NCBI RefSeq assembly: GCF_028769735.1
Contig: NC_088194.1
Location: 1,744,319 to 1,808,318, forward strand
Direction: 5' to 3'
Source: Zonotrichia leucophrys gambelii
Taxonomy: Eukaryota; Chordata; Aves; Passeriformes; Passerellidae
Length of the DNA stretch: 64,000 bases
Shown: piece after piece, positions 1 through 64,000 of the stretch
Numbering within the stretch: position 1 is the first letter of the stretch
How the letters are laid out: the number at the start of each line of letters is the position of its first letter
The notes under the pieces: model-generated
The model's database searches: none
What the model was told of the DNA's origin: nothing
What the model saw: the letters and a program-made list of their open reading frames with translations, nothing else
Translations under genes and position numbers: made by a program

Positions 1-174
1 TGTCCCCCTGACACATTTTTGGGGTCCCTCCACCTCTGCCCTGTGTCCCCTCACCCCTCTGTGGTGTGATCCTATCCCCAACATCCCCCATCACATTCAT
101 CCCCCCTGCCCCCATCCTCCCACACTGGCTGCCAGCCCCTCCCTGTGGCATCAGCCCTGTCTCTGTACCCACAG

Positions 175-1485
175 TGCCCATGACCAATGCCACCATCACC
201 CCCAGTCCCCTGTCACACCAGGCGCGTGCAGGTGACATTTGCCCGGGGTCCCCTCCTGGAGCTCAGGGACATCGATGTAGGACATTCGGGCACTTACCGG
301 TGCTTGGCCACCAACCAGCTGGGACAGGGCGGGCACCGCGTGTTCCGGGCACTCAGCCTTGAGCTGGCCCTGGAGGTGACATGTGGGTCACCCTGGGTCA
401 CAGGTGAGATCACACAGAGTTGCTGGGTTGTTCAGGATGCCTACAGTTCAGGGTGACTCCAGTGTGTCCCCCTCTGTCCCCAGCAGTGGCTGTGAATGTC
501 GGCAGGACCCTCCTGTTCCTGCTCCTGCTCCTGGCTGTCACTGGGGGCTGTCACTGGTGCCACAACCAGGGTGGGTGAAAATCAGGGGGGATGGGGGTCC
601 TGGAGTGAGAGGGAGGCCCCAGAATGGGGGCAGAGATCAGCAGCACCCAAGGCCCCTGAGCTGGGGGACACTGAGCCCACAGTGACCTTGACTGGGGGTC
701 CTGGGGATTTGGGGGATACTTGGAGAGTCTTCGTTGGGCTCCAGGGCCATCCCCGGTTGGGCTTTGAGGAACACTGTGGTGCACTGGGAGCTCCTGGAGG
801 GTTTGGGAAGCTCCTGCAGGGCTGTGCAGGGACGTTGGGGAATCTTTTTGGATCCTGGGGTAGTTTGGGGATCCCCCTCCCTGCCAGGCTTGGGGTTCTG
901 GGGACACATGGGGTTGGGGGCACCAGGGGGTTGGGGCCCTGCGGTGGTGCAGAAGTTCTGGGGGCTTCAGTGGTGCTCTGAGTGTCTGGGGGAGTCAGGG
1001 ATCCATTGGGAATCAGGGCTGCAGTGGGGATTTGGGGGTCCCATGGGTGGTTGGAGCTGCCAAGGTCCCAGGAAGGTTCAGGGGTCCTGGTGTCCCCACG
1101 GTCACCCCCTCCCCTTTCCCTTGCAGCCACCAGGAAGCTCCAGGACAAGTGAGTGGGTGGTTCAGCCTGGGACTCCCCTTTCCCCCTCCCCAAACACCAT
1201 GCAGACCCCCCCATCCCCACAGGAACCCCCCAGAGCAGGGGGCTGTGCTCGACACCCACATCATGGGAACTGAGCGGGCAGTTGGAGAACTCCAGGGGGG
1301 GACAGGGACACATCACCAACATGTGTCACCCCCCTACCAGGTCCCCACAACCAGTGTCACTCTCAGGGCCCCCACAGGTGTCCCCCAGCCCTGCACCACC
1401 TTGGGATCCACAAGGGACCAATGATGAGCTGTTGGGACCCCAGAAGGGACAGCGGGACCCCCGTGACTACGAGAGCGTGCTGTGA
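175..1485 (+). pseudogene. FCRL-like unit 1, 3' part only
   Basis: This is the 3' end of an Fc-receptor-like gene whose 5' part lies left of the window. Visible exons: D5 Ig domain 175-403, transmembrane 487-570 (VAVNVGR then a run of Leu), a 22-bp juxtamembrane exon 1127-1148, a degenerate tail exon from 1223, and a last exon from about 1379 to the TGA at 1483-1485. The D5 exon is 229 bp against 303 bp in intact copies. The missing 74 bp removes the B-strand Cys and Trp region and shifts the frame. In the last exon the usual VTYAEL motif reads GTNDEL, so the ITIM tyrosine is lost; the second one survives in DYESVL. The GT donor after the middle tail exon also appears lost. Family assignment is firm from the exon pattern shared with the other units. 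That it is a pseudogene is inferred from the D5 frameshift. Confidence 0.75.
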
Positions 1486-2600
1486 CACTGAGGGCACTGG
1501 GGGCCATTGGGGGCATCGATTCCCCTCAGGGGTCTCTTCTTCCTTTTCACTGCACCCCTTGGGGCTCCTCATTCCCCCTACCAATTTTGAAGGAGCACAC
1601 AATGCTTTTCCATCTAATTGTACCCAAAATGCAGTTTTTTGGTCAAACTGTGTGAGAAACAAGGCTCACTCTTTAAATTTCTTAAATGGTTAATAAGGGA
1701 TAAAAGGGTGAGTAAACAGACTGCTGGGTGCTTGGCAACTGCCAGAGGCACATGGACAACTACAGCAATTCTCCTTACATATCTTTTCATTGTATTGGTG
1801 AAATACATACTCAGGAGTGTTATACATATTCAAACATTTTTTCCAGTTCACATGTTCTGGGAATTCCTTTTGCTTGGTTTGACCCTTGATTCATTTTCAT
1901 GAAGTACATGGCATAGTGCAGATTAAATTTATATATTTTATGTCCTCACAAGGTCCCCCTGTTCTGTGGTTTGATAGTTTTTGATAGCCAAAGAGTCAGT
2001 GGTAAATTCCTCTTTGCATTCCTTATTTGTTACTTTTCAATGAGTTCTTCTCATACAGATGAGATACTCCACCAGTACATTAAATCAACAATATCTATTT
2101 CACAAATTATCTGAGTTATTCTCACCGTTGTCAGTTACACAAATAAGGGCATTAGCTACTTATGCAACAGTTAATGTTGCAATGCACAGTGTCTCTATCT
2201 TGATATTCTGGGGGAGCCTAAACTATAATGTATTTATCACACTAAAATATATGTTCTACACAGGGATTAGGGTAAACAGGCTAACAAATTGTCAAATCAA
2301 AAGCAGTGAAAAACTGATTACAATCTGTATTATATCAAAATAATTTGGAAAAACCAATAGAATAGGGAAATCCAATGACTACATTGTTATTCACAACAGG
2401 CAGAAGGTCTATTGAAGGGTTTATCTGACTTCTTATCCTGCTCTGATTTTGTCAGCAATAAATTCAATTCATATCTCTAATTCTGAGGCAGTTTTGCCCG
2501 TGACAGGATTTGATGAGTGATCTCTCCTGGTCCTTGTCTCAACTCAGGAACCCTTTGCTCAATTTTCTCTCCCCATCCAGGTGTGGAGAGCAGTGAGAGA
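1486..2600. other. Intergenic, no gene seen
   Basis: AT-richer sequence 3' of unit 1. The short open frames here (for example around 2,059-2,343) have no recognisable domain and no splice context. A stretch near 1,590-1,670 has weak similarity to sequence near 22,500 and, inverted, near 25,500, which suggests an old interspersed repeat. Nothing else can be supported. Confidence 0.5.
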
Positions 2601-2699
2601 GCGGCTGTGGTGGGTGCGGGGCATCCGGTCACTGTCCATCCACGGCAAGGCAGGGAGGAGGAGGAGGGTCCAGGTCAGGACGTTGAGCAGATTGGTGTG

Positions 2700-2960
2700 G
2701 GATATGCAGTAGTTTTGTGGTTCTCTTAGTCCTCTACCAAGCGGAGCAAATGATCAATTGCTGTATTTCCAGACTGGTTCCCTCACAGCTGCACCTGCAG
2801 CGGGGGGGTTCCAGCCAGCCTTGCTCTGAAAACCACTGCTTGGGCTCCCTTTGGGTTTTGTGCTTCTTGCAGGGCTCAGCAAACCACAGCCTGGCCTTTT
2901 TTCCCCCACAGAATTCTCACCTCTGCAGCAGCTGCACACACCCAGAGCCCCTCAGAATCT
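2700..2960 (-). repeat. Spacer-alpha copy, inverted and truncated
   Basis: This is the reverse complement of sequence that also occurs at about 8,817-9,190, 22,810-23,170 and 31,150-31,520, and again inverted at 16,060-16,470. Shared landmarks are the lysine-codon-like string CAAGAAGCACAAAACCCAAA and the string CTCACCTCTGCAGCAGCT, read on one strand or the other. It belongs to the non-coding DNA that travels with the FCRL units. Open frames in it are not conserved between copies. Confidence 0.65.
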
Positions 2961-3647
2961 GTCTGGGGTGACCCCCAGGCCACCAGCACCTTGTGGGAGC
3001 AGTGCTCAGTCCTGGGTCACCCCAAAATCTGAGGCACTCAGGGAAGGATCTGGGACCTATGTGTCCACCCAGCCACTGCTCATCCCTGGCACAACCATTC
3101 TCCTTGAAATCAAATCATGAGTACTCCATTTCTTATGTCCCCACCCTCTCTGAAACCCATATGCCAGTAGAGATATTCCCCAGGAACTCCATGGCCCAGG
3201 AGCCCTCTTTCCCAAGGAACCCTCTCCTACTCATTCCATTCCTTGAAATCCTCCTTTCCCCAGGACCTTGATTCTCTCCAGAACCTCCCATAACCACGGG
3301 AACTCCCATTCCCTCAGCATCCCCATCCCATGACCCCAAATCCCTGGAGCCCACGTCCCCCTGGGACTCCCATCCCTGAGTCCCCTCAGCCATGGCAACC
3401 CCATTCCCCATGACTCCTCCTCCTCAGCACCCCCATTCCCAAGGACCACAATTCCTTAGGGACCCCCCATTCCCCTGGACACCCATTCCTGGAACCCCAA
3501 ACCCCCTGAGCCCCACCCTCCTGGGAACCCCATGTCCCACTGTGTCACATCCAGCTTTGTCCCCATCCTGTCCCCTCCCTGCCCACAGACTGTGCCCAAC
3601 TTGTGGCCACCCTGCCTCACCAAGGGCCACCTACGCATGACACGGCC

Positions 3648-3666
3648 TCGCTTCCTTCCTCTTTGG
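3648..3666 (-). promoter_or_regulatory. Candidate ETS/PU.1 element upstream of unit 2
   Basis: The minus strand reads CCAAAGAGGAAGGAAGCGAG, which contains a GAGGAA ETS/PU.1-type core about 80 bp upstream of the signal-exon ATG at 3743. The same block sits at the same distance in units 3, 4 and 5. PU.1 control of myeloid and B-cell Fc receptor genes is established in mammals. Use of this site here is inference. Confidence 0.35.
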
Positions 3667-3742
3667 CCAAAGAGCCACCACCCAGGCCACAGCCACCCCT
3701 GGCAGTGTGTGACAGCCAGTGCACATGGCTGGGGACACCTAG

Positions 3743-6678
3743 ATGGCTGGGAAGGTGGTGCTGCTCCTGTGAGGTGAGTGCCCCGGGCACGGGCCTGACA
3801 CCCTGGGGATGGGGAGGGGAGGGGCACACGGGGGCTGTGGGGTCCCCTGAGGTCCCCCATGCCAGCAGTGCCAGTCCATGTTACCCACCATGGACCTGGG
3901 TGGGAACAGGGATATAGGGTGGCTTTGGAGACAGGATTTTGGGGATGGGGATGTGGGGACAGGAATGTGGGCCTGGCATTTCGGCTGAGGTATCTCTGTG
4001 GATACTGAGAAGTAAACGGGAATGCAGGGACTGGAGGGGACAAGAACAGTGATGATGTGGCCATGGGGATGGAATCGTGAACTGGTGGTGGTGACCTGGG
4101 CCAGCGGGGGCTGTGTCCATGGTGTCCTCAGGCCCAGGGTGTTCACAGTGTCCCTATGTTCTTCCTCAGCCCAGAGTGGACTCGGTGTCCCTGCTCCCAA
4201 GGTGTCTGTGCCACATGGATGTGGTGCACGGGTGCCTGTGACACAGACATGTCCCCCTGCCTCTCAAAATCTTTTGGGGAGCACTCCCATGCACTTTCTC
4301 AAAAGAACTGCTGTCCCCATGGGGACTGTCCTCACACCCTGTACCCCTATGCTGCTGTCTCCCTGGTTCCACCCTCACCCAGCCCTGTCCCTTCTCCCTT
4401 CCAGCCCAGACCCTTGGCCTTGCTGGTGAGTCCTCGGGGGATGCCATGGCCCCACCCTGCTGTCTCCAGCCCCATGCTGGACCTGGCAGGCTGGTGTCCC
4501 CTGTCACCCGTAGGTGCCCAGACCACCCAGATCGTGGTGGAGCCCCCTTGGAGGCCGGCAGCGCTGTGGGACTGGGTGACACTGACCTGTCAGGGCTCGG
4601 TGGTCGCCGGTGCCAGCACCTGGTGCAAGGACGGGCAGCACTGGTGGCAGGGACAGAACACCGTCCGTGTCACCGAGACTAGCCACTACACGTGTGACAG
4701 ACCCGACAGTGGGCTCAGCCTCCCTGTGAGAGTCTCAAACGGTGAGGGGATGTTTGGGTGTCCCCAGGCTGGCACACGCAGGGACCCCGAGAGCTCTGAG
4801 TGGGCTTCGCTCCATGGGTCACCTCCTCTGTAACCAGATCCTCTCCCCTGCTCTGTGGACATCCCAGAGCATCCCAGTGTGGGTGGAACTCGTTTTGGAA
4901 TCGGGGAGCCCTGTGCATAGGGTGTGACCAAATGGGGGTGTTCCAGTGCTCTCCCCCAGACTGGCTGGTGCTGCAGGTGCTGGCACAGGCACTACTGGAG
5001 GGGGACGCGGTGACACTGCGCTGCCGGGGCTGGCGGAACAGCACGTTTACCTCAGCATTCTTCTACCGAGAGGAGATGGAATTGGCGGTGCTCCGCGGTG
5101 GGACCGAGCTGTCCCTGTCCCCTCTGCAGCTGCACCACAGTGGCCACTAAAGGTGCGGGGGCTGGGTGGGATCCTGGGGGTGACAGGAGTCAGAGCCAGT
5201 GCCAGTGCCAGTGCCAGTGCAGGGTGAGCACCATACAGCCACCACCCTGACACCCACACAGCCCTTCCCCAGAGACTCGGGTTCTGAAATTCCCCTCTCC
5301 CCCCCTTCCCAGAGCTCTTCTCGGTGCCGGTGCTGGAGGGTCTCCCTGATCCCACCGTTGGGTCCCCCCTGACTCTCAGCTGCCTCAGCAGCGCCGGCCC
5401 CCTGCGGCCCTGAGCCCCCCTCCTGCACGTGTTCTACCGGGACGGGCAGGTGCTGGGGGGCCCGCAGGTGTCCCTGCAGCTGCTGGTGCCCGCTATGGGG
5501 GCCTTCTCCTCGAAGAATTCCATCTCCGAGGGCGGGGCCATGCCGAACAGCAGCGCTCCGCTCTGCATCACGGTGCCCAGTGAGTGTGGGGATGGGCACA
5601 GGGAGCGCCCAGAGACCCCCCAGGTCCCCTGGTTGGGCACCTCCATGTCAGCCTGAAATATTTCTTTTGTCCCCCCACCTCTGCCCTGCGTCCCCTCACT
5701 CCTCCATGATGTGACCCCATCTCCAACATTCCTCACCACACCCATCCTCCTGTCCCTATCCCCCCACATCAGCTGCCAGCCCCTCCCTGTGCTCTCAGCC
5801 CTGTCTGTGTCCCCACAGTGCCCGTGGACAATGCCACCATCACCCCCAGTGTCCTGGAGGTGACACCGCCGGACACAGGGACACACAGGGACACAGGTGG
5901 GGTCACTCAGGGTCACCAGGGAGTGCAGGACCCTTGGGGTGATGGGTGATCCTGATGTGTTCCCCTCTGTTTCTTGCAGTGGCCGCAGGGGTCAGTGGAG
6001 TCAGTGGGGCCCTTTTGTTCCTGCTGCTGCTTGTGGGTGTCATTGTGGCCTGGCACCGGTGGCACCGTGTGGGTGGGTGACAATGAGGGGCACAGGGGTC
6101 ATGGAGAGGGGCGTGAAGGCCCCAGGGAAGGGGGGCCCATAGGGCGGCACCCACAGCCCCTGGCCTGGGAGAGGCTGAGCCCCCAATGACCATGGCTCAG
6201 AACCCTGGGGAGCTGTTGGAGGGTCCTGCAGGGATGTTGGGGATTCTATCAGGGGTCCCTATCCCTGCTGGGTGGGGGTTCTGGGGGCTCAGGATGCTGG
6301 TGCAAGTGGGGTGGGTCAGGGATACTGGAGGGGCATCAAGGATACTGGGGGGACCTGGGGAGAATTGTGTGTCTGGTGGTGGTTCAGCATTGCCAAGGGT
6401 GGATGGGGGCCCCTGGGTCTCCAAAGTCACCCCTCCAGTTTTCCTTTGCAGATGCCAGGAAGCACCAGGAAAGGTGAGTGCAGCCTCCAGCCATGATACA
6501 CCTTTTACCCAAACCCCCAGCACCTCCCATCCCCTTCCACACACCCCCTTATTTTCACAGGGCCCACCCAGACCCTCTGGCACCGCCGGTGGAGGATCCT
6601 CAGGCGACGTACATGGAGCTGCAAAGGCAACCGTGGGAACCCAGTGACATCTATGACAATCTACACCAAAAGTTGTGA
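3743..6678 (+). pseudogene. FCRL-like unit 2 (four-Ig type with ITIM-like tail), disrupted
   Basis: Exons read from splice sites: signal 1 at 3743-3773, signal mini-exon 4405-4425 (21 bp, an FcR hallmark), D1 4514-4741, D2 4960-5223, D3 5313-5579, D5 5819-5896, transmembrane 5980-6072, 22-bp exon 6452-6473, last exon 6561-6678. All internal Ig exons are phase 1. D1 (WVTLTCQG, STWCKDGQ) and D2 (LVLQVLAQ, TLRCRGW) resemble FcγR D1 and D2. Lesions: signal Trp codon to TGA at 3770-3772, D2 Tyr to TAA at 5148-5150 plus TGA at 5181-5183, D3 TGA at 5411-5413 with loss of the F-strand YxC residues, and D5 reduced from 303 to 78 bp. The tail (TYMELQ and DIYDNL) is fully open. A full-length receptor cannot be made; tail conservation may only reflect recent duplication. 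Confidence 0.85.
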
Positions 6679-7020
6679 TGCTCTGGGAAGCGGGAGGCAC
6701 TGGGTGACACTGGGGGTGCTCCCTCCATGCCTCCTGTGGTTGCCCATCCTTCCAAGGGAGGTGGTCATGGGTCAGGGGAAGGCTACACAGGGCACCCTGT
6801 GCTCCCCATTTCCTCTCCCAGTACCCCCAAGGGCTTCCCCATTCCTGTCCTTGTACCTGCAGGGGCTCCCCAGCCCCATCCAAGTGCCCAAGTACCCTCA
6901 GGGACTGCCCCATTCTCTCCCCACAGTGCTTGCAGTACACCCAGGGCTTCCCCATTCCCCCTCCCACTACCCCTGTCCCATCCCGCTGTAAAAGGGGGAG
7001 TCGGGGAGGATTCTTGCTGA

Positions 7021-7760
7021 AAGGTTTCTCATTTGAAAATGAAGCACAAACATGGCAATATTATATCAGAGAACTGTTTGTTGATAAAGGAGGGTAAGTG
7101 TTCTTACTGAATGTGGAGAGAAGGGAGTAGAAAGGGACAAGGATAGAGAGAGAAACAGAAGACAGGGACAGCGTTACCACAAGAAGCCTGGGCGCTCTGT
7201 GGGCATCAGCTGGGCAGATGGAGTGTGTGTGCTGCAAGCCAGGGCGAGCCCACATGGCTTTTGTGAGTGGCTGGGCGTGATTTCCAAGGACGGCACCTGC
7301 GTGTCTCTGGCATGGGTGAGCGATGGCTGCAGGCTGGCTGCTGCGGGCTGGCTGCGGGCTGGTGCTGCGGCACTGGTGGCTCTGGGCTGGCTGCTGCGGG
7401 CTGGGGCTGCGGTGGGCAGGTGCAGCAGGCTCGGTGCTGTGGGCAGCACGGGAAACGCGGCAGAGGCAGCGGGTGGGTGCAGGCCTCATCTGCTGCATCG
7501 GGGAGCAATGAAGGAATGTCAAGGAGGAGCAGGAATGAGTGGCCTCGGGGAAGCAGCACAGCAGGGAAGAACAGGCACAGACAGGGAAGGAGGACCACCA
7601 GGAGGAAAAGGCAGTGTGGGGGGAGTATCAGTGGCATTTTTCCCCAACGACCGGGAGGAATGATGCATCTGACTCCATCTTTTCAGAAGGCTACTTAATT
7701 ACTCTATTATACTATATTATTGTATATTATATTACATTACATCTAAACTGAATCTGCCAA
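7021..7760. repeat. Downstream block of unit 2 with GC-rich core
   Basis: This block, repeated almost unchanged at 21,026-21,765, follows the last exon of unit 2. It has a core at about 7,318-7,450 of CTGCGGGCTGG-like repeats, flanked by purine-rich DNA and, near 7,690-7,750, by AT-rich DNA. The open frames on both strands (Ala/Gly/Trp-rich or Pro/Ser-rich) come from the repeat composition. The AT-rich tail may derive from an avian endogenous-retrovirus segment, but I cannot confirm that. Confidence 0.5.
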
Positions 7761-8739
7761 GCACTCCACTGCACTCCACTGCACACAATCTCATGACTGT
7801 CAGCCGACAGTCCCAACACACACATACCTGGATTCAATTGGTCAGTGAATCAAAACACTCACACCAGAATCCAATTACCAATTCCCTTCAGGTAAACAAT
7901 CTTCTACAATGCATTCCACTCATGAACAACATAGGAGCAGTAAATGAGATAAGAATTGTTTGGATCATTCTTTGTTTCTCTCATTGCTTATCCCAGGTTC
8001 AGAGAATGCGAATCCCACAGGGGAGGAGGGCGAAGCCAACCATCTGAGTGAGCTCCCAATTCCTCCATGAAACCCAAAGCAAAACGCTCCTATTGTGTCG
8101 CAGTTTGCTGCTTTTATTTGCAAAGGCTTCTCCCACAGCCCAATTTCCCAGGCATTTTTTCTCAGACATTTTTCCCTGGGCATCTGTCCCACCAGGCAGT
8201 GGGGGTCACTCACAGCCCGATCACAGAAGCTTTCTCTCTCCTGATCATCTGTTGCATGAAGCCTCAACAGGGAGAGCGTTCCAAGCACATGTACAACCCA
8301 CAGAATCATTTTTCACCTCATGTGTAGCATATGTTGAGACATAAATCCAAATCAGATTTGTTCCTCTTAACCCCCATGTGCTTAGTGGCTCTGCAATCCC
8401 CCTCCCAGTGCACCCATTAAAGTGGCTTACTGGTGCCCGTCCCAGTTCCAAGGGGGCACAGGACCTGGTTCCCTGCTCCTGGGACAAAACTGCAGATCTT
8501 TGGTAAAACTGGCAGAAATGGTGTTTCATTGTCAGCTCTGTCAAGGAAGCTGAAAAAGGTGGGAACCTCCCTTCGGAATGGAAAATACGACCCCCTTCTC
8601 TCTAACTATTATAATTTTGTAATTACAGGGCTTTTAGGTAAAGATGTGGGAACAGGAATAACAGTTGTTTACTGGTATATATTGAAAAAAACAAATTAAT
8701 GGAAGTTGACTTTTACTGGATATTATATGAAATGATATT
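7761..8739. other. Intergenic, duplicated at 21.77-22.74 kb
   Basis: No gene is seen. The sequence matches the corresponding interval after unit 4 with small indels, as part of the roughly 14-kb-spaced block duplication. Confidence 0.55.
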
Positions 8740-9254
8740 ACATTATTGATTATACTGTTGGATAAATATTGCGATGTTGTTCAGATAGTGAAAAGTATTG
8801 TGGAGTGGCTGATGTTGTTGTGGTGGCCATCCAAGGGTGGGGCCCAGCCATGGCCCAGCCCCACTGCACAGGGATGGCCATTGCCCAGCCCTGCTCTGCC
8901 CAGCCCCAGGTGGCAGCCAGCACCTGAGGGTCCCCCCTGCCCCCTTGGCTTTGATTCTGGCAGCTTTAGAGCTGCTGCAGAGGCGAGAATTCTGTGTGGG
9001 GGAAAAAGGCCCTGCCTGTGGTTTTCTCAGCTCTGCAAGAAGCACAAAACCCAAAGGGAGCCCAAGCAGTGGCTCTGTGAGGGCCTTTGATGGTTGTCAG
9101 AGCAGGGCTGGCTGGAAATCGCCCCCTGCAGCGGCAGCTGTGAAAGAACCAGTCCAGAAATGCATCAATTGATCATTTTGTCCCTTGCAGCAAGGGTCTG
9201 AGATAGCCCCAAAAACCTTGCATATCCAGCAACCATCTGCTCAACAACCTGACC
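8740..9254 (+). repeat. Spacer-alpha copy, direct
   Basis: Member of the alpha spacer family, directly oriented like those at 22,740-23,260 and 30,650-31,530 and inverted relative to 2,700-2,960 and 16,060-16,920. It starts near GGCCATCCAAGGGTGGGGCC (8,825). No coding potential is conserved between copies. Confidence 0.65.
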
Positions 9255-10790
9255 GGTTCCCTCCTCCTTCATGCTTCAAACATGAAGCCTTTTAGAATGG
9301 CCTGGGAGGAGTGTTTGGCTTTTGGCTGTGGTTGCCAGACAAGAGGGAAAAGTGTGGAAATATGGAGCTGTGGCTCTGGCTGCAGCTGTGGTGGGGTTGT
9401 GGTGATTGATCCTGTGTGGATTCGGGGTTTCCCCAAAGCTGCTCAATCCCTGCCCTCCTCACCTTAGTGAAAGGTTTAGGGATTGCAGGAATTGTGGTGT
9501 AAAGCCACCTGTTGCTGCTGTGGACCCAAGATGAGCCTGAGAGCAGGCGCTGCTTCCTTCCATTCAGGATCATGGAGAGTGGTCGCAGGTGTTGTGCAGG
9601 GTGTGTGCCTGGCCCCGGGACACTGCTAAGCTGCCAGTGGGCACTGGGATCCAACCCCCTGCCTTGGTGGCTTCTGCCCGCTGCTGGTGGTGGTGCCGGG
9701 ACCAATTGGTGCCCGTGAGTTTGCAAAAGGAGCGATTTCCCCTCCTGCCTCCCATCCGAAGCTGCCATGGCCCCTGAGGGGATGGAGCTGGACCGGGGTG
9801 CCCCCTGCTGGCCCGTGAGGGTTCCCTGCAGCGCCCCCTGCTGGCCCCGGTTACAACTGCCACAAAAACCAACAGCGCTGAGCGGGACAGAAAGTTCTGG
9901 GTTTGTGTTTCTGGTTCTGTTGTGGTTTATAAATTTCCCAGTAAAAAGCTGTTATTCATTCTCCAACACTTTGGCCTGGTATCCCCATAATCTTGGAAAT
10001 TAAAAGAAGTTTAGAGATGGGTCTTCTTTCCATTCCTGGAACATTCTCACTTTCCTTGGCAGATATTCCTCATTTAAATGAGTTGCCACCTCCTGTGTTC
10101 CAGCGTGGATGTTACAGACACCCCAAGAGAAGAGAGATTTAGAGACTTGGCCATCTCATGCTCTTTCTTTTAAACCAATTGGGCCATCCAGGGCCCTCTC
10201 CCCAGGTGGGGAGACTGGTGGGGACTTCTGGTCACCTGGTCACTCAGGACCTGGCAGAGCGTCACACTGTCCCCAGTGTGCCATGGCTGACAGACTGATG
10301 GACATTTGGGGCCCTGTCTCAGCAAAAGCAAGGCCTCACCCACCCTTGCAGCACAGCTGTTCCAAAATGTCTCCAGACATCAAACATTTCCTGTCTCTGA
10401 CACCCCACCCTGTGCCATGCCCTAATCCTGACTGCCTTGGTAAAGAGGGAGGCTCTGGAACCCTCACAGGGCCTTTGTGAGATCATCGTCTTGGGTACAG
10501 GGCAGAGGAGGGGTTTGGAACAGGGGACGAGAGAGTCCAGAGCCTCCTGAAGGCTGCTGTGGCCATCAGAGCAAGGAAGATCCAGGGCCCTGCCAGGTTC
10601 CTCTGGTGGAGGAAACGTGCTGGGGGAAATATCTGGGGTTTGTTCCTTATTGGTGGCTTTCTCTGGAAACCATTCCTTGTCTGACAATTTGGATTCTGAA
10701 CCTCGTTGCTGTCGCTGTTTGTTTTAATATCTCTAGCTGCTGTTTCAGGAAATTGTTATTCTCTCAGCCCTTTTGGATTTTTGTGTCTCC
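9255..10790 (+). repeat. Spacer-beta copy with paired CTCF-like motifs
   Basis: Matches 23,255-24,727 (continuing at 25,344 beyond an LTR) and 31,600-33,130. Each copy lies 3' of the last exon of a minus-strand FCRL unit (units 3, 5 and 6). No open frame is preserved across the three copies. Confidence 0.65.
9798..9844 (-). promoter_or_regulatory. Tandem CTCF-like motif pair, copy 1
   Basis: Two motifs, GTGCCCCCTGCTGG at 9798-9811 and GCGCCCCCTGCTGG at 9831-9844. On the minus strand the second reads CCAGCAGGGGGCGC, a close match to the known CTCF core. The first copy has one changed base (GT for GC). Spacing start to start is 33 bp. Binding is inferred. Confidence 0.55.
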
Positions 10791-10884
10791 ATGGGGAGGG
10801 AGAGGGGCAGTTTTTAGTGGCAGCACACACACGAGTGGGTGCCCATGGGTGGGGACCCCCAGTGCCCCCCAGTTCCCCCCAGTG

Positions 10885-13800
10885 TCACAGCACATTCCCG
10901 TAGATGTCACCGGGTTCCTGTGGTCGCCCCTGGGGTCCCCGCAGCTCCGCGTAGGTCACCTGGGGATCCTGGAGGGTGGTGGCACGGGGGGACACTGCGA
11001 GAGACACGGGCTGTGGGATCTGGGTGGGGTAAAACTCATGGGTGACGTGTCCCTCTGCGTGTGTCCTTCCCGTACTCACCCCCTGCCCTCTTGGTGACCA
11101 CGACATGGGTGTACAGCACCTCCCCCTCCTCTGGGGGGGCCCTGAGGGAATAAAGGGGATGTGTGGAAGGGGATCGGAGGTCTTGGAGGTTGGGGTAAAA
11201 GGGGAGAGTATGGTTTGATCCCCCCACTCACCTTTCCTGGTTCTTCCTGGTGGCTGCAGAGGAAAGAGGGGAGGGGTGACTCTGGGGTCGCATGGCCCTG
11301 AACCCTCTCAGGGTTCCTGAACTCCCTCGGGACTCCAAAGCATCCCTGAAGCCCTCCATAAGTCATGAACCTCTTTAGTGCCCCCGCCAAAATCAGCCTC
11401 AAAAACCCAAAGCCTACCAAGGATAATGACCCCCAAACACCCCCAGGGTCCCTGAAAGAACCCCCAGAATCCCTGCAGGACCCTCCTGCACCTCACCAAA
11501 CCCTACAGGATCCACAGACAAGGTCACAGTTCTGGAGCTGTGGATGTTATCCTATCTCTCCCAAAATCTGGGGCCTCTACAGCTCCCTGTGACCCCCGTC
11601 CCCCCAATGCCACCCACCCACGGTGCCACCAGTGCCAAGCCACAATGACACCCATGAGCAGGAGCAGGAAGAAAAGGGCCCCACCGACCCCTGCAGCCAC
11701 TGCAAGAAACAGAGGGGGACACATCCGGGTCACCCATCACCCCAGGAGGTCCTGCACTCCCTGGTGACCCTGAGTGACCCCACCTGAGTCCCTCTGTGTC
11801 CCTTTGTTCTATAGAGTCACCTCCAGGGACAGCTCTGGGCTGGGTGCCCGGAACACGCGGTGCCCGTCCTGTCCCTGCTGGTTGGTGGCCACGCACTTGT
11901 AGGGGCCCAAATGTTCCACATTGATGTCCCTGAGCTCCAGGAGAGGACCCTGGGCCACCTCCTGCCCATTGTGCAGCCAGGTGAAGGTGACAGGGGCTGA
12001 GCCCACCTGCACTGAGCAGCGCAAGTCACATTGTCACCTGCACCCACCTGATGTGACAGGGGACTGGGGATGATGGTGGCATTGGCCACAGGTACTGCAG
12101 GGCACAGATGGGGCTGAGGACACAGTGCAGGACTGGCAGCTGGTGTGGGGAGATAGGGACAGGGGGATTGTTGTGATTGGGGATGTTGGGGATGCAGTCA
12201 CACCATGGAGGTGTGAGGGGACAAGGGGTGTGATGGAAGGGCATCAGACAGTTGTCTGGGGGACATGGAGGTGCCGAACCAGGGGACCCGAGAGGGCCGT
12301 GGGATCTCCCCATGCCCATCACCGCACTCACTGCGCACTGTGACACAAAGCTGGGTGCTGCTCTTCCGCACGGATCCCCCCCCCCCCGCCCCCCGCCCCT
12401 CCCACTCCGGAATGCATCTCAAAGCCATATTGCCCAAATGGGAGACCCCCATGATGGTCAACAGCAGCTGCAGGACCCCTGCGCACCCCCCCTCCCCCAC
12501 CACCTGCCTGTCACAGTAGAACACGTGCAGGAGAGGGGCTCAGGGTCGCAGGGGGCTGGGGGTGCTGAGACCGCTGAGAGTCAGGGGGGACCCATTGGTG
12601 AGCTCGGGGGGACCCTCCAGCACTGGCACCGAGAAGAGCTCAGGGCAGGAGAGGGGAGGTGAGGACTGTGACTCTGAGTCTGCTGGGAAGGGGTTTTGGG
12701 GGTGTCAGGAGATTGGAGTTCCAGCCGTGGGGGTGCTCACCAGGCACTGTCACTGTCACTTCTGATGACTGTGACTTAAAGGACCTCACCAATCCCCCGC
12801 AGCTGTATCTGCTGCTGTGGCAGGTTCAGCTGCAGGAGCAACAGGAACAGCTCAGTCCCATTGAGGGGCCCCCTCAGATCCTTGTTGTTCAGGTAAAATC
12901 ACACCCTGGTGTCTGTGTTGTTCTACCAGCCCCAGCAGCACAGTGTCACCTTGTCCTCCTCCACCAGCACCCATGTTGGCACCTGTACAACCAGATGATC
13001 TGTGGGACAGGAGGGTCACATCTCACTGAGGGGTTGAGACAGGTCCAAGGTGGGTGTCCATGGCACCAGGGACGTCTGGGTGCCCTGGGATGCACAAAGG
13101 TATCCAGGTGTCCTGGGGACAGGCTCTCGTCCTGAGAGCCAGAGGGTGTAATGTCACCACGGAGTGGAGCCCACCCAGACCTGAAAGTGGCCACCCTGAT
13201 CATAAAAGATCCCCCCTCACCATCTGAGACTGTCACGGGGGGGCTGAGCCCTGCGCTGGCTCTGTCCCACTCGTGAGTGCCACTCTCGGTGACAGTGAAG
13301 TGGTCTCGTCCCTCCTGCCACCAGCGTTGCCCGTTCCTGTACCAGGTGGTGGCACCGGCACTCTCCAAGCCCTGGCAGGTCAGTGTCACCCAGTCCCACA
13401 GCACCGCCAGCCTCCAGGGGGGCTCCACCAGGAGCTGGGTGGTCTGGGCACCTGTAGGTGACAGGGGACACCAGCCTGCCAGGGCCAGTGTGGGGCTGGG
13501 GACAGCAGGGTGGGGCCATGGCATCCCCTGAGGACTCACCAGCGAGGCCGAGGGTCTGGGCTGGAAGGGAGAAGGGACAGGGCTCAGTGGGGGTGTCACC
13601 ATGGGAACAGCACTTCTTATTAGAAAATGTGTCTGAGTGGCCCCAAAAGATTTGTCGTGGCAGGGGGACATGTGTGTGTCACAGCCACTGGTGCACAACA
13701 TCCCTGTGGCACGGACACCTTGGGAACAGGACCTTGTCCCCTTCGGTCTCTGCATCCCAGTTCTCTTGTCCCTATCCCCAGAGTTACCTGAGCCCAAAGG

Positions 13801-14553
13801 TGCCAGTCCCCACATTCCTGTCCCAACATCCCCATCTCCAAATATCTGCCCCCTGTTCCTGTCCCCAAAGCCACCCTACATCCTCAGTCCCACCAAAGTC
13901 CACTATGGGTAACAGGGACAGGTTCTTCTGGCATTGGGGACCTCAGGGGACCCCACAGCCCCCCTGTGCCCCCTTCCCTCCCCATCCCCAGGTATTGGAA
14001 TATGTATCCCAATATAACCAGTTAGATGGTGCCTAGGCCAGTTCTGACCTTCGCTGCTGGGCCAACGGCAGCACTGCGGTGTTTTACCCCAGCGATACCT
14101 TGGCTGGCGGCAGAGTGCAGCGGGGCACAAGACAGGACTCCGTTCTCCTCAGGAGAGAGAGCTTCTGGCGATAGTGGAGATAAGGAAGGAATGGATTCTG
14201 CTAGAAGGTTGCCAGATGTTTATTCCATGAGTACAGAGATGTCTGCACTGGGCCACTGCTGCTAACAGAATGGAGGCCACATGGTCTCATTAACATTTTA
14301 AGCTCAGGACAGGGGAAGGGGAGGGGACAGGTGAGTCACCAACCAGGTGAAGGGGCAGGGTCTCAAGGGACTAGGGACACCTATCACAGGACGCCTTGCT
14401 GGTATGTTAGCCTGATTGACAGGGCACACTCAGCGAGGGGCGAGGGGGAAGGGAGAAGGTAAAACAGGATATTGCAACACACCACAACACCCAGGGTGTC
14501 AGGCCTGTGCCTGGGCACTCACCCCAAAGGAGCAGCGCCACCTTCCCGGCCAT
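10885..14553 (-). pseudogene. FCRL-like unit 3 (four-Ig type with two ITIM exons), disrupted
   Basis: Exons in transcript order: signal 1 at 14553-14523 (MAGKVALLLW, intact), mini-exon 13560-13540 (21 bp), D1 13451-13221, D2 12999-12741, D3 about 12640-12332, D5 12094-11784, transmembrane 11699-11622, 22-bp exon 11253-11232, tail 11141-11080 with the ITIM EVLYTHV, last exon 10994-10885 with the ITIM VTYAEL and then DIYGNVL. Lesions: the D1 F-strand Cys is Trp (THEWD for TYTCD), D2 has TAG at 12923-12925, the D3 acceptor AG is TG (12642) and D3 has TGA at 12540-12542, D5 has a 1-bp deletion near 12,026 and an in-frame TAG near its end. The tail exons are the best-preserved ITIM exons in the window. 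A solo LTR lies in intron 1. Family is firm; the pseudogene call is strong for the ectodomain. Confidence 0.85.
13987..14496 (-). mobile_element. Solo LTR in intron 1 of unit 3, with 6-bp target duplication
   Basis: A 498-bp insertion at 13993-14490 is flanked by CCCAGG on both sides (13987-13992 and 14491-14496). Removing it restores the sequence seen at the same place in unit 2. On the minus strand it begins TGTTGTGGTG, ends CAATA, and carries an AATAAA signal in GGAATAAACATCTGG. This is the layout of a solo retroviral LTR. The 3' terminal CA has changed to TA. No coding part of a virus is present. Confidence 0.7.
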
Positions 14554-14630
14554 CCCGGTGTCCCCAGCCATGTGCACTGGCTGTCACTCACTGCTGTGGC
14601 CACCGCTCTCCTGGCTGGTGGCTCTTCAGA

Positions 14631-14652
14631 TGAAGGGGAAGGAAGCGAGGTC
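14631..14652 (+). promoter_or_regulatory. Candidate ETS/PU.1 element upstream of unit 3
   Basis: GGGGAAGGAAGCGAGG lies about 80 bp upstream of the unit 3 ATG (14553, minus strand). It is the same block as in units 2, 4 and 5 at the same distance. Its function is inferred from conservation and the GGAA cores. Confidence 0.35.
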
Positions 14653-16050
14653 ACATCTGTCCCCACATTTAAGAGGCCCTTAGTAAGGGCATGGTGGCCA
14701 CAAGCTGGGCACAGGGTGGGGACATGATGGGATGGTCTGTGGACATGGTGAGGGATGCTGTTGCCACGAGTGGGGGTCTCAGGGGATGTGGGGAACCAAG
14801 GATGGGTTTCCAGGAGAATGGGTGTCCAGGGGAATTGGGATCTCCAAGCCTGGGAGGATTCAGGATGGGGTTGCTGTGGGAACAGGGTCCCCAGGTATTT
14901 GGAGTCATGGCATGTTGGTGTCAGGGTTCGAGGTGCAGGGGGAAAAAAGGGGACCCTTGGGAATAGGGGTTCTGGGGGAAGAATCAGCCCATGGGATGGG
15001 TCAAGGCAATGGTCGTGCTGGCCATGGTGGTCCTGGGATGTGGGTCCCCAGGGAGGAGGGACCAAGGCAATGGGGGTCCCATGGTTGGGTTGCCAGGGGA
15101 ATGGGGGTGCCAGGGGTGGGAAGTGGCTGGGCGGGCACAGAAGTCACAGCTCATGCATGGGATGCCACAGATTTTGGGGTTAATCAGACCCCAGCAAAGC
15201 CCTATCCCTGGGGCACCCCAGGGCTGTCCTGGGAGTTTCTGTGTCCCTGCTCCACACACCCCTGGGTCAGGTCCCCCCATTTGCTCTTCCATCCCAGGCA
15301 ACACTTGATTACCAATTCGTTCAGACCAAAGCCATAGAATAAAAGAAATAATCTTTCCAACACCTTTATTTTCCCAAGAAAGAACAAACTCATTAAAAAT
15401 CAATCTGACAAGTTATATAATGGTCTGGTTTATAGAATCCATTGCTTTCCCAACAAATCCCTCACAATAAAAACACAAACAAATCACAATGAAATGAGAA
15501 GTTTTGGTTCTCTTTAGGAGCCCCTTGCTGCATCCCACAGCAGCTTTATCTCCCTGAGTGTCCAACAGCTCCATGGGATTATTCCCTGCCTGCTGGGCAG
15601 CAACCCAGCCCATAAGGAAACCTTTTCTTGACCCATATTTAGGAACTCTCCCTGTGTTTCTCATTTCCACCCTGAAACCTTATTGACTTCCCATTGAAGA
15701 AGGGGAGAAGCTCTGTCTATCCTTGGGACAGTGCACAGGAATCTGTGGAAATGCCTATGTGTGCCTCAGGGTCTGATTCCCTGGTAAATCCACTCCAGCC
15801 TGCCCTGAATTCCCCTGCCTGGGCACTCCCTGCTCCTGCTGTGACACTCCTGTTCCCCAGCCCCTCGTGTGCAGCCCCTGCTCAATATTTTCACACTTTC
15901 CCCTCTCTTCTGGTGTACACATCCAGAACATACACATTCTTTCCATGAGGTTCCAAAGGGCTTCAGGTTTTGTTCAAGAAGGAGGGTCCAGGTCAGGTTG
16001 TTGAGCAGATTGTGTTCATCTTTGCAGTAGTTCTGGGGCTCTCTCAGTCC
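14653..16050. other. Head-to-head intergenic region between units 3 and 4
   Basis: Upstream DNA of unit 3, resembling the upstream DNA of units 2, 4 and 5 (purine-biased runs such as GGGGAATGGGGGTGCCAGGG), then AT-richer DNA at 15,290-15,700. No exon structure is recognised. Confidence 0.5.
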
Positions 16051-16059
16051 CTTACTGAG

Positions 16060-16920
16060 AGGGACAAAACGATCGATTGCTGCCTTTCTGGATTGGTTCC
16101 CTCACAGTCACCCCTGCCAGGGCGGGTTTCCCACCAGCCCTGCTCTGAAAACCATCAGAGGCCCTCGCAGAGCCACTGCTTGGGCTCCCTTTGGATTTTT
16201 TGTTTCTTGCAGGGTTGAACAAACCACAGACAGGCCTTTTTCCCCCACAGAATTCTCACCTCTGCAGCAGCTCTAAAGCTGCCAGAATCAAAGCCAAGGG
16301 GGCAGGGGGGACCCTCAGGTGCTGGCTGCCACCTGGGGCTGGCCAGAGCAGGGCTGGGCAATGGCCATCCCTGTGCAGTGGGGCTGGGCCATGGCTGGGC
16401 CCCACCCTTGGATGGCCACTGGCTTCAAGGAGCAGGAGTTTGGGAGCTCCTTCCTGCCCGGGGCTCCATTCCCCAGCTGCTCTTGCTGGCTCAGATCCTG
16501 CAGGGGATGAGCAAGAATGGAGAAGTCTGGACCCCTCTGGAGCTGCCATCCCCCAGGACAGAACCTCCTTGTCCAGCATGTGTCCCCCCTGGGACAGGAT
16601 TCCCCCAGAGCAGGAGACCCCTGGATTTGCCCCCCATGTGGGAAATGGGTCAAACGGCCACTTCCTTCTGCTGCAGGAGAGAGAAAGTGAAATTGTTGGG
16701 AGGGGAAGTGGGACACCCCCATCCCCCACAGCCTCCCCAGCCCTCTCTGCAGACCCCTCACCCCTGCTTCCCCCACCATGGGCTTCCCCCAGTTTGTTCC
16801 CTGCTCAGGGCCTCCCCTGGTTCATCAAGGCACAAAATTGAGGGTTGTGAAATTGAGGGGTAAAATGATGGAAATGGAAATAAAGAGGGGAAAAGCCCCT
16901 GGGGTCTATGGGGACACAGA
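16060..16920 (-). repeat. Spacer-alpha long copy, inverted
   Basis: Reverse complement of 30,650-31,530 over most of its length, including the stretch around GCTCTTGCTGGCTCAGATCC (16,480). Its 216- and 161-codon open frames arise from the repeat and have no domain or splice context. Confidence 0.65.
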
Positions 16921-17647
16921 CCTAGACCTTTTTGGAACCTACCTGGGGTGACGCTCCCAAACCACAAGCACCCTGAGAGGACTTTGCTGAACCCTGGGTC
17001 ACCCCAAAATCTGAGCCACCCAGGTACGGAGCTTTGACCAATGGGCTCACCAAGCCACTGCCCATCCCTGGCACTCCCATTGCCCTGGAAATCAAATCAT
17101 GGGATCACCATTCCTGATCTTGCCTGGGACCCCCATCCCAGTACTGACATTCCCCAGGACCTCCATAGCCCAGGACCTCCTATTCCCAAGGAACCCTCTC
17201 CCGTTCATTCCATCTCCTGAAATCTCCCTTCCCCCAGGACCTTGATTCTCCCAGGACCCCCATTCCCACAGGAACTCCCCATTCCCCCAGCATCCCCATC
17301 CCATGACCCCAAATCCCTGGAGCCCACGTTCCCCTGGGACTCCCATCCCTGAGTCCTCCCAGTCCTGGGCACCCCCATTCCCATAGACGCCATCCCTGGT
17401 GACTCCCCCTGCTCAGGACTCCCACTTCCAGGGACCCCATTCCTGGGACCCCCATTCCCCTGGACACCCATCCCTGGGTCCCCCGACCCACCAAGTCCCC
17501 CACTCGTGAAAACCCCATGTCCTGCCGTGTCCCATCCTGCCTGGCCCCATCCTGCCCTCAGCCTGTCCCTATGGCCACATCCCCGTGACCCTGTGCTTGT
17601 GGCCACCCTGCCCCCTCTAAGGGCCACCAACGCATGAGGACAAGACC

Positions 17648-17672
17648 TGACCTCGCTTCCTTCCCCTTTATC
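17648..17672 (-). promoter_or_regulatory. Candidate ETS/PU.1 element upstream of unit 4
   Basis: The minus strand reads ATAAAGGGGAAGGAAGCGAG about 80 bp before the ATG at 17748, the same position as in units 2, 3 and 5. The GGAA cores are visible; activity is inferred. Confidence 0.35.
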
Positions 17673-17747
17673 CAAAAAGCCACCAGTGAGGGGTCAGCCA
17701 CCCCCGGCAGTGAGTGACAGCCAGTGCACATGGCTGGGGACACTGGG

Positions 17748-20683
17748 ATGGCTGGGAAGGTGGTGCTGCTCCTGTGGGGTGTGTGCCCTGGGCATGGGCC
17801 TGACATCCCAGGGATGGGGAGGGAAGGGGGCACAGGGGGGCTGTGGGGTCCATTGAGGTCCCCATTGCCAGCAGTGCCAGTCCATGTTACACACAGTGGA
17901 CCTGAGTGGGAACAGGGATGGAGGGTGGCTTTGGAGACAGGAACAGGGAGGCAGGAATTTGGGGATGGGGATGTGGGGACAGGAATGTGGGCCTGGCATT
18001 TCGGCTGAGGTATCTCTGTGGATACTGAGAAGTAAACGGGAATGCAGGGACTGGAGGGGACAAGAACAGTGATGATGTGGCCATGGGGATGGGATCATGA
18101 GCTGGTGGGGGGAACCTGGGCCAGCATGGGCTGTGTCCGTGGTGTCCTCGTGCCCAGGGTGTTCACAGTGACCCCATGTTCTGCCTCAGCCCAGAGTGGC
18201 CTCGGTATCCCTGTTCCCAAGGTGTCTGTACCTCATGGATGTGGTGCACGGGTGCCTGTGACACAGACATGTCCCCCTGCCTCTCAAAATCTTTTGGGGA
18301 GCACTCCCATGCACTTTCTCAAAAGAACTGCTGTCCCCATGGGGACTGTCCTCACACCCTGTACCCCTATGCTGCTGTCTCCCTGGTTCCACCCTCACCC
18401 AGCCCTGTCCCTTCTCCCTTGCAGCCCAGACCCTTGGCGAAGGTGAGTACTGGGGGATGCCATGTACCCACCCTGCTGTCCCCAGCCCCACTCTGGCCCT
18501 GGCAGGCTGGTGTCCCCTGTCACCCACAGGTGCCCAGACCACCCAGCTCCTGGTGGAGCCCCCCTGGAGGCCGGCAGTGCTGTGGGACCAGGTGACACTG
18601 ACCTGCCAGGGCTCGGGGATTGGCAGTGCCACCACCTGGTACAAGGACGGGCAGCGCCGATGGCAGGGACAGAAAACCGTCCGTGTCACCGAGAGTGTCA
18701 ACTACACGTGTGACATACCCAGCAGTGGGCTCAGCCCACCCGTGACTGTCTCAGACAGAGAGGGGGTTTGGGTGTCCCCAGGCTGGCACCCAGAGGACCC
18801 CGAGGGCGCTGGGTGGGCTCTGCTCTATGGGTCACCCCCTGTGTGATCAGATCCCATCCCCTGCTCTGGGGACATCCCAGAGCATCCCAGTGTGGGTGGA
18901 ACTCGTTTTGGAATCGGGGAGCCCTGTGCATAGGGTGTGACCAAATGGGGGTGTTCCAGTGCTCTCCCCCAGACTGGCTGGTGCTGCAGAGGCTGGTACA
19001 GGCACTGCTGGAGGGGGACACAGTGACACTGTGCTGCCGGGGCTGGCGGAACAGCACGTTTACCTCAGCATTCTTCTACCGAGAGGAGATGGAACTGGGG
19101 GTGCTCCGCGGTGGGACCGAGCTGTCCCTGTCCTGTCTGCAGCTGCACCACAGTGGCCACTAAAGGCACAGGGGCTGGGTGGGATCCTGGGGGTGACAGG
19201 AGTCAGAGCCAGTGCCAGTGCCAGTGCCAGTGCAGGGTGAGCACCATACAGCCACCACCCTGACACCCACACAGCCCTTCCCCAGAGACTCGGATTCTGA
19301 AATTCGCCTCTTCTCCCCTTCACAGAGCTCTTCTCGGTGCCGGTGCTGGAGGGTCTCCCTGATCCCACCGTCGGGTCCCCCCTGACTCTCAGCTGCCTCA
19401 GCAGCCCCGGCCCCCTGTGGCCCTGAGCCCCCCTCCTGCACGTGTTCTACCGGGACGGGCAGGAGGTGGGGGGCCCGCAGGTGTCCCTGCAGCTGCTGGT
19501 GCCCGCTATGGGGGCCTTCTCCTCGAAGAATTCCATTTCCGAGGGCGGGGCCATGCCGAAGAGCAGCGCCCAGCTTTGCATCACAGTGCGCAGTGAGTGT
19601 GGTGATGGGCACGGGGAGTCCCCAGAGACCCCCCAGGTCCCCTTCCTGGGTACCTCCATGTCCCCATGAAATATTTCTTTTGTCCCCCCACCTCTGCCCT
19701 GGGTCCCCTCACTCCTCCGTGATGTGACCCCGTCTCCAACATCCGCCACCACACCCATCCTTCCGTCCCTATCCCCCCACATAAGCTGCCAGCCCCTCCC
19801 TGTGGTCTCAGCCATGGCTGTGTCCCTGCAGTGTGCATGGCCAATGCCACCATCACACCCGGTGTCCTGGAGCTGACACCACAGGACACAGGGACACACA
19901 GCGACACAGGTGGGGTCACACAAGGTTCACCAGGGAGTGCAGGACCCCTGGGGTGATGGGTGACCCTGATGTGTCCCCCTCTGTTTCTTGCAGTGGCCGC
20001 AGGGGTCAGTGGGGCCCTTTTGTTCCTGCTCCTGCTCGTGGGTGTCATTGTGGCCTGGCACCGGTGGCACCGTGTGGGTGGGTGACAATGGGGGCACAGG
20101 GGTCATGGAGAGAGGTGGGAAGGCCCCCAGAGAAGGGGGGCCCTAGGGCAGCACCCACAGCCCCTGGCTTGGGAGGGGCTGAGCCCCCAGTGACCATGGC
20201 TCAGAGCCCTGGGGAGCTGTTGGAGGGTCCTGCAGGGATGTTGGGGGTTCTATCAGGGGTCCCCCTCCCTGCCGGGCTCGGGGCTCTGGGGGCTCAGGGT
20301 GTTGGTGCAAGTGGGGTGGGTCAGGGATACTGGGGGGGCATCAGGGATACTGGGGGGCCCTGGGAGGAATTGTGTGTCTGGTTGGTGGTTCAGCATTTCC
20401 AAGGGTGGATGGGGCCCCTGGGTCTCCAAAGTCACCCCTCCAGTTTTCCTTTGCAGATGCCAGGAAGCACCAGGAAAGGTGAGTGCAGCCTCCAGCCATG
20501 ATACACCTTTTACCCAAACCCCCAGCACCTCCCATCCCCTTCCACACACCCCCTTATTCCCACAGGGCCCCCCCAGACCCCCTGGCACCCCCGGTGGAGG
20601 ATCCTCAGGCGACGTACATGGAGCTGCAAAGGCAACCGTGGGAACCCAGTGACATCTATGACAATCTACACCAAAAGTTGTGA
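17748..20683 (+). pseudogene. FCRL-like unit 4, duplicate of unit 2, disrupted
   Basis: Exons: signal 1 at 17748-17778 (MAGKVVLLLW intact; the donor is GTGTGT instead of GTGAGT), mini-exon 18425-18442 (18 bp instead of 21, phase kept), D1 18530 to about 18756, D2 18973-19236, D3 19326-19592, D5 19832-19909, transmembrane 19994-20077, 22-bp exon 20457-20478, last exon 20566-20683 (TYMELQ and DIYDNL). It shares with unit 2 the D2 TAA (19161-19163), the D3 TGA (19424-19426), the D3 loss of the F-strand YxC residues and the D5 collapse to 78 bp. Its own lesion is at the D1 donor: ACGGTGAGG has become ACAGAGAGG, so no GT is left. The signal exon, by contrast, lacks unit 2's stop. The duplication therefore came after most of the damage. 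Confidence 0.85.
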
Positions 20684-21025
20684 TGCTCTGGGAAGCGGGA
20701 GGCACTGGGTGACACTGGGGGTGCTCCCTCCATGGCTCCTGTGGTTGCCCATCCTTCCAAGGGAGGTGGTCATGGCTCAGGGGGAGGCTACACAGGGCAC
20801 CCTGTGCTCCCCATTTCCTCTCCCAGTACCCCCAAGGGCTCCCCCATCCCTTTGCTCGTACCTGCAGGGGCTCCCCAGCCCCATCCAAGTGCCCAAGTAC
20901 CCTCAGGGACTGCCCCATTCTCTCCCCACAGTGCTTGCAGTACACCCAGGGCTTCCCCATTCCCCCTCCCACTACCCCTGTCCCATCCCGCTGTAAAAGG
21001 GGGAGTCGGGGAGGATTCTTGCTGA

Positions 21026-21765
21026 AAGGTTTCTAAGGTGAAAATGAAGCACAAACATGGCAATATTATATCAGAGAACTGTTTATTGATAAAGGAGGGT
21101 AAGTGTTCTTACTGAATGTGGAGAGAAGGGACTAGAAAGGGACAAGGATAGAGGGAGAAAGAGAAGACAGGGACAGCGTTACCATCACAAGCCCGGGTGC
21201 TCTGTGGGCATCAGCTGGGCAGATGGAGTGTGTGTGCTGCAAGCCAGGGCGAGCCCACATGGCTTTTGTGAGTGGCTGGGCGTGATTTCCAAGGACGGCA
21301 CCTGCGTGTCTCTGGCATGGGCGAGCGATGGCTGCAGGCTGGCTGCTGCGGGCTGGCTGCGGGCTGGTGCTGCGGCACTGGTGGCTCTGGGCTGGCTGCT
21401 GCGGGCTGGGGCTGCGGTGGGCAGGTGCAGCAGGCTCGGTGCTGTGGGCAGCACGGGAAACGCGGCAGAGGCAGCGGGTGGGTGCAGGCAGCATCTGCTC
21501 CATCGGGGAGGCAATGAAGGAACGTCCAGGACGAGCAGGAATGAGCTGCCTCAGGGAAGCAGCACAGCAGGGAAGAACAGGCACAGACAGGGAAGGAGGA
21601 CCACCAGGAGGAAAAGGCAGTGTGGGGGGAGTATCAGTGGCATTTTTCCCCAACGACCGGGAGGAATGATGCATCTGACTCCATCTTTTCAGAAGGCTAA
21701 TCAATTACTTTTTTATACTATATTATTGTATATTATATTACATTACATCTAAACTGAATCTGCCA
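21026..21765. repeat. Downstream block of unit 4 with GC-rich core
   Basis: Second copy of 7,021-7,760 with the same CTGCGGGCTGG-rich core (about 21,323-21,455). It is part of the roughly 14-kb-spaced block duplication. No gene is supported. Confidence 0.5.
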
Positions 21766-22739
21766 AGCCCTGAACTGCGCTCCACTGCACACAATCTCAT
21801 GACTGTCAGCCAACAGTCCCAACACACACACACCTGGATTCAACTGGTCAGTGAATCAAAACTCTCACACCAGAATCCAATCACCAATTCCCTTCAGGTA
21901 AACAATCTTCCACAATGCATTCCATGTGTGAAGAACACAGGAGCGGAAAATGAGATAAGACTTGTTTGGATCATTCTTTGCTCCTCTCACTGCTTCTCCC
22001 AGGTTCAGAGAATGGGAATCCCACAGGGGAGAAGAGCCAAACTGACCCTCTGAGCGAGCCCCTGATCCCTGCAAGAAACCCAAAGCAAAACACTCCTGTT
22101 TTGTCACAGTTAGCTGCTTTTATTTGCAAAGTCTCCTCCCACAGCCTGATTTTCTGGGCATTTTTTCACAGATATTTTTCCTTGGGCATCTGTCCCACCA
22201 GCCAGTGGGCTCACTCACAGCCCCATCACTGATGCTTTCTCTCCCCTCATTTTCTATTGAGTGAAGCCTCGCCAGGGACAGGGTTTCCAGCACATGTACA
22301 ACCCACAGAGCAATTTTTCACCTCAGGTGCACATATGTTGAGACATAAATCAAAATCAGATTTGATCCTCTTAAGGCCAGTGTGCTTAGTGGCTCTGCAA
22401 TCCCTCTCCCAGTGCTCCCACTAAGGTGGCTTACTGGTACCCATCCCAGTTCCAAGGGGGCACAGGACCTGGTTCCCTGCACCTGGGACAAAACTGCAGA
22501 TCTTTGGTTAAACTGGCAGAAATGGTGTTACTTTGTTCAGCTCTGTCAAGGAAGCTGAACAAGGTGGGAACCTCCCTTGGAATGGAAAATACAATCCCCT
22601 TCTCTCTGAACTATTATAATTTTGAAATTACAGGGCTTTTAGGTAAAGATGTGGGAACAGGAATAACAGTTCTTCACTGGTATATATTGTGAGAAACAAG
22701 TTAATGGAAGTTGACTTTTACTGGATATTATATGAATTG
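21766..22739. other. Intergenic, duplicate of 7.76-8.74 kb
   Basis: No gene is seen. It parallels 7,761-8,739 in order and orientation. Confidence 0.55.
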
Positions 22740-23254
22740 TTTTTACATTATTGATTATACTGTTGAATAAATATTGCGATGTTGTTCAGATAGTGAAAAG
22801 TATTGTGGAGTGGCTGATGTTGTTGTGGTGGCCATCCAAGGGTGGGGCCCAGCCATGGCCCAGCCCCACTGCACAGGGATGGCCATTGCCCAGCCCTGCT
22901 CTGCCCAGGCCCAGGTGGCAGCCAGCAACTGAGGGTCCCTCCCTGCCCCCTTGGCTTTGATTCTGGCAGCTTTAGAGCTGCTGCAGAGGTGAGAATTCTG
23001 TGGGTGGAAAAAGGCCTGCCTGTGGTTTGCTCAGCCCTGCAAGAAGCACAAAACCCAAAGGGAGCCCAAGCCCATGCCCAAATCTCTGTGAGGGCCTTTG
23101 ATGGTTTTCAGAGCAGGGCTGGCTGGAAATCGCCACCTGCAGGGGCAGCTGTGTGAGAACCAGTCCAGAAATGCAGCAATTGATCCTTTTATCCCTTGCA
23201 GCAAGGGTCTGAGATAGCCCCAAAAACCTTGCATATCCCGCAACATTCTGCTCA
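22740..23254 (+). repeat. Spacer-alpha copy, direct
   Basis: Matches 8,740-9,254 in order and orientation, with small indels (for example GGGTCCCTCCCTGC for GGGTCCCCCCTGC near 22,933). Confidence 0.65.
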
Positions 23255-24727
23255 ACAACCTGACCAGTTCCCTCCTCCTTCCTGCCTCAAACCTGCAGCC
23301 CTTTAGAATGTCCTGGGAAGAGTGTTTGGCTTTTGGCCGTGGCTGCCAGAAAAGAGGGAAAGGTGTGGAAATATGGAGCTGTGGCTCTGGCTGCAGCTGT
23401 GGTGGGGCTGTGGGGAGTGATCCTTTGTGGATTCCAGGCTTCCCCAAAGCTGCTCAATCCCTGCCCTCCTTACCTTAGTGAAAGGCTGAGGGATTGCAGG
23501 AATTGTGGTATAAAACCACCTGTTGCTGCTGTGGAACCAAGATGAGCCTGAGAGCAGGTGCTGCCTTCCTTCCATTCAGGATCATGGAGAGCGCTCATGG
23601 GTGTTGGGCAGGGTGTGTGCCTGGTCCTGGGACACTGCTACGCTGCCAGTGGGCACTGGGATCCAACCTGTTGCCTTGGCGGCTTCTGCCAGCTGCCGGT
23701 GGCGGTGCCGGGACTGATTGGTACCTGTGAGTTTGCAAAAGGAGCGATTTCACCTTCTCCCTCCCATCCGAGGCCGCCATGGCCCGTTAGGGGAAGGAGC
23801 TGGACCGGGGCGCCCCCTGCTGGCCGGCAGTGCTCCCTGCAGCGCCCCCTGCTGGCCACAGTTTTAACTGCCACAAAAACCAATAGTGCTGAGCGGGAGG
23901 GAAAGTTCTGGGTTTGCGTTGTTTGTTCTATTCTGGTTTATCAATTTCCCAGGAAAGAGCTGTTAATCCTTTTCCTACACCTTGGCCTGGAAGCCAGATC
24001 ATCTTTGAAATGAAAAAAAGGTTCTGAGATGGGTTTCTTTCCATTCCAGTTTTTATTTCCCAGTTTCCTTGGAAGATATTTCTCATTTAAATGAGTTACC
24101 AGCTTCTGGGTTCCAGCATGGATGCAACAGACACGCCATGAGCAGATAGGGTCAGCGATTTGGCCACCTCATGGTCTGCCTTTTAAGCCAGTTGGGTCAC
24201 CAAGGCTCCTCTCCCCAGCTGGCACTTCTGGTCACCTGGCTACTCAGGAGCTGGCTTTGTCAAAGTGTCACGCTGTCCCATGACTTGCAGATGATGGACA
24301 GACGGGGCCCTGTCTCACCAAAGGCAAAGCCTGACCAACCCCTGCCACACACAGCTGTTCCAAAATGTGTCCAGACTTCATATTCTTCCTGTCTCTGACA
24401 CCCCACCCTGTGCCATGGCCTGATTCCAACTGCCCTGGGAAAGGGGGAGGCTCAGAAAACTCCTCAGGGCCTTTGTGACATCCTGGTGTAGGGAACATGG
24501 CAGAGGAGGGGTTTGGGACAGGGGACAAGGGAATCCAGAGCCTCCTGAAGGCCACTTTGGCCATCAGAGCAAGGAAGCTCCAGGGCTCTGCCAAATTTCT
24601 CTGGTGGAGGAAACGTGATGGGGGGTGAAGTGTTTGGGGATTGTTCTTTGTTGGTGGCTTTCCCTGGAAATCATTCCTTGTGTGACCATTTGGACTCTGA
24701 ACCTTGTTGCTGTTGCTGTTGGTTTTG
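23255..24727 (+). repeat. Spacer-beta copy, interrupted by an LTR
   Basis: Matches 9,255-10,720 and 31,600-33,050. It stops at the solo LTR at 24,728 and resumes at 25,344, so the LTR landed in an existing spacer. Confidence 0.65.
23810..23855 (-). promoter_or_regulatory. Tandem CTCF-like motif pair, copy 2
   Basis: GCGCCCCCTGCTGG occurs at 23810-23823 and again at 23842-23855. Both are full matches to the 14-bp CTCF core on the minus strand, 32 bp apart, in the same orientation as the pairs near 9.8 and 32.1 kb. Confidence 0.6.
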
Positions 24728-25349
24728 TGTCCGGTTTTCGGCTGTTTGAAGGGCCTGGAAAGGCCCGGAGTGGCCTTGGGGCAGCCCGCGTATCGAAGGA
24801 CGAGAAGAGGCTTCAGTTCTTCTTTCTGTTTTTATGTTTATTAATTGTTTATCTAAAAGATTTTCTTTCAGCCCGACAGAGCTCTGCTCAGCAGTCAGCC
24901 ATGAGCACACTGTCCTGTCCTCCGGACAGCCACCTATCTTTGTACCCATTGTTACGTGTACAATATTTATCATTTTTCCCCAATACCATTTATTCTTATT
25001 GTCTGGTGCACTTTCAGTAATGACCAATCCAAAAGTGCCACCATCACCAAAGAAGATGGAGAAGAAGAAGAAGAAGGAGGACAGGACACGCCCCAATTCC
25101 TCCATCTTACTTCTCTAAACCTCCCTGTACATAAATCCTAAACCCTGTGTCTCACTCTCTAATTAACTAATCCCTTCACCATTCACCCCGGTGAAGTCCT
25201 CCTATCCTCATACAGGTGTCGTCTCCTGTGTAGGGTCAAAGTCCAGCCACCAGACACTTCTGGCAACATTCCAGGACTCCCGAGCCCCCCAAGGGTGGTC
25301 TCGGTGGCTCGGCACCTCAGGACTGAGATGCTGAGATCCCACAGTTTTG
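24722..25349 (-). mobile_element. Solo LTR A with perfect 6-bp target duplication
   Basis: The LTR spans 24728-25343 (616 bp). GTTTTG flanks it at 24722-24727 and 25344-25349. The plus strand reads TGTCCGG to CCCACA; on the minus strand AATAAACAT gives a polyadenylation signal, so the element points left. A close relative lies at 44,943-45,549. Six-base target duplications fit class II (ERVK-like) elements. No internal viral genes are present. Confidence 0.85.
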
Positions 25350-25737
25350 TTCTTTCATTGCTGATTCAGGAACTGTCAGACTTTTGGAATCTTTGTGCCT
25401 CCATGGGAAGCGGTAGGGAAAGGGGCAGCAGCCCCTGGTGTTTAGTGGCAACCCCGAACTGGAAAATCCCATTCCTAAAGCTCGACAAACCTGAACAAAC
25501 AACATCTCTGCCAGTTTAACCAAAAAGCTGCATTTTGGACTAGATGAGAAGGAAATGGGTCCTGTGTCCCCTGGCACTGGGAGGAGCCTGGGGAGTCATG
25601 GGTGTACTGGGAGCACTGGGAGGGGGAAAGGGGAGCAATTGGTGCCCTGTGCAGCCCCCCTGACTCGTGGTCATCACCCCAGGCAGGATGGGCCACCACA
25701 GGAGCCATGGGACGCGGACTCCCACCGTCCCCCATTG

Positions 25738-28700
25738 TCACAGCACCTTCCAATGGATGTCACTGGTGTCCTGCAGTCGCCCATGTGGTCCTGGCAGCTC
25801 TGTGTGGGTCACCTGGGGGTCCTTGGGGGGAACAGTAAGAGACACCTGGCTTGGGGTGACACCCATGGGTGACATGTCCATGTCCCCACCCATCCCCCAT
25901 ACTCACCCCCTGACCCCTCATGTCCAGCCCCTCCCCCACCTGCAGGGGATAGGGGGTTCTGGGGGGCCCTGTGGGGATAAGGGGGGGTCTGAGGGGTATC
26001 TGGGGAGGGGGTCAGGCAGAGTCATGGCTGGAGCTCCTCACTCACCTGTCCTGGGATTTCCTGAGAGCTGCAAGAAAAAGAGGATGGGGTGATCGTGGGA
26101 TCTCCTGGGCCCGAACCCCATCTGGGAACTTTAAATGCCCACTGGACCCCTGAGTCCCCAACAGACACTGATTTCTACTGGACTCCTAGGCCCCTGCACC
26201 CCAAAGCACCCCTGAGGAGCCCCAGAACACCTGAGCCACCCAGGTACTCCAACCCCCTCCCCAGGAATCCCGAACCCCTGAGCACCCCTCAAGCCTCAAG
26301 GAACCCCAAGAATAGAATGCAGGGAAGCCCCAAACTGCTCCAGGATCGCTGAAGAGCTCTCAACATCCCTGCACAACTCTCCAAAACCTCCCAAAAAGCC
26401 CCCCAAAAATCCCAGTGTCACCCAAATATTCCTCAAGGCCCTTCCTGGGACAGCCCAGGACCCTCCAAAAGGCCCCCAAACCTGTGAGCACCCCAAGCAA
26501 AGGTCACTGGGGGCTCAGCTTCCTCCAGCTCAGGGAGTTGGGTGATGCCCCAACAGCCCCCCAAATGTGTGGGGCTTCCCCCCGATTCCTGTAGGACCTT
26601 GTCCCCGCCCCGCCCCATTGTCACCCACCCCAGCGGTGCCACCAGTGACAGTCCCCGATGACAGCAAGGAGCAGGAGCAGGAACAGGAGGGTCCTGCCGA
26701 CATTCACAGCCACTGCTGGGAGTAGAGGGGGACACACTGATGTGACCCTGAACCCTGGGGGTCCTGAACACCCTGGTGACTCTGTGTGATCCCACCTGTG
26801 ACCCAGGGTGAGCCAGGTGTCACCTCCAGGGCCAGCTCAGGGCTCAGTGCCCGGATCACGTGGTGCCCGTCCTGTCCCCGCTGGTTGGTGGCCATGCACT
26901 GGTAGGTGCCCGAATGTCCCACATCGATGTCCCTGAGCTCCAAGAGGGGACCCCGTGCCACCTCCTGCCCATTGTACAGCCAGGTGAAGGTGACAGGGGC
27001 TGAGCCCACCTGCACTGAGCAGTGCAGGGTCACGTTGTCACCTGCACGCACCTGATGTGACAGGGGACCAGAGGTGATGGTGGCATTGGCCACGGGCACT
27101 GGTGGGGACAGAGACAGGGCTGGCACCTGGCGAGGTGGAATGTGGTTGCTGTGGGTGGGGTCATTCCCAGCCCAAGGGTCCCACTCACCCAGGACGGTGA
27201 CATTCAGGGGGTCACTCTCGGCCACACTGTCCCCGTCACTGACCCGGCACTGGTACTGGCCGCTGTCATTGTCCCCAACGTGGCACAGCTCCAGGTGCTG
27301 GCCGGTTCTTGGCAGTGCCCCTGAGCCCTCCCGGTGCCAGGAGAAGGACAGGGGACCTGTCCCTGTGGCCACCGCACAGCTCAGCACCAGGTGGTCTCCA
27401 AATACAACCTGTCCCCCAGGGGTCTGCACTGACAGGGACACCCCCGAGGGTGGGACCCCTGCGGGAGAGTGGGACACCAGGGGAAAGTGAGGGACCCGGG
27501 GGGGTGTCAAGGAGGGGCAGGGGAATTCCAGTGAGGGAGAGGGGGTGCAGAGATTGGAGGAGGGGGGCTTCAAAAGGAACCCCGAGAGATGGTAAGGGGG
27601 TTAGGGAGGGAACACCTCGAGAGGGAGGTGGGCAACACCAGGAAGGGTATGGGGACCATGGGAGGGGATGGTGAGACTTGGGCAATGTGCAGAGACATCA
27701 GAGAGGGGTGGAGGGACCTAGGGATGGGGGAGGGGACCCAACGAAGGATGGAGGGAAACATGAGCCAGGAATGGGGGGACCATAGGAGCGACCTGGGGCA
27801 GCGATGGCAGGACACAGAAAATGCACCAGGGAAGGATGAGGGTACCCATGTAGGGGCTGGGGGTCCCGGGGAGAGACCCGAGAAAGGATGGGGGGGGGCG
27901 GGCAGGGAGGGATCTGGAAAAGGTTGGGTGCCCCAGAGCAGGTGTCAGGGAGGGCTGGGGGATGCCAGGCAGTGTGGGGGACCTGAGGCATCTGTGTAGG
28001 CTCCCCGTGCCCATCCCCACACACTGCACACTGTGAGGAGGAGCCGGGCGCTGCTCTTCTGCATGGACCTCCACTGGGAGTGCACATCACAGCCATAATT
28101 CCCCGAGTGGGAGACCCTCACAGCGGGCACCAGCAGCTGCGGGCCCCCCACCACCTGCCCGTCCCTGTAGAACACATGCGGGGGGGGGCTTGGGGCCGCA
28201 GGGGTCTTGGGGCCGCAGGGGGCTGGGGCTGAGGCAACTGAGATTCAGGGGGGACCCCTCAGTGAGCTCCTGGGCACCCTCCACCACCGGCACCGAGAAG
28301 AGCTCTGGGAAGGAGAGGAGAGGTGAGGACTGTGAATCTGAGTGCACTGGGAAGTGGCTTTGGGGTTGTCAAGATATTGGAGTTCCAGCCGTGTGGGTGC
28401 TCACCATGCACTGTCACTGTCACTGGTGCTGACCATGACTGCCAGGACCCCACCAAGCCCTCACATCTGTAGTGGCCGCTGTGGTGCAGCTGCAGAGGTG
28501 AAAGGGACAGCTCAGTCCCCTTGAGGGACCCCCTGAGAGCCTTCTCCTCCCGGTATTTGCACCCTGGTGAGATGGTTGTCCTGCTGGCTCCGGCAGCGCA
28601 GTGTCAAGGTGTCCCCCTCCAGCAGTGGCCGCGCTGGCACCTGCAGCACCAGTGGGTCTGTGGGACAGGAAGGTCACATCTCACTGATGACACTGGTCTG

Positions 28701-29919
28701 GGGTGGGTGCCCATAGCACCAGGGACATGTGGGTGCTCTGGGGTGCTCTGGGGTGCTCTGGGATGCACTGGGATGTCCCCAGAGCAGGGCAAAGGCTCTT
28801 GTCACAAGAGGGGTGTGAGCCCATCTACGGAGTGGAGCCCACCCTGAGCTCTTGGGCCCCCATTATAATTAAAGGTCTCCCCTCACCATCTGAGACTTTC
28901 AAGGGGGCGCTGCGCCCAGTGCCGGGTTTGTCACATGTATAGGTGCCACTCTCAGTGACACTGAGGCGGTCCTGTCCCTCCTGCCACCAACGCTGCCTGT
29001 CCTTGTACCAGATGGTGGCACTGGCAGTCCCCGAGCCCTGGCAGGTCAGTGTCACCTGGTCCCACAGCGCCGCCGGCCTCCAGGAGGGCTCCACTAGGAG
29101 CTGGCTGGTCTGGGCGCCTGCGGGTGACAGGGGACACCAGCCTGCCAGGGCCAGTGTGGGGCTGGGCACAGCGGGGTGGGGCCATGGCATCCCCCAAGGA
29201 CTCACCAGTGAGGCCGAGGGTCTGGGCTGGAAGGGAGAAGGGACAGGGCTCAGTGGGGATGTCACCATGGGGACAGAGGCACATGGGGTACAGGGTGTGG
29301 TGGCTGTCCCCGAACTGTCCCTGTGGGGACAGATGCTTTTGTGGGAAAGTGTGTGGGTGGTCCCCAAAAGTCTGGACAGGCTGAGGGACATGTCTGTGTC
29401 ACAGCCACCCCTGTACCACATCCCTGTGGCACAGACACCTTGGGAACAGGGACGTGGAGGCCACCCCGGGCTGAGGCAGAACATGGGGACACTGAGAACA
29501 CCCCGGGCACAAGGACACCATGGTCACAGCCCATGCTGGCCCACGTCACCCCCCACCAGCTCATGATCCCATCCCCGTGATCGCATCCCCATGGCTGCAT
29601 CCTCACGGTTATTGTCCCTGCATCCCGGTTCCCTTGTCCCTATCCCAGGAGCTGCCTGAGCCCAAAGGTGCCAGTCCTCACATTCCTGTCCCCACATCCA
29701 CATCTCCAAATTCCTGCCCCCTCTTCCTGTCCCCAAAGCCACCCTACATCCCCATTCACACCCAGGTCCACTGTGGGTAACATGGACTGGCACTGCTGGC
29801 ACTGGGGACCTCAGGGTACCCCACAGTCCCTCTGTGCCCCCTTCCCTCCCCATCTCTGGGGTGTCATGCCTGTGCCTGGGGCACTCACCCCAAAGGAGCA
29901 GCGCCACCTTCCCGGCCAT
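25738..29919 (-). pseudogene. FCRL-like unit 5 (five-Ig type), disrupted, tyrosine motifs lost
   Basis: Exons in transcript order: signal 1 at 29919-29889 (intact), mini-exon 29226-29206, D1 29117-28887 (open, both Cys), D2 28657-28405, D3 28304-28025, D4 27458-27189 (GVSLSVQ, LSCAV, QYQCRV), D5 27098-26796, transmembrane 26712-26629, 22-bp exon 26067-26046, tail 25968-25917, last exon to 25738. D4 and D5 are fully open and connected. Lesions: about 2 bp missing in D2 near the VQIP/VRFY position, a 16-bp partial tandem duplication in D3 that shifts the frame, and a lost acceptor for the last exon. Both tail tyrosines are His (VTHTEL, DIHWKV), and the middle tail exon has no ITIM. It is either a pseudogene or, with D2 and D3 skipped, a tail without tyrosine signalling. 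The first is more likely. Confidence 0.8.
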
Positions 29920-29989
29920 CCCGGTGTCCCCAGCCACGTGCACTGGCTGTCACTCACTGCTGTGGCCACCGCTCCCCTGGCTGGTGGCT

Positions 29990-30016
29990 CTTCGGATGAA
30001 GGGGAAGGAAGGGAGG
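29990..30016 (+). promoter_or_regulatory. Candidate ETS element upstream of unit 5
   Basis: GGGGAAGGAAGGGAGGTCAG lies about 80 bp upstream of the unit 5 ATG (29919, minus strand), the same block and distance as in units 2-4. Its activity is inferred. Confidence 0.3.
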
Positions 30017-30019
30017 TCA

Positions 30020-30645
30020 GGTCTCAACCTCATGCGTAGGTGGCCCTTGGTGGAGGCAGGGTGGGGATAGCCTGGGGACACGGGTGGGTGGGACAAAATA
30101 GGTCATGGTGTTCCCAGGAGTGGGCAGCTCGGTGGTTTTAGGGCAGCAAGAAGGGAGTCACTGGTAAATGGGGTCCTGAGGAGGGGGAATATCCGGCAAT
30201 GGGGGTGCCATTGGAATGAGCGTCTCCATACCTGGGTGGACTCAGGGATGGGAGTCCCAGGGGAATGTGGGCTCCAAGGATTTGAGTTCATGGGATGGGA
30301 GAATGGTGGGTCCTAGGAAGATTTCAGAGGATGGAATGAACGGGAAGGGGTTCCTTGGGAATGGGGTGCTGGGCCATGGAGATCCTAGGGAATGTCAGTG
30401 TTGGGATGGGGGCTGCAGAGGGAGTGGGACATAAGGAATGGAGGTCGCATGTTTCCGTTCCCGGGGGAATGGGGGTGCCAGGGATGGGCAGTGGCTGGGT
30501 GAGCCCATGGGTTGCAGCTCCTTCCCTGGGTGCTTCAGATTTTGGGGTGACCCAGAGCCAGCACCACCCCCACAGGGTGCTGGTGTCCAGGGTGTCACCC
30601 CAAACAGATTCTGAGCTGCTCAGGGTCTGTGTCCTCCAGCCTCCA
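30020..30645. other. Upstream DNA of unit 5, no gene seen
   Basis: Purine-biased GGGAATG-rich sequence resembling, in the appropriate orientation, 14,700-15,180 and 17,100-17,500. It is part of the shared upstream flank of the FCRL units. No exon is recognised. Confidence 0.5.
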
Positions 30646-30649
30646 GTGA

Positions 30650-31530
30650 TTTTTCCCTCTCTTTATTCCATTTCCATCATTTTACCCCTCAATTTCACAA
30701 GCCCCCAGTTTGTGCCTTGATGGTCCTTGGGGGCACCTGGAGCAGGGAACAGCTTGGGGGAAGCCCAGGGTGCGGGAAGCCCAGGATGGGGGAAGCAGGG
30801 GTGAGGGGTCTGCAGGGAGGGCTGGGGAGGCTGTGGGGGATGGGAGAGTGCAGTTTTAACCCCCAACACTTTCACTTTCTGTCTCCCCCAGAAGAAGGAA
30901 AAGGCCATTTGACACCTTTCCCACATGGGGGGGGGAAGGGTTCTGTCTTTAGGGGGCACATCCAGGGGGCTCCTGTCCTGGGGGAATCCTGCCCCAGGGG
31001 GGACACATGCTGGGGAAGAGGGTCCAGTCCTGCAGCTTGGCACCTTCGGAGGGGTCCAGAGTTCTCCATTCTTGCTCATCCCCTGCAGGATCTGAGCCAG
31101 CAAGAGCAGCTGGGGAATGGAGCCCCGGGCAGGAAGGAGCTCCCAAACTCCTGCTCCTTGAAGCCAGTGGCCATCCAAGGGTGGGGCCCAGCCATGGCCC
31201 AGCCCCACTGCACAGGGATGGCCATTGCCCAGCTCTGCTCTGGCTAGCCCCAGGTGGCAGCCAGGACCTGAGGGTCCCCATTGCCCCCTTGGCTTTGATT
31301 CTGGCAGCTTTAGAGCCCTTGCAGAGGTGAGAATTCTGTGTGGGCGGAAAAGGACTGCCTGTGGTTTGCTCAGCCATGCAAGAAGCACAAAACCCAAAGA
31401 GAGCTAAAGCAGTGGCTCTGTGAGGGCCTTTGATGGTTTTCAGAGCTGGGCTGGCTGGAAAACCCCCCGGCAGGGGCAGGTGTGTGGGAACCAGCCTGGA
31501 AATGCAGCAATTGATCATTTGTTCCTCTTT
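30650..31530 (+). repeat. Spacer-alpha long copy, direct
   Basis: Inverted relative to 16,060-16,920 and direct relative to 8,740-9,254. The 244-codon minus-strand frame at 30,663-31,397 lies wholly in this spacer and is not conserved. Confidence 0.65.
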
Positions 31531-31599
31531 GTAAGGGACAGAGAGAACCAGAAAACTACTTCAAATCGCAGAACAATATGCCAACAATCTTCCTGGGCA

Positions 31600-33130
31600 C
31601 CTTCTTGAACAAAATCTGCAGCCATGAGGAACATCATGGAAAGAATGCTTGGATTCCAAATTTGTCCACAAAAATAGAGAGAAAAGTGTTGAAGTATTGG
31701 TCAGTGGCTCTGCCTGTGGCCATGGTGGGGCTGTGGGGAGTGACCCTGTGTGGATTCCAGGTGTCCCCAAAGCTGCTCCATCCCTGCCCTCCTCACCTGA
31801 GTGAAAGCCTGAGGCTTTGCAGGAATTGTGGTGTAAAGCCACCAGAGGTGCTACTGTGCACTCAAAACCTGCCTGGGGTCAGGCCCTGCCTTCCTTCCAT
31901 TCGGGATCATGGAGAGCGGTCGTGGGTGTTGTGCAGGGTGTGTGCCTGGCCCTGGGACACTGCTATGCTGTCAGTGGGCACTGGGATCCAACCTGCTGCC
32001 TTGGTGGCTTCTGCCCGCTGGCGGTGGTGGTGCTGGGACCGATTGGTGCCCGTGAGTTTGCAAAAGGAGTGATTTCCCCTCCTCCCTCCCGTCCGAGGCC
32101 GCCATGGCCCCTGAGGGGATGGAGCTGGACCGGGGCGCCCCCTGCTGGCCGGGAATGCTCCCTGCAGCGCCCCCTGCTGGCCGGGGTTATAACTGCCACA
32201 AAAACCAACAGCGCTGAGCGGGAGGGAAAGTTTTTGGTTTGAGTTTTTTGTTCTCTTCTGGTTTATAAATTTCCCTGTAAAGAGCTGATATTCCTTTTCC
32301 TACGCTGTTGCCTGGTATCCCCATAATCTTTGAAATTTGAAAAGAGTTTTAGGGATGGGTCTTATTCCAGCTAGGTTCCTACTTTCCTTGGCAGATATTT
32401 CTCATTTAAATGAGTTGCCACCTCCTGGGTTTCAGCATGGATGGGACAGACACCCTAAGAGGAGACACAGTCAGGCACTTGCCCACCTCATGCTCTGCCT
32501 TTTAAGCCAATTGGGTCAACAAGGGCCCTCTCCCCAGGTGGCACTTCTGGTCACCCGGCCACTCAGGAGCTGGCTTTGGCAGAGTGTCACACTGTCCTCA
32601 GTGTGCCACGGCTGAGAGACTGATGGAGAGATGGAGCCCTATCTCACCAAAAGCAAGCCTGACCCATCCCTTACACACATAGGTGTTTGAAAATGCCTCC
32701 AGACATGAAGCTTTTCCTGTTTCTGACACCCCACCCTGTGCCATGGCCTGATCCTGACTGTCCTGGAAAATGGAGAGGCTCTCGGATCCCTACAGGGACT
32801 TTGTGTCATCCTGGTGCGGGGAACAGGGCAGGGGAGGGGTTTGGGACAGGGGAGAAGAGAATCCAGAGCCTTCTGAAGGCCACTTTGTCCCTCAGAGCAA
32901 GGAAGGTCCAGGGCCCTGCCAGGTTCCTCTGGTGGAGGAAACATGCTGAGACAATATCTGGGGTTTCTTCCTTTTTGGTGGCTTTCCCTGGAAACCATTC
33001 CTTGTGTTACAATTTGGACTCTGAACCTTGTTGCCGTTGCTATTGGTTTTATTCTCTCTGGTTACTGTATTAGGAAATTGTTCTTCTCTCAGCCCTTTGG
33101 GATCTTTGTCTCTCCACGGGGAGGGAGAGG
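31600..33130 (+). repeat. Spacer-beta copy, complete
   Basis: Uninterrupted copy of the beta spacer, ending just 3' of the last exon of unit 6, in the same geometry as 9,255-10,790 next to unit 3. Confidence 0.65.
32135..32180 (-). promoter_or_regulatory. Tandem CTCF-like motif pair, copy 3
   Basis: GCGCCCCCTGCTGG at 32135-32148 and at 32167-32180, 32 bp apart, both full matches and in the same orientation as the two other pairs. Confidence 0.6.
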
Positions 33131-33200
33131 GGCAGTTTTTAGTGCCAGCACACACATGAGTGGGTGCCCATTGGTGGTGACCCCCAGTGTCCCCCCAGTG

Positions 33201-36200
33201 TCACAGCACATTCCCATAGGTGCCACCGGGTTCCCAAGGTCGCCCCTGCATTCTCCGCAGCTCCGCGTAGGTCACCTGGGGATCCTGGAGGGTGGTGGCA
33301 CGGGGGGACACTGCAAGAGACACGGGCTGTGGGATCTGGGTGGGGTGACACTCTTGGGTGACGTCTCCCTCTGCGTGTGTCCCCCCTGTACTCACCCCCT
33401 GCCCACTGGGTGACCACGACGCGGGTGTACGGCACCTCCCCCTCCTCTGGGGGGGTCAGGGGATCGGGAGGGGGCCCTGAGGGAATAAAGGGGATTTGGG
33501 GGAGGGAATGGGAGGTCTTGTGGGTTGGGGTAAAATGAGTGGGTGTGGTGTGAGCCCCCCACTCACCTTTCCTGCTGCTTCCTGGCAGCTGCAAAGGAAA
33601 GAGGGGAGGGGTGACTGTGGGGTCCCAGGGCCCTGATCCCTCTCAGGATTCCTGAACACCTATAAGACTCTCAATTTTTCATAGGACCCTTAAGCATTCC
33701 CGAATCACCTCAGAATTCATGAACTTTCCCAGTGGCCCCAAACAAATCATCCTCAAGAACCCAAAGACCAGCAGGGAGAGGGACCCACCCAAACACTCCC
33801 AGGGCCACTGAAAGAACCCCCAACATCCCTGCAGGACCCCACATCTACTCCCCAAACTCTGCAGGTCTCCTAGCCAAAGTCATAATTGAGGGTCTTTGGG
33901 TCATTCCCTATGGTTCCCCAGTTCTCTGAGCCTCTACATTACCCTGGGAACCCCCTTCCCCCATTGTCACCCACCCACATGGTGTCACTGGTGCCAGGCC
34001 ACAATGACACCCAGAAGGAGGACCATGAATAAAATGGCCCCACCGACCCCTGCGGCCTCTGCAAGAAACAGAGGGGGACACATCAGGATCACTCATCACC
34101 CCAGGGGTCCTGCACTCCCTGGGACCCCATCTCTTTCCCCACCTGTGACCCAGGGTGAGCCAGGTGTCACCTCCAGGGCCAGCTCTGGGCTCAGTGCCCG
34201 GAACACGCGGTGCCCGTCCCGTCCCAGCTGGTTGGTGGCCACGCACTGGTAGGTGCCCGAATGTCCCACATTGATGTCCCTGAGCTCCAGGAGGGGACCC
34301 TGGGCCTCGTCCTGCCCATTGTGCAGCCAGGTAAAGGTGACATAGGCTGAGTCCACCTGCCCTGAGCAGCGCAGGGTCACGTTGTCACCTGCATGCACCT
34401 GGTGTGACAGGGGACTGAGGGTGATGGTGGCATTGGCCACGGGTACTGTGGGTACAAAGACAGGGCTGGCACATGGTGAGGTAAGATGGGGATGCTGTGG
34501 GTGAGGTCACCCCCATCCCGAGGGTCCCACTCACCCAGGACGGTGACATTCAGGGGGTCACTCTCGGCCACTCTGTCCCTGTCACTGACCCGGCACCGGT
34601 ACTGGCCGCTGTCATTATCCCCAACATTGTGCAGCTCCAGGTGGGGCCGGTGCCCAGCAGTGCCCCCAAGCCGTCCCTGTGCCAGGAGAAGGACAGGGGA
34701 CTGTCCCCATGGCCACTGTGCAGCTCAGCACCAGGCTGTCCCCGAGTGCCCCCTGTCCTGTGGGGGGCTGCACTCACAGGGACACTCCCATGGGTGGGAC
34801 CCCTGCAGGAGAGGGGGATACCAGGTGACAGTCAGGGACACAGGGGGTTCAGGGAGGGGCAGGAGGATCCCAGTGAGGGACAGGGGTGGCAGAGATTGGG
34901 GTGCTGGGTCTTAGAAAAGAACCCTGAGGGATGATGGGGGGTTTAAGGGAGGGAACACCTGGAGAGGGAGGTGGGAAACACCAGGAAGGGTATGGGGACC
35001 CAGGGAGGGGATGGTGTTACCTGGGGAATGTGCAAAGACCTCAGAGAGGGGTGAAGGGACCCAGACAGGGGTGAAGGGACTAAATATGAGATGGAGGGAA
35101 ACATGAACCAGGAATGGGGGGACCTTGGGTGAGACCTGGGACAGTGATGGCAAGACACAGAAAAAGCACCAGGGAAGGATGGGGGTGCCCATGTAGGGGT
35201 GGGGGAACAGAGTGAGGGACCCGAGAAAGGATGTTTGGAGACAGGGAGGGATCTGGGAAAGGTTGGATACACCAGAGCAGGTGTCAGGGAGGGCTGGGGG
35301 ATTCCAGGCTGTGTGGGGGACCTGAATGATCTGTGGGGGCTCCCCATGCCCATCCCCGCACTCACTGTGCACCGTGATGTGGAGCCGGGCACTGCTTTTC
35401 CGCACGGACCCCTCCTCGGAGTGCACCTGGCAGCTCTAATTCCCTGAGTGGGAGACCCCCATGGCGGGCACCAGCAGCTGTGGGGACACCTGTAGGCCCC
35501 CCGCCACCTGCTCATCCCGGTAGAACACGTGCAGGAGTGGGGCTTGGGGCTGCAGGGGGCTGGGGGTGCTGCAGCAGCTGAGATTCAGGAGGGACTGCAC
35601 AGTGAGCTCCCGGGGACCCTTCAGCACTGGCACCGAGAAGAGCTCTGGGAAGGAGAGGGGAGGTGAGGACTGTGACTCTGAGTGCACTGGGAAGTGTGTT
35701 TGGGGGTGTCAGGAGATTTGAGTTCCAGCTGTGGGGGTGCTCACTGTGCACTGTCACTGTCACTGGTGCTGACTGTGACTGCCAGGACCCCACTAAGTCT
35801 TCACAACGGTAGTGGCCACTGTGGTAGACCTGCAGGGGGGACAGGAACAGCTTGGTCCTCCTGAGGGACTCCCTGAGATCCTTCTCCTCCCGGTAAAATC
35901 GCACCCTGGTGAGATGGTTGTCCTGCTGGCACCGGCAGCACAGTGTCAAGGTGTCCCCCTCCAGCAGTGGCCGCGCTGGCACCTGCAGCACCAGTGGGTC
36001 TGTGGGACAGGAAGGTCACATCTCACTGATGAGACTGGTCTGAGCTGGGTGCCCATGGCACCGGGGACATGTGGGTGGTCTGGGATGCTCTGGGGTGCAC
36101 TGGGATGTCCCTGTGTGCAGGGCACAGACTCTTGTCACACGAGAGGTGTGAGGCCACCGATGAAGTGGAGCCCATCCTGAGCTCTCAGGGGCCACCCTCA

Positions 36201-36540
36201 TAATTTAAGATCCCCCCTCACCATCTACGAATGACACTGGGGGGCTGCGCCCGGTTCGGCATCTGTCACACGTGTAGGTGCCACTCTCAGTGACAATGAA
36301 GTGGTCAGGTTCCTTCTGCCACCAGCACCGCCCATCCTCGTACCAGGTGGTAGCACCAGTGGCCCCCGAGCCCTGGCAAGTCAATGTCACCCGGTCCCAC
36401 AGCACTGCCAGGAGCTGGGTGGTCTGGGCACCTGTAGGTGACAGGGGACACAGGCCTGCCAGGGCCAGTGTGGGGCTGGGCACAGCGGGGTGGGGACCTG
36501 GCATCTCCCGAGGACTCACCAGCGAGACCAAGCGTCTGGG
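33201..36540 (-). pseudogene. FCRL-like unit 6 (five-Ig type), 5' truncated and disrupted
   Basis: Exons in transcript order: mini-exon remnant 36540-36520, D1 36431-36222 (210 bp, seven residues VEPPWRP missing in frame), D2 35999-35745 (fully open), D3 35644-35366, D4 about 34802-34535, D5 34445-34143 (fully open), transmembrane 34058-33975, 22-bp exon near 33,570-33,595, tail 33476-33396 with VPYTRV, last exon 33310-33201 with VTYAEL. No signal 1 exon exists; the sequence switches to unit 7 at about 36,680. Lesions: mini-exon acceptor AG to AA (36541), D3 Tyr to TAG (35436-35438), D4 TGA at 34774-34776 and a net 2-bp loss, a TGA just after the membrane segment (33985-33987, WHQ stop), and a likely 1-bp frame error in the ITIM tail exon within C-runs. 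Confidence 0.82.
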
Positions 36541-36669
36541 TTGGAAGAGACAAGGGACAGGGCTCCATGGGGGTGTGGCACTGCAGGGATGGCGGGGCCA
36601 GGGTAAGCAGCGTGTGGTGGTTGTCCCCAAACTGTGGGGACAGCAGTTCTTGTGGGAAAGTGAGTGCGG

Positions 36670-36690
36670 GTGGTCCCCCAGCCCCACATT
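36670..36690. other. Head-to-head junction of units 6 and 7
   Basis: Left of here the sequence is the intron between the first two exons of a minus-strand unit (as at 29,340-29,370). Right of here it is the intron just before D1 of a plus-strand unit (as at 18,480-18,520). Both units have lost their signal 1 exon at this join. It could be a real inversion/deletion breakpoint or a misassembly. The shared C-rich bases make the exact point uncertain by several bases. Confidence 0.65.
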
Positions 36691-36725
36691 GGCCCTGGCA
36701 GGCTGGTGTCCCCTGTCACCCACAG

Positions 36726-38367
36726 GTGCCCCAAATCACCCAGCTCCTGGTGGAGCCCCCCTGGAGGCCAGCGGTGCTGTGGGACCGGGCGACACTGACC
36801 TGCCAGGGCTCAGGGACTGCTGGTGCCACCACCTGGTACAAGGACGGCCAGCGCTGGTGCAGGAGGGACAGAACTGCCTCGCTGTCACCGAGAGAGGCAC
36901 CTACATATGTGACAGACCTGGCACTGGGCTCAGCCCCCCCGTGACAGTCTCAAATGGTGAGAGGGGATCTGTTGAGATTCATAAATCTCAACAGGTCAGG
37001 GTTGCCCCCAACAGGTCTGGATGGGCTCCACTCTGTAGGTGGCCTCACACCCCCTGTGTGGTGAGAGCCTGTGCCCTGCACACAGGGACATCCCAGTTCA
37101 TCCCAGTGCACCCAGATATCCCTGGTGCCATGGGCACCCACCTTGGACCTGTCTTGACCCTGCAGTGAGATGGGACCCTCCTGTCCCACAGATGTTCTGG
37201 TGCTACCGGTGCCAGCACAGGGGTTGCTGGAGGGAGACATGGTGATACTGCACTGCCGGGGCTGGTTGAAAAACACGGTCACCAGGGTGCGATTTTACCA
37301 GGATGAGAAGGATCTGGGGGGGCCCATAAATGGGACTGAGCTGTCCCTGTCCCCTCTGCAGCTGAACCACAGCGGCAGCTACAGCAGCAAGGGCTTGGGG
37401 AGGTCCATTCTTTCATGGTCAGCAGCAGTGACAGTGACAGTGCATGGTGAGCACCTCCATGGATGGAACTCCATCTCCTGACAACCCCAAAGACACGTTC
37501 CAGTGCACTCAGAGTCACAGTCCTCACCTCCCCTCTCCTTCCCAGAGCTCTTCTCGGTGCCGGTCCTGGAGGGTCCCCCCCGAGCCCACCCAGGGGTCCT
37601 CCCTGACTCTCAGCTGCCTCAGCACCCCCAGCCCCCTGCGGCCCTGAGCCCCCCTCCTGCACGTGTTCTACCAAGACGGGCAGGTGGTGGGGGGCCAACA
37701 GAGGTCCCTGCAGCTGCTGGTGCCTGCCGTGGGGGTCTCCCCTTCGGGGAATTACAGCTGCCAGGTGAGCTCTGAGGGTGGGGCCATGCGGAAGAGCAGT
37801 GCCTGGCTCCGCTTCATGGTGCGCAGTGAGTGTGGGGATGGGCACGGGGAGCCCCCACAGCCTTGTCAGGTGCCCTCCCTGAGGACCTCCATGTCCCCCA
37901 GACACCTGCCCTGGCTCCCTGCGCCTCTGCCCTGTGCCCTCTAACCCCTCTATGGTGTCACCCCATCCCCGACATTTCCCACCACACCCATCCCTCCCTG
38001 TCCCTATCCCCCACACCAGCTGCCAGCCCCTCCAGTGCTCTGAGCCTTGTCTCTGTCCCCACAGTGCCTGTAGCCAATGCCACCATCACACCCAGTCCCC
38101 TGGCACACCAGGTGCGTGCAGGTGACAACGTGACCCTGCGCTGCTTGGTGCAGGTGGGCTCAGCCCCTGTCACCTTCACCTGGCTGCACAACAGGCAGGA
38201 GGTGGCCCAGGGTCCCCTCATGGAGCTTGGGGACATCGATGTGGGACATTCGGGCACCTACCAGTGTGTGGCCACCAACCAGCTGGGACAGGATGGGCAC
38301 CGCGTGTTCCAGGCACTGAGCCCAGAGCTGGCCCTGGAGGTGACACCTGGCTCACCCTGGGTCACAG
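36726..38367 (+). pseudogene. FCRL-like unit 7, partial at both ends
   Basis: Exons: D1 36726-36956, D2 37192-37446, D3 37546-37825, D5 38065-38367; transmembrane and tail would lie beyond the assembly gap. No signal exons are present. D1 has one extra base near its start and one missing near 36,857, so the exon stays open and keeps its 231-bp length. Its first half, including the B-strand Cys, is read in the wrong frame. D2 is open but the F-strand motif HYRC reads SYSS, so the Ig disulfide is lost. D3 has a net one-base frameshift (280 bp) and carries TGA at 37645-37647 at the codon that is also TGA in units 2, 3 and 4. D5 is fully open with both Cys (TLRC, YQCV). Confidence 0.8.
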
Positions 38368-38370
38368 GTG

Positions 38371-38380
38371 NNNNNNNNNN
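38371..38380. other. Assembly gap (10 N)
   Basis: Ten consecutive N directly after the D5 donor of unit 7. The sequence on the right is unrelated to FCRL introns, so an unknown amount of DNA may be missing and adjacency across it is unproven. Confidence 0.99.
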
Positions 38381-38539
38381 CAGCTCGGTTTCCCGGTCCC
38401 GGCGCTCGGGCACTGCCGCTCCTCCCCGCCGGGCCGGCAGTCGCGCCAGCCCGCTTGCGAGCTGCGCGCCGCGGCCCAGCCGCCGACTCGCCCATCGCTC
38501 GCCCACCGTTCGCCCATCGCTCGCCGTGCCCCCTCCCCA

Positions 38540-40310
38540 CAGCAGCCCCACGCCGCTCCTCCGGTCTCCCGCCACCGCCCGGGGTCATCCCCGCTGGCCG
38601 GGCCCGCTCCGCCACCGCCCGGGGTCATCCCCGTTGGCCGGGCCGCTGCGGCACGGCCCGGGGCTGCTCTCCCGCTCCTGCCAGCCCGGCCGCGCCGGCT
38701 CTTTTAGCGAAAATACACCAATCCCGTGATCTTTTTGTTATATTAATAGCCTTTCTCCCGTGTTTTGACAAAGAATTTGGAGAGGGCTGCCTTTGAACTG
38801 AGCTCCTAAAGGGTTAACCTGAGCGCTCACGTAGTTAGTAGGGACCGGAGCTCAGGGCGGGACGGGGCTGAGGAAGGGGCTCAGCGCTGAGGGGAAGGCA
38901 TCGCGCCAAGTCTCGGCCCTCCAAGCTTACATGGGACCGCCAGGCCTGTCCGGCCGGAGCACGTGTAAGCGTGGAATCCGTGCCGCGGCCTGGTGCTAGC
39001 GGTTCCCGGCGCTCCCCATCTCCGGCACGGGCCGGGCAGAGCAGGCAGGTATGGGGGAGCGGTCGCGCTGAGGCGGGGGCACTGAGGGGAGCCCTGGCGC
39101 GGTTCATAGAGCGTGCAGAAGGGAGGGACCCCAGGCATGGCCGCGGGCCACGCCAGATTCACCGCCGGGGCCGGGGCTGTGGTCTAGGGCAGGTGGATGC
39201 CGGAGGAAAGCAGTCGGGCGCGACATCCTCCCTCTGCCATAGCTCTGCGCTTTCCCGTTTTTCAGTCCTTTGCTGTATTTTGTCCGTTTACCAAACCTTT
39301 CTAATTTTGGAAGGTTTGTGGACCTCGTATGGAGAGTCTCAGCATAAGAGGCAGGACCACAAAGGCGGCTCCGGCCGGTGTGAGAGAAGCGAGGAGAAAC
39401 CCCCAAAACCCGCAGCCAACCCCTCTCCATCCCTCCCCGAGCCCCTCTCGCCGGCCCAGCAGAGCCCCCAGCCCAGCTTACGAGCTCCCACCGCTCGCCA
39501 TGGTCCCCCCGCAGCAGCCCCTGTTTATTGCAGCCCCCACGCCGCTCCTCCGGCCTCCCGCCACCGCCCAGCGTCGCTCTCCCGCTCCTGCTAGGCCGCC
39601 CGCCCGGCATGGACATGCCCGCTCCTGGCATGGCTGCGGCCCCGCCGGCTCTCTTAGTGGAAAGAGACCAATCCCTTCATCTTTTTCTTTATTATTTTCA
39701 ATAGCCTTTCTCCCGTGTTTTGAGAAAGAATTTGGAGAGGGCTGCCTTTGAACTGAGCTCCTAGAGGGAGCACGGGGCGGGGCGAGGCTGAGGGGACGGT
39801 ATCGCGCCGAGTCTCGGCCCTCCAAGGGGCGGGACGTAGGCCGGTCATGTGCTGCAGCCGCCAGAGGAGGAGCGTGTACGGGGCCTAACAGGCCGGAAGA
39901 GCGTCCAGGGCCTGGTGCTTCCCCGCCCTCCCCATCTCCGGCGTAGGCAGGGCAGAGCAGGCAGGTGTGGCGGAGCGGTCGCGCTGAGGCGGGGGGCACT
40001 GAGGGGAGCCCTGGCGCGGTTCACAGAGCGTGCGGAAGGGAGGGACCCCAGGCATGGCCGCGGGCCGGGGCTGGGGTCCGGACGGGGACCGGGGGGGGTG
40101 GGCGGATGCGACTCGTCCATTTCCCTTCTTTCAATCCTTTGCTGTATTTTGTCCGTTTACCAAACCTTTCTAATTTTGGAAGGTTTGTGGACCTCGTACG
40201 GAGAGCAGCATAAGAGGCAGGGCCAGCAAGGCGGCTGCGGCCGCCGCCAGGTGAGAAACCCCCAAATCCCGCAGCCAACCCCTCTCCATTCCCCCCGAGC
40301 CCCTCTCGCC
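38540..40310 (+). promoter_or_regulatory. CpG-rich tandem duplication, candidate promoters and first exons
   Basis: Two copies about 0.87-0.99 kb apart share GCAGCCCC(C)ACGCCGCTCC (38,541 and 39,528), TAGCCTTTCTCCCGTGTTTT and the block TCCTTTGCTGTATTTTGTCC (about 39,268 and 40,136). After that block both copies reach a donor-like GTGAGA; the second reads CCGCCAGGTGAGAAAC at about 40,244. CpG is dense, unlike the rest of the window. This looks like a duplicated promoter plus non-coding first exon. The 466-codon frame over 39,849-41,249 is not credible as a protein. Confidence 0.45.
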
Positions 40311-40410
40311 GCCTCGGCTTTTCCCGCAATTCCCGAATTGCCGCAGCAGCGACCCCCGGGCAGGGAGATCTCAGAGCAGAGAGGAGAAGTTGTGGGGGGA
40401 CCTCGCTGTG

Positions 40411-41041
40411 GCCTGGCAGGACCTGAAGGGGCTTCAGGAAAAATGGAGGGAGAATTTTCCCAAGGGATGAGGGCCCAGATGAGGGGGAGTGGGGTCAGGG
40501 GGGGAATTTGGGTTGGATTTGGGGTAGAATTGTTCCCTGTGAGGGCCTGGCCCAGGTTATTCCATGGATTTCCTGTCCAAGGCCAGGCTGGAACCACCTG
40601 GGATAGGGGAAGGACCCTGCCCATGGAACTGGGGTGGGATTTTTTGGTATTTCAGGTTCCTTTCCACCCTAAACCATTCCAGGATTCCATGGGCTGCTTT
40701 AGATGGGATTTTAGGGATCAATCCTTCCCTGGCCCAGGTTATTCCGTGGATTTTCATCCCTGGGAGTGTCCAAGGCCAGGCCTGGCAGGACCTGAAGGGG
40801 CTTCAGGAAAAATGGAGGGAGAATTTTCCCAAGGGATGAGGGCCCAGATGAGGGGGAGTGGGGTCAGGGGGGGAATCTGGATTGGATTTGGAGTAGAATT
40901 GTTCCCTGTGAGGGCCTGGCCCAGGTTATTTAATGGATTTCCCATCCCTGGGAGTGTCCAAGGCCAGGCTGGACAGGGCTTGGAGCAGCCTGGGCTGGTG
41001 GGAGCTTTAAGGCCCCTTCCCACCCAAACCATTCCAGGATT
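40411..41041 (+). repeat. 368-bp tandem repeat containing CR1 LINE 3' ends
   Basis: Copy 1 starts at 40,411 and a partial copy 2 at 40,779 (GGCCTGGCAGGACCTGAAGG). Inside are CR1 3' sequences such as GTGTCCAAGGCCAGGCTGGA, ending in CCACCCAAACCATTCCAGGA at about 41,021-41,040, the normal CR1 tail. CR1 is the dominant bird LINE. Confidence 0.75.
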
Positions 41042-42030
41042 TGGGCTCAGCCTCGCTCCTCAGGGATGCCCTGGAGGCCCCAATCCATTGCCTGTGTCCC
41101 AGAGGTGGCTGAGGCTGAGGGAGCCAGAAATCCCAAGCCCAATCTGGAAATGGAGCCAGGACCAGTTCCCTGTTGGGAAAACTGGGATGGAGAACTCCAT
41201 TCCCGGTATAAATGGGATGACATGGTTAATTGGAGATGGGGAGTTGTGAAAATAACAAAAACAACTCCTTCCTCCTTAAATTGGTGAGCCAAGGGCATGG
41301 TGTGGTCGCTGGAGGGAAGGGATGAGATCCTGGGCCTTGTCCTGGGCTGCATCCAAAGGAGGGTGGGAGGGTTCTCATTGCTGGAATGGTGGGAATCCAC
41401 CTGGAATGGTGGGAATCCACCTGGAATGGTGAGATCCCACCAGGACATTCTCTGGGATAACGCTCTCCAGCCCCTGAGCCATTTGTCACCCATGGCCACG
41501 GTGACACTCTTGGTCCCACCCTCATCTTTCCTTGGGAACGGGGTTGGGCTCTGTTTTAAACACCTCAAATTTTCCTTCTTTTTCCTTGAAAACAGAGTGG
41601 GTTTTTTTTAATCACCTCAAAATTACATTTGAGTGTAAATTGCTCCTCCTTGATGCTGCATTTTTGTCACAAACCACGTCTAAAGCCACCTCCCCTCCAC
41701 CCAGGCACTGGAAAACCACCCAGGTGCTCTTCCTCTTTGTGGTGCTCATTTTTGGGGGCTGCTGCCCCAAATCCTCTCTGTTTCTGGACATCCATGGACA
41801 TATTTTGGATTGCTCGTCTCACCATCCTCATCCTCCTCCACCAAACCAGTGAGTGCCGGGTGTTCCTTGTCTCTTGAGAAGGAGATTTTGGGGTGGTTTT
41901 GTGGTTTTTGGGGTTGAGGGCTGTGTGGGAGCACCAGAGCAGCTCCTCCAGAGGGTGGATTTGTGCCCAGTGTTGGGATCCTGGGCTGGCATGGAAACCT
42001 GCTGGTGGAGGGCTGGGGTCCCTCTCTGTG
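41042..42030. other. Intergenic; short 20-bp repeat and weak hydrophobic frame
   Basis: CTGGAATGGTGGGAATCCAC is repeated 2.5 times at 41,381-41,440. A plus frame at about 41,720-41,790 would encode a hydrophobic stretch (LFLFVVLIFGG), and one near 41,190-41,280 is Trp-rich. Either could be relics of a decayed membrane protein gene, but no splice sites support them. I call no gene. Confidence 0.3.
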
Positions 42031-42492
42031 TCCATCCCTGTGTCCATCTCGGGTGTCCATTCTAATGCCCATCTCTGGTGTCCATCTCTGGTGTCCATCT
42101 CTGGTGTCCATTTCTGGTACCCTTCTCTGGTGTCCATCTCTGGTGTCCATCCCTGTGTCCATCTCTTGTGTCCATCTCTTGTGTCCATCTGTGTGTCCAT
42201 CTGTGTGTCCATCTGTGTGTCCATCTGTGTGTCCATCTCTGTGTCTATCTCTGGTGTCCATCTCTGGTGTCCATCTCTGGTGTCCATCTCTGGTGTCCAT
42301 CTCTGTGTCCATCTCTGTGTCCATCTCTTGTGTCCATCTCTGGTGTCCATCTCTTGTGTCCATCTCTTGTGTCCATCTCTGGTGTCCATCTCTGGTGTCC
42401 ATCTCTGGTGTCCATCCCTGTGTCCATCCCTGTGTCCCTCTCTGTGTCCATCTCTTGTGTCCATCCCTGTGTCCATCCCTGTGTTCATCCCT
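42031..42492 (+). repeat. Minisatellite TGTCCATCTCTGG
   Basis: About 460 bp of 11-15-bp units of the form GTGTCCATCTCTGGT, GTGTCCATCTGT and similar. Unit lengths are often multiples of three, giving open frames on both strands (MDTRDGHQ-type and VSISGVH-type) that are not genes. Confidence 0.9.
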
Positions 42493-42517
42493 GGAGTGAC
42501 CAAGGCCCGGATGGAGC

Positions 42518-42612
42518 CTCCTGGGAAGCTGGAATGTTCTGGAAGGTGGAACGGGATATTTTTAAGTTCCCTCCCGACCCAAACCTCTCCACAATTCCAC
42601 GACTCTCCTCCA
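42518..42612 (+). mobile_element. CR1 3' fragment
   Basis: Ends TTCCCTCCCGACCCAAACCT followed by CTCCACAATTCCACGA, matching the usual CR1 3' terminus. It is short and diverged. Confidence 0.55.
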
Positions 42613-42939
42613 AGGAGCAGCTCCAGGAGCTCCCTGTGCTGCTCAGGTCCCTGAGCTCAGAGTTTTGGGGTGGTTTGGGGTGGTTTTGGGGACCTCCAGG
42701 AGAGTGAGGATGTGTGGGGTCACCTCCACCCTCTCCCCAGGCCATGGGAACCCTCTAAAGAGGAGAGATGTGAGCTCCATCTCTGCTCCAGATGTTCTTG
42801 CAGTGGTTTTAATTTGCCAATTTCAGATTTCTCTGCTAATGCACCAATTACTGTGCTGCGTTAATGCTGGTCAATCGCTAGTGCACTCATTAGAATGTAC
42901 CTACTTGGTTTTTGTTGTGATGTAGGATTAGGAGAAAGG

Positions 42940-43745
42940 TAAAACAAGTTCAAAAGGGTATAAAGAAAAATTTATCAGCAGTAGCTAAAAGAAAGAGTAA
43001 TAAGAATCAGAACAAAACTTTTGGAACACTTCCCCTCTCCAGCTTGCCTCTCCACAACCTTTTCTTTCCCACTGAGAATGTAAAGAGGCAAAATTTAAAA
43101 TTTCCAGTCAGTTTGCTACCTCTAGAATAGCCTTTCTTCATTTCACTTAGGGAGAGAAGTCCCTCTTGTTAATTTTATGGGGACTTTTCCTCAAGACAGC
43201 CCTGCTCTCCATGAATAGCAGGATGGAGATTATAGCAGATTCCACCCAGGGAAATCCATGAGTGTGCCAGCCCTCTCATTGTCTGTAAGTTTTTCCCACT
43301 GCTGTGTTTATGGGCCGTGTCAGCTTCTGGGGAACTTTTCTGACAGATGAGCTGTTCAAAGGCAAAGATTTTCATTATCTGTCTCTGAAATCATCTTCTT
43401 CCCAGGAGCACTGGATTTTTATCACTCTTCTCTCCTTCTCTGCTCAAGCTTCTCATGGGATCACAGCTGCTCTAACATCTGCTTGCTTTGGCATGGAGGC
43501 TTTTGCTCGATATCTGCAATTTGAACGCTTTCTCCTCCCTATTCCTTCATGCCTTGTAGGGGGAAAAAAGAGCCTTTCTCCATAGCTTACAAGAGGATTT
43601 CAGCCTAAAACTAAAGGTATCTCCTGATCTCTGCCTTGATTCTCCTTTGCTGAGCTTGGTGTTTATGTGGTTCCTCTGCACTGCCTGTGTTTTATTCCTT
43701 TCACTCGAGGGAGGATTGAAGAAGTTTAGTAAGGGGCAATAGGTG
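42940..43745 (+). repeat. Flanking element, copy 1 of a diverged pair
   Basis: Similar in order and orientation to 50,740-51,270. Shared pieces include TTCATTTCACTT(A/G)GGGAGAGAA, CTCTTGTTAATTTT, GATGAGCTGTTCAA and AGGATTTCAGCCTAAAA. It may be the 3' flank of an ancient duplicated gene, or an old repeat. No coding frame is conserved. Confidence 0.5.
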
Positions 43746-43754
43746 ACAAGGACC

Positions 43755-43875
43755 ATAGAGCAAAGGTTATTATGGCCACTCATAATAAAGGTTATTATGA
43801 TAATATCATAAATAATATCATAATAAAGGTTATTATTATTAGAGCAAAGGTTATTATGGCCACTCATAATAACAG
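43755..43875. repeat. AT-rich repeats with hairpins
   Basis: Several copies of AAAGGTTATTATGGCCACTC. The copy near 43,849-43,872 reads GTTATTATG, six bases, CATAATAAC, a perfect 9-bp inverted repeat. No function is known. Confidence 0.6.
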
Positions 43876-43882
43876 GTATCCC

Positions 43883-44232
43883 CTGTTATCTTCGGGGATA
43901 CCCCTTAAATACCTTTTAATTACATCAGTCTGTTGTGGAAGACTGATGCAGATCCATGAACCAGTTCACATTTTCCAGGAGCTATTTTATGTGGGCCCCT
44001 CCTTGGGTCTCCCTTTTTAAAGCACACATTTTCTTGGTTGTGGTTTTAAACCAAGAGCACGCTGTTATCTTCAGGGATACCCCTTAAATACCTTTTAATT
44101 ACATCAGTCTGTTGTGGAAGACTGATGCATATCCATGAACTAGTTCACATTTTCCAGGAGCTATTTTATGTGGTCCCCTCCTTGGGTCTCCCTTTTTAAA
44201 GCACACATTTTCTTGGTTGTGGTTTTAAACCA
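43883..44232 (+). repeat. 179-bp tandem duplication
   Basis: CTGTTATCTTC(G/A)GGGATACC begins at 43,883 and again at 44,062. The two copies differ at only a few bases up to TGGTTTTAAACCA, suggesting a recent duplication. Confidence 0.85.
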
Positions 44233-44699
44233 TCCTTCTCCCCTCCAGTTTTTGGGCCTGTGCTGCCTTCAGGTGAGTGCTGATGGTTGGCAGATCTGTA
44301 CAGGTGCCCTCATCCTGTGTGGACTGGTTGTTATCCCATCCAAACAGGCATTTTAACAATTAAGCATCCTTAAATCATCTGTTTCACTGAGCTTAATTAA
44401 CAGCAGAAATAAAAACTACATCTTTATAACAAAGTTACATTCACATCACGCATATAAAACCCATTTTAACAGTTGCAAAAAGCCAATATTGTATTATAAT
44501 ATGTATCTATAACATCACCATAGGCCCCTGCTCAGCGTGGCTTGCCAGGGACATAAAGCCAGCTCCTGGCTGTGGTGTAATATCACCTGATCTTGAAAAA
44601 TAAATAGTAAAAAAAGTATCTTGCACCACTGAGTAAGAATATGCATATATGAGTAAGAATAAGTTTTGGCTAGGGGTCCAGCATGCCACAAGAAAATTG
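44233..44699. other. Intergenic, no gene seen
   Basis: AT-rich sequence. Reading frames are short and lack domain or splice context. Confidence 0.5.
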
Positions 44700-44942
44700 G
44701 CTGGGCACACAAATTCATTCATTCCCGTGACTGCGCTTTTCCCTTGTTCAGTCCTTTGCCGTATTTTGTCAAAGTTTGTTACCAAACCATTAAAATTCTG
44801 AAAGTGAGCGCGGATCTCGTCCCTTCCAGGCCTGTACGAGGCGAGCTGCGTGATAGACGAGACCACCAAGGTGGCTGCAGCTGGTGCGAGGTGAGAGAAA
44901 TGAGGAAAATCCCCCAAAACCCGAAACCAACCCCTCTCCATC
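44700..44942 (+). promoter_or_regulatory. Third copy of the candidate promoter/first exon, cut by LTR B
   Basis: Matches the 39,240-39,425 and 40,120-40,290 copies (TCAGTCCTTTGCCGTATTTT, then a donor-like GCGAGGTGAGAGAAATGAGG at about 44,885-44,904). It is broken at AACCCCTCTCCATC by the solo LTR. It lies upstream of, and in the same orientation as, the Ig gene at 47.4 kb. A link to that gene is inference. Confidence 0.4.
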
Positions 44943-45555
44943 TGTCCGGTTTTCGGCTGTTTGGATGGCCTGGAAAGGCCCGAGGTGGCCTTGGGGCAGC
45001 CCGCGTATCAAAGGACCTGAAGAGGCTTCAGTTCTTTTCTCGGTCTCGGTGTTTATTAATTGTTTATCTAAAAGATTTTCTCTCTGCCTGACAGAGCTCT
45101 GCTCAGCAGCCAGCCATGAGCACACTCATAGGGCGGTCACCTATCTTTGTACCCAAAGTTACATATACAATATTTATCATTTTTCCCCAATACCTTTCAC
45201 CCTTATTGCCCAGTGCACTTTTAGTAATGACCAATCCCAAAGTGCCACCATCACCACAGAAGATGGAGGAGGAGAAGAAGAAGAAGAAGAAGGACAGGAC
45301 ACGCCCCAATTCCCCCATCTTACTTCTCTAAACCCCCTGTACAGAAATCCTAAACCCTGTGTCTCACTCTCTAATTAACTCATCCCTTCACCATTCACCC
45401 CGGTGGAATCCTCCTATCCTCATACAGGTGTCGTCTCCTGTGTAGGATCAAAGTCCAGCCACCAGACACTTCTGGAACATTCCAGGACTCCCGAGCCCCC
45501 CAAGGGTGGTCTCGGTGACACCTCAGTGCTGAGGTGCTGAGATCCCACATCCATC
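44937..45555 (-). mobile_element. Solo LTR B with perfect 6-bp target duplication
   Basis: The LTR spans 44943-45549 (607 bp), from TGTCCGG to CCCACA on the plus strand. TCCATC flanks it at 44937-44942 and 45550-45555. It is closely related to LTR A at 24,728 and has the same orientation. The AATAAA signal is on the minus strand. No internal genes are present. Confidence 0.85.
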
Positions 45556-45577
45556 CCCTCTTTTGTAGTGAGTCCAG

Positions 45578-46940
45578 AGTTTCAAGGTTCCCTTCCCTGT
45601 GGAGAAGCCGTGGTGGAGCTGCCCCAGGCACCCCTGGCAGTGTCCAGGGCAGGGCTGGGGGAAGGTTTGGGGATTTTAGGGGAGTGGAATGAGAAGAGTT
45701 TTGGGTCCCACCATGGGCACCTGGGCAGCCTCCCAGCAGCACTGGGAAGGGGTTTCTGTCCCCTCCTTGCCCACATGGGCACGTTCTGGGATGTGGGACA
45801 GACAGACAGAAAATTTTTAGCTCCCAAAGGCCGAGCACAACTGGAGCTGGAGCCTGCCTTGAGTCTGGGCATCCCCTGGGCATCCCATGGGCATCCCCTG
45901 GGCATCCCCTCCATGGGCAGCTGTGCTCGGCCTTGGAGCTGTGCTGGGCTGGGGTCAGTGGGAATTGGCTCCATTCCCAGTTTCAAGGTTCCCTCCCCTG
46001 TGGAGAAGCCGTGGTGGAGCTGCCCCAGGCACCCCTGGCAGTGTCCAAGGCCGGGCTGGGCAGGGCTGGGGGAAGGTTTGGGGATTTTAGGGGAGTGGAA
46101 TGAGAAGAGTTTTGGGTCCCACCATGGGCACCTGGGCAGCCTCCCAGCAGCACTGGGAAGGGGTTTCTGTCCCCTCCTTGCCAACATGGGCACGTTCTGG
46201 GATGTGGGACAGACAGACAGAAAATTTGCAGCTCCCAAAGGCCGAGCCCAACTGGAGCTGGAGCCTGCCTTGAGTCTGGGCATCCCATGGGCATCCCTTC
46301 CATGGGCAGCTGTGCTGGGCTGGAGGGGCAGCGTGGCCTTGGAGCTGTGCTGGGTTGGGGTCAGTGGGAATTGGCTCCATTCCCAGTTTCAAGGTTCCCT
46401 TCCCTGTGGAGAAGCCGTGGTGGAGCTGCCCCACGCACCCCTGGCAGTGTCCAGGGCAGGGCTGGGGGAAGGTTTGGGGATTTTAGGGGAGTGGAATGAG
46501 AAGAGTTTTGGGTCCCACCATGGGCACCTGGGCAGCCTCCCAGCAGCACTGGGAAGGGGTTTCTGTCCCCTCCTTGCCAACATGGGCACGTTCTGGGATG
46601 TGGGACAGACAGACAGAACATTTGCAGCTCCCAAAGGCCGAGCCCAACTGGAGCTGGAGCCTGCCTTGAGTCTGGGCATCCCATGGGCATCCCCTGGGCA
46701 TCCCCTGGGCATCCCCTCCGTGGGCAGCTGTGCTGGGCTGGAGGGGCAGCGTGGCCTTGGAGCTGTGCTGGGCTGGGGTCAGTGGGAATTGGCTCCATTC
46801 CCAGTTTCAAGGTTCCCTTCCCTGTGGAGAAGCCGTGGTGGAGCTGCCCCAGGCACCCCTGGCAGTGTCCAGGGCCGGGCTGGGCAGGGCTGGGGGAAGG
46901 TTTGGGGATTTTAGGGGAGTGGAATGAGAAGAGTTTTGGG
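45578..46940 (+). repeat. About 400-418-bp tandem repeat, 3.4 copies
   Basis: TTCAAGGTTCCC starts units at 45,581, 45,982, 46,388 and 46,806 (periods 401, 406 and 418). Length differences come mainly from the number of GGGCATCCC(C/A)T repeats. Each unit includes a CR1-like GTGTCCA(A/G)GGC stretch. Long frames on both strands (448 and 279 codons) follow the repeat and are not genes. Confidence 0.88.
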
Positions 46941-47060
46941 TCCCTCCCAACCCAAACTTTTCCACGATTCCCAAATTCTGCTCCGAGGAGCAGCTGCAGG
47001 TTGGACCAGGAGCTCCCTGTCCTGCTCAGTGACCCCTCCTGACCCTCCCATCCCCAAATC
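46925..47060 (+). mobile_element. CR1 3' fragment
   Basis: TCCCTCCCAACCCAAACTTT at about 46,940-46,960 is followed by TCCACGATTCCCAAATTC, matching the CR1 3' terminus. Confidence 0.55.
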
Positions 47061-47444
47061 CTCGTTCCCCTTTCCCTCTCAGGTCCCCTCCGGGCTCCAT
47101 CCTTGGCACGAGGCTCAGGGGGCTCAGCCTGGGGGTGGCCTTGTGCTCTCCCTTTGCTCAGGGACCCTTCCATGAGCCCCCCCCATGAGCCCTCAAACAC
47201 CCCCAGGCCTGATGGGCTTCATCCTCTGGATTCAGCCATTTCATCCCACCTTGATCCCAGCTTGGTCCCAACTCTATCCCGCTTTCATCCCAACTTCAGC
47301 CTACCTTCATCCCACCTCCAACCTATACTCAGCACTCCTTCACCCCTGCTTTATCCCACCTCCAACCCACCTTCATCCCCCCTTCAGCTGACCTCCACCC
47401 CGCCTTCATCCCAAATTCTCTCCCCACTTTCTCTTCCCTGCCAG
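47061..47444 (+). other. Upstream of Ig gene exon; pyrimidine-rich
   Basis: A long pyrimidine-rich run of CATCCCACCTTCA-like repeats (about 47,215-47,440) ends in the acceptor CTTCCCTGCCAG. I found no signal-peptide exon here. Confidence 0.5.
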
Positions 47445-50400
47445 TGACACCATGAATGTGACAAATTCATTGGACGAGTTCATGTGCCTCTGCATCAACA
47501 ACACTAAAGAAAATGCAACACACTGGTATCATAATGTCGGAGAGAACTTAGTGGTTGTGGAACATGATGAATGCTATTATTATCAAACCAAATTTCAAAG
47601 CTATGTTAATGTCTACAAGGACAGCAACATGCTCTGCATGTGCATGTGGGTGACAGTGGATGGTGGGACCTACGGTGTACGTAGTGATGGAAAAAGATCC
47701 ACCTTCGAAGTCGAGAAATCCAGTAGGTGCTTTTCGTGCTGTTTTGGGGGGGGGGGTTTACACTGAAAGAGAAGTTTGTGACACCCCTGTGCCCACAGTG
47801 AAGCTGAAAGAGCTCACGTTGACCTGCAAGGCCCAGAACTGCTCACACGAGTCCTGCAAGTGCGGCCTGACCTCCTCCTCAGCCCTGGCTAAGCTGAAAC
47901 GGCTGAACTGCACGACAGCGAACTCCGTCAAAAGTGAGAGCATCACTGTCACCACCCCCAGGGTTGTCACCACCCCCAGGGTTGTCACCACCCCTGGCAT
48001 TGTCACCACCCCCGGGGTGCTCTGCAATGGTGAGAGCTGGGGACAGAAGGAGGAAAGGTGGGGTGGGCTGATGCCAATCCTCTGAGGAACATGGGAATGT
48101 TGAGGTTGGGTTGAGCTGATCCTGATCCCCTGAGAGCAGGAAAAGCTGGGATTTGGGGCTGGGCTGATCCCACTCTCCAGGCTCTGGCTCTCCCTGGAGC
48201 GGTGGCTCAGATGCAGAGGGAAGCTCTGACCCGTGTCCCTTTCTGTCTCCTCACCAGGAAACACCACAGTCCCTTCCAGCACAGGTAAGCTGCCACCCCT
48301 GTCCAGCCACATTCCCGAGTGTCCCCAAATGTCCTCAATGGTCCCCAGGTGTCTCCGAGTGCCCGGAGCAGCTTTTCCATGCCCAGCTGGGAAGGGGGAT
48401 TGGGGAGCCCCAGCCCAGCACCCTCCAGCTCCTCCCAAAATCCCTTTGCTGGGAATGTCCAGGCTCTTCCCAGAGGTGCCAGGGACGGGACAAGGAGTGG
48501 TGGCCACAAACCCAACCCCAAGGAACCATCCCTGTTTGAGAACCTCTTCCCATGGAGGGTCCCCTCTGGAGCCACCCCAAACCCACCTGGCCGTGTCCCC
48601 TGCTCTGGGTGACCCTGTCCTGGCAGAGCTGGGGAATCTCCAGAGTTCCTTTCTGACCCAGCAACTGTGGGATTCTGGGGTTTGAGGATTCGGGGATTGG
48701 GGATTCTGGGATTTGAGGATTCTGGGATTTGAGGATTCGGGGATTGGGGATTCTGGGGTTTGGGGATTCAGGGATTGGGGATTCTGGGATTTGGGGATTC
48801 TGGGATTTGGGGATTCTGGGATTTGGGAATTCTGGGATTTGGGGATTCTGGGATTTGGGGATTCTGGGATTTGAGGATTCGGGGATTGGGGATTCTGGGG
48901 TTTGGGGATTCAGGGATTGGGGATTCTGGGATTTGAGGATTCTGGGATTTGGGGATTCTGGGGTTCTCCTGCTGCTGCCTCCACCAAGCCGCTCCTCCTC
49001 ATCTAGCGCCGCCTCTGCCCTGGCTTGGAGTGAGATCCCCTGGAATGAGGGATCAGGGTGGGATTTGAGGCCAAATCCCCTCTGCCCCAATGCCAGGAAG
49101 AGCCAGTTTTATTTTGGGATGTCACCCCTGAATCTTTCGTTTCCAGGTACCTCATCCATGGGCGGCATAGCTGCGGGTGTGGCTGTGGCTGTATTGCTTG
49201 GTTTGGTGCTTTTTGTCTTAGGTTTCTTCTGTAAATCCAAAGGTGAGTGTGGAAAACCATCCCTGGAGCCCTGGGGAGCTGGAGGTGGGACCTGGGAGGG
49301 GGACAGAGCCAGAATGGGGCAGATTTGGAGTCCCAATTTGGGGCTGATTTGGGATTCTCCTGACTCTGTCTCATCTCCTCTCATGGTTTAACACATAATT
49401 GGGTTTTTAGCTGGGGGAGAGCCCAGGGGCTGTGGGGTTGGGTCCCTGTGGGGCAGAGCCAATCTGCTGGCTGGGTTTGTGATTGAAACCACTGAAAGGA
49501 GCTGAACGGCCTCTGAAAAAAAGCAAATTTTTTAAAAACCAACAGAGCCCAAGCTCTCTTTCCTCTGGCCTGGGGACAGGTTACTGGCCTGCCCCACACA
49601 GCCAGGTTGGTGCAGGGCTGGGCTGAGACTTCAGCCTCAGCTGGGCCTTCACCAGGAGGGTCCCAATGCCATGAGCAGCCACCAGGTGTGTCCCAATGCC
49701 ACCAGAAGTGTCCCAGTGCCACCGGGTGTGTCCCAATGGCACCAGGAGTGTCCCAATGCCACGAGCAACTATCCCAATGCCACAGTCAGGCCGTGTCCCC
49801 AGGAGTGTCCCAATGCCACCAGGTGTGTCCCAATGGCATGAGCAGCCACCAGGTGTGTCCCAGTGCCACCAGGTGTGTCCCAATGCCATGAGCAGCCACC
49901 AGGTGTGTCCCAGTGCCACCAGGAGTGTCCCAGTGCCACCAGGTGTGTCCCAATGGCACCAGGAGTGTCCCAGTGCCACCAGGAGTGTCCCAATGGCACC
50001 AGGAGTGTCTCAATGCCATGAGCAGCCACCAGGTGTGTCCCAATGCCACCAGGTGTGTCCCAGTGCCACCAGGTGTGTCCCAATGCCATGAGCAGCCACC
50101 AGGAGTGTCCCAACACCAGGAGTGTCCCAATGCCACCAGGAGTGTCCCAGTGCCACCAGGAGGGTCCCAATGCCATGAGCAGCCACCAGGAGTGTCCCAA
50201 TGCCACCAGGAGTGTCCCAGTGCCACCAGGAGGGTCCCAGCACCAGCAGCAGCCTCATGGCCAGCCCTGGGGGCAGCTCCCAAATCCTCAGGGCTGGGTT
50301 CTCTCAGCCCGGCCCGCACTGGACTTTGCTTCGCTGCTTTCAGCCAGGTGTGCTGCACACAGAAGGGCAAAAGCAGCAAAAGCAAATTGGTTTTTTTTCT

Positions 50401-50510
50401 TTTTACCAGTGCCCTGCAGGAGGAGAAGGTTCTGGATCAACGGTGGCATCCAGGGCAACTCACACGGTGCTGCTGAGGACATGGACACACAGGCTGAGTC
50501 ATTTCTGTGA
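47445..50510 (+). CDS. Ig-superfamily type I membrane protein, CD2/SLAM-like
   Basis: Five exons read from splice sites: V-like domain 47445-47722, C2-like domain plus stalk 47799-48029, stalk mini-exon 48258-48284, transmembrane 49147-49242, last exon 50410-50510 (TGA 50508-50510). Internal junctions are phase 1. The V-like domain has WYHNVGENLVVVEH, TKFQSYVNV and DGGTYGV, a pattern like CD48/SLAM V domains. The next exon has LTLTCKA and LNCTTANSV, like the CD2-family C2 domain, but is short and has no Trp. The stalk is VTTPRV repeated four times. The membrane segment is GIAAGVAVAVLLGLVLFVLG, and the tail starts PCRRRRFW and has no ITSM. The first exon's frame implies an upstream exon ending in phase 2, which is unusual, and no signal exon was found. 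It may be expressed or decaying. The last exon is inferred from a strong polypyrimidine acceptor and matching phase. Confidence 0.6.
47946..48017 (+). repeat. 18-bp coding repeat in the stalk
   Basis: GTCACCACCCCCAGGGTT-type units repeated four times encode VTTPRV/VTTPGI. This is a mucin-like stalk repeat within exon 2 of the Ig gene. Confidence 0.8.
48622..48967 (+). repeat. Minisatellite grown from a CR1 tail
   Basis: CTGGGGAATCTCCAGAGTTC to TGACCCAGCAACTGTGGGAT is CR1 3'-end-like. It runs into about 20 units of GGGATTCTGGGATTTG. It sits in an intron of the Ig gene and creates GFGDSGI-type frames that are not genes. Confidence 0.75.
49665..50240 (+). repeat. 18-bp minisatellite GTGTCCCAATGCCACCAG
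   Basis: About 30 units with GAGCAGCCACCAG variants, in the last intron of the Ig gene. The 18-bp period leaves all frames open on both strands. Confidence 0.9.
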
Positions 50511-50739
50511 TGGAGCACATCAACCCTTTGGTGCTATACAACACTCCAAATACCCTGATAAAGCTTTAGAACAAACCAACCTAACAAACAAACACTAATT
50601 CTCTCCCAGATGAGGAAAAGGGACAAGGTGAAAACACGTAAAGAAAATAACATGGGACGCTGGAATGTGGTTAGCATTTTCCTGTTGTGAGGTAGCACTA
50701 GGGAATGGCAAAGCAGCCTCACAAGTTGAAAGCAGCATT

Positions 50740-51270
50740 AAGAAAAATTTATTTTTTTATTTAGTGTCCTGTTCTTTTCTTTGTATTTTTACGGTTTGTT
50801 TTGAGATTTATGAAACAGTAGCTAACACTAAACCTTCAGAACATTAACTTTCCTTTTCTTACTGACAATCCGAAGTGACAAAACCTAAAATTTCAACCTC
50901 TAGAATTGTTCTCCTTCATTTCACTTGGGGAGAGAACTCTCTCTTGTTAATTTTTTGGATTAATTTAATTTTTCTCCACAAGAAAACAGTTCTCTTGTGG
51001 CTCTTTCCATTCCTTTTCCCTCCTTTTCCACAAGCTGTGTTCATGGGCCATGTCAATTTATGGGGTACTGTGTGAAGGATGAGCTGTTCAAGGGCAAAGG
51101 TTCTCTTTATCTCAGGATTTCAGCCTAAAATTAAATTAAATTTCACCCCTCCCATCTGGGTCTCAATTCCTCTTCTCTGACCTCGGTGTCTTCATGGTGC
51201 TCCTCTACACCCCAGAATTTTGTCCTTTTTCCCCCTCTGGAGGGAGGATGGAAGCACTGAGAGAGGTAAT
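50740..51270 (+). repeat. Flanking element, copy 2 of a diverged pair
   Basis: Partner of 42,940-43,745, lying directly 3' of the Ig gene. See that entry for shared landmarks. Confidence 0.5.
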
Positions 51271-51714
51271 ACCTCAGCCTGGTTTACAGACCAAACAACT
51301 CTAAAAAGACCAAATTGATAAAATACGAGTTTACCATAGCAAGGAACAATCAAGGCCATTAGCATGGAAACTGAAGCATTAACACAAAAGGGATATTTGA
51401 AGTGTGCCTTACTGAGCAGCGTTAAGTAATGAAGAAATTAATTTCTTGTATATATTTGCCATTTCTTGTATATATTTGCCATTTCATTATTTAACTTTTA
51501 TTTTTTTTTTTTTGGACCAGCAAAATGCAATAAGCTGCTGTTTTCTGAAATGATACTTTCTGAAATGATGATTTCTGAAAAAAAAATTTTTGATGTCTGA
51601 ATGTCTGAATGTGATGCGCTGTTTTGGTGCAAATACTTTTTAGGAGTGTAAAACTGGAGAGCAATTTATAATAATAAAGAAGGCGCTGTTCCTGTATTTG
51701 CACAAGTGTGTGTG
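51271..51714. other. Intergenic, no gene seen
   Basis: AT-rich sequence with a direct repeat of ATTTCTTGTATATATTTGCC (about 51,442-51,481) and a T-run near 51,500. No gene is supported. Confidence 0.5.
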
Positions 51715-52024
51715 TGTTGGGAATTTAGCTGACAAGAGACTGGAAAAGTACAAGACTGTGGCTAATTCTAAGTCTTGCACTTGTCAAGATAGTGTGTCTT
51801 TGGGCTTAGCTGAGTATGATAAAGAAATGGACAGCGAGATGTGAGAAGTAGAGAACGTAGGCCCAAAGGAATGTGGATGAGTTAATGCTATAGTTTAACC
51901 AATAGATTGCTTGGTTTACAGAATATTCATAAATTTATTATTTGCTGTATGAGTGTTTGATGTTTTCTTCAGTAAACTGGACGTGTGATGAACCATCTGG
52001 TGTCCTGGTCTCCTTCCTTCGACA
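51715..52024 (+). mobile_element. Possible solo LTR, about 310 bp
   Basis: Starts TGTTGGGAATTTAG and ends CCTTCCTTCGACA, with GT-rich flanks on both sides (TGTGTG before, GGTGTG after) that could be a target duplication but are too simple to prove it. No internal genes are present. Confidence 0.4.
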
Positions 52025-52119
52025 GGTGTGTGTCATTTGTCCATCTCAACTGTGACAATCCTGCAGATGCTCACCTGAGCCTGGCTGGGCTGGGCAGGGT
52101 CAGAATTCAGCCAGGCCAG

Positions 52120-52553
52120 ACTAAACCAGGCCAGAACTCAGACTAAACCAGGCCAGACTAAACCAGGCCAGAACTCACTAAACCAGGCCAGACTAAACCA
52201 GGCCAGAACTCACTAAACCAGGCCAGGCTCAGACTAAACCAGGCCAGAACTCAGACTAAACCAGGCCAGAACTCAGACTAAACCAGGCCAGAACTCAGAC
52301 TAAACCAGGCCAGGCTCAGACTAAACCAGGCCAGACTAAACCAGGCCAGAACTCACTAAACCAGGCCAGAACTCAGACTAAACCAGGCCAGACTAAACCA
52401 GGCCAGACTCAGACTAAACCAGGCCAGAACTCAGACTAAACCAGGCCAGACTCAGACTAAACCAGGCCAGACTAAACCAGGCCAGAACTCAGACTAAACC
52501 AGGCCAGACTCAGACTAAACCAGGCCAGACTCAAACTAAACCAGGCCAGAACT
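52120..52553 (+). repeat. Minisatellite CAGACTAAACCAGGC
   Basis: 15-bp units alternate with 22-bp units containing CAGAACTCAGACTAAACCAG. The array lies between the Ig gene and the 3' end of POLR3C. Confidence 0.9.
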
Positions 52554-53067
52554 CAGCTTTTTCCTTGCAGACAGCCTCAGCCCTAGGCTGCATTTCCTGC
52601 CTAGGGTTCGGTTTAGGGTTTCCAAACCACAAAGCCCAGAGCTCCAGGCATCCCAAGGGGAACACAAAACTGCCACACCGTGCCTTCCTCCACAGCTTTT
52701 CCTTGGAACCTGCCTTAGCCCACAGCAAACTGGCACCAGGAGCCTGGGCAGGTGAGTTCTGTTCACCTGGAGAAGGCTGGTGTTGGTGTTTGGGGACCTG
52801 TGGGCTGGAGTGGGACGATGCTGAAATTCTGCATTTTGCAGGATGGTTCCCAGACCCAAACTGGCACCGGTGCCAGCTCAGGCTGGTTTGGCAGTGCCAA
52901 GCAGCTCCTGCCATCTGCCAGCAGGGTTCTGACACACAGGAGCGTTATTACCAAGTGTTCCTTTATTCTCAGCAGCAGCAGCACTGCGGGCAGAGGCAGC
53001 TGCTCCCTGTCCCCGCTGCCATCCTCGTCCTCTTGTCCCTGTCCTTGTCCTTGTCCTGTCCTGTCCC
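52554..53067. other. 3' flank/UTR region of POLR3C
   Basis: Directly downstream (minus strand) of the POLR3C stop. Probably 3' UTR in part, but no clear AATAAA could be assigned. Plus-strand frames here are not supported. Confidence 0.4.
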
Positions 53068-56000
53068 TCAGGGCCTCTTCATGGTGCTCTCGATGAAGGA
53101 CTCCAGCACAAAGATGGTCTCGTCCACCTGGTTCTCGCTGGCGTCGATCCTGGGGACACACAGGGATGGGCAGGGTCCCCACAGGGTCCCCAATCCCCTC
53201 CCCACCCTGCTCCCATCCCAGCTTTCATCCAATCCTTCCCTTAAGAGTTTTTCTCTTTTCTTTTATCTGATCCTTTCCTGAAGATTTTTTTCTCCTGAGA
53301 AGCCTCACCAACAAAATGTAAACAATAATTAATTATCTGCTGCAGGTGGATCTGGGATTGGTCCCATGTGGTTGCTTTTAATTAATGGCCAATCACAGTC
53401 CGCTGGCTCAGACTCTCTGATATAAATCGATATAAATCTATATAAGTCTTTGTTTTTAATTTCTTTTCTTTTCTAGTCTTAGCTAGCCTTCTGATGAAAT
53501 GCTTTCTTTATTCTTTTAGTATAGTTTTAATATAATATATAATATATAATATATAATATATTACTTAATATAAAATATATTTTTATAAATAATATTTTTA
53601 TATTTCTAGTTATATATTATATATTATATATTATATATTACATATTATATATTATATCTTTATATATATTTATGGATATATAAATATATATCTACATAAT
53701 TATATTTTTATATTACTTATATATTTATATATACTGTTACTATTATAATATTAATATTTATTTTGTTATATTTTATATTATTATATTTAGATATTCATAT
53801 AATTATATAGCTATAATATCACTATATTATAGGCATTATTTAATAAAATAATAAATATAGATATAATAAATATAAAATATATAATAAATATAAAATATAT
53901 AATAAAATAAGAGATCAAGCCTCCTGAAACACAGAGCCCACCCCCGTCTGCCCCTCACTTGTTGACGCTGCGTTTGAGGCTCTCCAGCTGCTGCCGCTCG
54001 GGGCCCGTGATCATCTCCTCCACCTCGTGCAGCTGCGCCGCCTCGGCGCCCGTGGCCTGCATGGAGGCCAGGATGGCCTCAACCCGCTGCGACTTCTCCA
54101 GGAGCCGCCTGCCGGGACAGGGACAGCGCGGGCAGGTGGCGGCGGCAGCGCCGTGCCAGCCGTGTGCCCGCTGTGCCAGCCGTGTGCCCGCCGTGTGCCC
54201 GCCGTGTGCCTGCTGTGTGCCCGCCATGTGCCCGCCATGTGCCCGCCATGCCCGCCATGTGCCTGCCATGTGGCCACCATGCCAGCCTACCGTGTGCCCG
54301 CCATGCCCACCGTGCCTGTCGTGCCCGCCGTGTGCCCACCGTGTCAGCCTACCGTGTGCCTGCCATGCCCGCCGTGTGCCCGCCATGCCCGCCGTGTGCC
54401 TGCTGTGTGCCCGCCATGCCCGCCGTGTGCCCGCCATGTGCCCGCCATGTGCCAGCCGTGTGCCCGCCGTGTGCCCACCATGTGCCAGCCGTGTGCCCGC
54501 CATGTGCCAACCGTGTGCCAGCCGTGTGCCCGCTGTGTGCCCCCTGTGTGCCCGCCATGTGCCCGCTGTGCCCGCCGTGCCAGCCCGCCCCCCCATGGAG
54601 CTCACTTGTTCTCGCGCATCTCGTGCTGCCGCCGCTCCATCAGGTTGGCCACGCTCTGCGGGAGGAACGGGAGAAGCCAACGTGGTGTGAGGGGAGCACT
54701 GAGAATGCCATGGGGGACACGGGGACAGACACTGACACCAATGGGGGACACGGGGACAGACACTGACACCCATGGGGGACACGGGGACAGACACTGACAG
54801 CAATGGGGGACACGGGGACAGTCACTGCCACCCATGGGGGACACGGGGACAGACACTGACACCCATGGGGGACACGGGGACAGACACTGACACCCATGGG
54901 GGACACGGGGACGGTCACTGACAGCAATGGGGGACACGGGGACAGTCATTGTCACCCATGGGGGACACGGGGACAGACACTGACACCCATGGGGGACACG
55001 GGGACAGACATTGTCACCCATGGGGGACACGGGGACAGACACTGACACCCATGGGGGACACAGGGACAGACACTGACAGCAATGGGGGACACGGGGACAG
55101 TCATTGTCACCCATGGGGGACACGGGGACGGTCACTGACAGCAATGGGGGACACGGGGACAGACATTGTCACCCATGGGGGACACGGGGACGGACATTGT
55201 CACCCATGGGGGACACGGGGACGGACACTGTCACCCATGGGGGACACGGGGACGGACATTGTCACCCATGGGGGACATGAGGACAGACATTGTCACCCAT
55301 GGTCACTCACAGCACTGAGAATGCCATGGGGGACACGGGGACGGTCACTGACAGCAATGGGGGACACGGGGACAGCCATTGTCACCCATGGTCACTCACA
55401 GCACTGAGAATGCCACGGGGAGGCGGCCACGGAGCGAGGGTGGCACTGGGAGGGAGCTGGGAGGGGATTGGGAGGGATTGGGATGGACTGGGAGGGACTG
55501 GGATGGAGTAGGAGGGAGCTGGAATGGATTGGGAGGAACTGGGATGGACTGGGAGGGACTGGGACCAAACTGGGAGGGACTGGGAATGAGCTGGGGTGGA
55601 CTAGGATGGACTGGGATGGACTGGGATGGACTGGGATGGAATGAGACCAAACTGGGATGGGACTGGGATGGACTGGGAGGGACTGGGACCAAACTGGGAT
55701 GGTTCCCTGCATCAGGGCCTGGATTCCCTGGCAATTCCTGCAGGGACAGACCAGGATCTGTGACCTGGGACACACCAGGACCAGGATCTGTGATCTGGGA
55801 CACACCAGGATCTGTGATCTGGGACAGACCAGGACCAGGATCCGTGATCTGGGACACACCAGGATCTGTGATCTGTGATCTGGGACACACCAGGACCAGG
55901 ATCTGTGACCTGGGACAGACCAGGATCTGTGACCTGGGACACACCAGGATCTGTGATCTGGGACAGACCAGGACCAGGATCTGTGATCTGGGACACACCA

Positions 56001-59000
56001 GGACCAGGATCTGTGATCTGGGACACACCAGGATCTGTGACCTGGGACACACCAGGACCAGGATCTGTGATCTGGGACACACCAGGATCTGTGACCTGGG
56101 ACACACCAGGACCAGGATCCGTGATCTGGGACAGACCAGGATCTGTGACCTGGGACACACCAGGACCGGGATCTGTGATTTGGGACACACCAGGATCTGT
56201 GACCTGGGACACACCAGGATCCGTGATCTGGGACACACCAGGATCTGTGACCTGGGACACACCAGGATCTGTGATCTGGGACAGACCAGGACCAGGATCT
56301 GTGATCTGGGACACACCAGGATCCGTGATCTGGGACAGACCAGGATCTGTGATCTGGGACAGACCAGGATCTGTGATCTGGGACACACCAGGACCAGGAT
56401 CTGTGATCTGGGACAGACCAGGATCTGTGATCTGGGACACACCAGGACCAGGATCTGTGATCTGGGACACACCAGGACCAGGATCTGTGACCTGGGACAG
56501 ACCAGGATCTGTGATCTGGGACACACCAGGACCAGGATCCGTGATCTGGGACACACCAGGATCTGTGACCTGGGACACACCAGGACCAGGATCCGTGACC
56601 TGGGACACACCAGGACCAGGATCTGTGATCTGGGACACACCAGGATCTGTGATCTGGGACAGACCAGGATCTGTGATCTGGGACACACCAGGACCAGGAT
56701 CTGTGATCTGGGACACACCAGGACCAGGATCTGGGACACACCAGGATCTGTGATCTGGGACACACCAGCACCAGGATCTGTGATCTGGGACACACCAGGA
56801 TCTGTGACCTGGGACAGACCAGGATCTGTGATCTGTGACCTGGGACACACCAGGATCCGTGATCTGGGACACACCAGGATCTGTGATCTGGGACACACCA
56901 GCACCAGGATCCGTGGCATTGGCCCCTGGCACTGACCTTGTAGCACCTGTGCAGCAGCATGCGAGCAGCAGCCATCACGTTCACCGTGTACAGGTAGAAG
57001 GTGCGGGACGGAGCGTGGTCTGGGGTCTTGGGGATCTCCTGAGCAAGGGCAGAGGGATGGTGGGCACCAAATGGAGATTTCCCCTTCCCTGGAGGTGTCC
57101 CTGCGTCCCCTCACCCTCAGGATTCCCTGTGGAGCTTTTGCTTCTCTTTGCCAGGGTTGGGGTTAAATGTGTGAGATGGATTTTCTGCTTTGGACTCAGA
57201 TAATTCATTAATTTTTATCTCTGTTCATTCTCACAAACCCTGAGTTCTACAGCACTTTAACAAACCAAAAATGGAGATCTATCTCTCTCTGCAAGGCCTT
57301 TAAAGGATAAACTGCACAATTAAGAAATTACACCTAAATTATTTTTACTTTTAGCTCAATAACCAACCACCCATGGCTTGCAATGGGGACTTTTTAATGC
57401 AATTACACAAAACCACCCAAACCCATGGAGGAGAAGAAGAAGGAGAAGAAGGTGAAGAAGGAGAAAAAGAAGGTGGAGAAGAAGAAGGAGGAGGAGAAGG
57501 TGAAGAAGAAGGAGAAAAAGGAGAAGGAGAAGGAGAAGGAGAAGGAGAAGGAGAAGGAGAAGGAGAAGGAGAAGGAGAAGGAGGAGAAGAAAGTGAAGGA
57601 CCAGCCTCCACCCTAAAATCCCCATCTTGTTTTATATTTTTTCCTCTATTTTAAAACCCCAAACTCTTAAGTTTTCCACCCTGTGATATTCCACACTTCT
57701 ATTCCAACTCCACACCCACAATCCCAGTTCTACCACTCAATTTTGGGAGATTTCTCCACAGCCTCGGGTCACAGGCAGTGTTCTATTGGGAGTCAGTGCC
57801 TGGCAGCACAGAAAATCTCAAATTCTCAGCAACCAGGGCCCAAATTCCAGGTGGGATCACTCACAAGTGCCCCAAACCCATCCAGCTGTCACACCTGGAC
57901 AAATCTCTGGGATCCCAGAGCTGGAAATCATCTCCTGTGGAAGGGCAGAGAGATGGTGGAAACCAAATGGAAGCAAATCCCCTTTCCCAGGGGCGTCCCT
58001 GTGATCTCTCCCCTTAGGACTCCCCCTCCCCAAATGCGCCCAAACTCCAGGTGGGATCACTCACAAGTGCCCCAAACCTGTCCAGCTGTCACACCTGGAC
58101 AATTCCCTCACCTGCAAGGCCACCAGGTTCTCCGAGAGCATCCTGTAGAGCATGTCCTTGGCTTCCTTGGCTGGGATCATGGCAAAATCCTCCACCTGCT
58201 TCTGCTCCAGGTGCTTCTTGCGCAGGAGCAGCCGGAAGATGCGGGCACAGCGAGAGCCAAACCTGCCCAGGAGGGTGGGAGTGAGGGAGGGATGTGGGGA
58301 AGGGGCTGGGGGAGCTCAGGAAGGGGGATCCAGACCCCCCTTGGTCACCTCTCCTCCACGATGGACTCCAGCGTGGCCGTGGCCAGGGACACCAGGGCCT
58401 TGTGCAGGTCTGGAGGGCTTGGGGTCAAGGAGAATTGTGCAAAAAATCGTCCCAAATCTGCCCAAAATCACTCCCAAAATTGTCCTCAAATCTGCCCAAA
58501 ATCGTCCTCAAATCTGCCCAAAATCACTCCCAAAATCCCCCGAAAATCACCAAAAAATCCCCTGAAAATCACCCCAAAAATCCCTCAAATCTGCCCAAAA
58601 TTACTCCCAAAATCACGTTCAAATCTGCCCAAAATCACTCCCAAAATCGTCCTCGAATCTGCCCAAAATCACTCCCAAAATCCCCTAAAAATCACACAAA
58701 AATCACCCCAAAAATCCCTCAAATCTGCCCAAATCTGACATGGCCAGGGACACCAGAATTGTGCAAAAAATCGTCCCAAATCTGCCCAAAATCACTCCCA
58801 AAATTGTCCTCAAATCTGCCCAAAATCCCCTGAAAATCACTCTCAAAGTCCCCTGAAAATCACCCAAAACTCCCCCAAATCCCTCAAATCTACCCAAAAA
58901 ATCACCCAAAAATCACCCAAAGTCACCTCAAATATGCCCAAAATCCCTACCCCAAAATTCCTCTCCAAATTATCCTGAAACCCCCAGAAAATCCTCCAAA

Positions 59001-62000
59001 TTCTCCACAAAATAGCCCCAAAAATCACTCCCAAAATCCCCTGAAAATCACCCCAAAATCCCCAAAATCACCCCAAAATCCCCAAAATCACCCCAAAATC
59101 CCCAAAATCCCCCCAAAGGATACTGACAGTGTAGGTGCCCCCTCCACTGTCCCCCGATTTCCCCACAAACTCCAACTGCAGGGAAAAAATTTGGATTTTT
59201 ACTTCAAATTTGGAATTTTACTTCCAACTTGGAGTAGGAAGAGTTAGAAGATTTCAGTGGAAAAATAACTTATAATTACAACTTTTATAACTTAAAATTA
59301 AAATTGTAACTATAACGTTAAAACTTTATATATTAAGTTAAATAACTCAAGTATTCTTAAAAATCTTGAGCACTTGTTAAATACCTTCAATGCCAATAAA
59401 ATAGAATACAGAATTTTATTTATTACTTGATAGGAAAAAAATAAATAAAATGTATTTTATATATAATGTAAATATATTATACTATTATATATATAATATT
59501 ATGTAATGTAATGTAATATAATGTAATGTAATATAATATAATATAATATAATATAATATAATATAATATAATATAATATAATATAATGTAATATAATGTA
59601 ATATAATGTAATGTAATATAATATAATATAAATAATAAATTTTATTGATTTACAAATCTATATCACCTGTTAAACACCTTCAATGTCAGTAAAATAGAAT
59701 ACAGAATTCTATTTATTGCCTGATAAATAATAAATAATAAAATATATTTATATATTATATAACATAGTTATTATTATATTACATGCTATATGTTATATAT
59801 TAATATATGTTATTTATATTATTATAAATGTAATGTAAATAATAAATTTTATTGATTTAAAAATCTATATCACCTGTTAAACACCTTCAATGTCAGTAAA
59901 ATAGAATACAGAATTCTATTTATTGCCTGATAAATAATAAATAATAAAATATATTTATATATTATATAACATAATTATTATATATTACATGTTATATGTT
60001 ATATATTATATATGTTAATGTTATATATTATTATAATGTAATGTAATGTAATGTAAATAATAAATTTTATTGATTTAAAAATCTTTATCACCTGTTAAAC
60101 ACCTTCAATGCCAGTAAAATAGAATACAGAATTCTATTTAATACCTGATAAATAATTTCAATATCTTTGATATTTGTTCAATAACTTTAAAAATCTTTAA
60201 ATATCTGTTAAAAACCTTCCTTAAACTCTCAGAAAAAAAATGTTTTAGCCTCAGACAGAGGAAAAAAGGAGGAAAAATGGAATGCGAGGCCCAGGCTCAC
60301 CGGATCATCAGCCAGCAGGGCCAGGTACTGGTCCAGCACCGGCTTCCCAATGTTGTACCCAGCGGGGAGAGACCTGAAAATCTAAAAAATATCAAAAAAA
60401 CCAGGGAATGTCAAGGGTTAAAATTGCATTTTGTCTTTTTTTTCTGTTTTGGTTAGGTTTGGGGTTAAATGTGTAGAGATGATAGAGGTTTATTAAATTT
60501 TATACATGATCTATCATATATAATATGCAGAGATTTTATAAAATATGTAATATATATAACAAATATATTAGAATTATATATATCTTTATATGCCTATATA
60601 AATATATATGTTATTATATATTGTAATATATAACACATTATAAGATACAGAACAGAATATAATAGAAAATAATAAAATATTATAGAATAATATAATAATA
60701 TCTGAAATTATATAGTATATAGAAAGATATTAATATCTTACTATATATTATTATATACTATATAATTATATAATAGTACTATTACTACTAATACTACTAT
60801 CAATATATTTAATATATTAATATATTATAAATAATATATTTCTGTATTATATATTGTTTAAGAAAACAAAGAACATATATAATATATAATATATAATATA
60901 TGTAAAATTATATAATTAATAATAAAAATTATTGACCATATATACTCATATTATTTCATACATAAATACTATATATGATATATATAAACATAATCTATAT
61001 AATGATATATATAATATACAAGCATATATATAATATGTATAATATATGCTTGTATATTCTCTATATAATTATATATAATGCTTATACATATTATATATAA
61101 GGATATATTTTATAACCATTATACATATTATATATTATATGTTATAATATATATTATATATATTATATATTATACATAATATATTATATGTTATATGTTA
61201 TATATTATATAGTGTGTTATGTTATGTTATGTATATATTTATATTAATAAACACATTAACACTGTTCTGAAAAGCAAACCAACGTCCCTTCCAACCCAGA
61301 AAAACCTGAATTTCTCAGAATTTGGGGTTCCAAGAGGATTCCAGAGCTTTTCCAGGACCCACCTCGTTGGAGGAGAGGGGCTGAGTGTGGGAGGCCCCCG
61401 AGGCCGTGGTGACCTCGCTCATGCGCAGCATGGTCCGGACCACTTCGCTGCTGGTCTGTGCTGGGAAAATGGGAATTAAAGTGGGAAAAGGAGTGGGAAA
61501 AATTGGAATTATAGGGGGAAATTCCTCACCACCTCGCTGCTGGTCTGTGCTGGGAAAATGGGAATTAAAATGGGAAAAAATGGAATTATAGGGGGAAATT
61601 CCTCACCACCTCGCTGCTGGTCTGTGCTGGGAAAATGGGAATTAGGGAGGGAAAAGTGGGAATTAGAGTGGGAAAATGAGGGGAAAAGCTGGGATTAGAG
61701 GGCAAAAAGCCAGAATTAGAGAGAGAGAAAAACTGGAATTAGAGGGGGAAAAGATCAGTTCCAGAGTGGGAAAAGCAGGAATTAGAGTGGGACAAGCTGG
61801 AATTGGAGCAGGAAAAGCAGGAATTAGAGTGGGAAAAGGAGTGGGGAAAGCAGGAACTGGAGTGGGAAAAGCTGGAATTAGAGCAGGTAAAACTGGAATT
61901 TGAGCAGGAAAAGGAGTGGGAAAAGCAGGAATTGGAGCAGGAAAAGCAGGAATAAGAGTGGGAAAAAAAGGGATTGGAGCAGGAAAAGCTGGAATTGGAG

Positions 62001-62970
62001 CAGGAAAAGCAGGAATTAGAGAGGGAAAAGCAGGAATTAGAGTGAGAAAAGCAGGGATTGGAGCAGGAAAAGCTGGAATTAGAGTGAGAAAAGCAGGAAT
62101 TAGAGCAGGAAAAGGAGTGGGGAAAGCAGGAACTGGAGTGAGAAAAGCAGGAATTAGAGCAAGAAAAACTGGAATTTGAGCAGGAAAAGCAGGAATCAGA
62201 GAGGGAAAAAAGGGATTGGAGCAGGAAAAGCAGGGATTAGAGTGGGAAAATGAGCGGGAAAAGCAGGAATTGGAGCAGGAAAAGAAGGAATCAGAGAGGG
62301 AAAAGCAGGAATTGGAGTGGGAAAAGAAGGAATCAGAGAGGGGAAAAAAGGGATTGGAGCAGGAAAAGCAGGAATTAGAGAGGGAAAAGCAGGAATTGGA
62401 GCAGGAAAAGCAGGAATTAAAGTGGGAAAAGCAGGAATTGGAGCAGGAAAAGCAGGAATTAGAGCGGGAAAAGCTGGAATTAGAGCGAGAAAAGCAGGAA
62501 TTAGAGCGGGAAAAGGAGTTGGAAAAGCAGGAATTGGAGTGAGAAAAGCTGGAATTAGGGTGAGAAAAGCAGGAATTAGAGCAGGAAAAGCAGGAATTAG
62601 GGAGAGAAAAGCTGGAATTAGAGCAAGAAAAACTGGAATTTGAGCAGGAAAAGCAGGGATTGGAGCAGGAAAAGCAGGAATTGGAGCAGGAAAAGCAGGA
62701 ATTAGAGAGGGAAAAGCAGGAATTGGAGCAGGAAAAGCAGGAATTGGAGCAGGAAAAGCAGGAATTGGAGCAGGAAAAGCAGGGATTGGAGCAGGAAAAG
62801 CAGGGATTGGAGCAGGAAAAGCAGGAATTGGAGCAGGAAAAGCAGGAATTGGAGCAGGAACAGACCTGGTCCATCCGGCTGGCCACGGCACTGACCAGGG
62901 CCTGGTCACGGAAATGCTGATGGAAACGCTCCAGGTTCACCTGCCAGTAAATGCCATCATCCGGGGGAGC
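53068..62970 (-). CDS. POLR3C: RNA polymerase III subunit RPC3 (RPC62), C-terminal ten exons
   Basis: Subunit of the RPC3-RPC6-RPC7 subcomplex that helps Pol III open promoters and start tRNA/5S transcription in the nucleus. Coding exons in transcript order: 62970-62866, 61455-61363, 60381-60301, 59175-59124, 58409-58349, 58262-58112, 57038-56937, 54655-54606, 54108-53959, 53149-53068. All have GT-AG borders and matching phases and total 927 nt, giving 308 residues plus stop. Hallmarks from memory of the family: DDGIYWQVNLERFHQHFRDQ, MLRMSEVTT, YNIGKPVLDQYL, GKSGDSGGGTY, KTPDHAPSRTFYLYT, SQRVEAILASMQATGAE, and the end FIESTMKRP. Human RPC3 is about 534 residues, so the N-terminal 40% lies right of the window. 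No lesion is seen. The introns are packed with tandem repeats. Confidence 0.96.
53281..53935 (+). mobile_element. LTR-derived sequence with an expanded AT array, in POLR3C intron
   Basis: TCCTGAGAAGCCTCACCAAC through ATTAATGGCCAATCACAGTC and TCTGATGAAATGCTTTCTTT resembles a common passerine LTR as I remember it. Its short AT stretch has grown into about 380 bp of TATATAATAT repeats (53,525-53,905), before ATCAAGCCTCCTGAAACA. It ends about 25 bp from a POLR3C exon. Repeat-library comparison has not been done. Confidence 0.5.
54150..54592 (+). repeat. Minisatellite GTGTGCCCGCCATGTGCC
   Basis: 3-bp-multiple units (9, 12 and 15 bp) in a POLR3C intron. They give Cys/Pro-rich plus frames and AGTRRAHGGH-type minus frames. 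Not coding. Confidence 0.88.
54708..55418 (+). repeat. 31-bp minisatellite ATGGGGGACACGGGGACAGA
   Basis: Units of 31 bp (for example ATG at 54,741 and 54,772) with variants GACAGTCAC/GACGGACATT, in a POLR3C intron. Confidence 0.9.
55445..55730 (+). repeat. GGGACTGGGATGGACTGGGA repeats
   Basis: Imperfect 10-20-bp GGGA(C/T)TGGGATGGA units filling the gap between two larger arrays in the same POLR3C intron. Confidence 0.8.
55745..56913 (+). repeat. 24/30-bp minisatellite GGACACACCAGGATCTGTGA
   Basis: About 1.17 kb of 24-bp units, some extended by 6 bp (ACCAGG). Because both lengths are multiples of six, frames of 406-572 codons open on both strands. They reach into the adjacent POLR3C exon but are not genes. 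Confidence 0.93.
57424..57602 (+). repeat. Homopurine GAA/GGA tract
   Basis: About 180 bp of almost pure purine (GGAGAAGAAGGAGAAGAAGG and the like) in a POLR3C intron. It is mirror-repeat rich, so capable of triplex (H-DNA) formation in principle. Confidence 0.9.
58430..59118 (+). repeat. AATCTGCCCAAAATCACTCC repeats
   Basis: Nested tandem repeats of CCCAAAATCACTCCCAAAAT and CCTCAAATCTGCC filling the intron between the POLR3C exons at 58349-58409 and 59124-59175. A longer unit recurs, for example AATTGTGCAAAAAATCGTCC at 58,433 and 58,755. Confidence 0.88.
59200..60230. repeat. AT-rich intron with about 205-220-bp tandem units
   Basis: TTTTATTGATTTAAAAATCT followed by CACCTGTTAAACACCTTCAA and AGAATACAGAATTCTATTTA recurs at about 59,640, 59,845 and 60,064, with a degenerate first copy at 59,370. 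(ATAAT)n and (GTAAT)n lie between. All within one POLR3C intron. Confidence 0.82.
60475..61255. repeat. AT-rich low-complexity intron DNA
   Basis: TATATAATATATAATATATG-type sequence in the POLR3C intron between 60,381 and 61,363. Nothing else is visible. Confidence 0.85.
61521..61625 (-). repeat. Duplicated 3' splice-site segments of a POLR3C exon
   Basis: The acceptor and first bases of the exon starting at 61455 (minus: CACAGACCAGCAGCGAAGTG) are repeated upstream, with starts at 61544 and 61621, as CACAGACCAGCAGCGAGGTG followed by GTGAGG. Each copy has a plausible acceptor and donor around 15 nt. Confidence 0.7.
61640..62858 (+). repeat. 21-bp minisatellite GGAATTGGAGCAGGAAAAGCA
   Basis: About 58 units, variants GAGTGGGAAAA, GAGAGGGAAAA and GAGCGGG, filling the POLR3C intron up to the exon at 62866. 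The period keeps frames open: LEQEKQE on plus, SNSCFSC or APIPAFP on minus. Confidence 0.93.
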
Positions 62971-62984
62971 CTGCGGGAAAATGG

Positions 62985-64000
62985 ACAAAAAATGAGGGGA
63001 AAGGGGCAGGAAAAGAGAGGGGAAAAAGAGGGAAATGGGCAGGAAAAGAGAGGGAAATGGGGCAGGAAAAGAGAGGGAAAAGAGGCAGGAAAATGGGGCA
63101 GGAAAATAGGGAGAAAGGGGCAGGAAATTAGTGGGGAAAAATAGGGAAATAGGGCAGGAAAAGAGAGGGAAATGGGGCAGGAAAATGGGGGAAAAGAGAG
63201 GGAAATGGGGCAGGAAAAGAAAGGGAAAAGGGGCAGGAAAAGAGAGGGAAATGGGCAGGAAAAGAGATGGAAATGGGGCAGGAGAACAGGGGGAAATGGG
63301 GCAGGAAAAGAGAGGGAAAAGAGGGAAATGGGGCAGGAAAAGAGAGGGAAATGGGGCAGGAAAATGGGGCAGGAAAAGAGAAGGAAATGGGCAGGAAAAT
63401 AGGGAAAAATGGGGCAGGAAAATAGTGGGAAAAGAGAGGGAAATGGGGCAGGAAAAGAGAGGGAAATGGGGCAGGAAAAGAGAGGGAAAAGAGGGAAATG
63501 GGGCAGGAAAATGGGGCAGGAAAATAGTGTGGAAAGAGTTGGAAATGGGGCAGGAAAAGAGAGGGAAATGAGGAAGGAAAAGAGAAGGAAATGGGGCAGG
63601 AAAATAGGGGGAAATGGGGCAGGGAAAATAGTGGGAAAAGAGAGGGAAATGGGGCAGGAAAATGGGGGAAAAGAGAGGGAAATAGGGCAGGAAAAGAGAG
63701 GGAAATGGGACAGGAAAATGGGGAGAAATGGGGCAGGAAAAAAGTGGGGAAAGAGAGGGAAATGGGGCAGGAAAAGAAAGGGAAATGGGGCAGGAAAAGA
63801 GAGGGAAATGGGGCAGGAAAATAGTGGGGAAAGATAGGGAAATAGGGCAGGAAAAGAGAGGGAAATGGGGCAGGAAAAGAGGGAAATGGGGCAGGAAGAG
63901 AGGGAAAAGAGGGAAATGGGGCAGGAAAAGAGAGGGAAATGGGGCAGGAAAAAAGAGGGAAATGGGGCAGGAAAAGAGAGGGAAATGGAGCAGGAAATTA
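62985..64000 (+). repeat. Purine minisatellite AAATGGGGCAGGAAAAGAGA
   Basis: About 23-bp units, with 10-11-bp truncated ones, fill the POLR3C intron from the exon at 62970 to the window edge. The plus strand is nearly all purine, so the POLR3C pre-mRNA is C/U-rich here. Confidence 0.92.

What the first reader, a model, noticed from the sequence alone, without database searches (positions are those of the whole stretch)
9798..32180. Three spacers each carry two same-orientation CTCF core motifs 32-33 bp apart
GCGCCCCCTGCTGG pairs at 23810/23842 and 32135/32167, and a pair with one variant member at 9798/9831, stay conserved while the nearby genes decay. Each pair lies 3' of a minus-strand unit (about 1.0 kb for units 3 and 6, about 1.3 kb for unit 5 after subtracting the LTR). 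Such arrays could act as repeated insulators or loop anchors spread by duplication across an immune-receptor cluster.
Basis: partly seen in the sequence, partly recalled or inferred. Interest (0 to 1): 0.75.

Follow-up and report, generated by a model that had tools for sequence, protein, structure and literature searches.

The report
Double CTCF sites between FCRL genes
Three copies of a duplicated spacer in a songbird immune-receptor gene cluster each carry two strong, same-facing binding sequences for the genome-folding protein CTCF; they are real and look mildly protected from mutation, but whether they are bound or do anything was not tested.

Summary
Exact or one-mismatch GCGCCCCCTGCTGG pairs lie at 9798/9831, 23810/23842 and 32135/32167. 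They are the six best CTCF-matrix hits in the 64 kb (19.3-23.4 bits; next best 11.9), against about 0.07 such hits per window in Markov nulls. The genes are songbird-type Fc receptor-like (FCRL) units. The three pairs are one ancestral pair copied inside a homologous spacer (82-87% identical), not three independent gains. All six motifs face the same way, on the minus strand, and the window holds no strong opposite-facing partner, so convergent loops among them are not possible. 'Conserved while genes decay' is only partly right. Units carry stops and frame breaks, but in the U1/U3 duplication block the zone around the pair is among the more diverged parts (83%; most of the block is 87-97%). 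Within that zone motif positions are somewhat protected (P about 0.006-0.03 in neutral simulation; 2-8% of slid controls do as well). Most likely these are genuine double CTCF sites of the known 2xCTS type, spread by segmental duplication, perhaps one-way cohesin barriers. Occupancy and function are untested.

The parts
9796..9814 (-). CTCF core, S1 first (GGGCCAGCAGGGGGCACCC), 19.3 bits; one CpG changed to TpG/CpA
9829..9847 (-). CTCF core, S1 second, 20.6 bits
23808..23826 (-). CTCF core, S2 first, 21.4 bits
23840..23858 (-). CTCF core, S2 second, 23.4 bits (best hit of the window)
32133..32151 (-). CTCF core, S3 first, 21.4 bits
32165..32183 (-). CTCF core, S3 second, 22.5 bits
8823..10727 (.). 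spacer copy S1, between convergent units U1 and U2
22828..24727 (.). spacer copy S2, between convergent units U3 and U4; ends at an LTR-like repeat
31167..33052 (.). spacer copy S3, between tandem minus-strand units U4 and U5
11818..14629 (-). FCRL unit U2 (leader-like match 14509-14629, D1 13446 to D4 11818; last tail match ends 10888); two stops in D2, frame change in D4
26821..29992 (-). FCRL unit U4 (leader-like match 29909-29992, holding one stop; D1 29112 to D4 26821); frame change in D2
34168..36426 (-). FCRL unit U5 (no separate leader match; last tail match ends 33204); stop in D3
3670..6663 (+). FCRL unit U1 (leader-like match 3670-3753 to tail match 6663)
17675..20668 (+). FCRL unit U3 (leader-like match 17675-17758, holding two stops, to tail match 20668); stops in the D2 match
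2955..10725 (.). 7.8 kb block duplicated to 16935-24726 at 89%; carries U1 (U3) plus the S1 (S2) spacer

Best explanation
An ancestral intergenic spacer of a songbird FCRL array gained a tight double CTCF site: two cores 32-33 bp apart, head to tail. The site was then copied at least twice with the spacer during unit duplication (shown by the alignment). The cores are close enough to ideal that CTCF very probably binds them (inferred). With both motifs pointing left, bound CTCF would stall cohesin arriving from lower coordinates. Each pair would then act as a one-way barrier or right-hand loop anchor between neighbouring FCRL units, with its partner outside the window (inferred). Slow loss of core bases compared with their flanks suggests weak purifying selection (suggestive only).
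For: Six top CTCF hits in 64 kb; Markov null about 0.07 per window; spacer homology with the pair in register. Motif columns 35 of 38 identical against linker 9 of 14 (Fisher P 0.025). 18 of 18 high-information columns unchanged; neutral simulation mean-score P 0.006-0.007. CpG observed/expected in 500 bp around the pairs is 0.34, 0.43 and 0.45 against a mean of 0.20 for windows in 1-38 kb, although 11.7%, 2.7% and 2.1% of those windows reach the values of S1, S2 and S3. Genes are FCRL.
Against: No occupancy data. Sliding controls reach the same conservation at 2-8% of offsets, and the motif was chosen because it recurred exactly, so these P values flatter it. The pair is missing from the U0/U1 spacer, which keeps the flanking element. 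No convergent partner in the window. No convincing upstream ZF9-11 motif: best matches 6-7 of 10, null P 0.34 and 0.10.
Confidence: 0.6

Rival explanations
1. Passive hitch-hiker: a strong CTCF site that is present, perhaps bound, but without a role in the cluster. It is copied and not yet decayed because the spacer copies are young.
For: Spacers are still 83.5-87% identical. Sliding control 3.8% and 8.2%. Longer invariant runs exist elsewhere in the spacer (67 and 35 bases; another 24-base run ties with the one over the second core). The pair is absent from sister spacers. Several neighbouring units show lesions.
Against: Zero changes at 18 high-information columns where about 4.0-4.3 substitutions were expected over the three copies (P 0.011-0.016); the linker between the cores has changed.
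Confidence: 0.27
2. A 2xCTS-type regulatory element that works as a promoter or enhancer platform, possibly with CTCFL in the testis, rather than as an insulator.
For: Mammalian 2xCTSs favour active promoters and enhancers and can be co-bound by BORIS/CTCFL (PMC4562119, passages). CTCFL gene models are reported in several songbirds, although not found in chicken (PMC5871936, passages). The S3 pair lies about 2.1 kb upstream of the U4 leader-like match.
Against: At S1 and S2 no minus-strand unit was found directly to the left; the unit there (U1, U3) ends towards the pair. Two kilobases from a start is far for a promoter element. No expression data.
Confidence: 0.06
3. Tandem CTCF array of the protocadherin or Igh kind: the same-facing sites balance which FCRL unit contacts a distant enhancer.
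For: Repeated, same-oriented sites tied to paralogous units. Tandem arrays do this in Pcdh and Igh (PMC7087399, abstract).
Against: Only 3 pairs for 7 units seen, not next to a promoter at two of three; no opposite-facing anchor in the window.
Confidence: 0.05
4. Chance GC-rich similarity, not a CTCF site.
For: The 14-mer at up to 3 mismatches is not enriched (24 against 18.69).
Against: Matrix scores and Markov nulls.
Confidence: 0.02

Closest known systems
Clustered CTCF target sites (2xCTS), Pugacheva et al. 2015, PMC4562119 (passages seen)
   Same: Two strong cores close together in one orientation; the published heat-map set also has both motifs on one strand.
   Different: The published heat-map set has a 30-40 bp linker; here only 13-14 bp lie between the 19-bp cores (32-33 bp start to start). 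Occupancy not shown here; bird, not mammal.
Tandem CTCF arrays of the Pcdh and Igh clusters, Jia et al. 2020, PMC7087399 (abstract and outline seen)
   Same: Repeated same-facing sites in a paralogous gene cluster.
   Different: Here the sites lie in intergenic spacers about 1 kb 3' of minus-strand units; that Pcdh sites sit at promoters is recalled. No partner anchor seen; only three of the spacers have a pair.
Repeat-borne CTCF sites, Schmidt et al. 2012, PMC3368268 (passages seen)
   Same: CTCF sites multiplied by copying of DNA; that paper also reports that CTCF-divided tandem genes differ more in expression.
   Different: Copied here by segmental duplication of a spacer; no further copy of the pair in the window.
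Avian FCRL genes
   Same: Exons match passerine FCRL proteins, e.g. Haemorhous, Geothlypis and Passer at 63-66% identity.
   Different: Chicken is reported to have few FCRL genes (PMC4016189, passages); this is a multi-unit, partly broken array.

Membership tests
CTCF binding site | core motif matching the CTCF matrix at high score | tested here: met
   six sites of 19.3-23.4 bits out of 24.9 (matrix recalled from memory); also close to the core printed in PMC12885311, CCACCAG(G/A)GGGGGCC (compared by eye)
CTCF binding site | occupancy by CTCF in cells | not testable with these tools
   no avian ChIP data held
CTCF binding site | upstream ZF9-11 motif (13-15% of sites; typical of insulators per PMC12885311, passages) | tested here: not met
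   best 6-7 of 10 over two consensus forms and nine gaps; null P 0.34 for 6 and 0.10 for 7. An optional feature of CTCF sites.
2xCTS | two CTCF cores within one peak-sized region | tested here: met
   32-33 bp apart, three copies
2xCTS | room for two CTCF molecules at once (published heat-map set: 30-40 bp linker) | tested here: inconclusive
   13-14 bp between 19-bp cores; steric fit not testable
2xCTS | two footprints; CTCF/CTCFL co-binding | not testable with these tools
   needs DNase footprinting or ChIP
Pcdh/Igh-like tandem CTCF array | same-oriented sites repeated across paralogous units | tested here: met
   6 of 6 on the minus strand
Pcdh/Igh-like tandem CTCF array | one site per unit, tied to the promoter or RSS (feature recalled) | tested here: not met
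   3 pairs for 7 units; 3' of minus units; nearest leader-like match about 2.1 kb away, at S3 only
Pcdh/Igh-like tandem CTCF array | opposite-facing anchor at the enhancer (feature recalled) | tested here: inconclusive
   none in the 64 kb; may lie outside
FCRL gene cluster | Fc-receptor-type Ig exons in several units | tested here: met
   FCRL5 chain at 1.7e-21; 621 proteins at E up to 0.001, 120 listed, mostly named FCRL or Fc receptor of passerines

The most novel reading that the evidence does not exclude
Songbird FCRL clusters carry a same-facing array of double CTCF sites that works as in protocadherin or Igh loci: it meters cohesin traffic from a distant anchor and so sets which FCRL unit each lymphocyte expresses. 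The pairs are then kept by selection even while the units around them turn over.
Probability: 0.05. Interest if true: 0.75.

Novelty: new member of a known kind. Interest (0 to 1): 0.36.

Why it matters
If bound, these pairs would show that CTCF boundaries can be multiplied by ordinary segmental duplication inside a fast-turning immune-receptor array. The three natural copies, one of them weakened at a CpG, make a ready test of whether array architecture or only single units is under selection. If unbound or neutral, it is a caution against reading function into motif copies that ride along with duplicated spacers.

Tried and rejected
Three independent gains of the pair: rejected, because the spacers align through the pair in register. 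Transposable-element origin of the pair: no other copy in the window; at E below 1e-9 only a stretch of about 130 bases, beginning some 90 bases right of the pair, recurs inverted at 8536-8680 and 22542-22685, and further profile hits have E of 0.07 or more. Origin of the two cores by a recent tandem duplication: the flanks of the two cores match at about chance level (2-6 of 15 and 2-4 of 13). Upstream CTCF motif: not convincing. Weak mirror sites 3' of the plus-strand units at 7592 and 21598: 11.2 bits only, and those regions show no homology to the pair-bearing part of the spacer. Germ-line CpG retention: mild, and unremarkable for S1.

Full report
OBSERVATION. The 14-mer GCGCCCCCTGCTGG occurs exactly at 9831, 23810, 23842, 32135 and 32167, and with one mismatch at 9798; the other 18 of the 24 matches have two or three mismatches. 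At up to 3 mismatches the 14-mer is not enriched (24 found, 18.69 expected), so the strength lies in the near-perfect copies. A CTCF consensus (recalled) with no mismatch hits only these six places (6 of 35 rows). With the CTCF matrix MA0139.1, whose counts I recalled from memory, the six score 19.3-23.4 of 24.9 bits; the next of the 24 hits of 9 bits or more scores 11.9. In 400 simulated windows each at Markov order 1, 2 and 3, hits of 19.2 bits or more occur 0.065-0.073 times per window, and 6-7% of windows hold at least one. The same nulls give 1.3-1.7 hits of 15 bits or more, so the empty gap below the six is partly luck. All six motifs are on the minus strand.

WHAT SURROUNDS IT. An exon translation hits Fc receptor-like protein 5 in the PDB at 1.7e-21. 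In the large protein set, 621 proteins match at E up to 0.001; the 120 listed have 44-76% identity (the highest over part of the query only) and are mostly named FCRL or Fc receptor; the species named are passerines as far as I recall, which I did not look up. The organism is therefore probably a songbird (inference); the species was not identified. Seven units can be mapped: U0 (+, cut by the window's left end), U1 (+), U2 (-), U3 (+), U4 (-), U5 (-, no separate leader match) and U6 (+, cut by a 10-N gap at 38371-38380). Pair S1 lies between convergent U1 and U2, S2 between convergent U3 and U4, and S3 between tandem U4 and U5. The last coding match of U2 (10888) and U5 (33204) is about 1.0 kb from the pair. 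For U4 the 3' end near 25.73 kb, taken from DNA alignment since no coding match was found there, gives about 1.25 kb after the LTR-like repeat at 24728-25343 is subtracted. S3 is also about 2.1 kb upstream of the U4 leader-like match (29909-29992).

HOW THE COPIES AROSE. 8823-10727, 22828-24727 and 31167-33052 align end to end, with pairwise identity 0.873, 0.844 and 0.835 and 1454 identical of 1860 ungapped columns. S1 and S2 are parts of a 7.8 kb block, 2955-10725 and 16935-24726, 89% identical. The leftmost element of the spacer (8823-9375) also occurs inverted upstream of U3 (15873-16419) and of U1 (2656-3007), but there the homology stops before the pair. So the pair is one ancestral feature copied with the spacer; the U0/U1, U2/U3 and U5/U6 spacers have no such pair.

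IS IT CONSERVED BEYOND ITS FLANKS? For: 35 of 38 motif columns are identical in three copies against 9 of 14 linker columns (Fisher P 0.025), and none of the 18 high-information columns (0.9 bits or more, my threshold) has changed. In a neutral simulation with measured per-copy rates and a separate CpG rate, expected high-information changes are 4.0-4.3, P(0) 0.011-0.016, P(mean matrix score at least as high) 0.006-0.007, P(lowest score at least as high) 0.007-0.010, and P(4 or fewer substitutions in all) 0.018-0.031 (000 draws each for whole-spacer and local rates). The only substitution inside a core 14-mer is a CpG transition at a position where the recalled matrix accepts both bases. Against: sliding the same column pattern along the alignment gives an equal or better result at 72 of 1887 offsets for the 18 columns (22 of 901 locally) and at 155 of 1880 for all 38 (58 of 901 locally); offsets overlap, and conservation in the spacer is patchy. 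Windows of 19, 52 and 66 columns starting at the cores are matched by 24.5%, 27.8% and 37.6% (first core) and 12.1%, 17.8% and 13.6% (second core) of all windows. The longest invariant runs lie elsewhere (67 and 35 bases); the 24-base run 9823-9846 over the second core ties for third. The motif was noticed because it recurs exactly, so the P values are optimistic. In the U1/U3 block, the bins from 9755 onward, around and right of the pair, are 83-86% identical; the rest of the block is 87.5-97% except the first two bins (81%). 'Conserved while the genes decay' is thus not a fair contrast for S1 and S2. Lesions are seen: frame change in D4 of U0 and U2, stops in D2 of U2 and in the D2 match of U3, frame change in D2 of U4, stop in D3 of U5. 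Assembly error cannot be excluded as their cause.

MECHANISM. Shown: motif strength, orientation, homology. Inferred: CTCF binding (I give about 0.75), one-way cohesin stalling with loops running left (about 0.4), selection (about 0.35). [quoted passage not shown] By the convergent rule (recalled), these sites would stop cohesin coming from lower coordinates. The strongest plus-strand hit left of S1 is 11.3 bits and in the whole window 11.6 bits, so no convergent partner is visible. With 13-14 bp between 19-bp cores, two molecules would sit tightly, and the published upstream motif is not convincingly present (best 6-7 of 10).

WHAT IS KNOWN. Mammalian clustered CTCF sites (2xCTS) are described in PMC4562119 (passages): two cores, a heat-map set with a 30-40 bp linker, association with active promoters and enhancers, and co-binding by BORIS/CTCFL. 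CTCFL is reported missing from chicken but present as gene models in several songbirds (PMC5871936, passages); PMC7471279 (passages) also states the chicken loss and cites bird orthologues. Tandem arrays balance promoter choice in Pcdh and Igh (PMC7087399, abstract and outline). Orientation classes of CTCF clusters are treated in PMC7422557 (abstract and outline). A search for FCRL, CTCF and insulator together returned 7 papers (listing only); by title and abstract start none concerns CTCF sites in an FCRL cluster. The listings on CTCF with segmental duplication and immune receptors (15 of 56 listed), passerine Fc receptor-like expansion (9 of 10 listed) and songbird CTCF and Hi-C (8 of 1,643 listed) showed none by title either. 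I make no wider claim of absence.

VERDICT. A true and well-described observation; an ordinary mechanism (segmental duplication) for its repetition; a plausible but untested role. New member of a known kind, moderate interest.

Noticed in passing
8823-8889, 22828-22894, 31167-31233: 67 bases identical in all three spacers, the longest invariant run, in an element that also lies upstream of U1 and U3 in inverted form (2656-3007, 15873-16419): possibly a unit promoter or upstream element.
   Followed up: partly
36426-36729: U5 and U6 are head to head, D1 exon to D1 exon about 300 bases apart, with no separate leader match; homology to other units breaks near 36677, as in a fold-back inverted duplication or an assembly fold.
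   Followed up: no
38371-38380: Ten Ns, a scaffold gap that cuts U6; sequence to the right may not be truly adjacent.
   Followed up: no
24728-25343 and 44943-45549: An LTR-like repeat, 88.7% identical, lying between pair S2 and unit U4.
   Followed up: no
54584-63900: Long minisatellite-like arrays with spacings of 31, 54, 21 and 23 bases among others.
   Followed up: no
1501-2500: GC drops to 34-41% in the U0/U1 spacer, where the pair-bearing part would be expected; perhaps a replacement by other DNA.
   Followed up: partly
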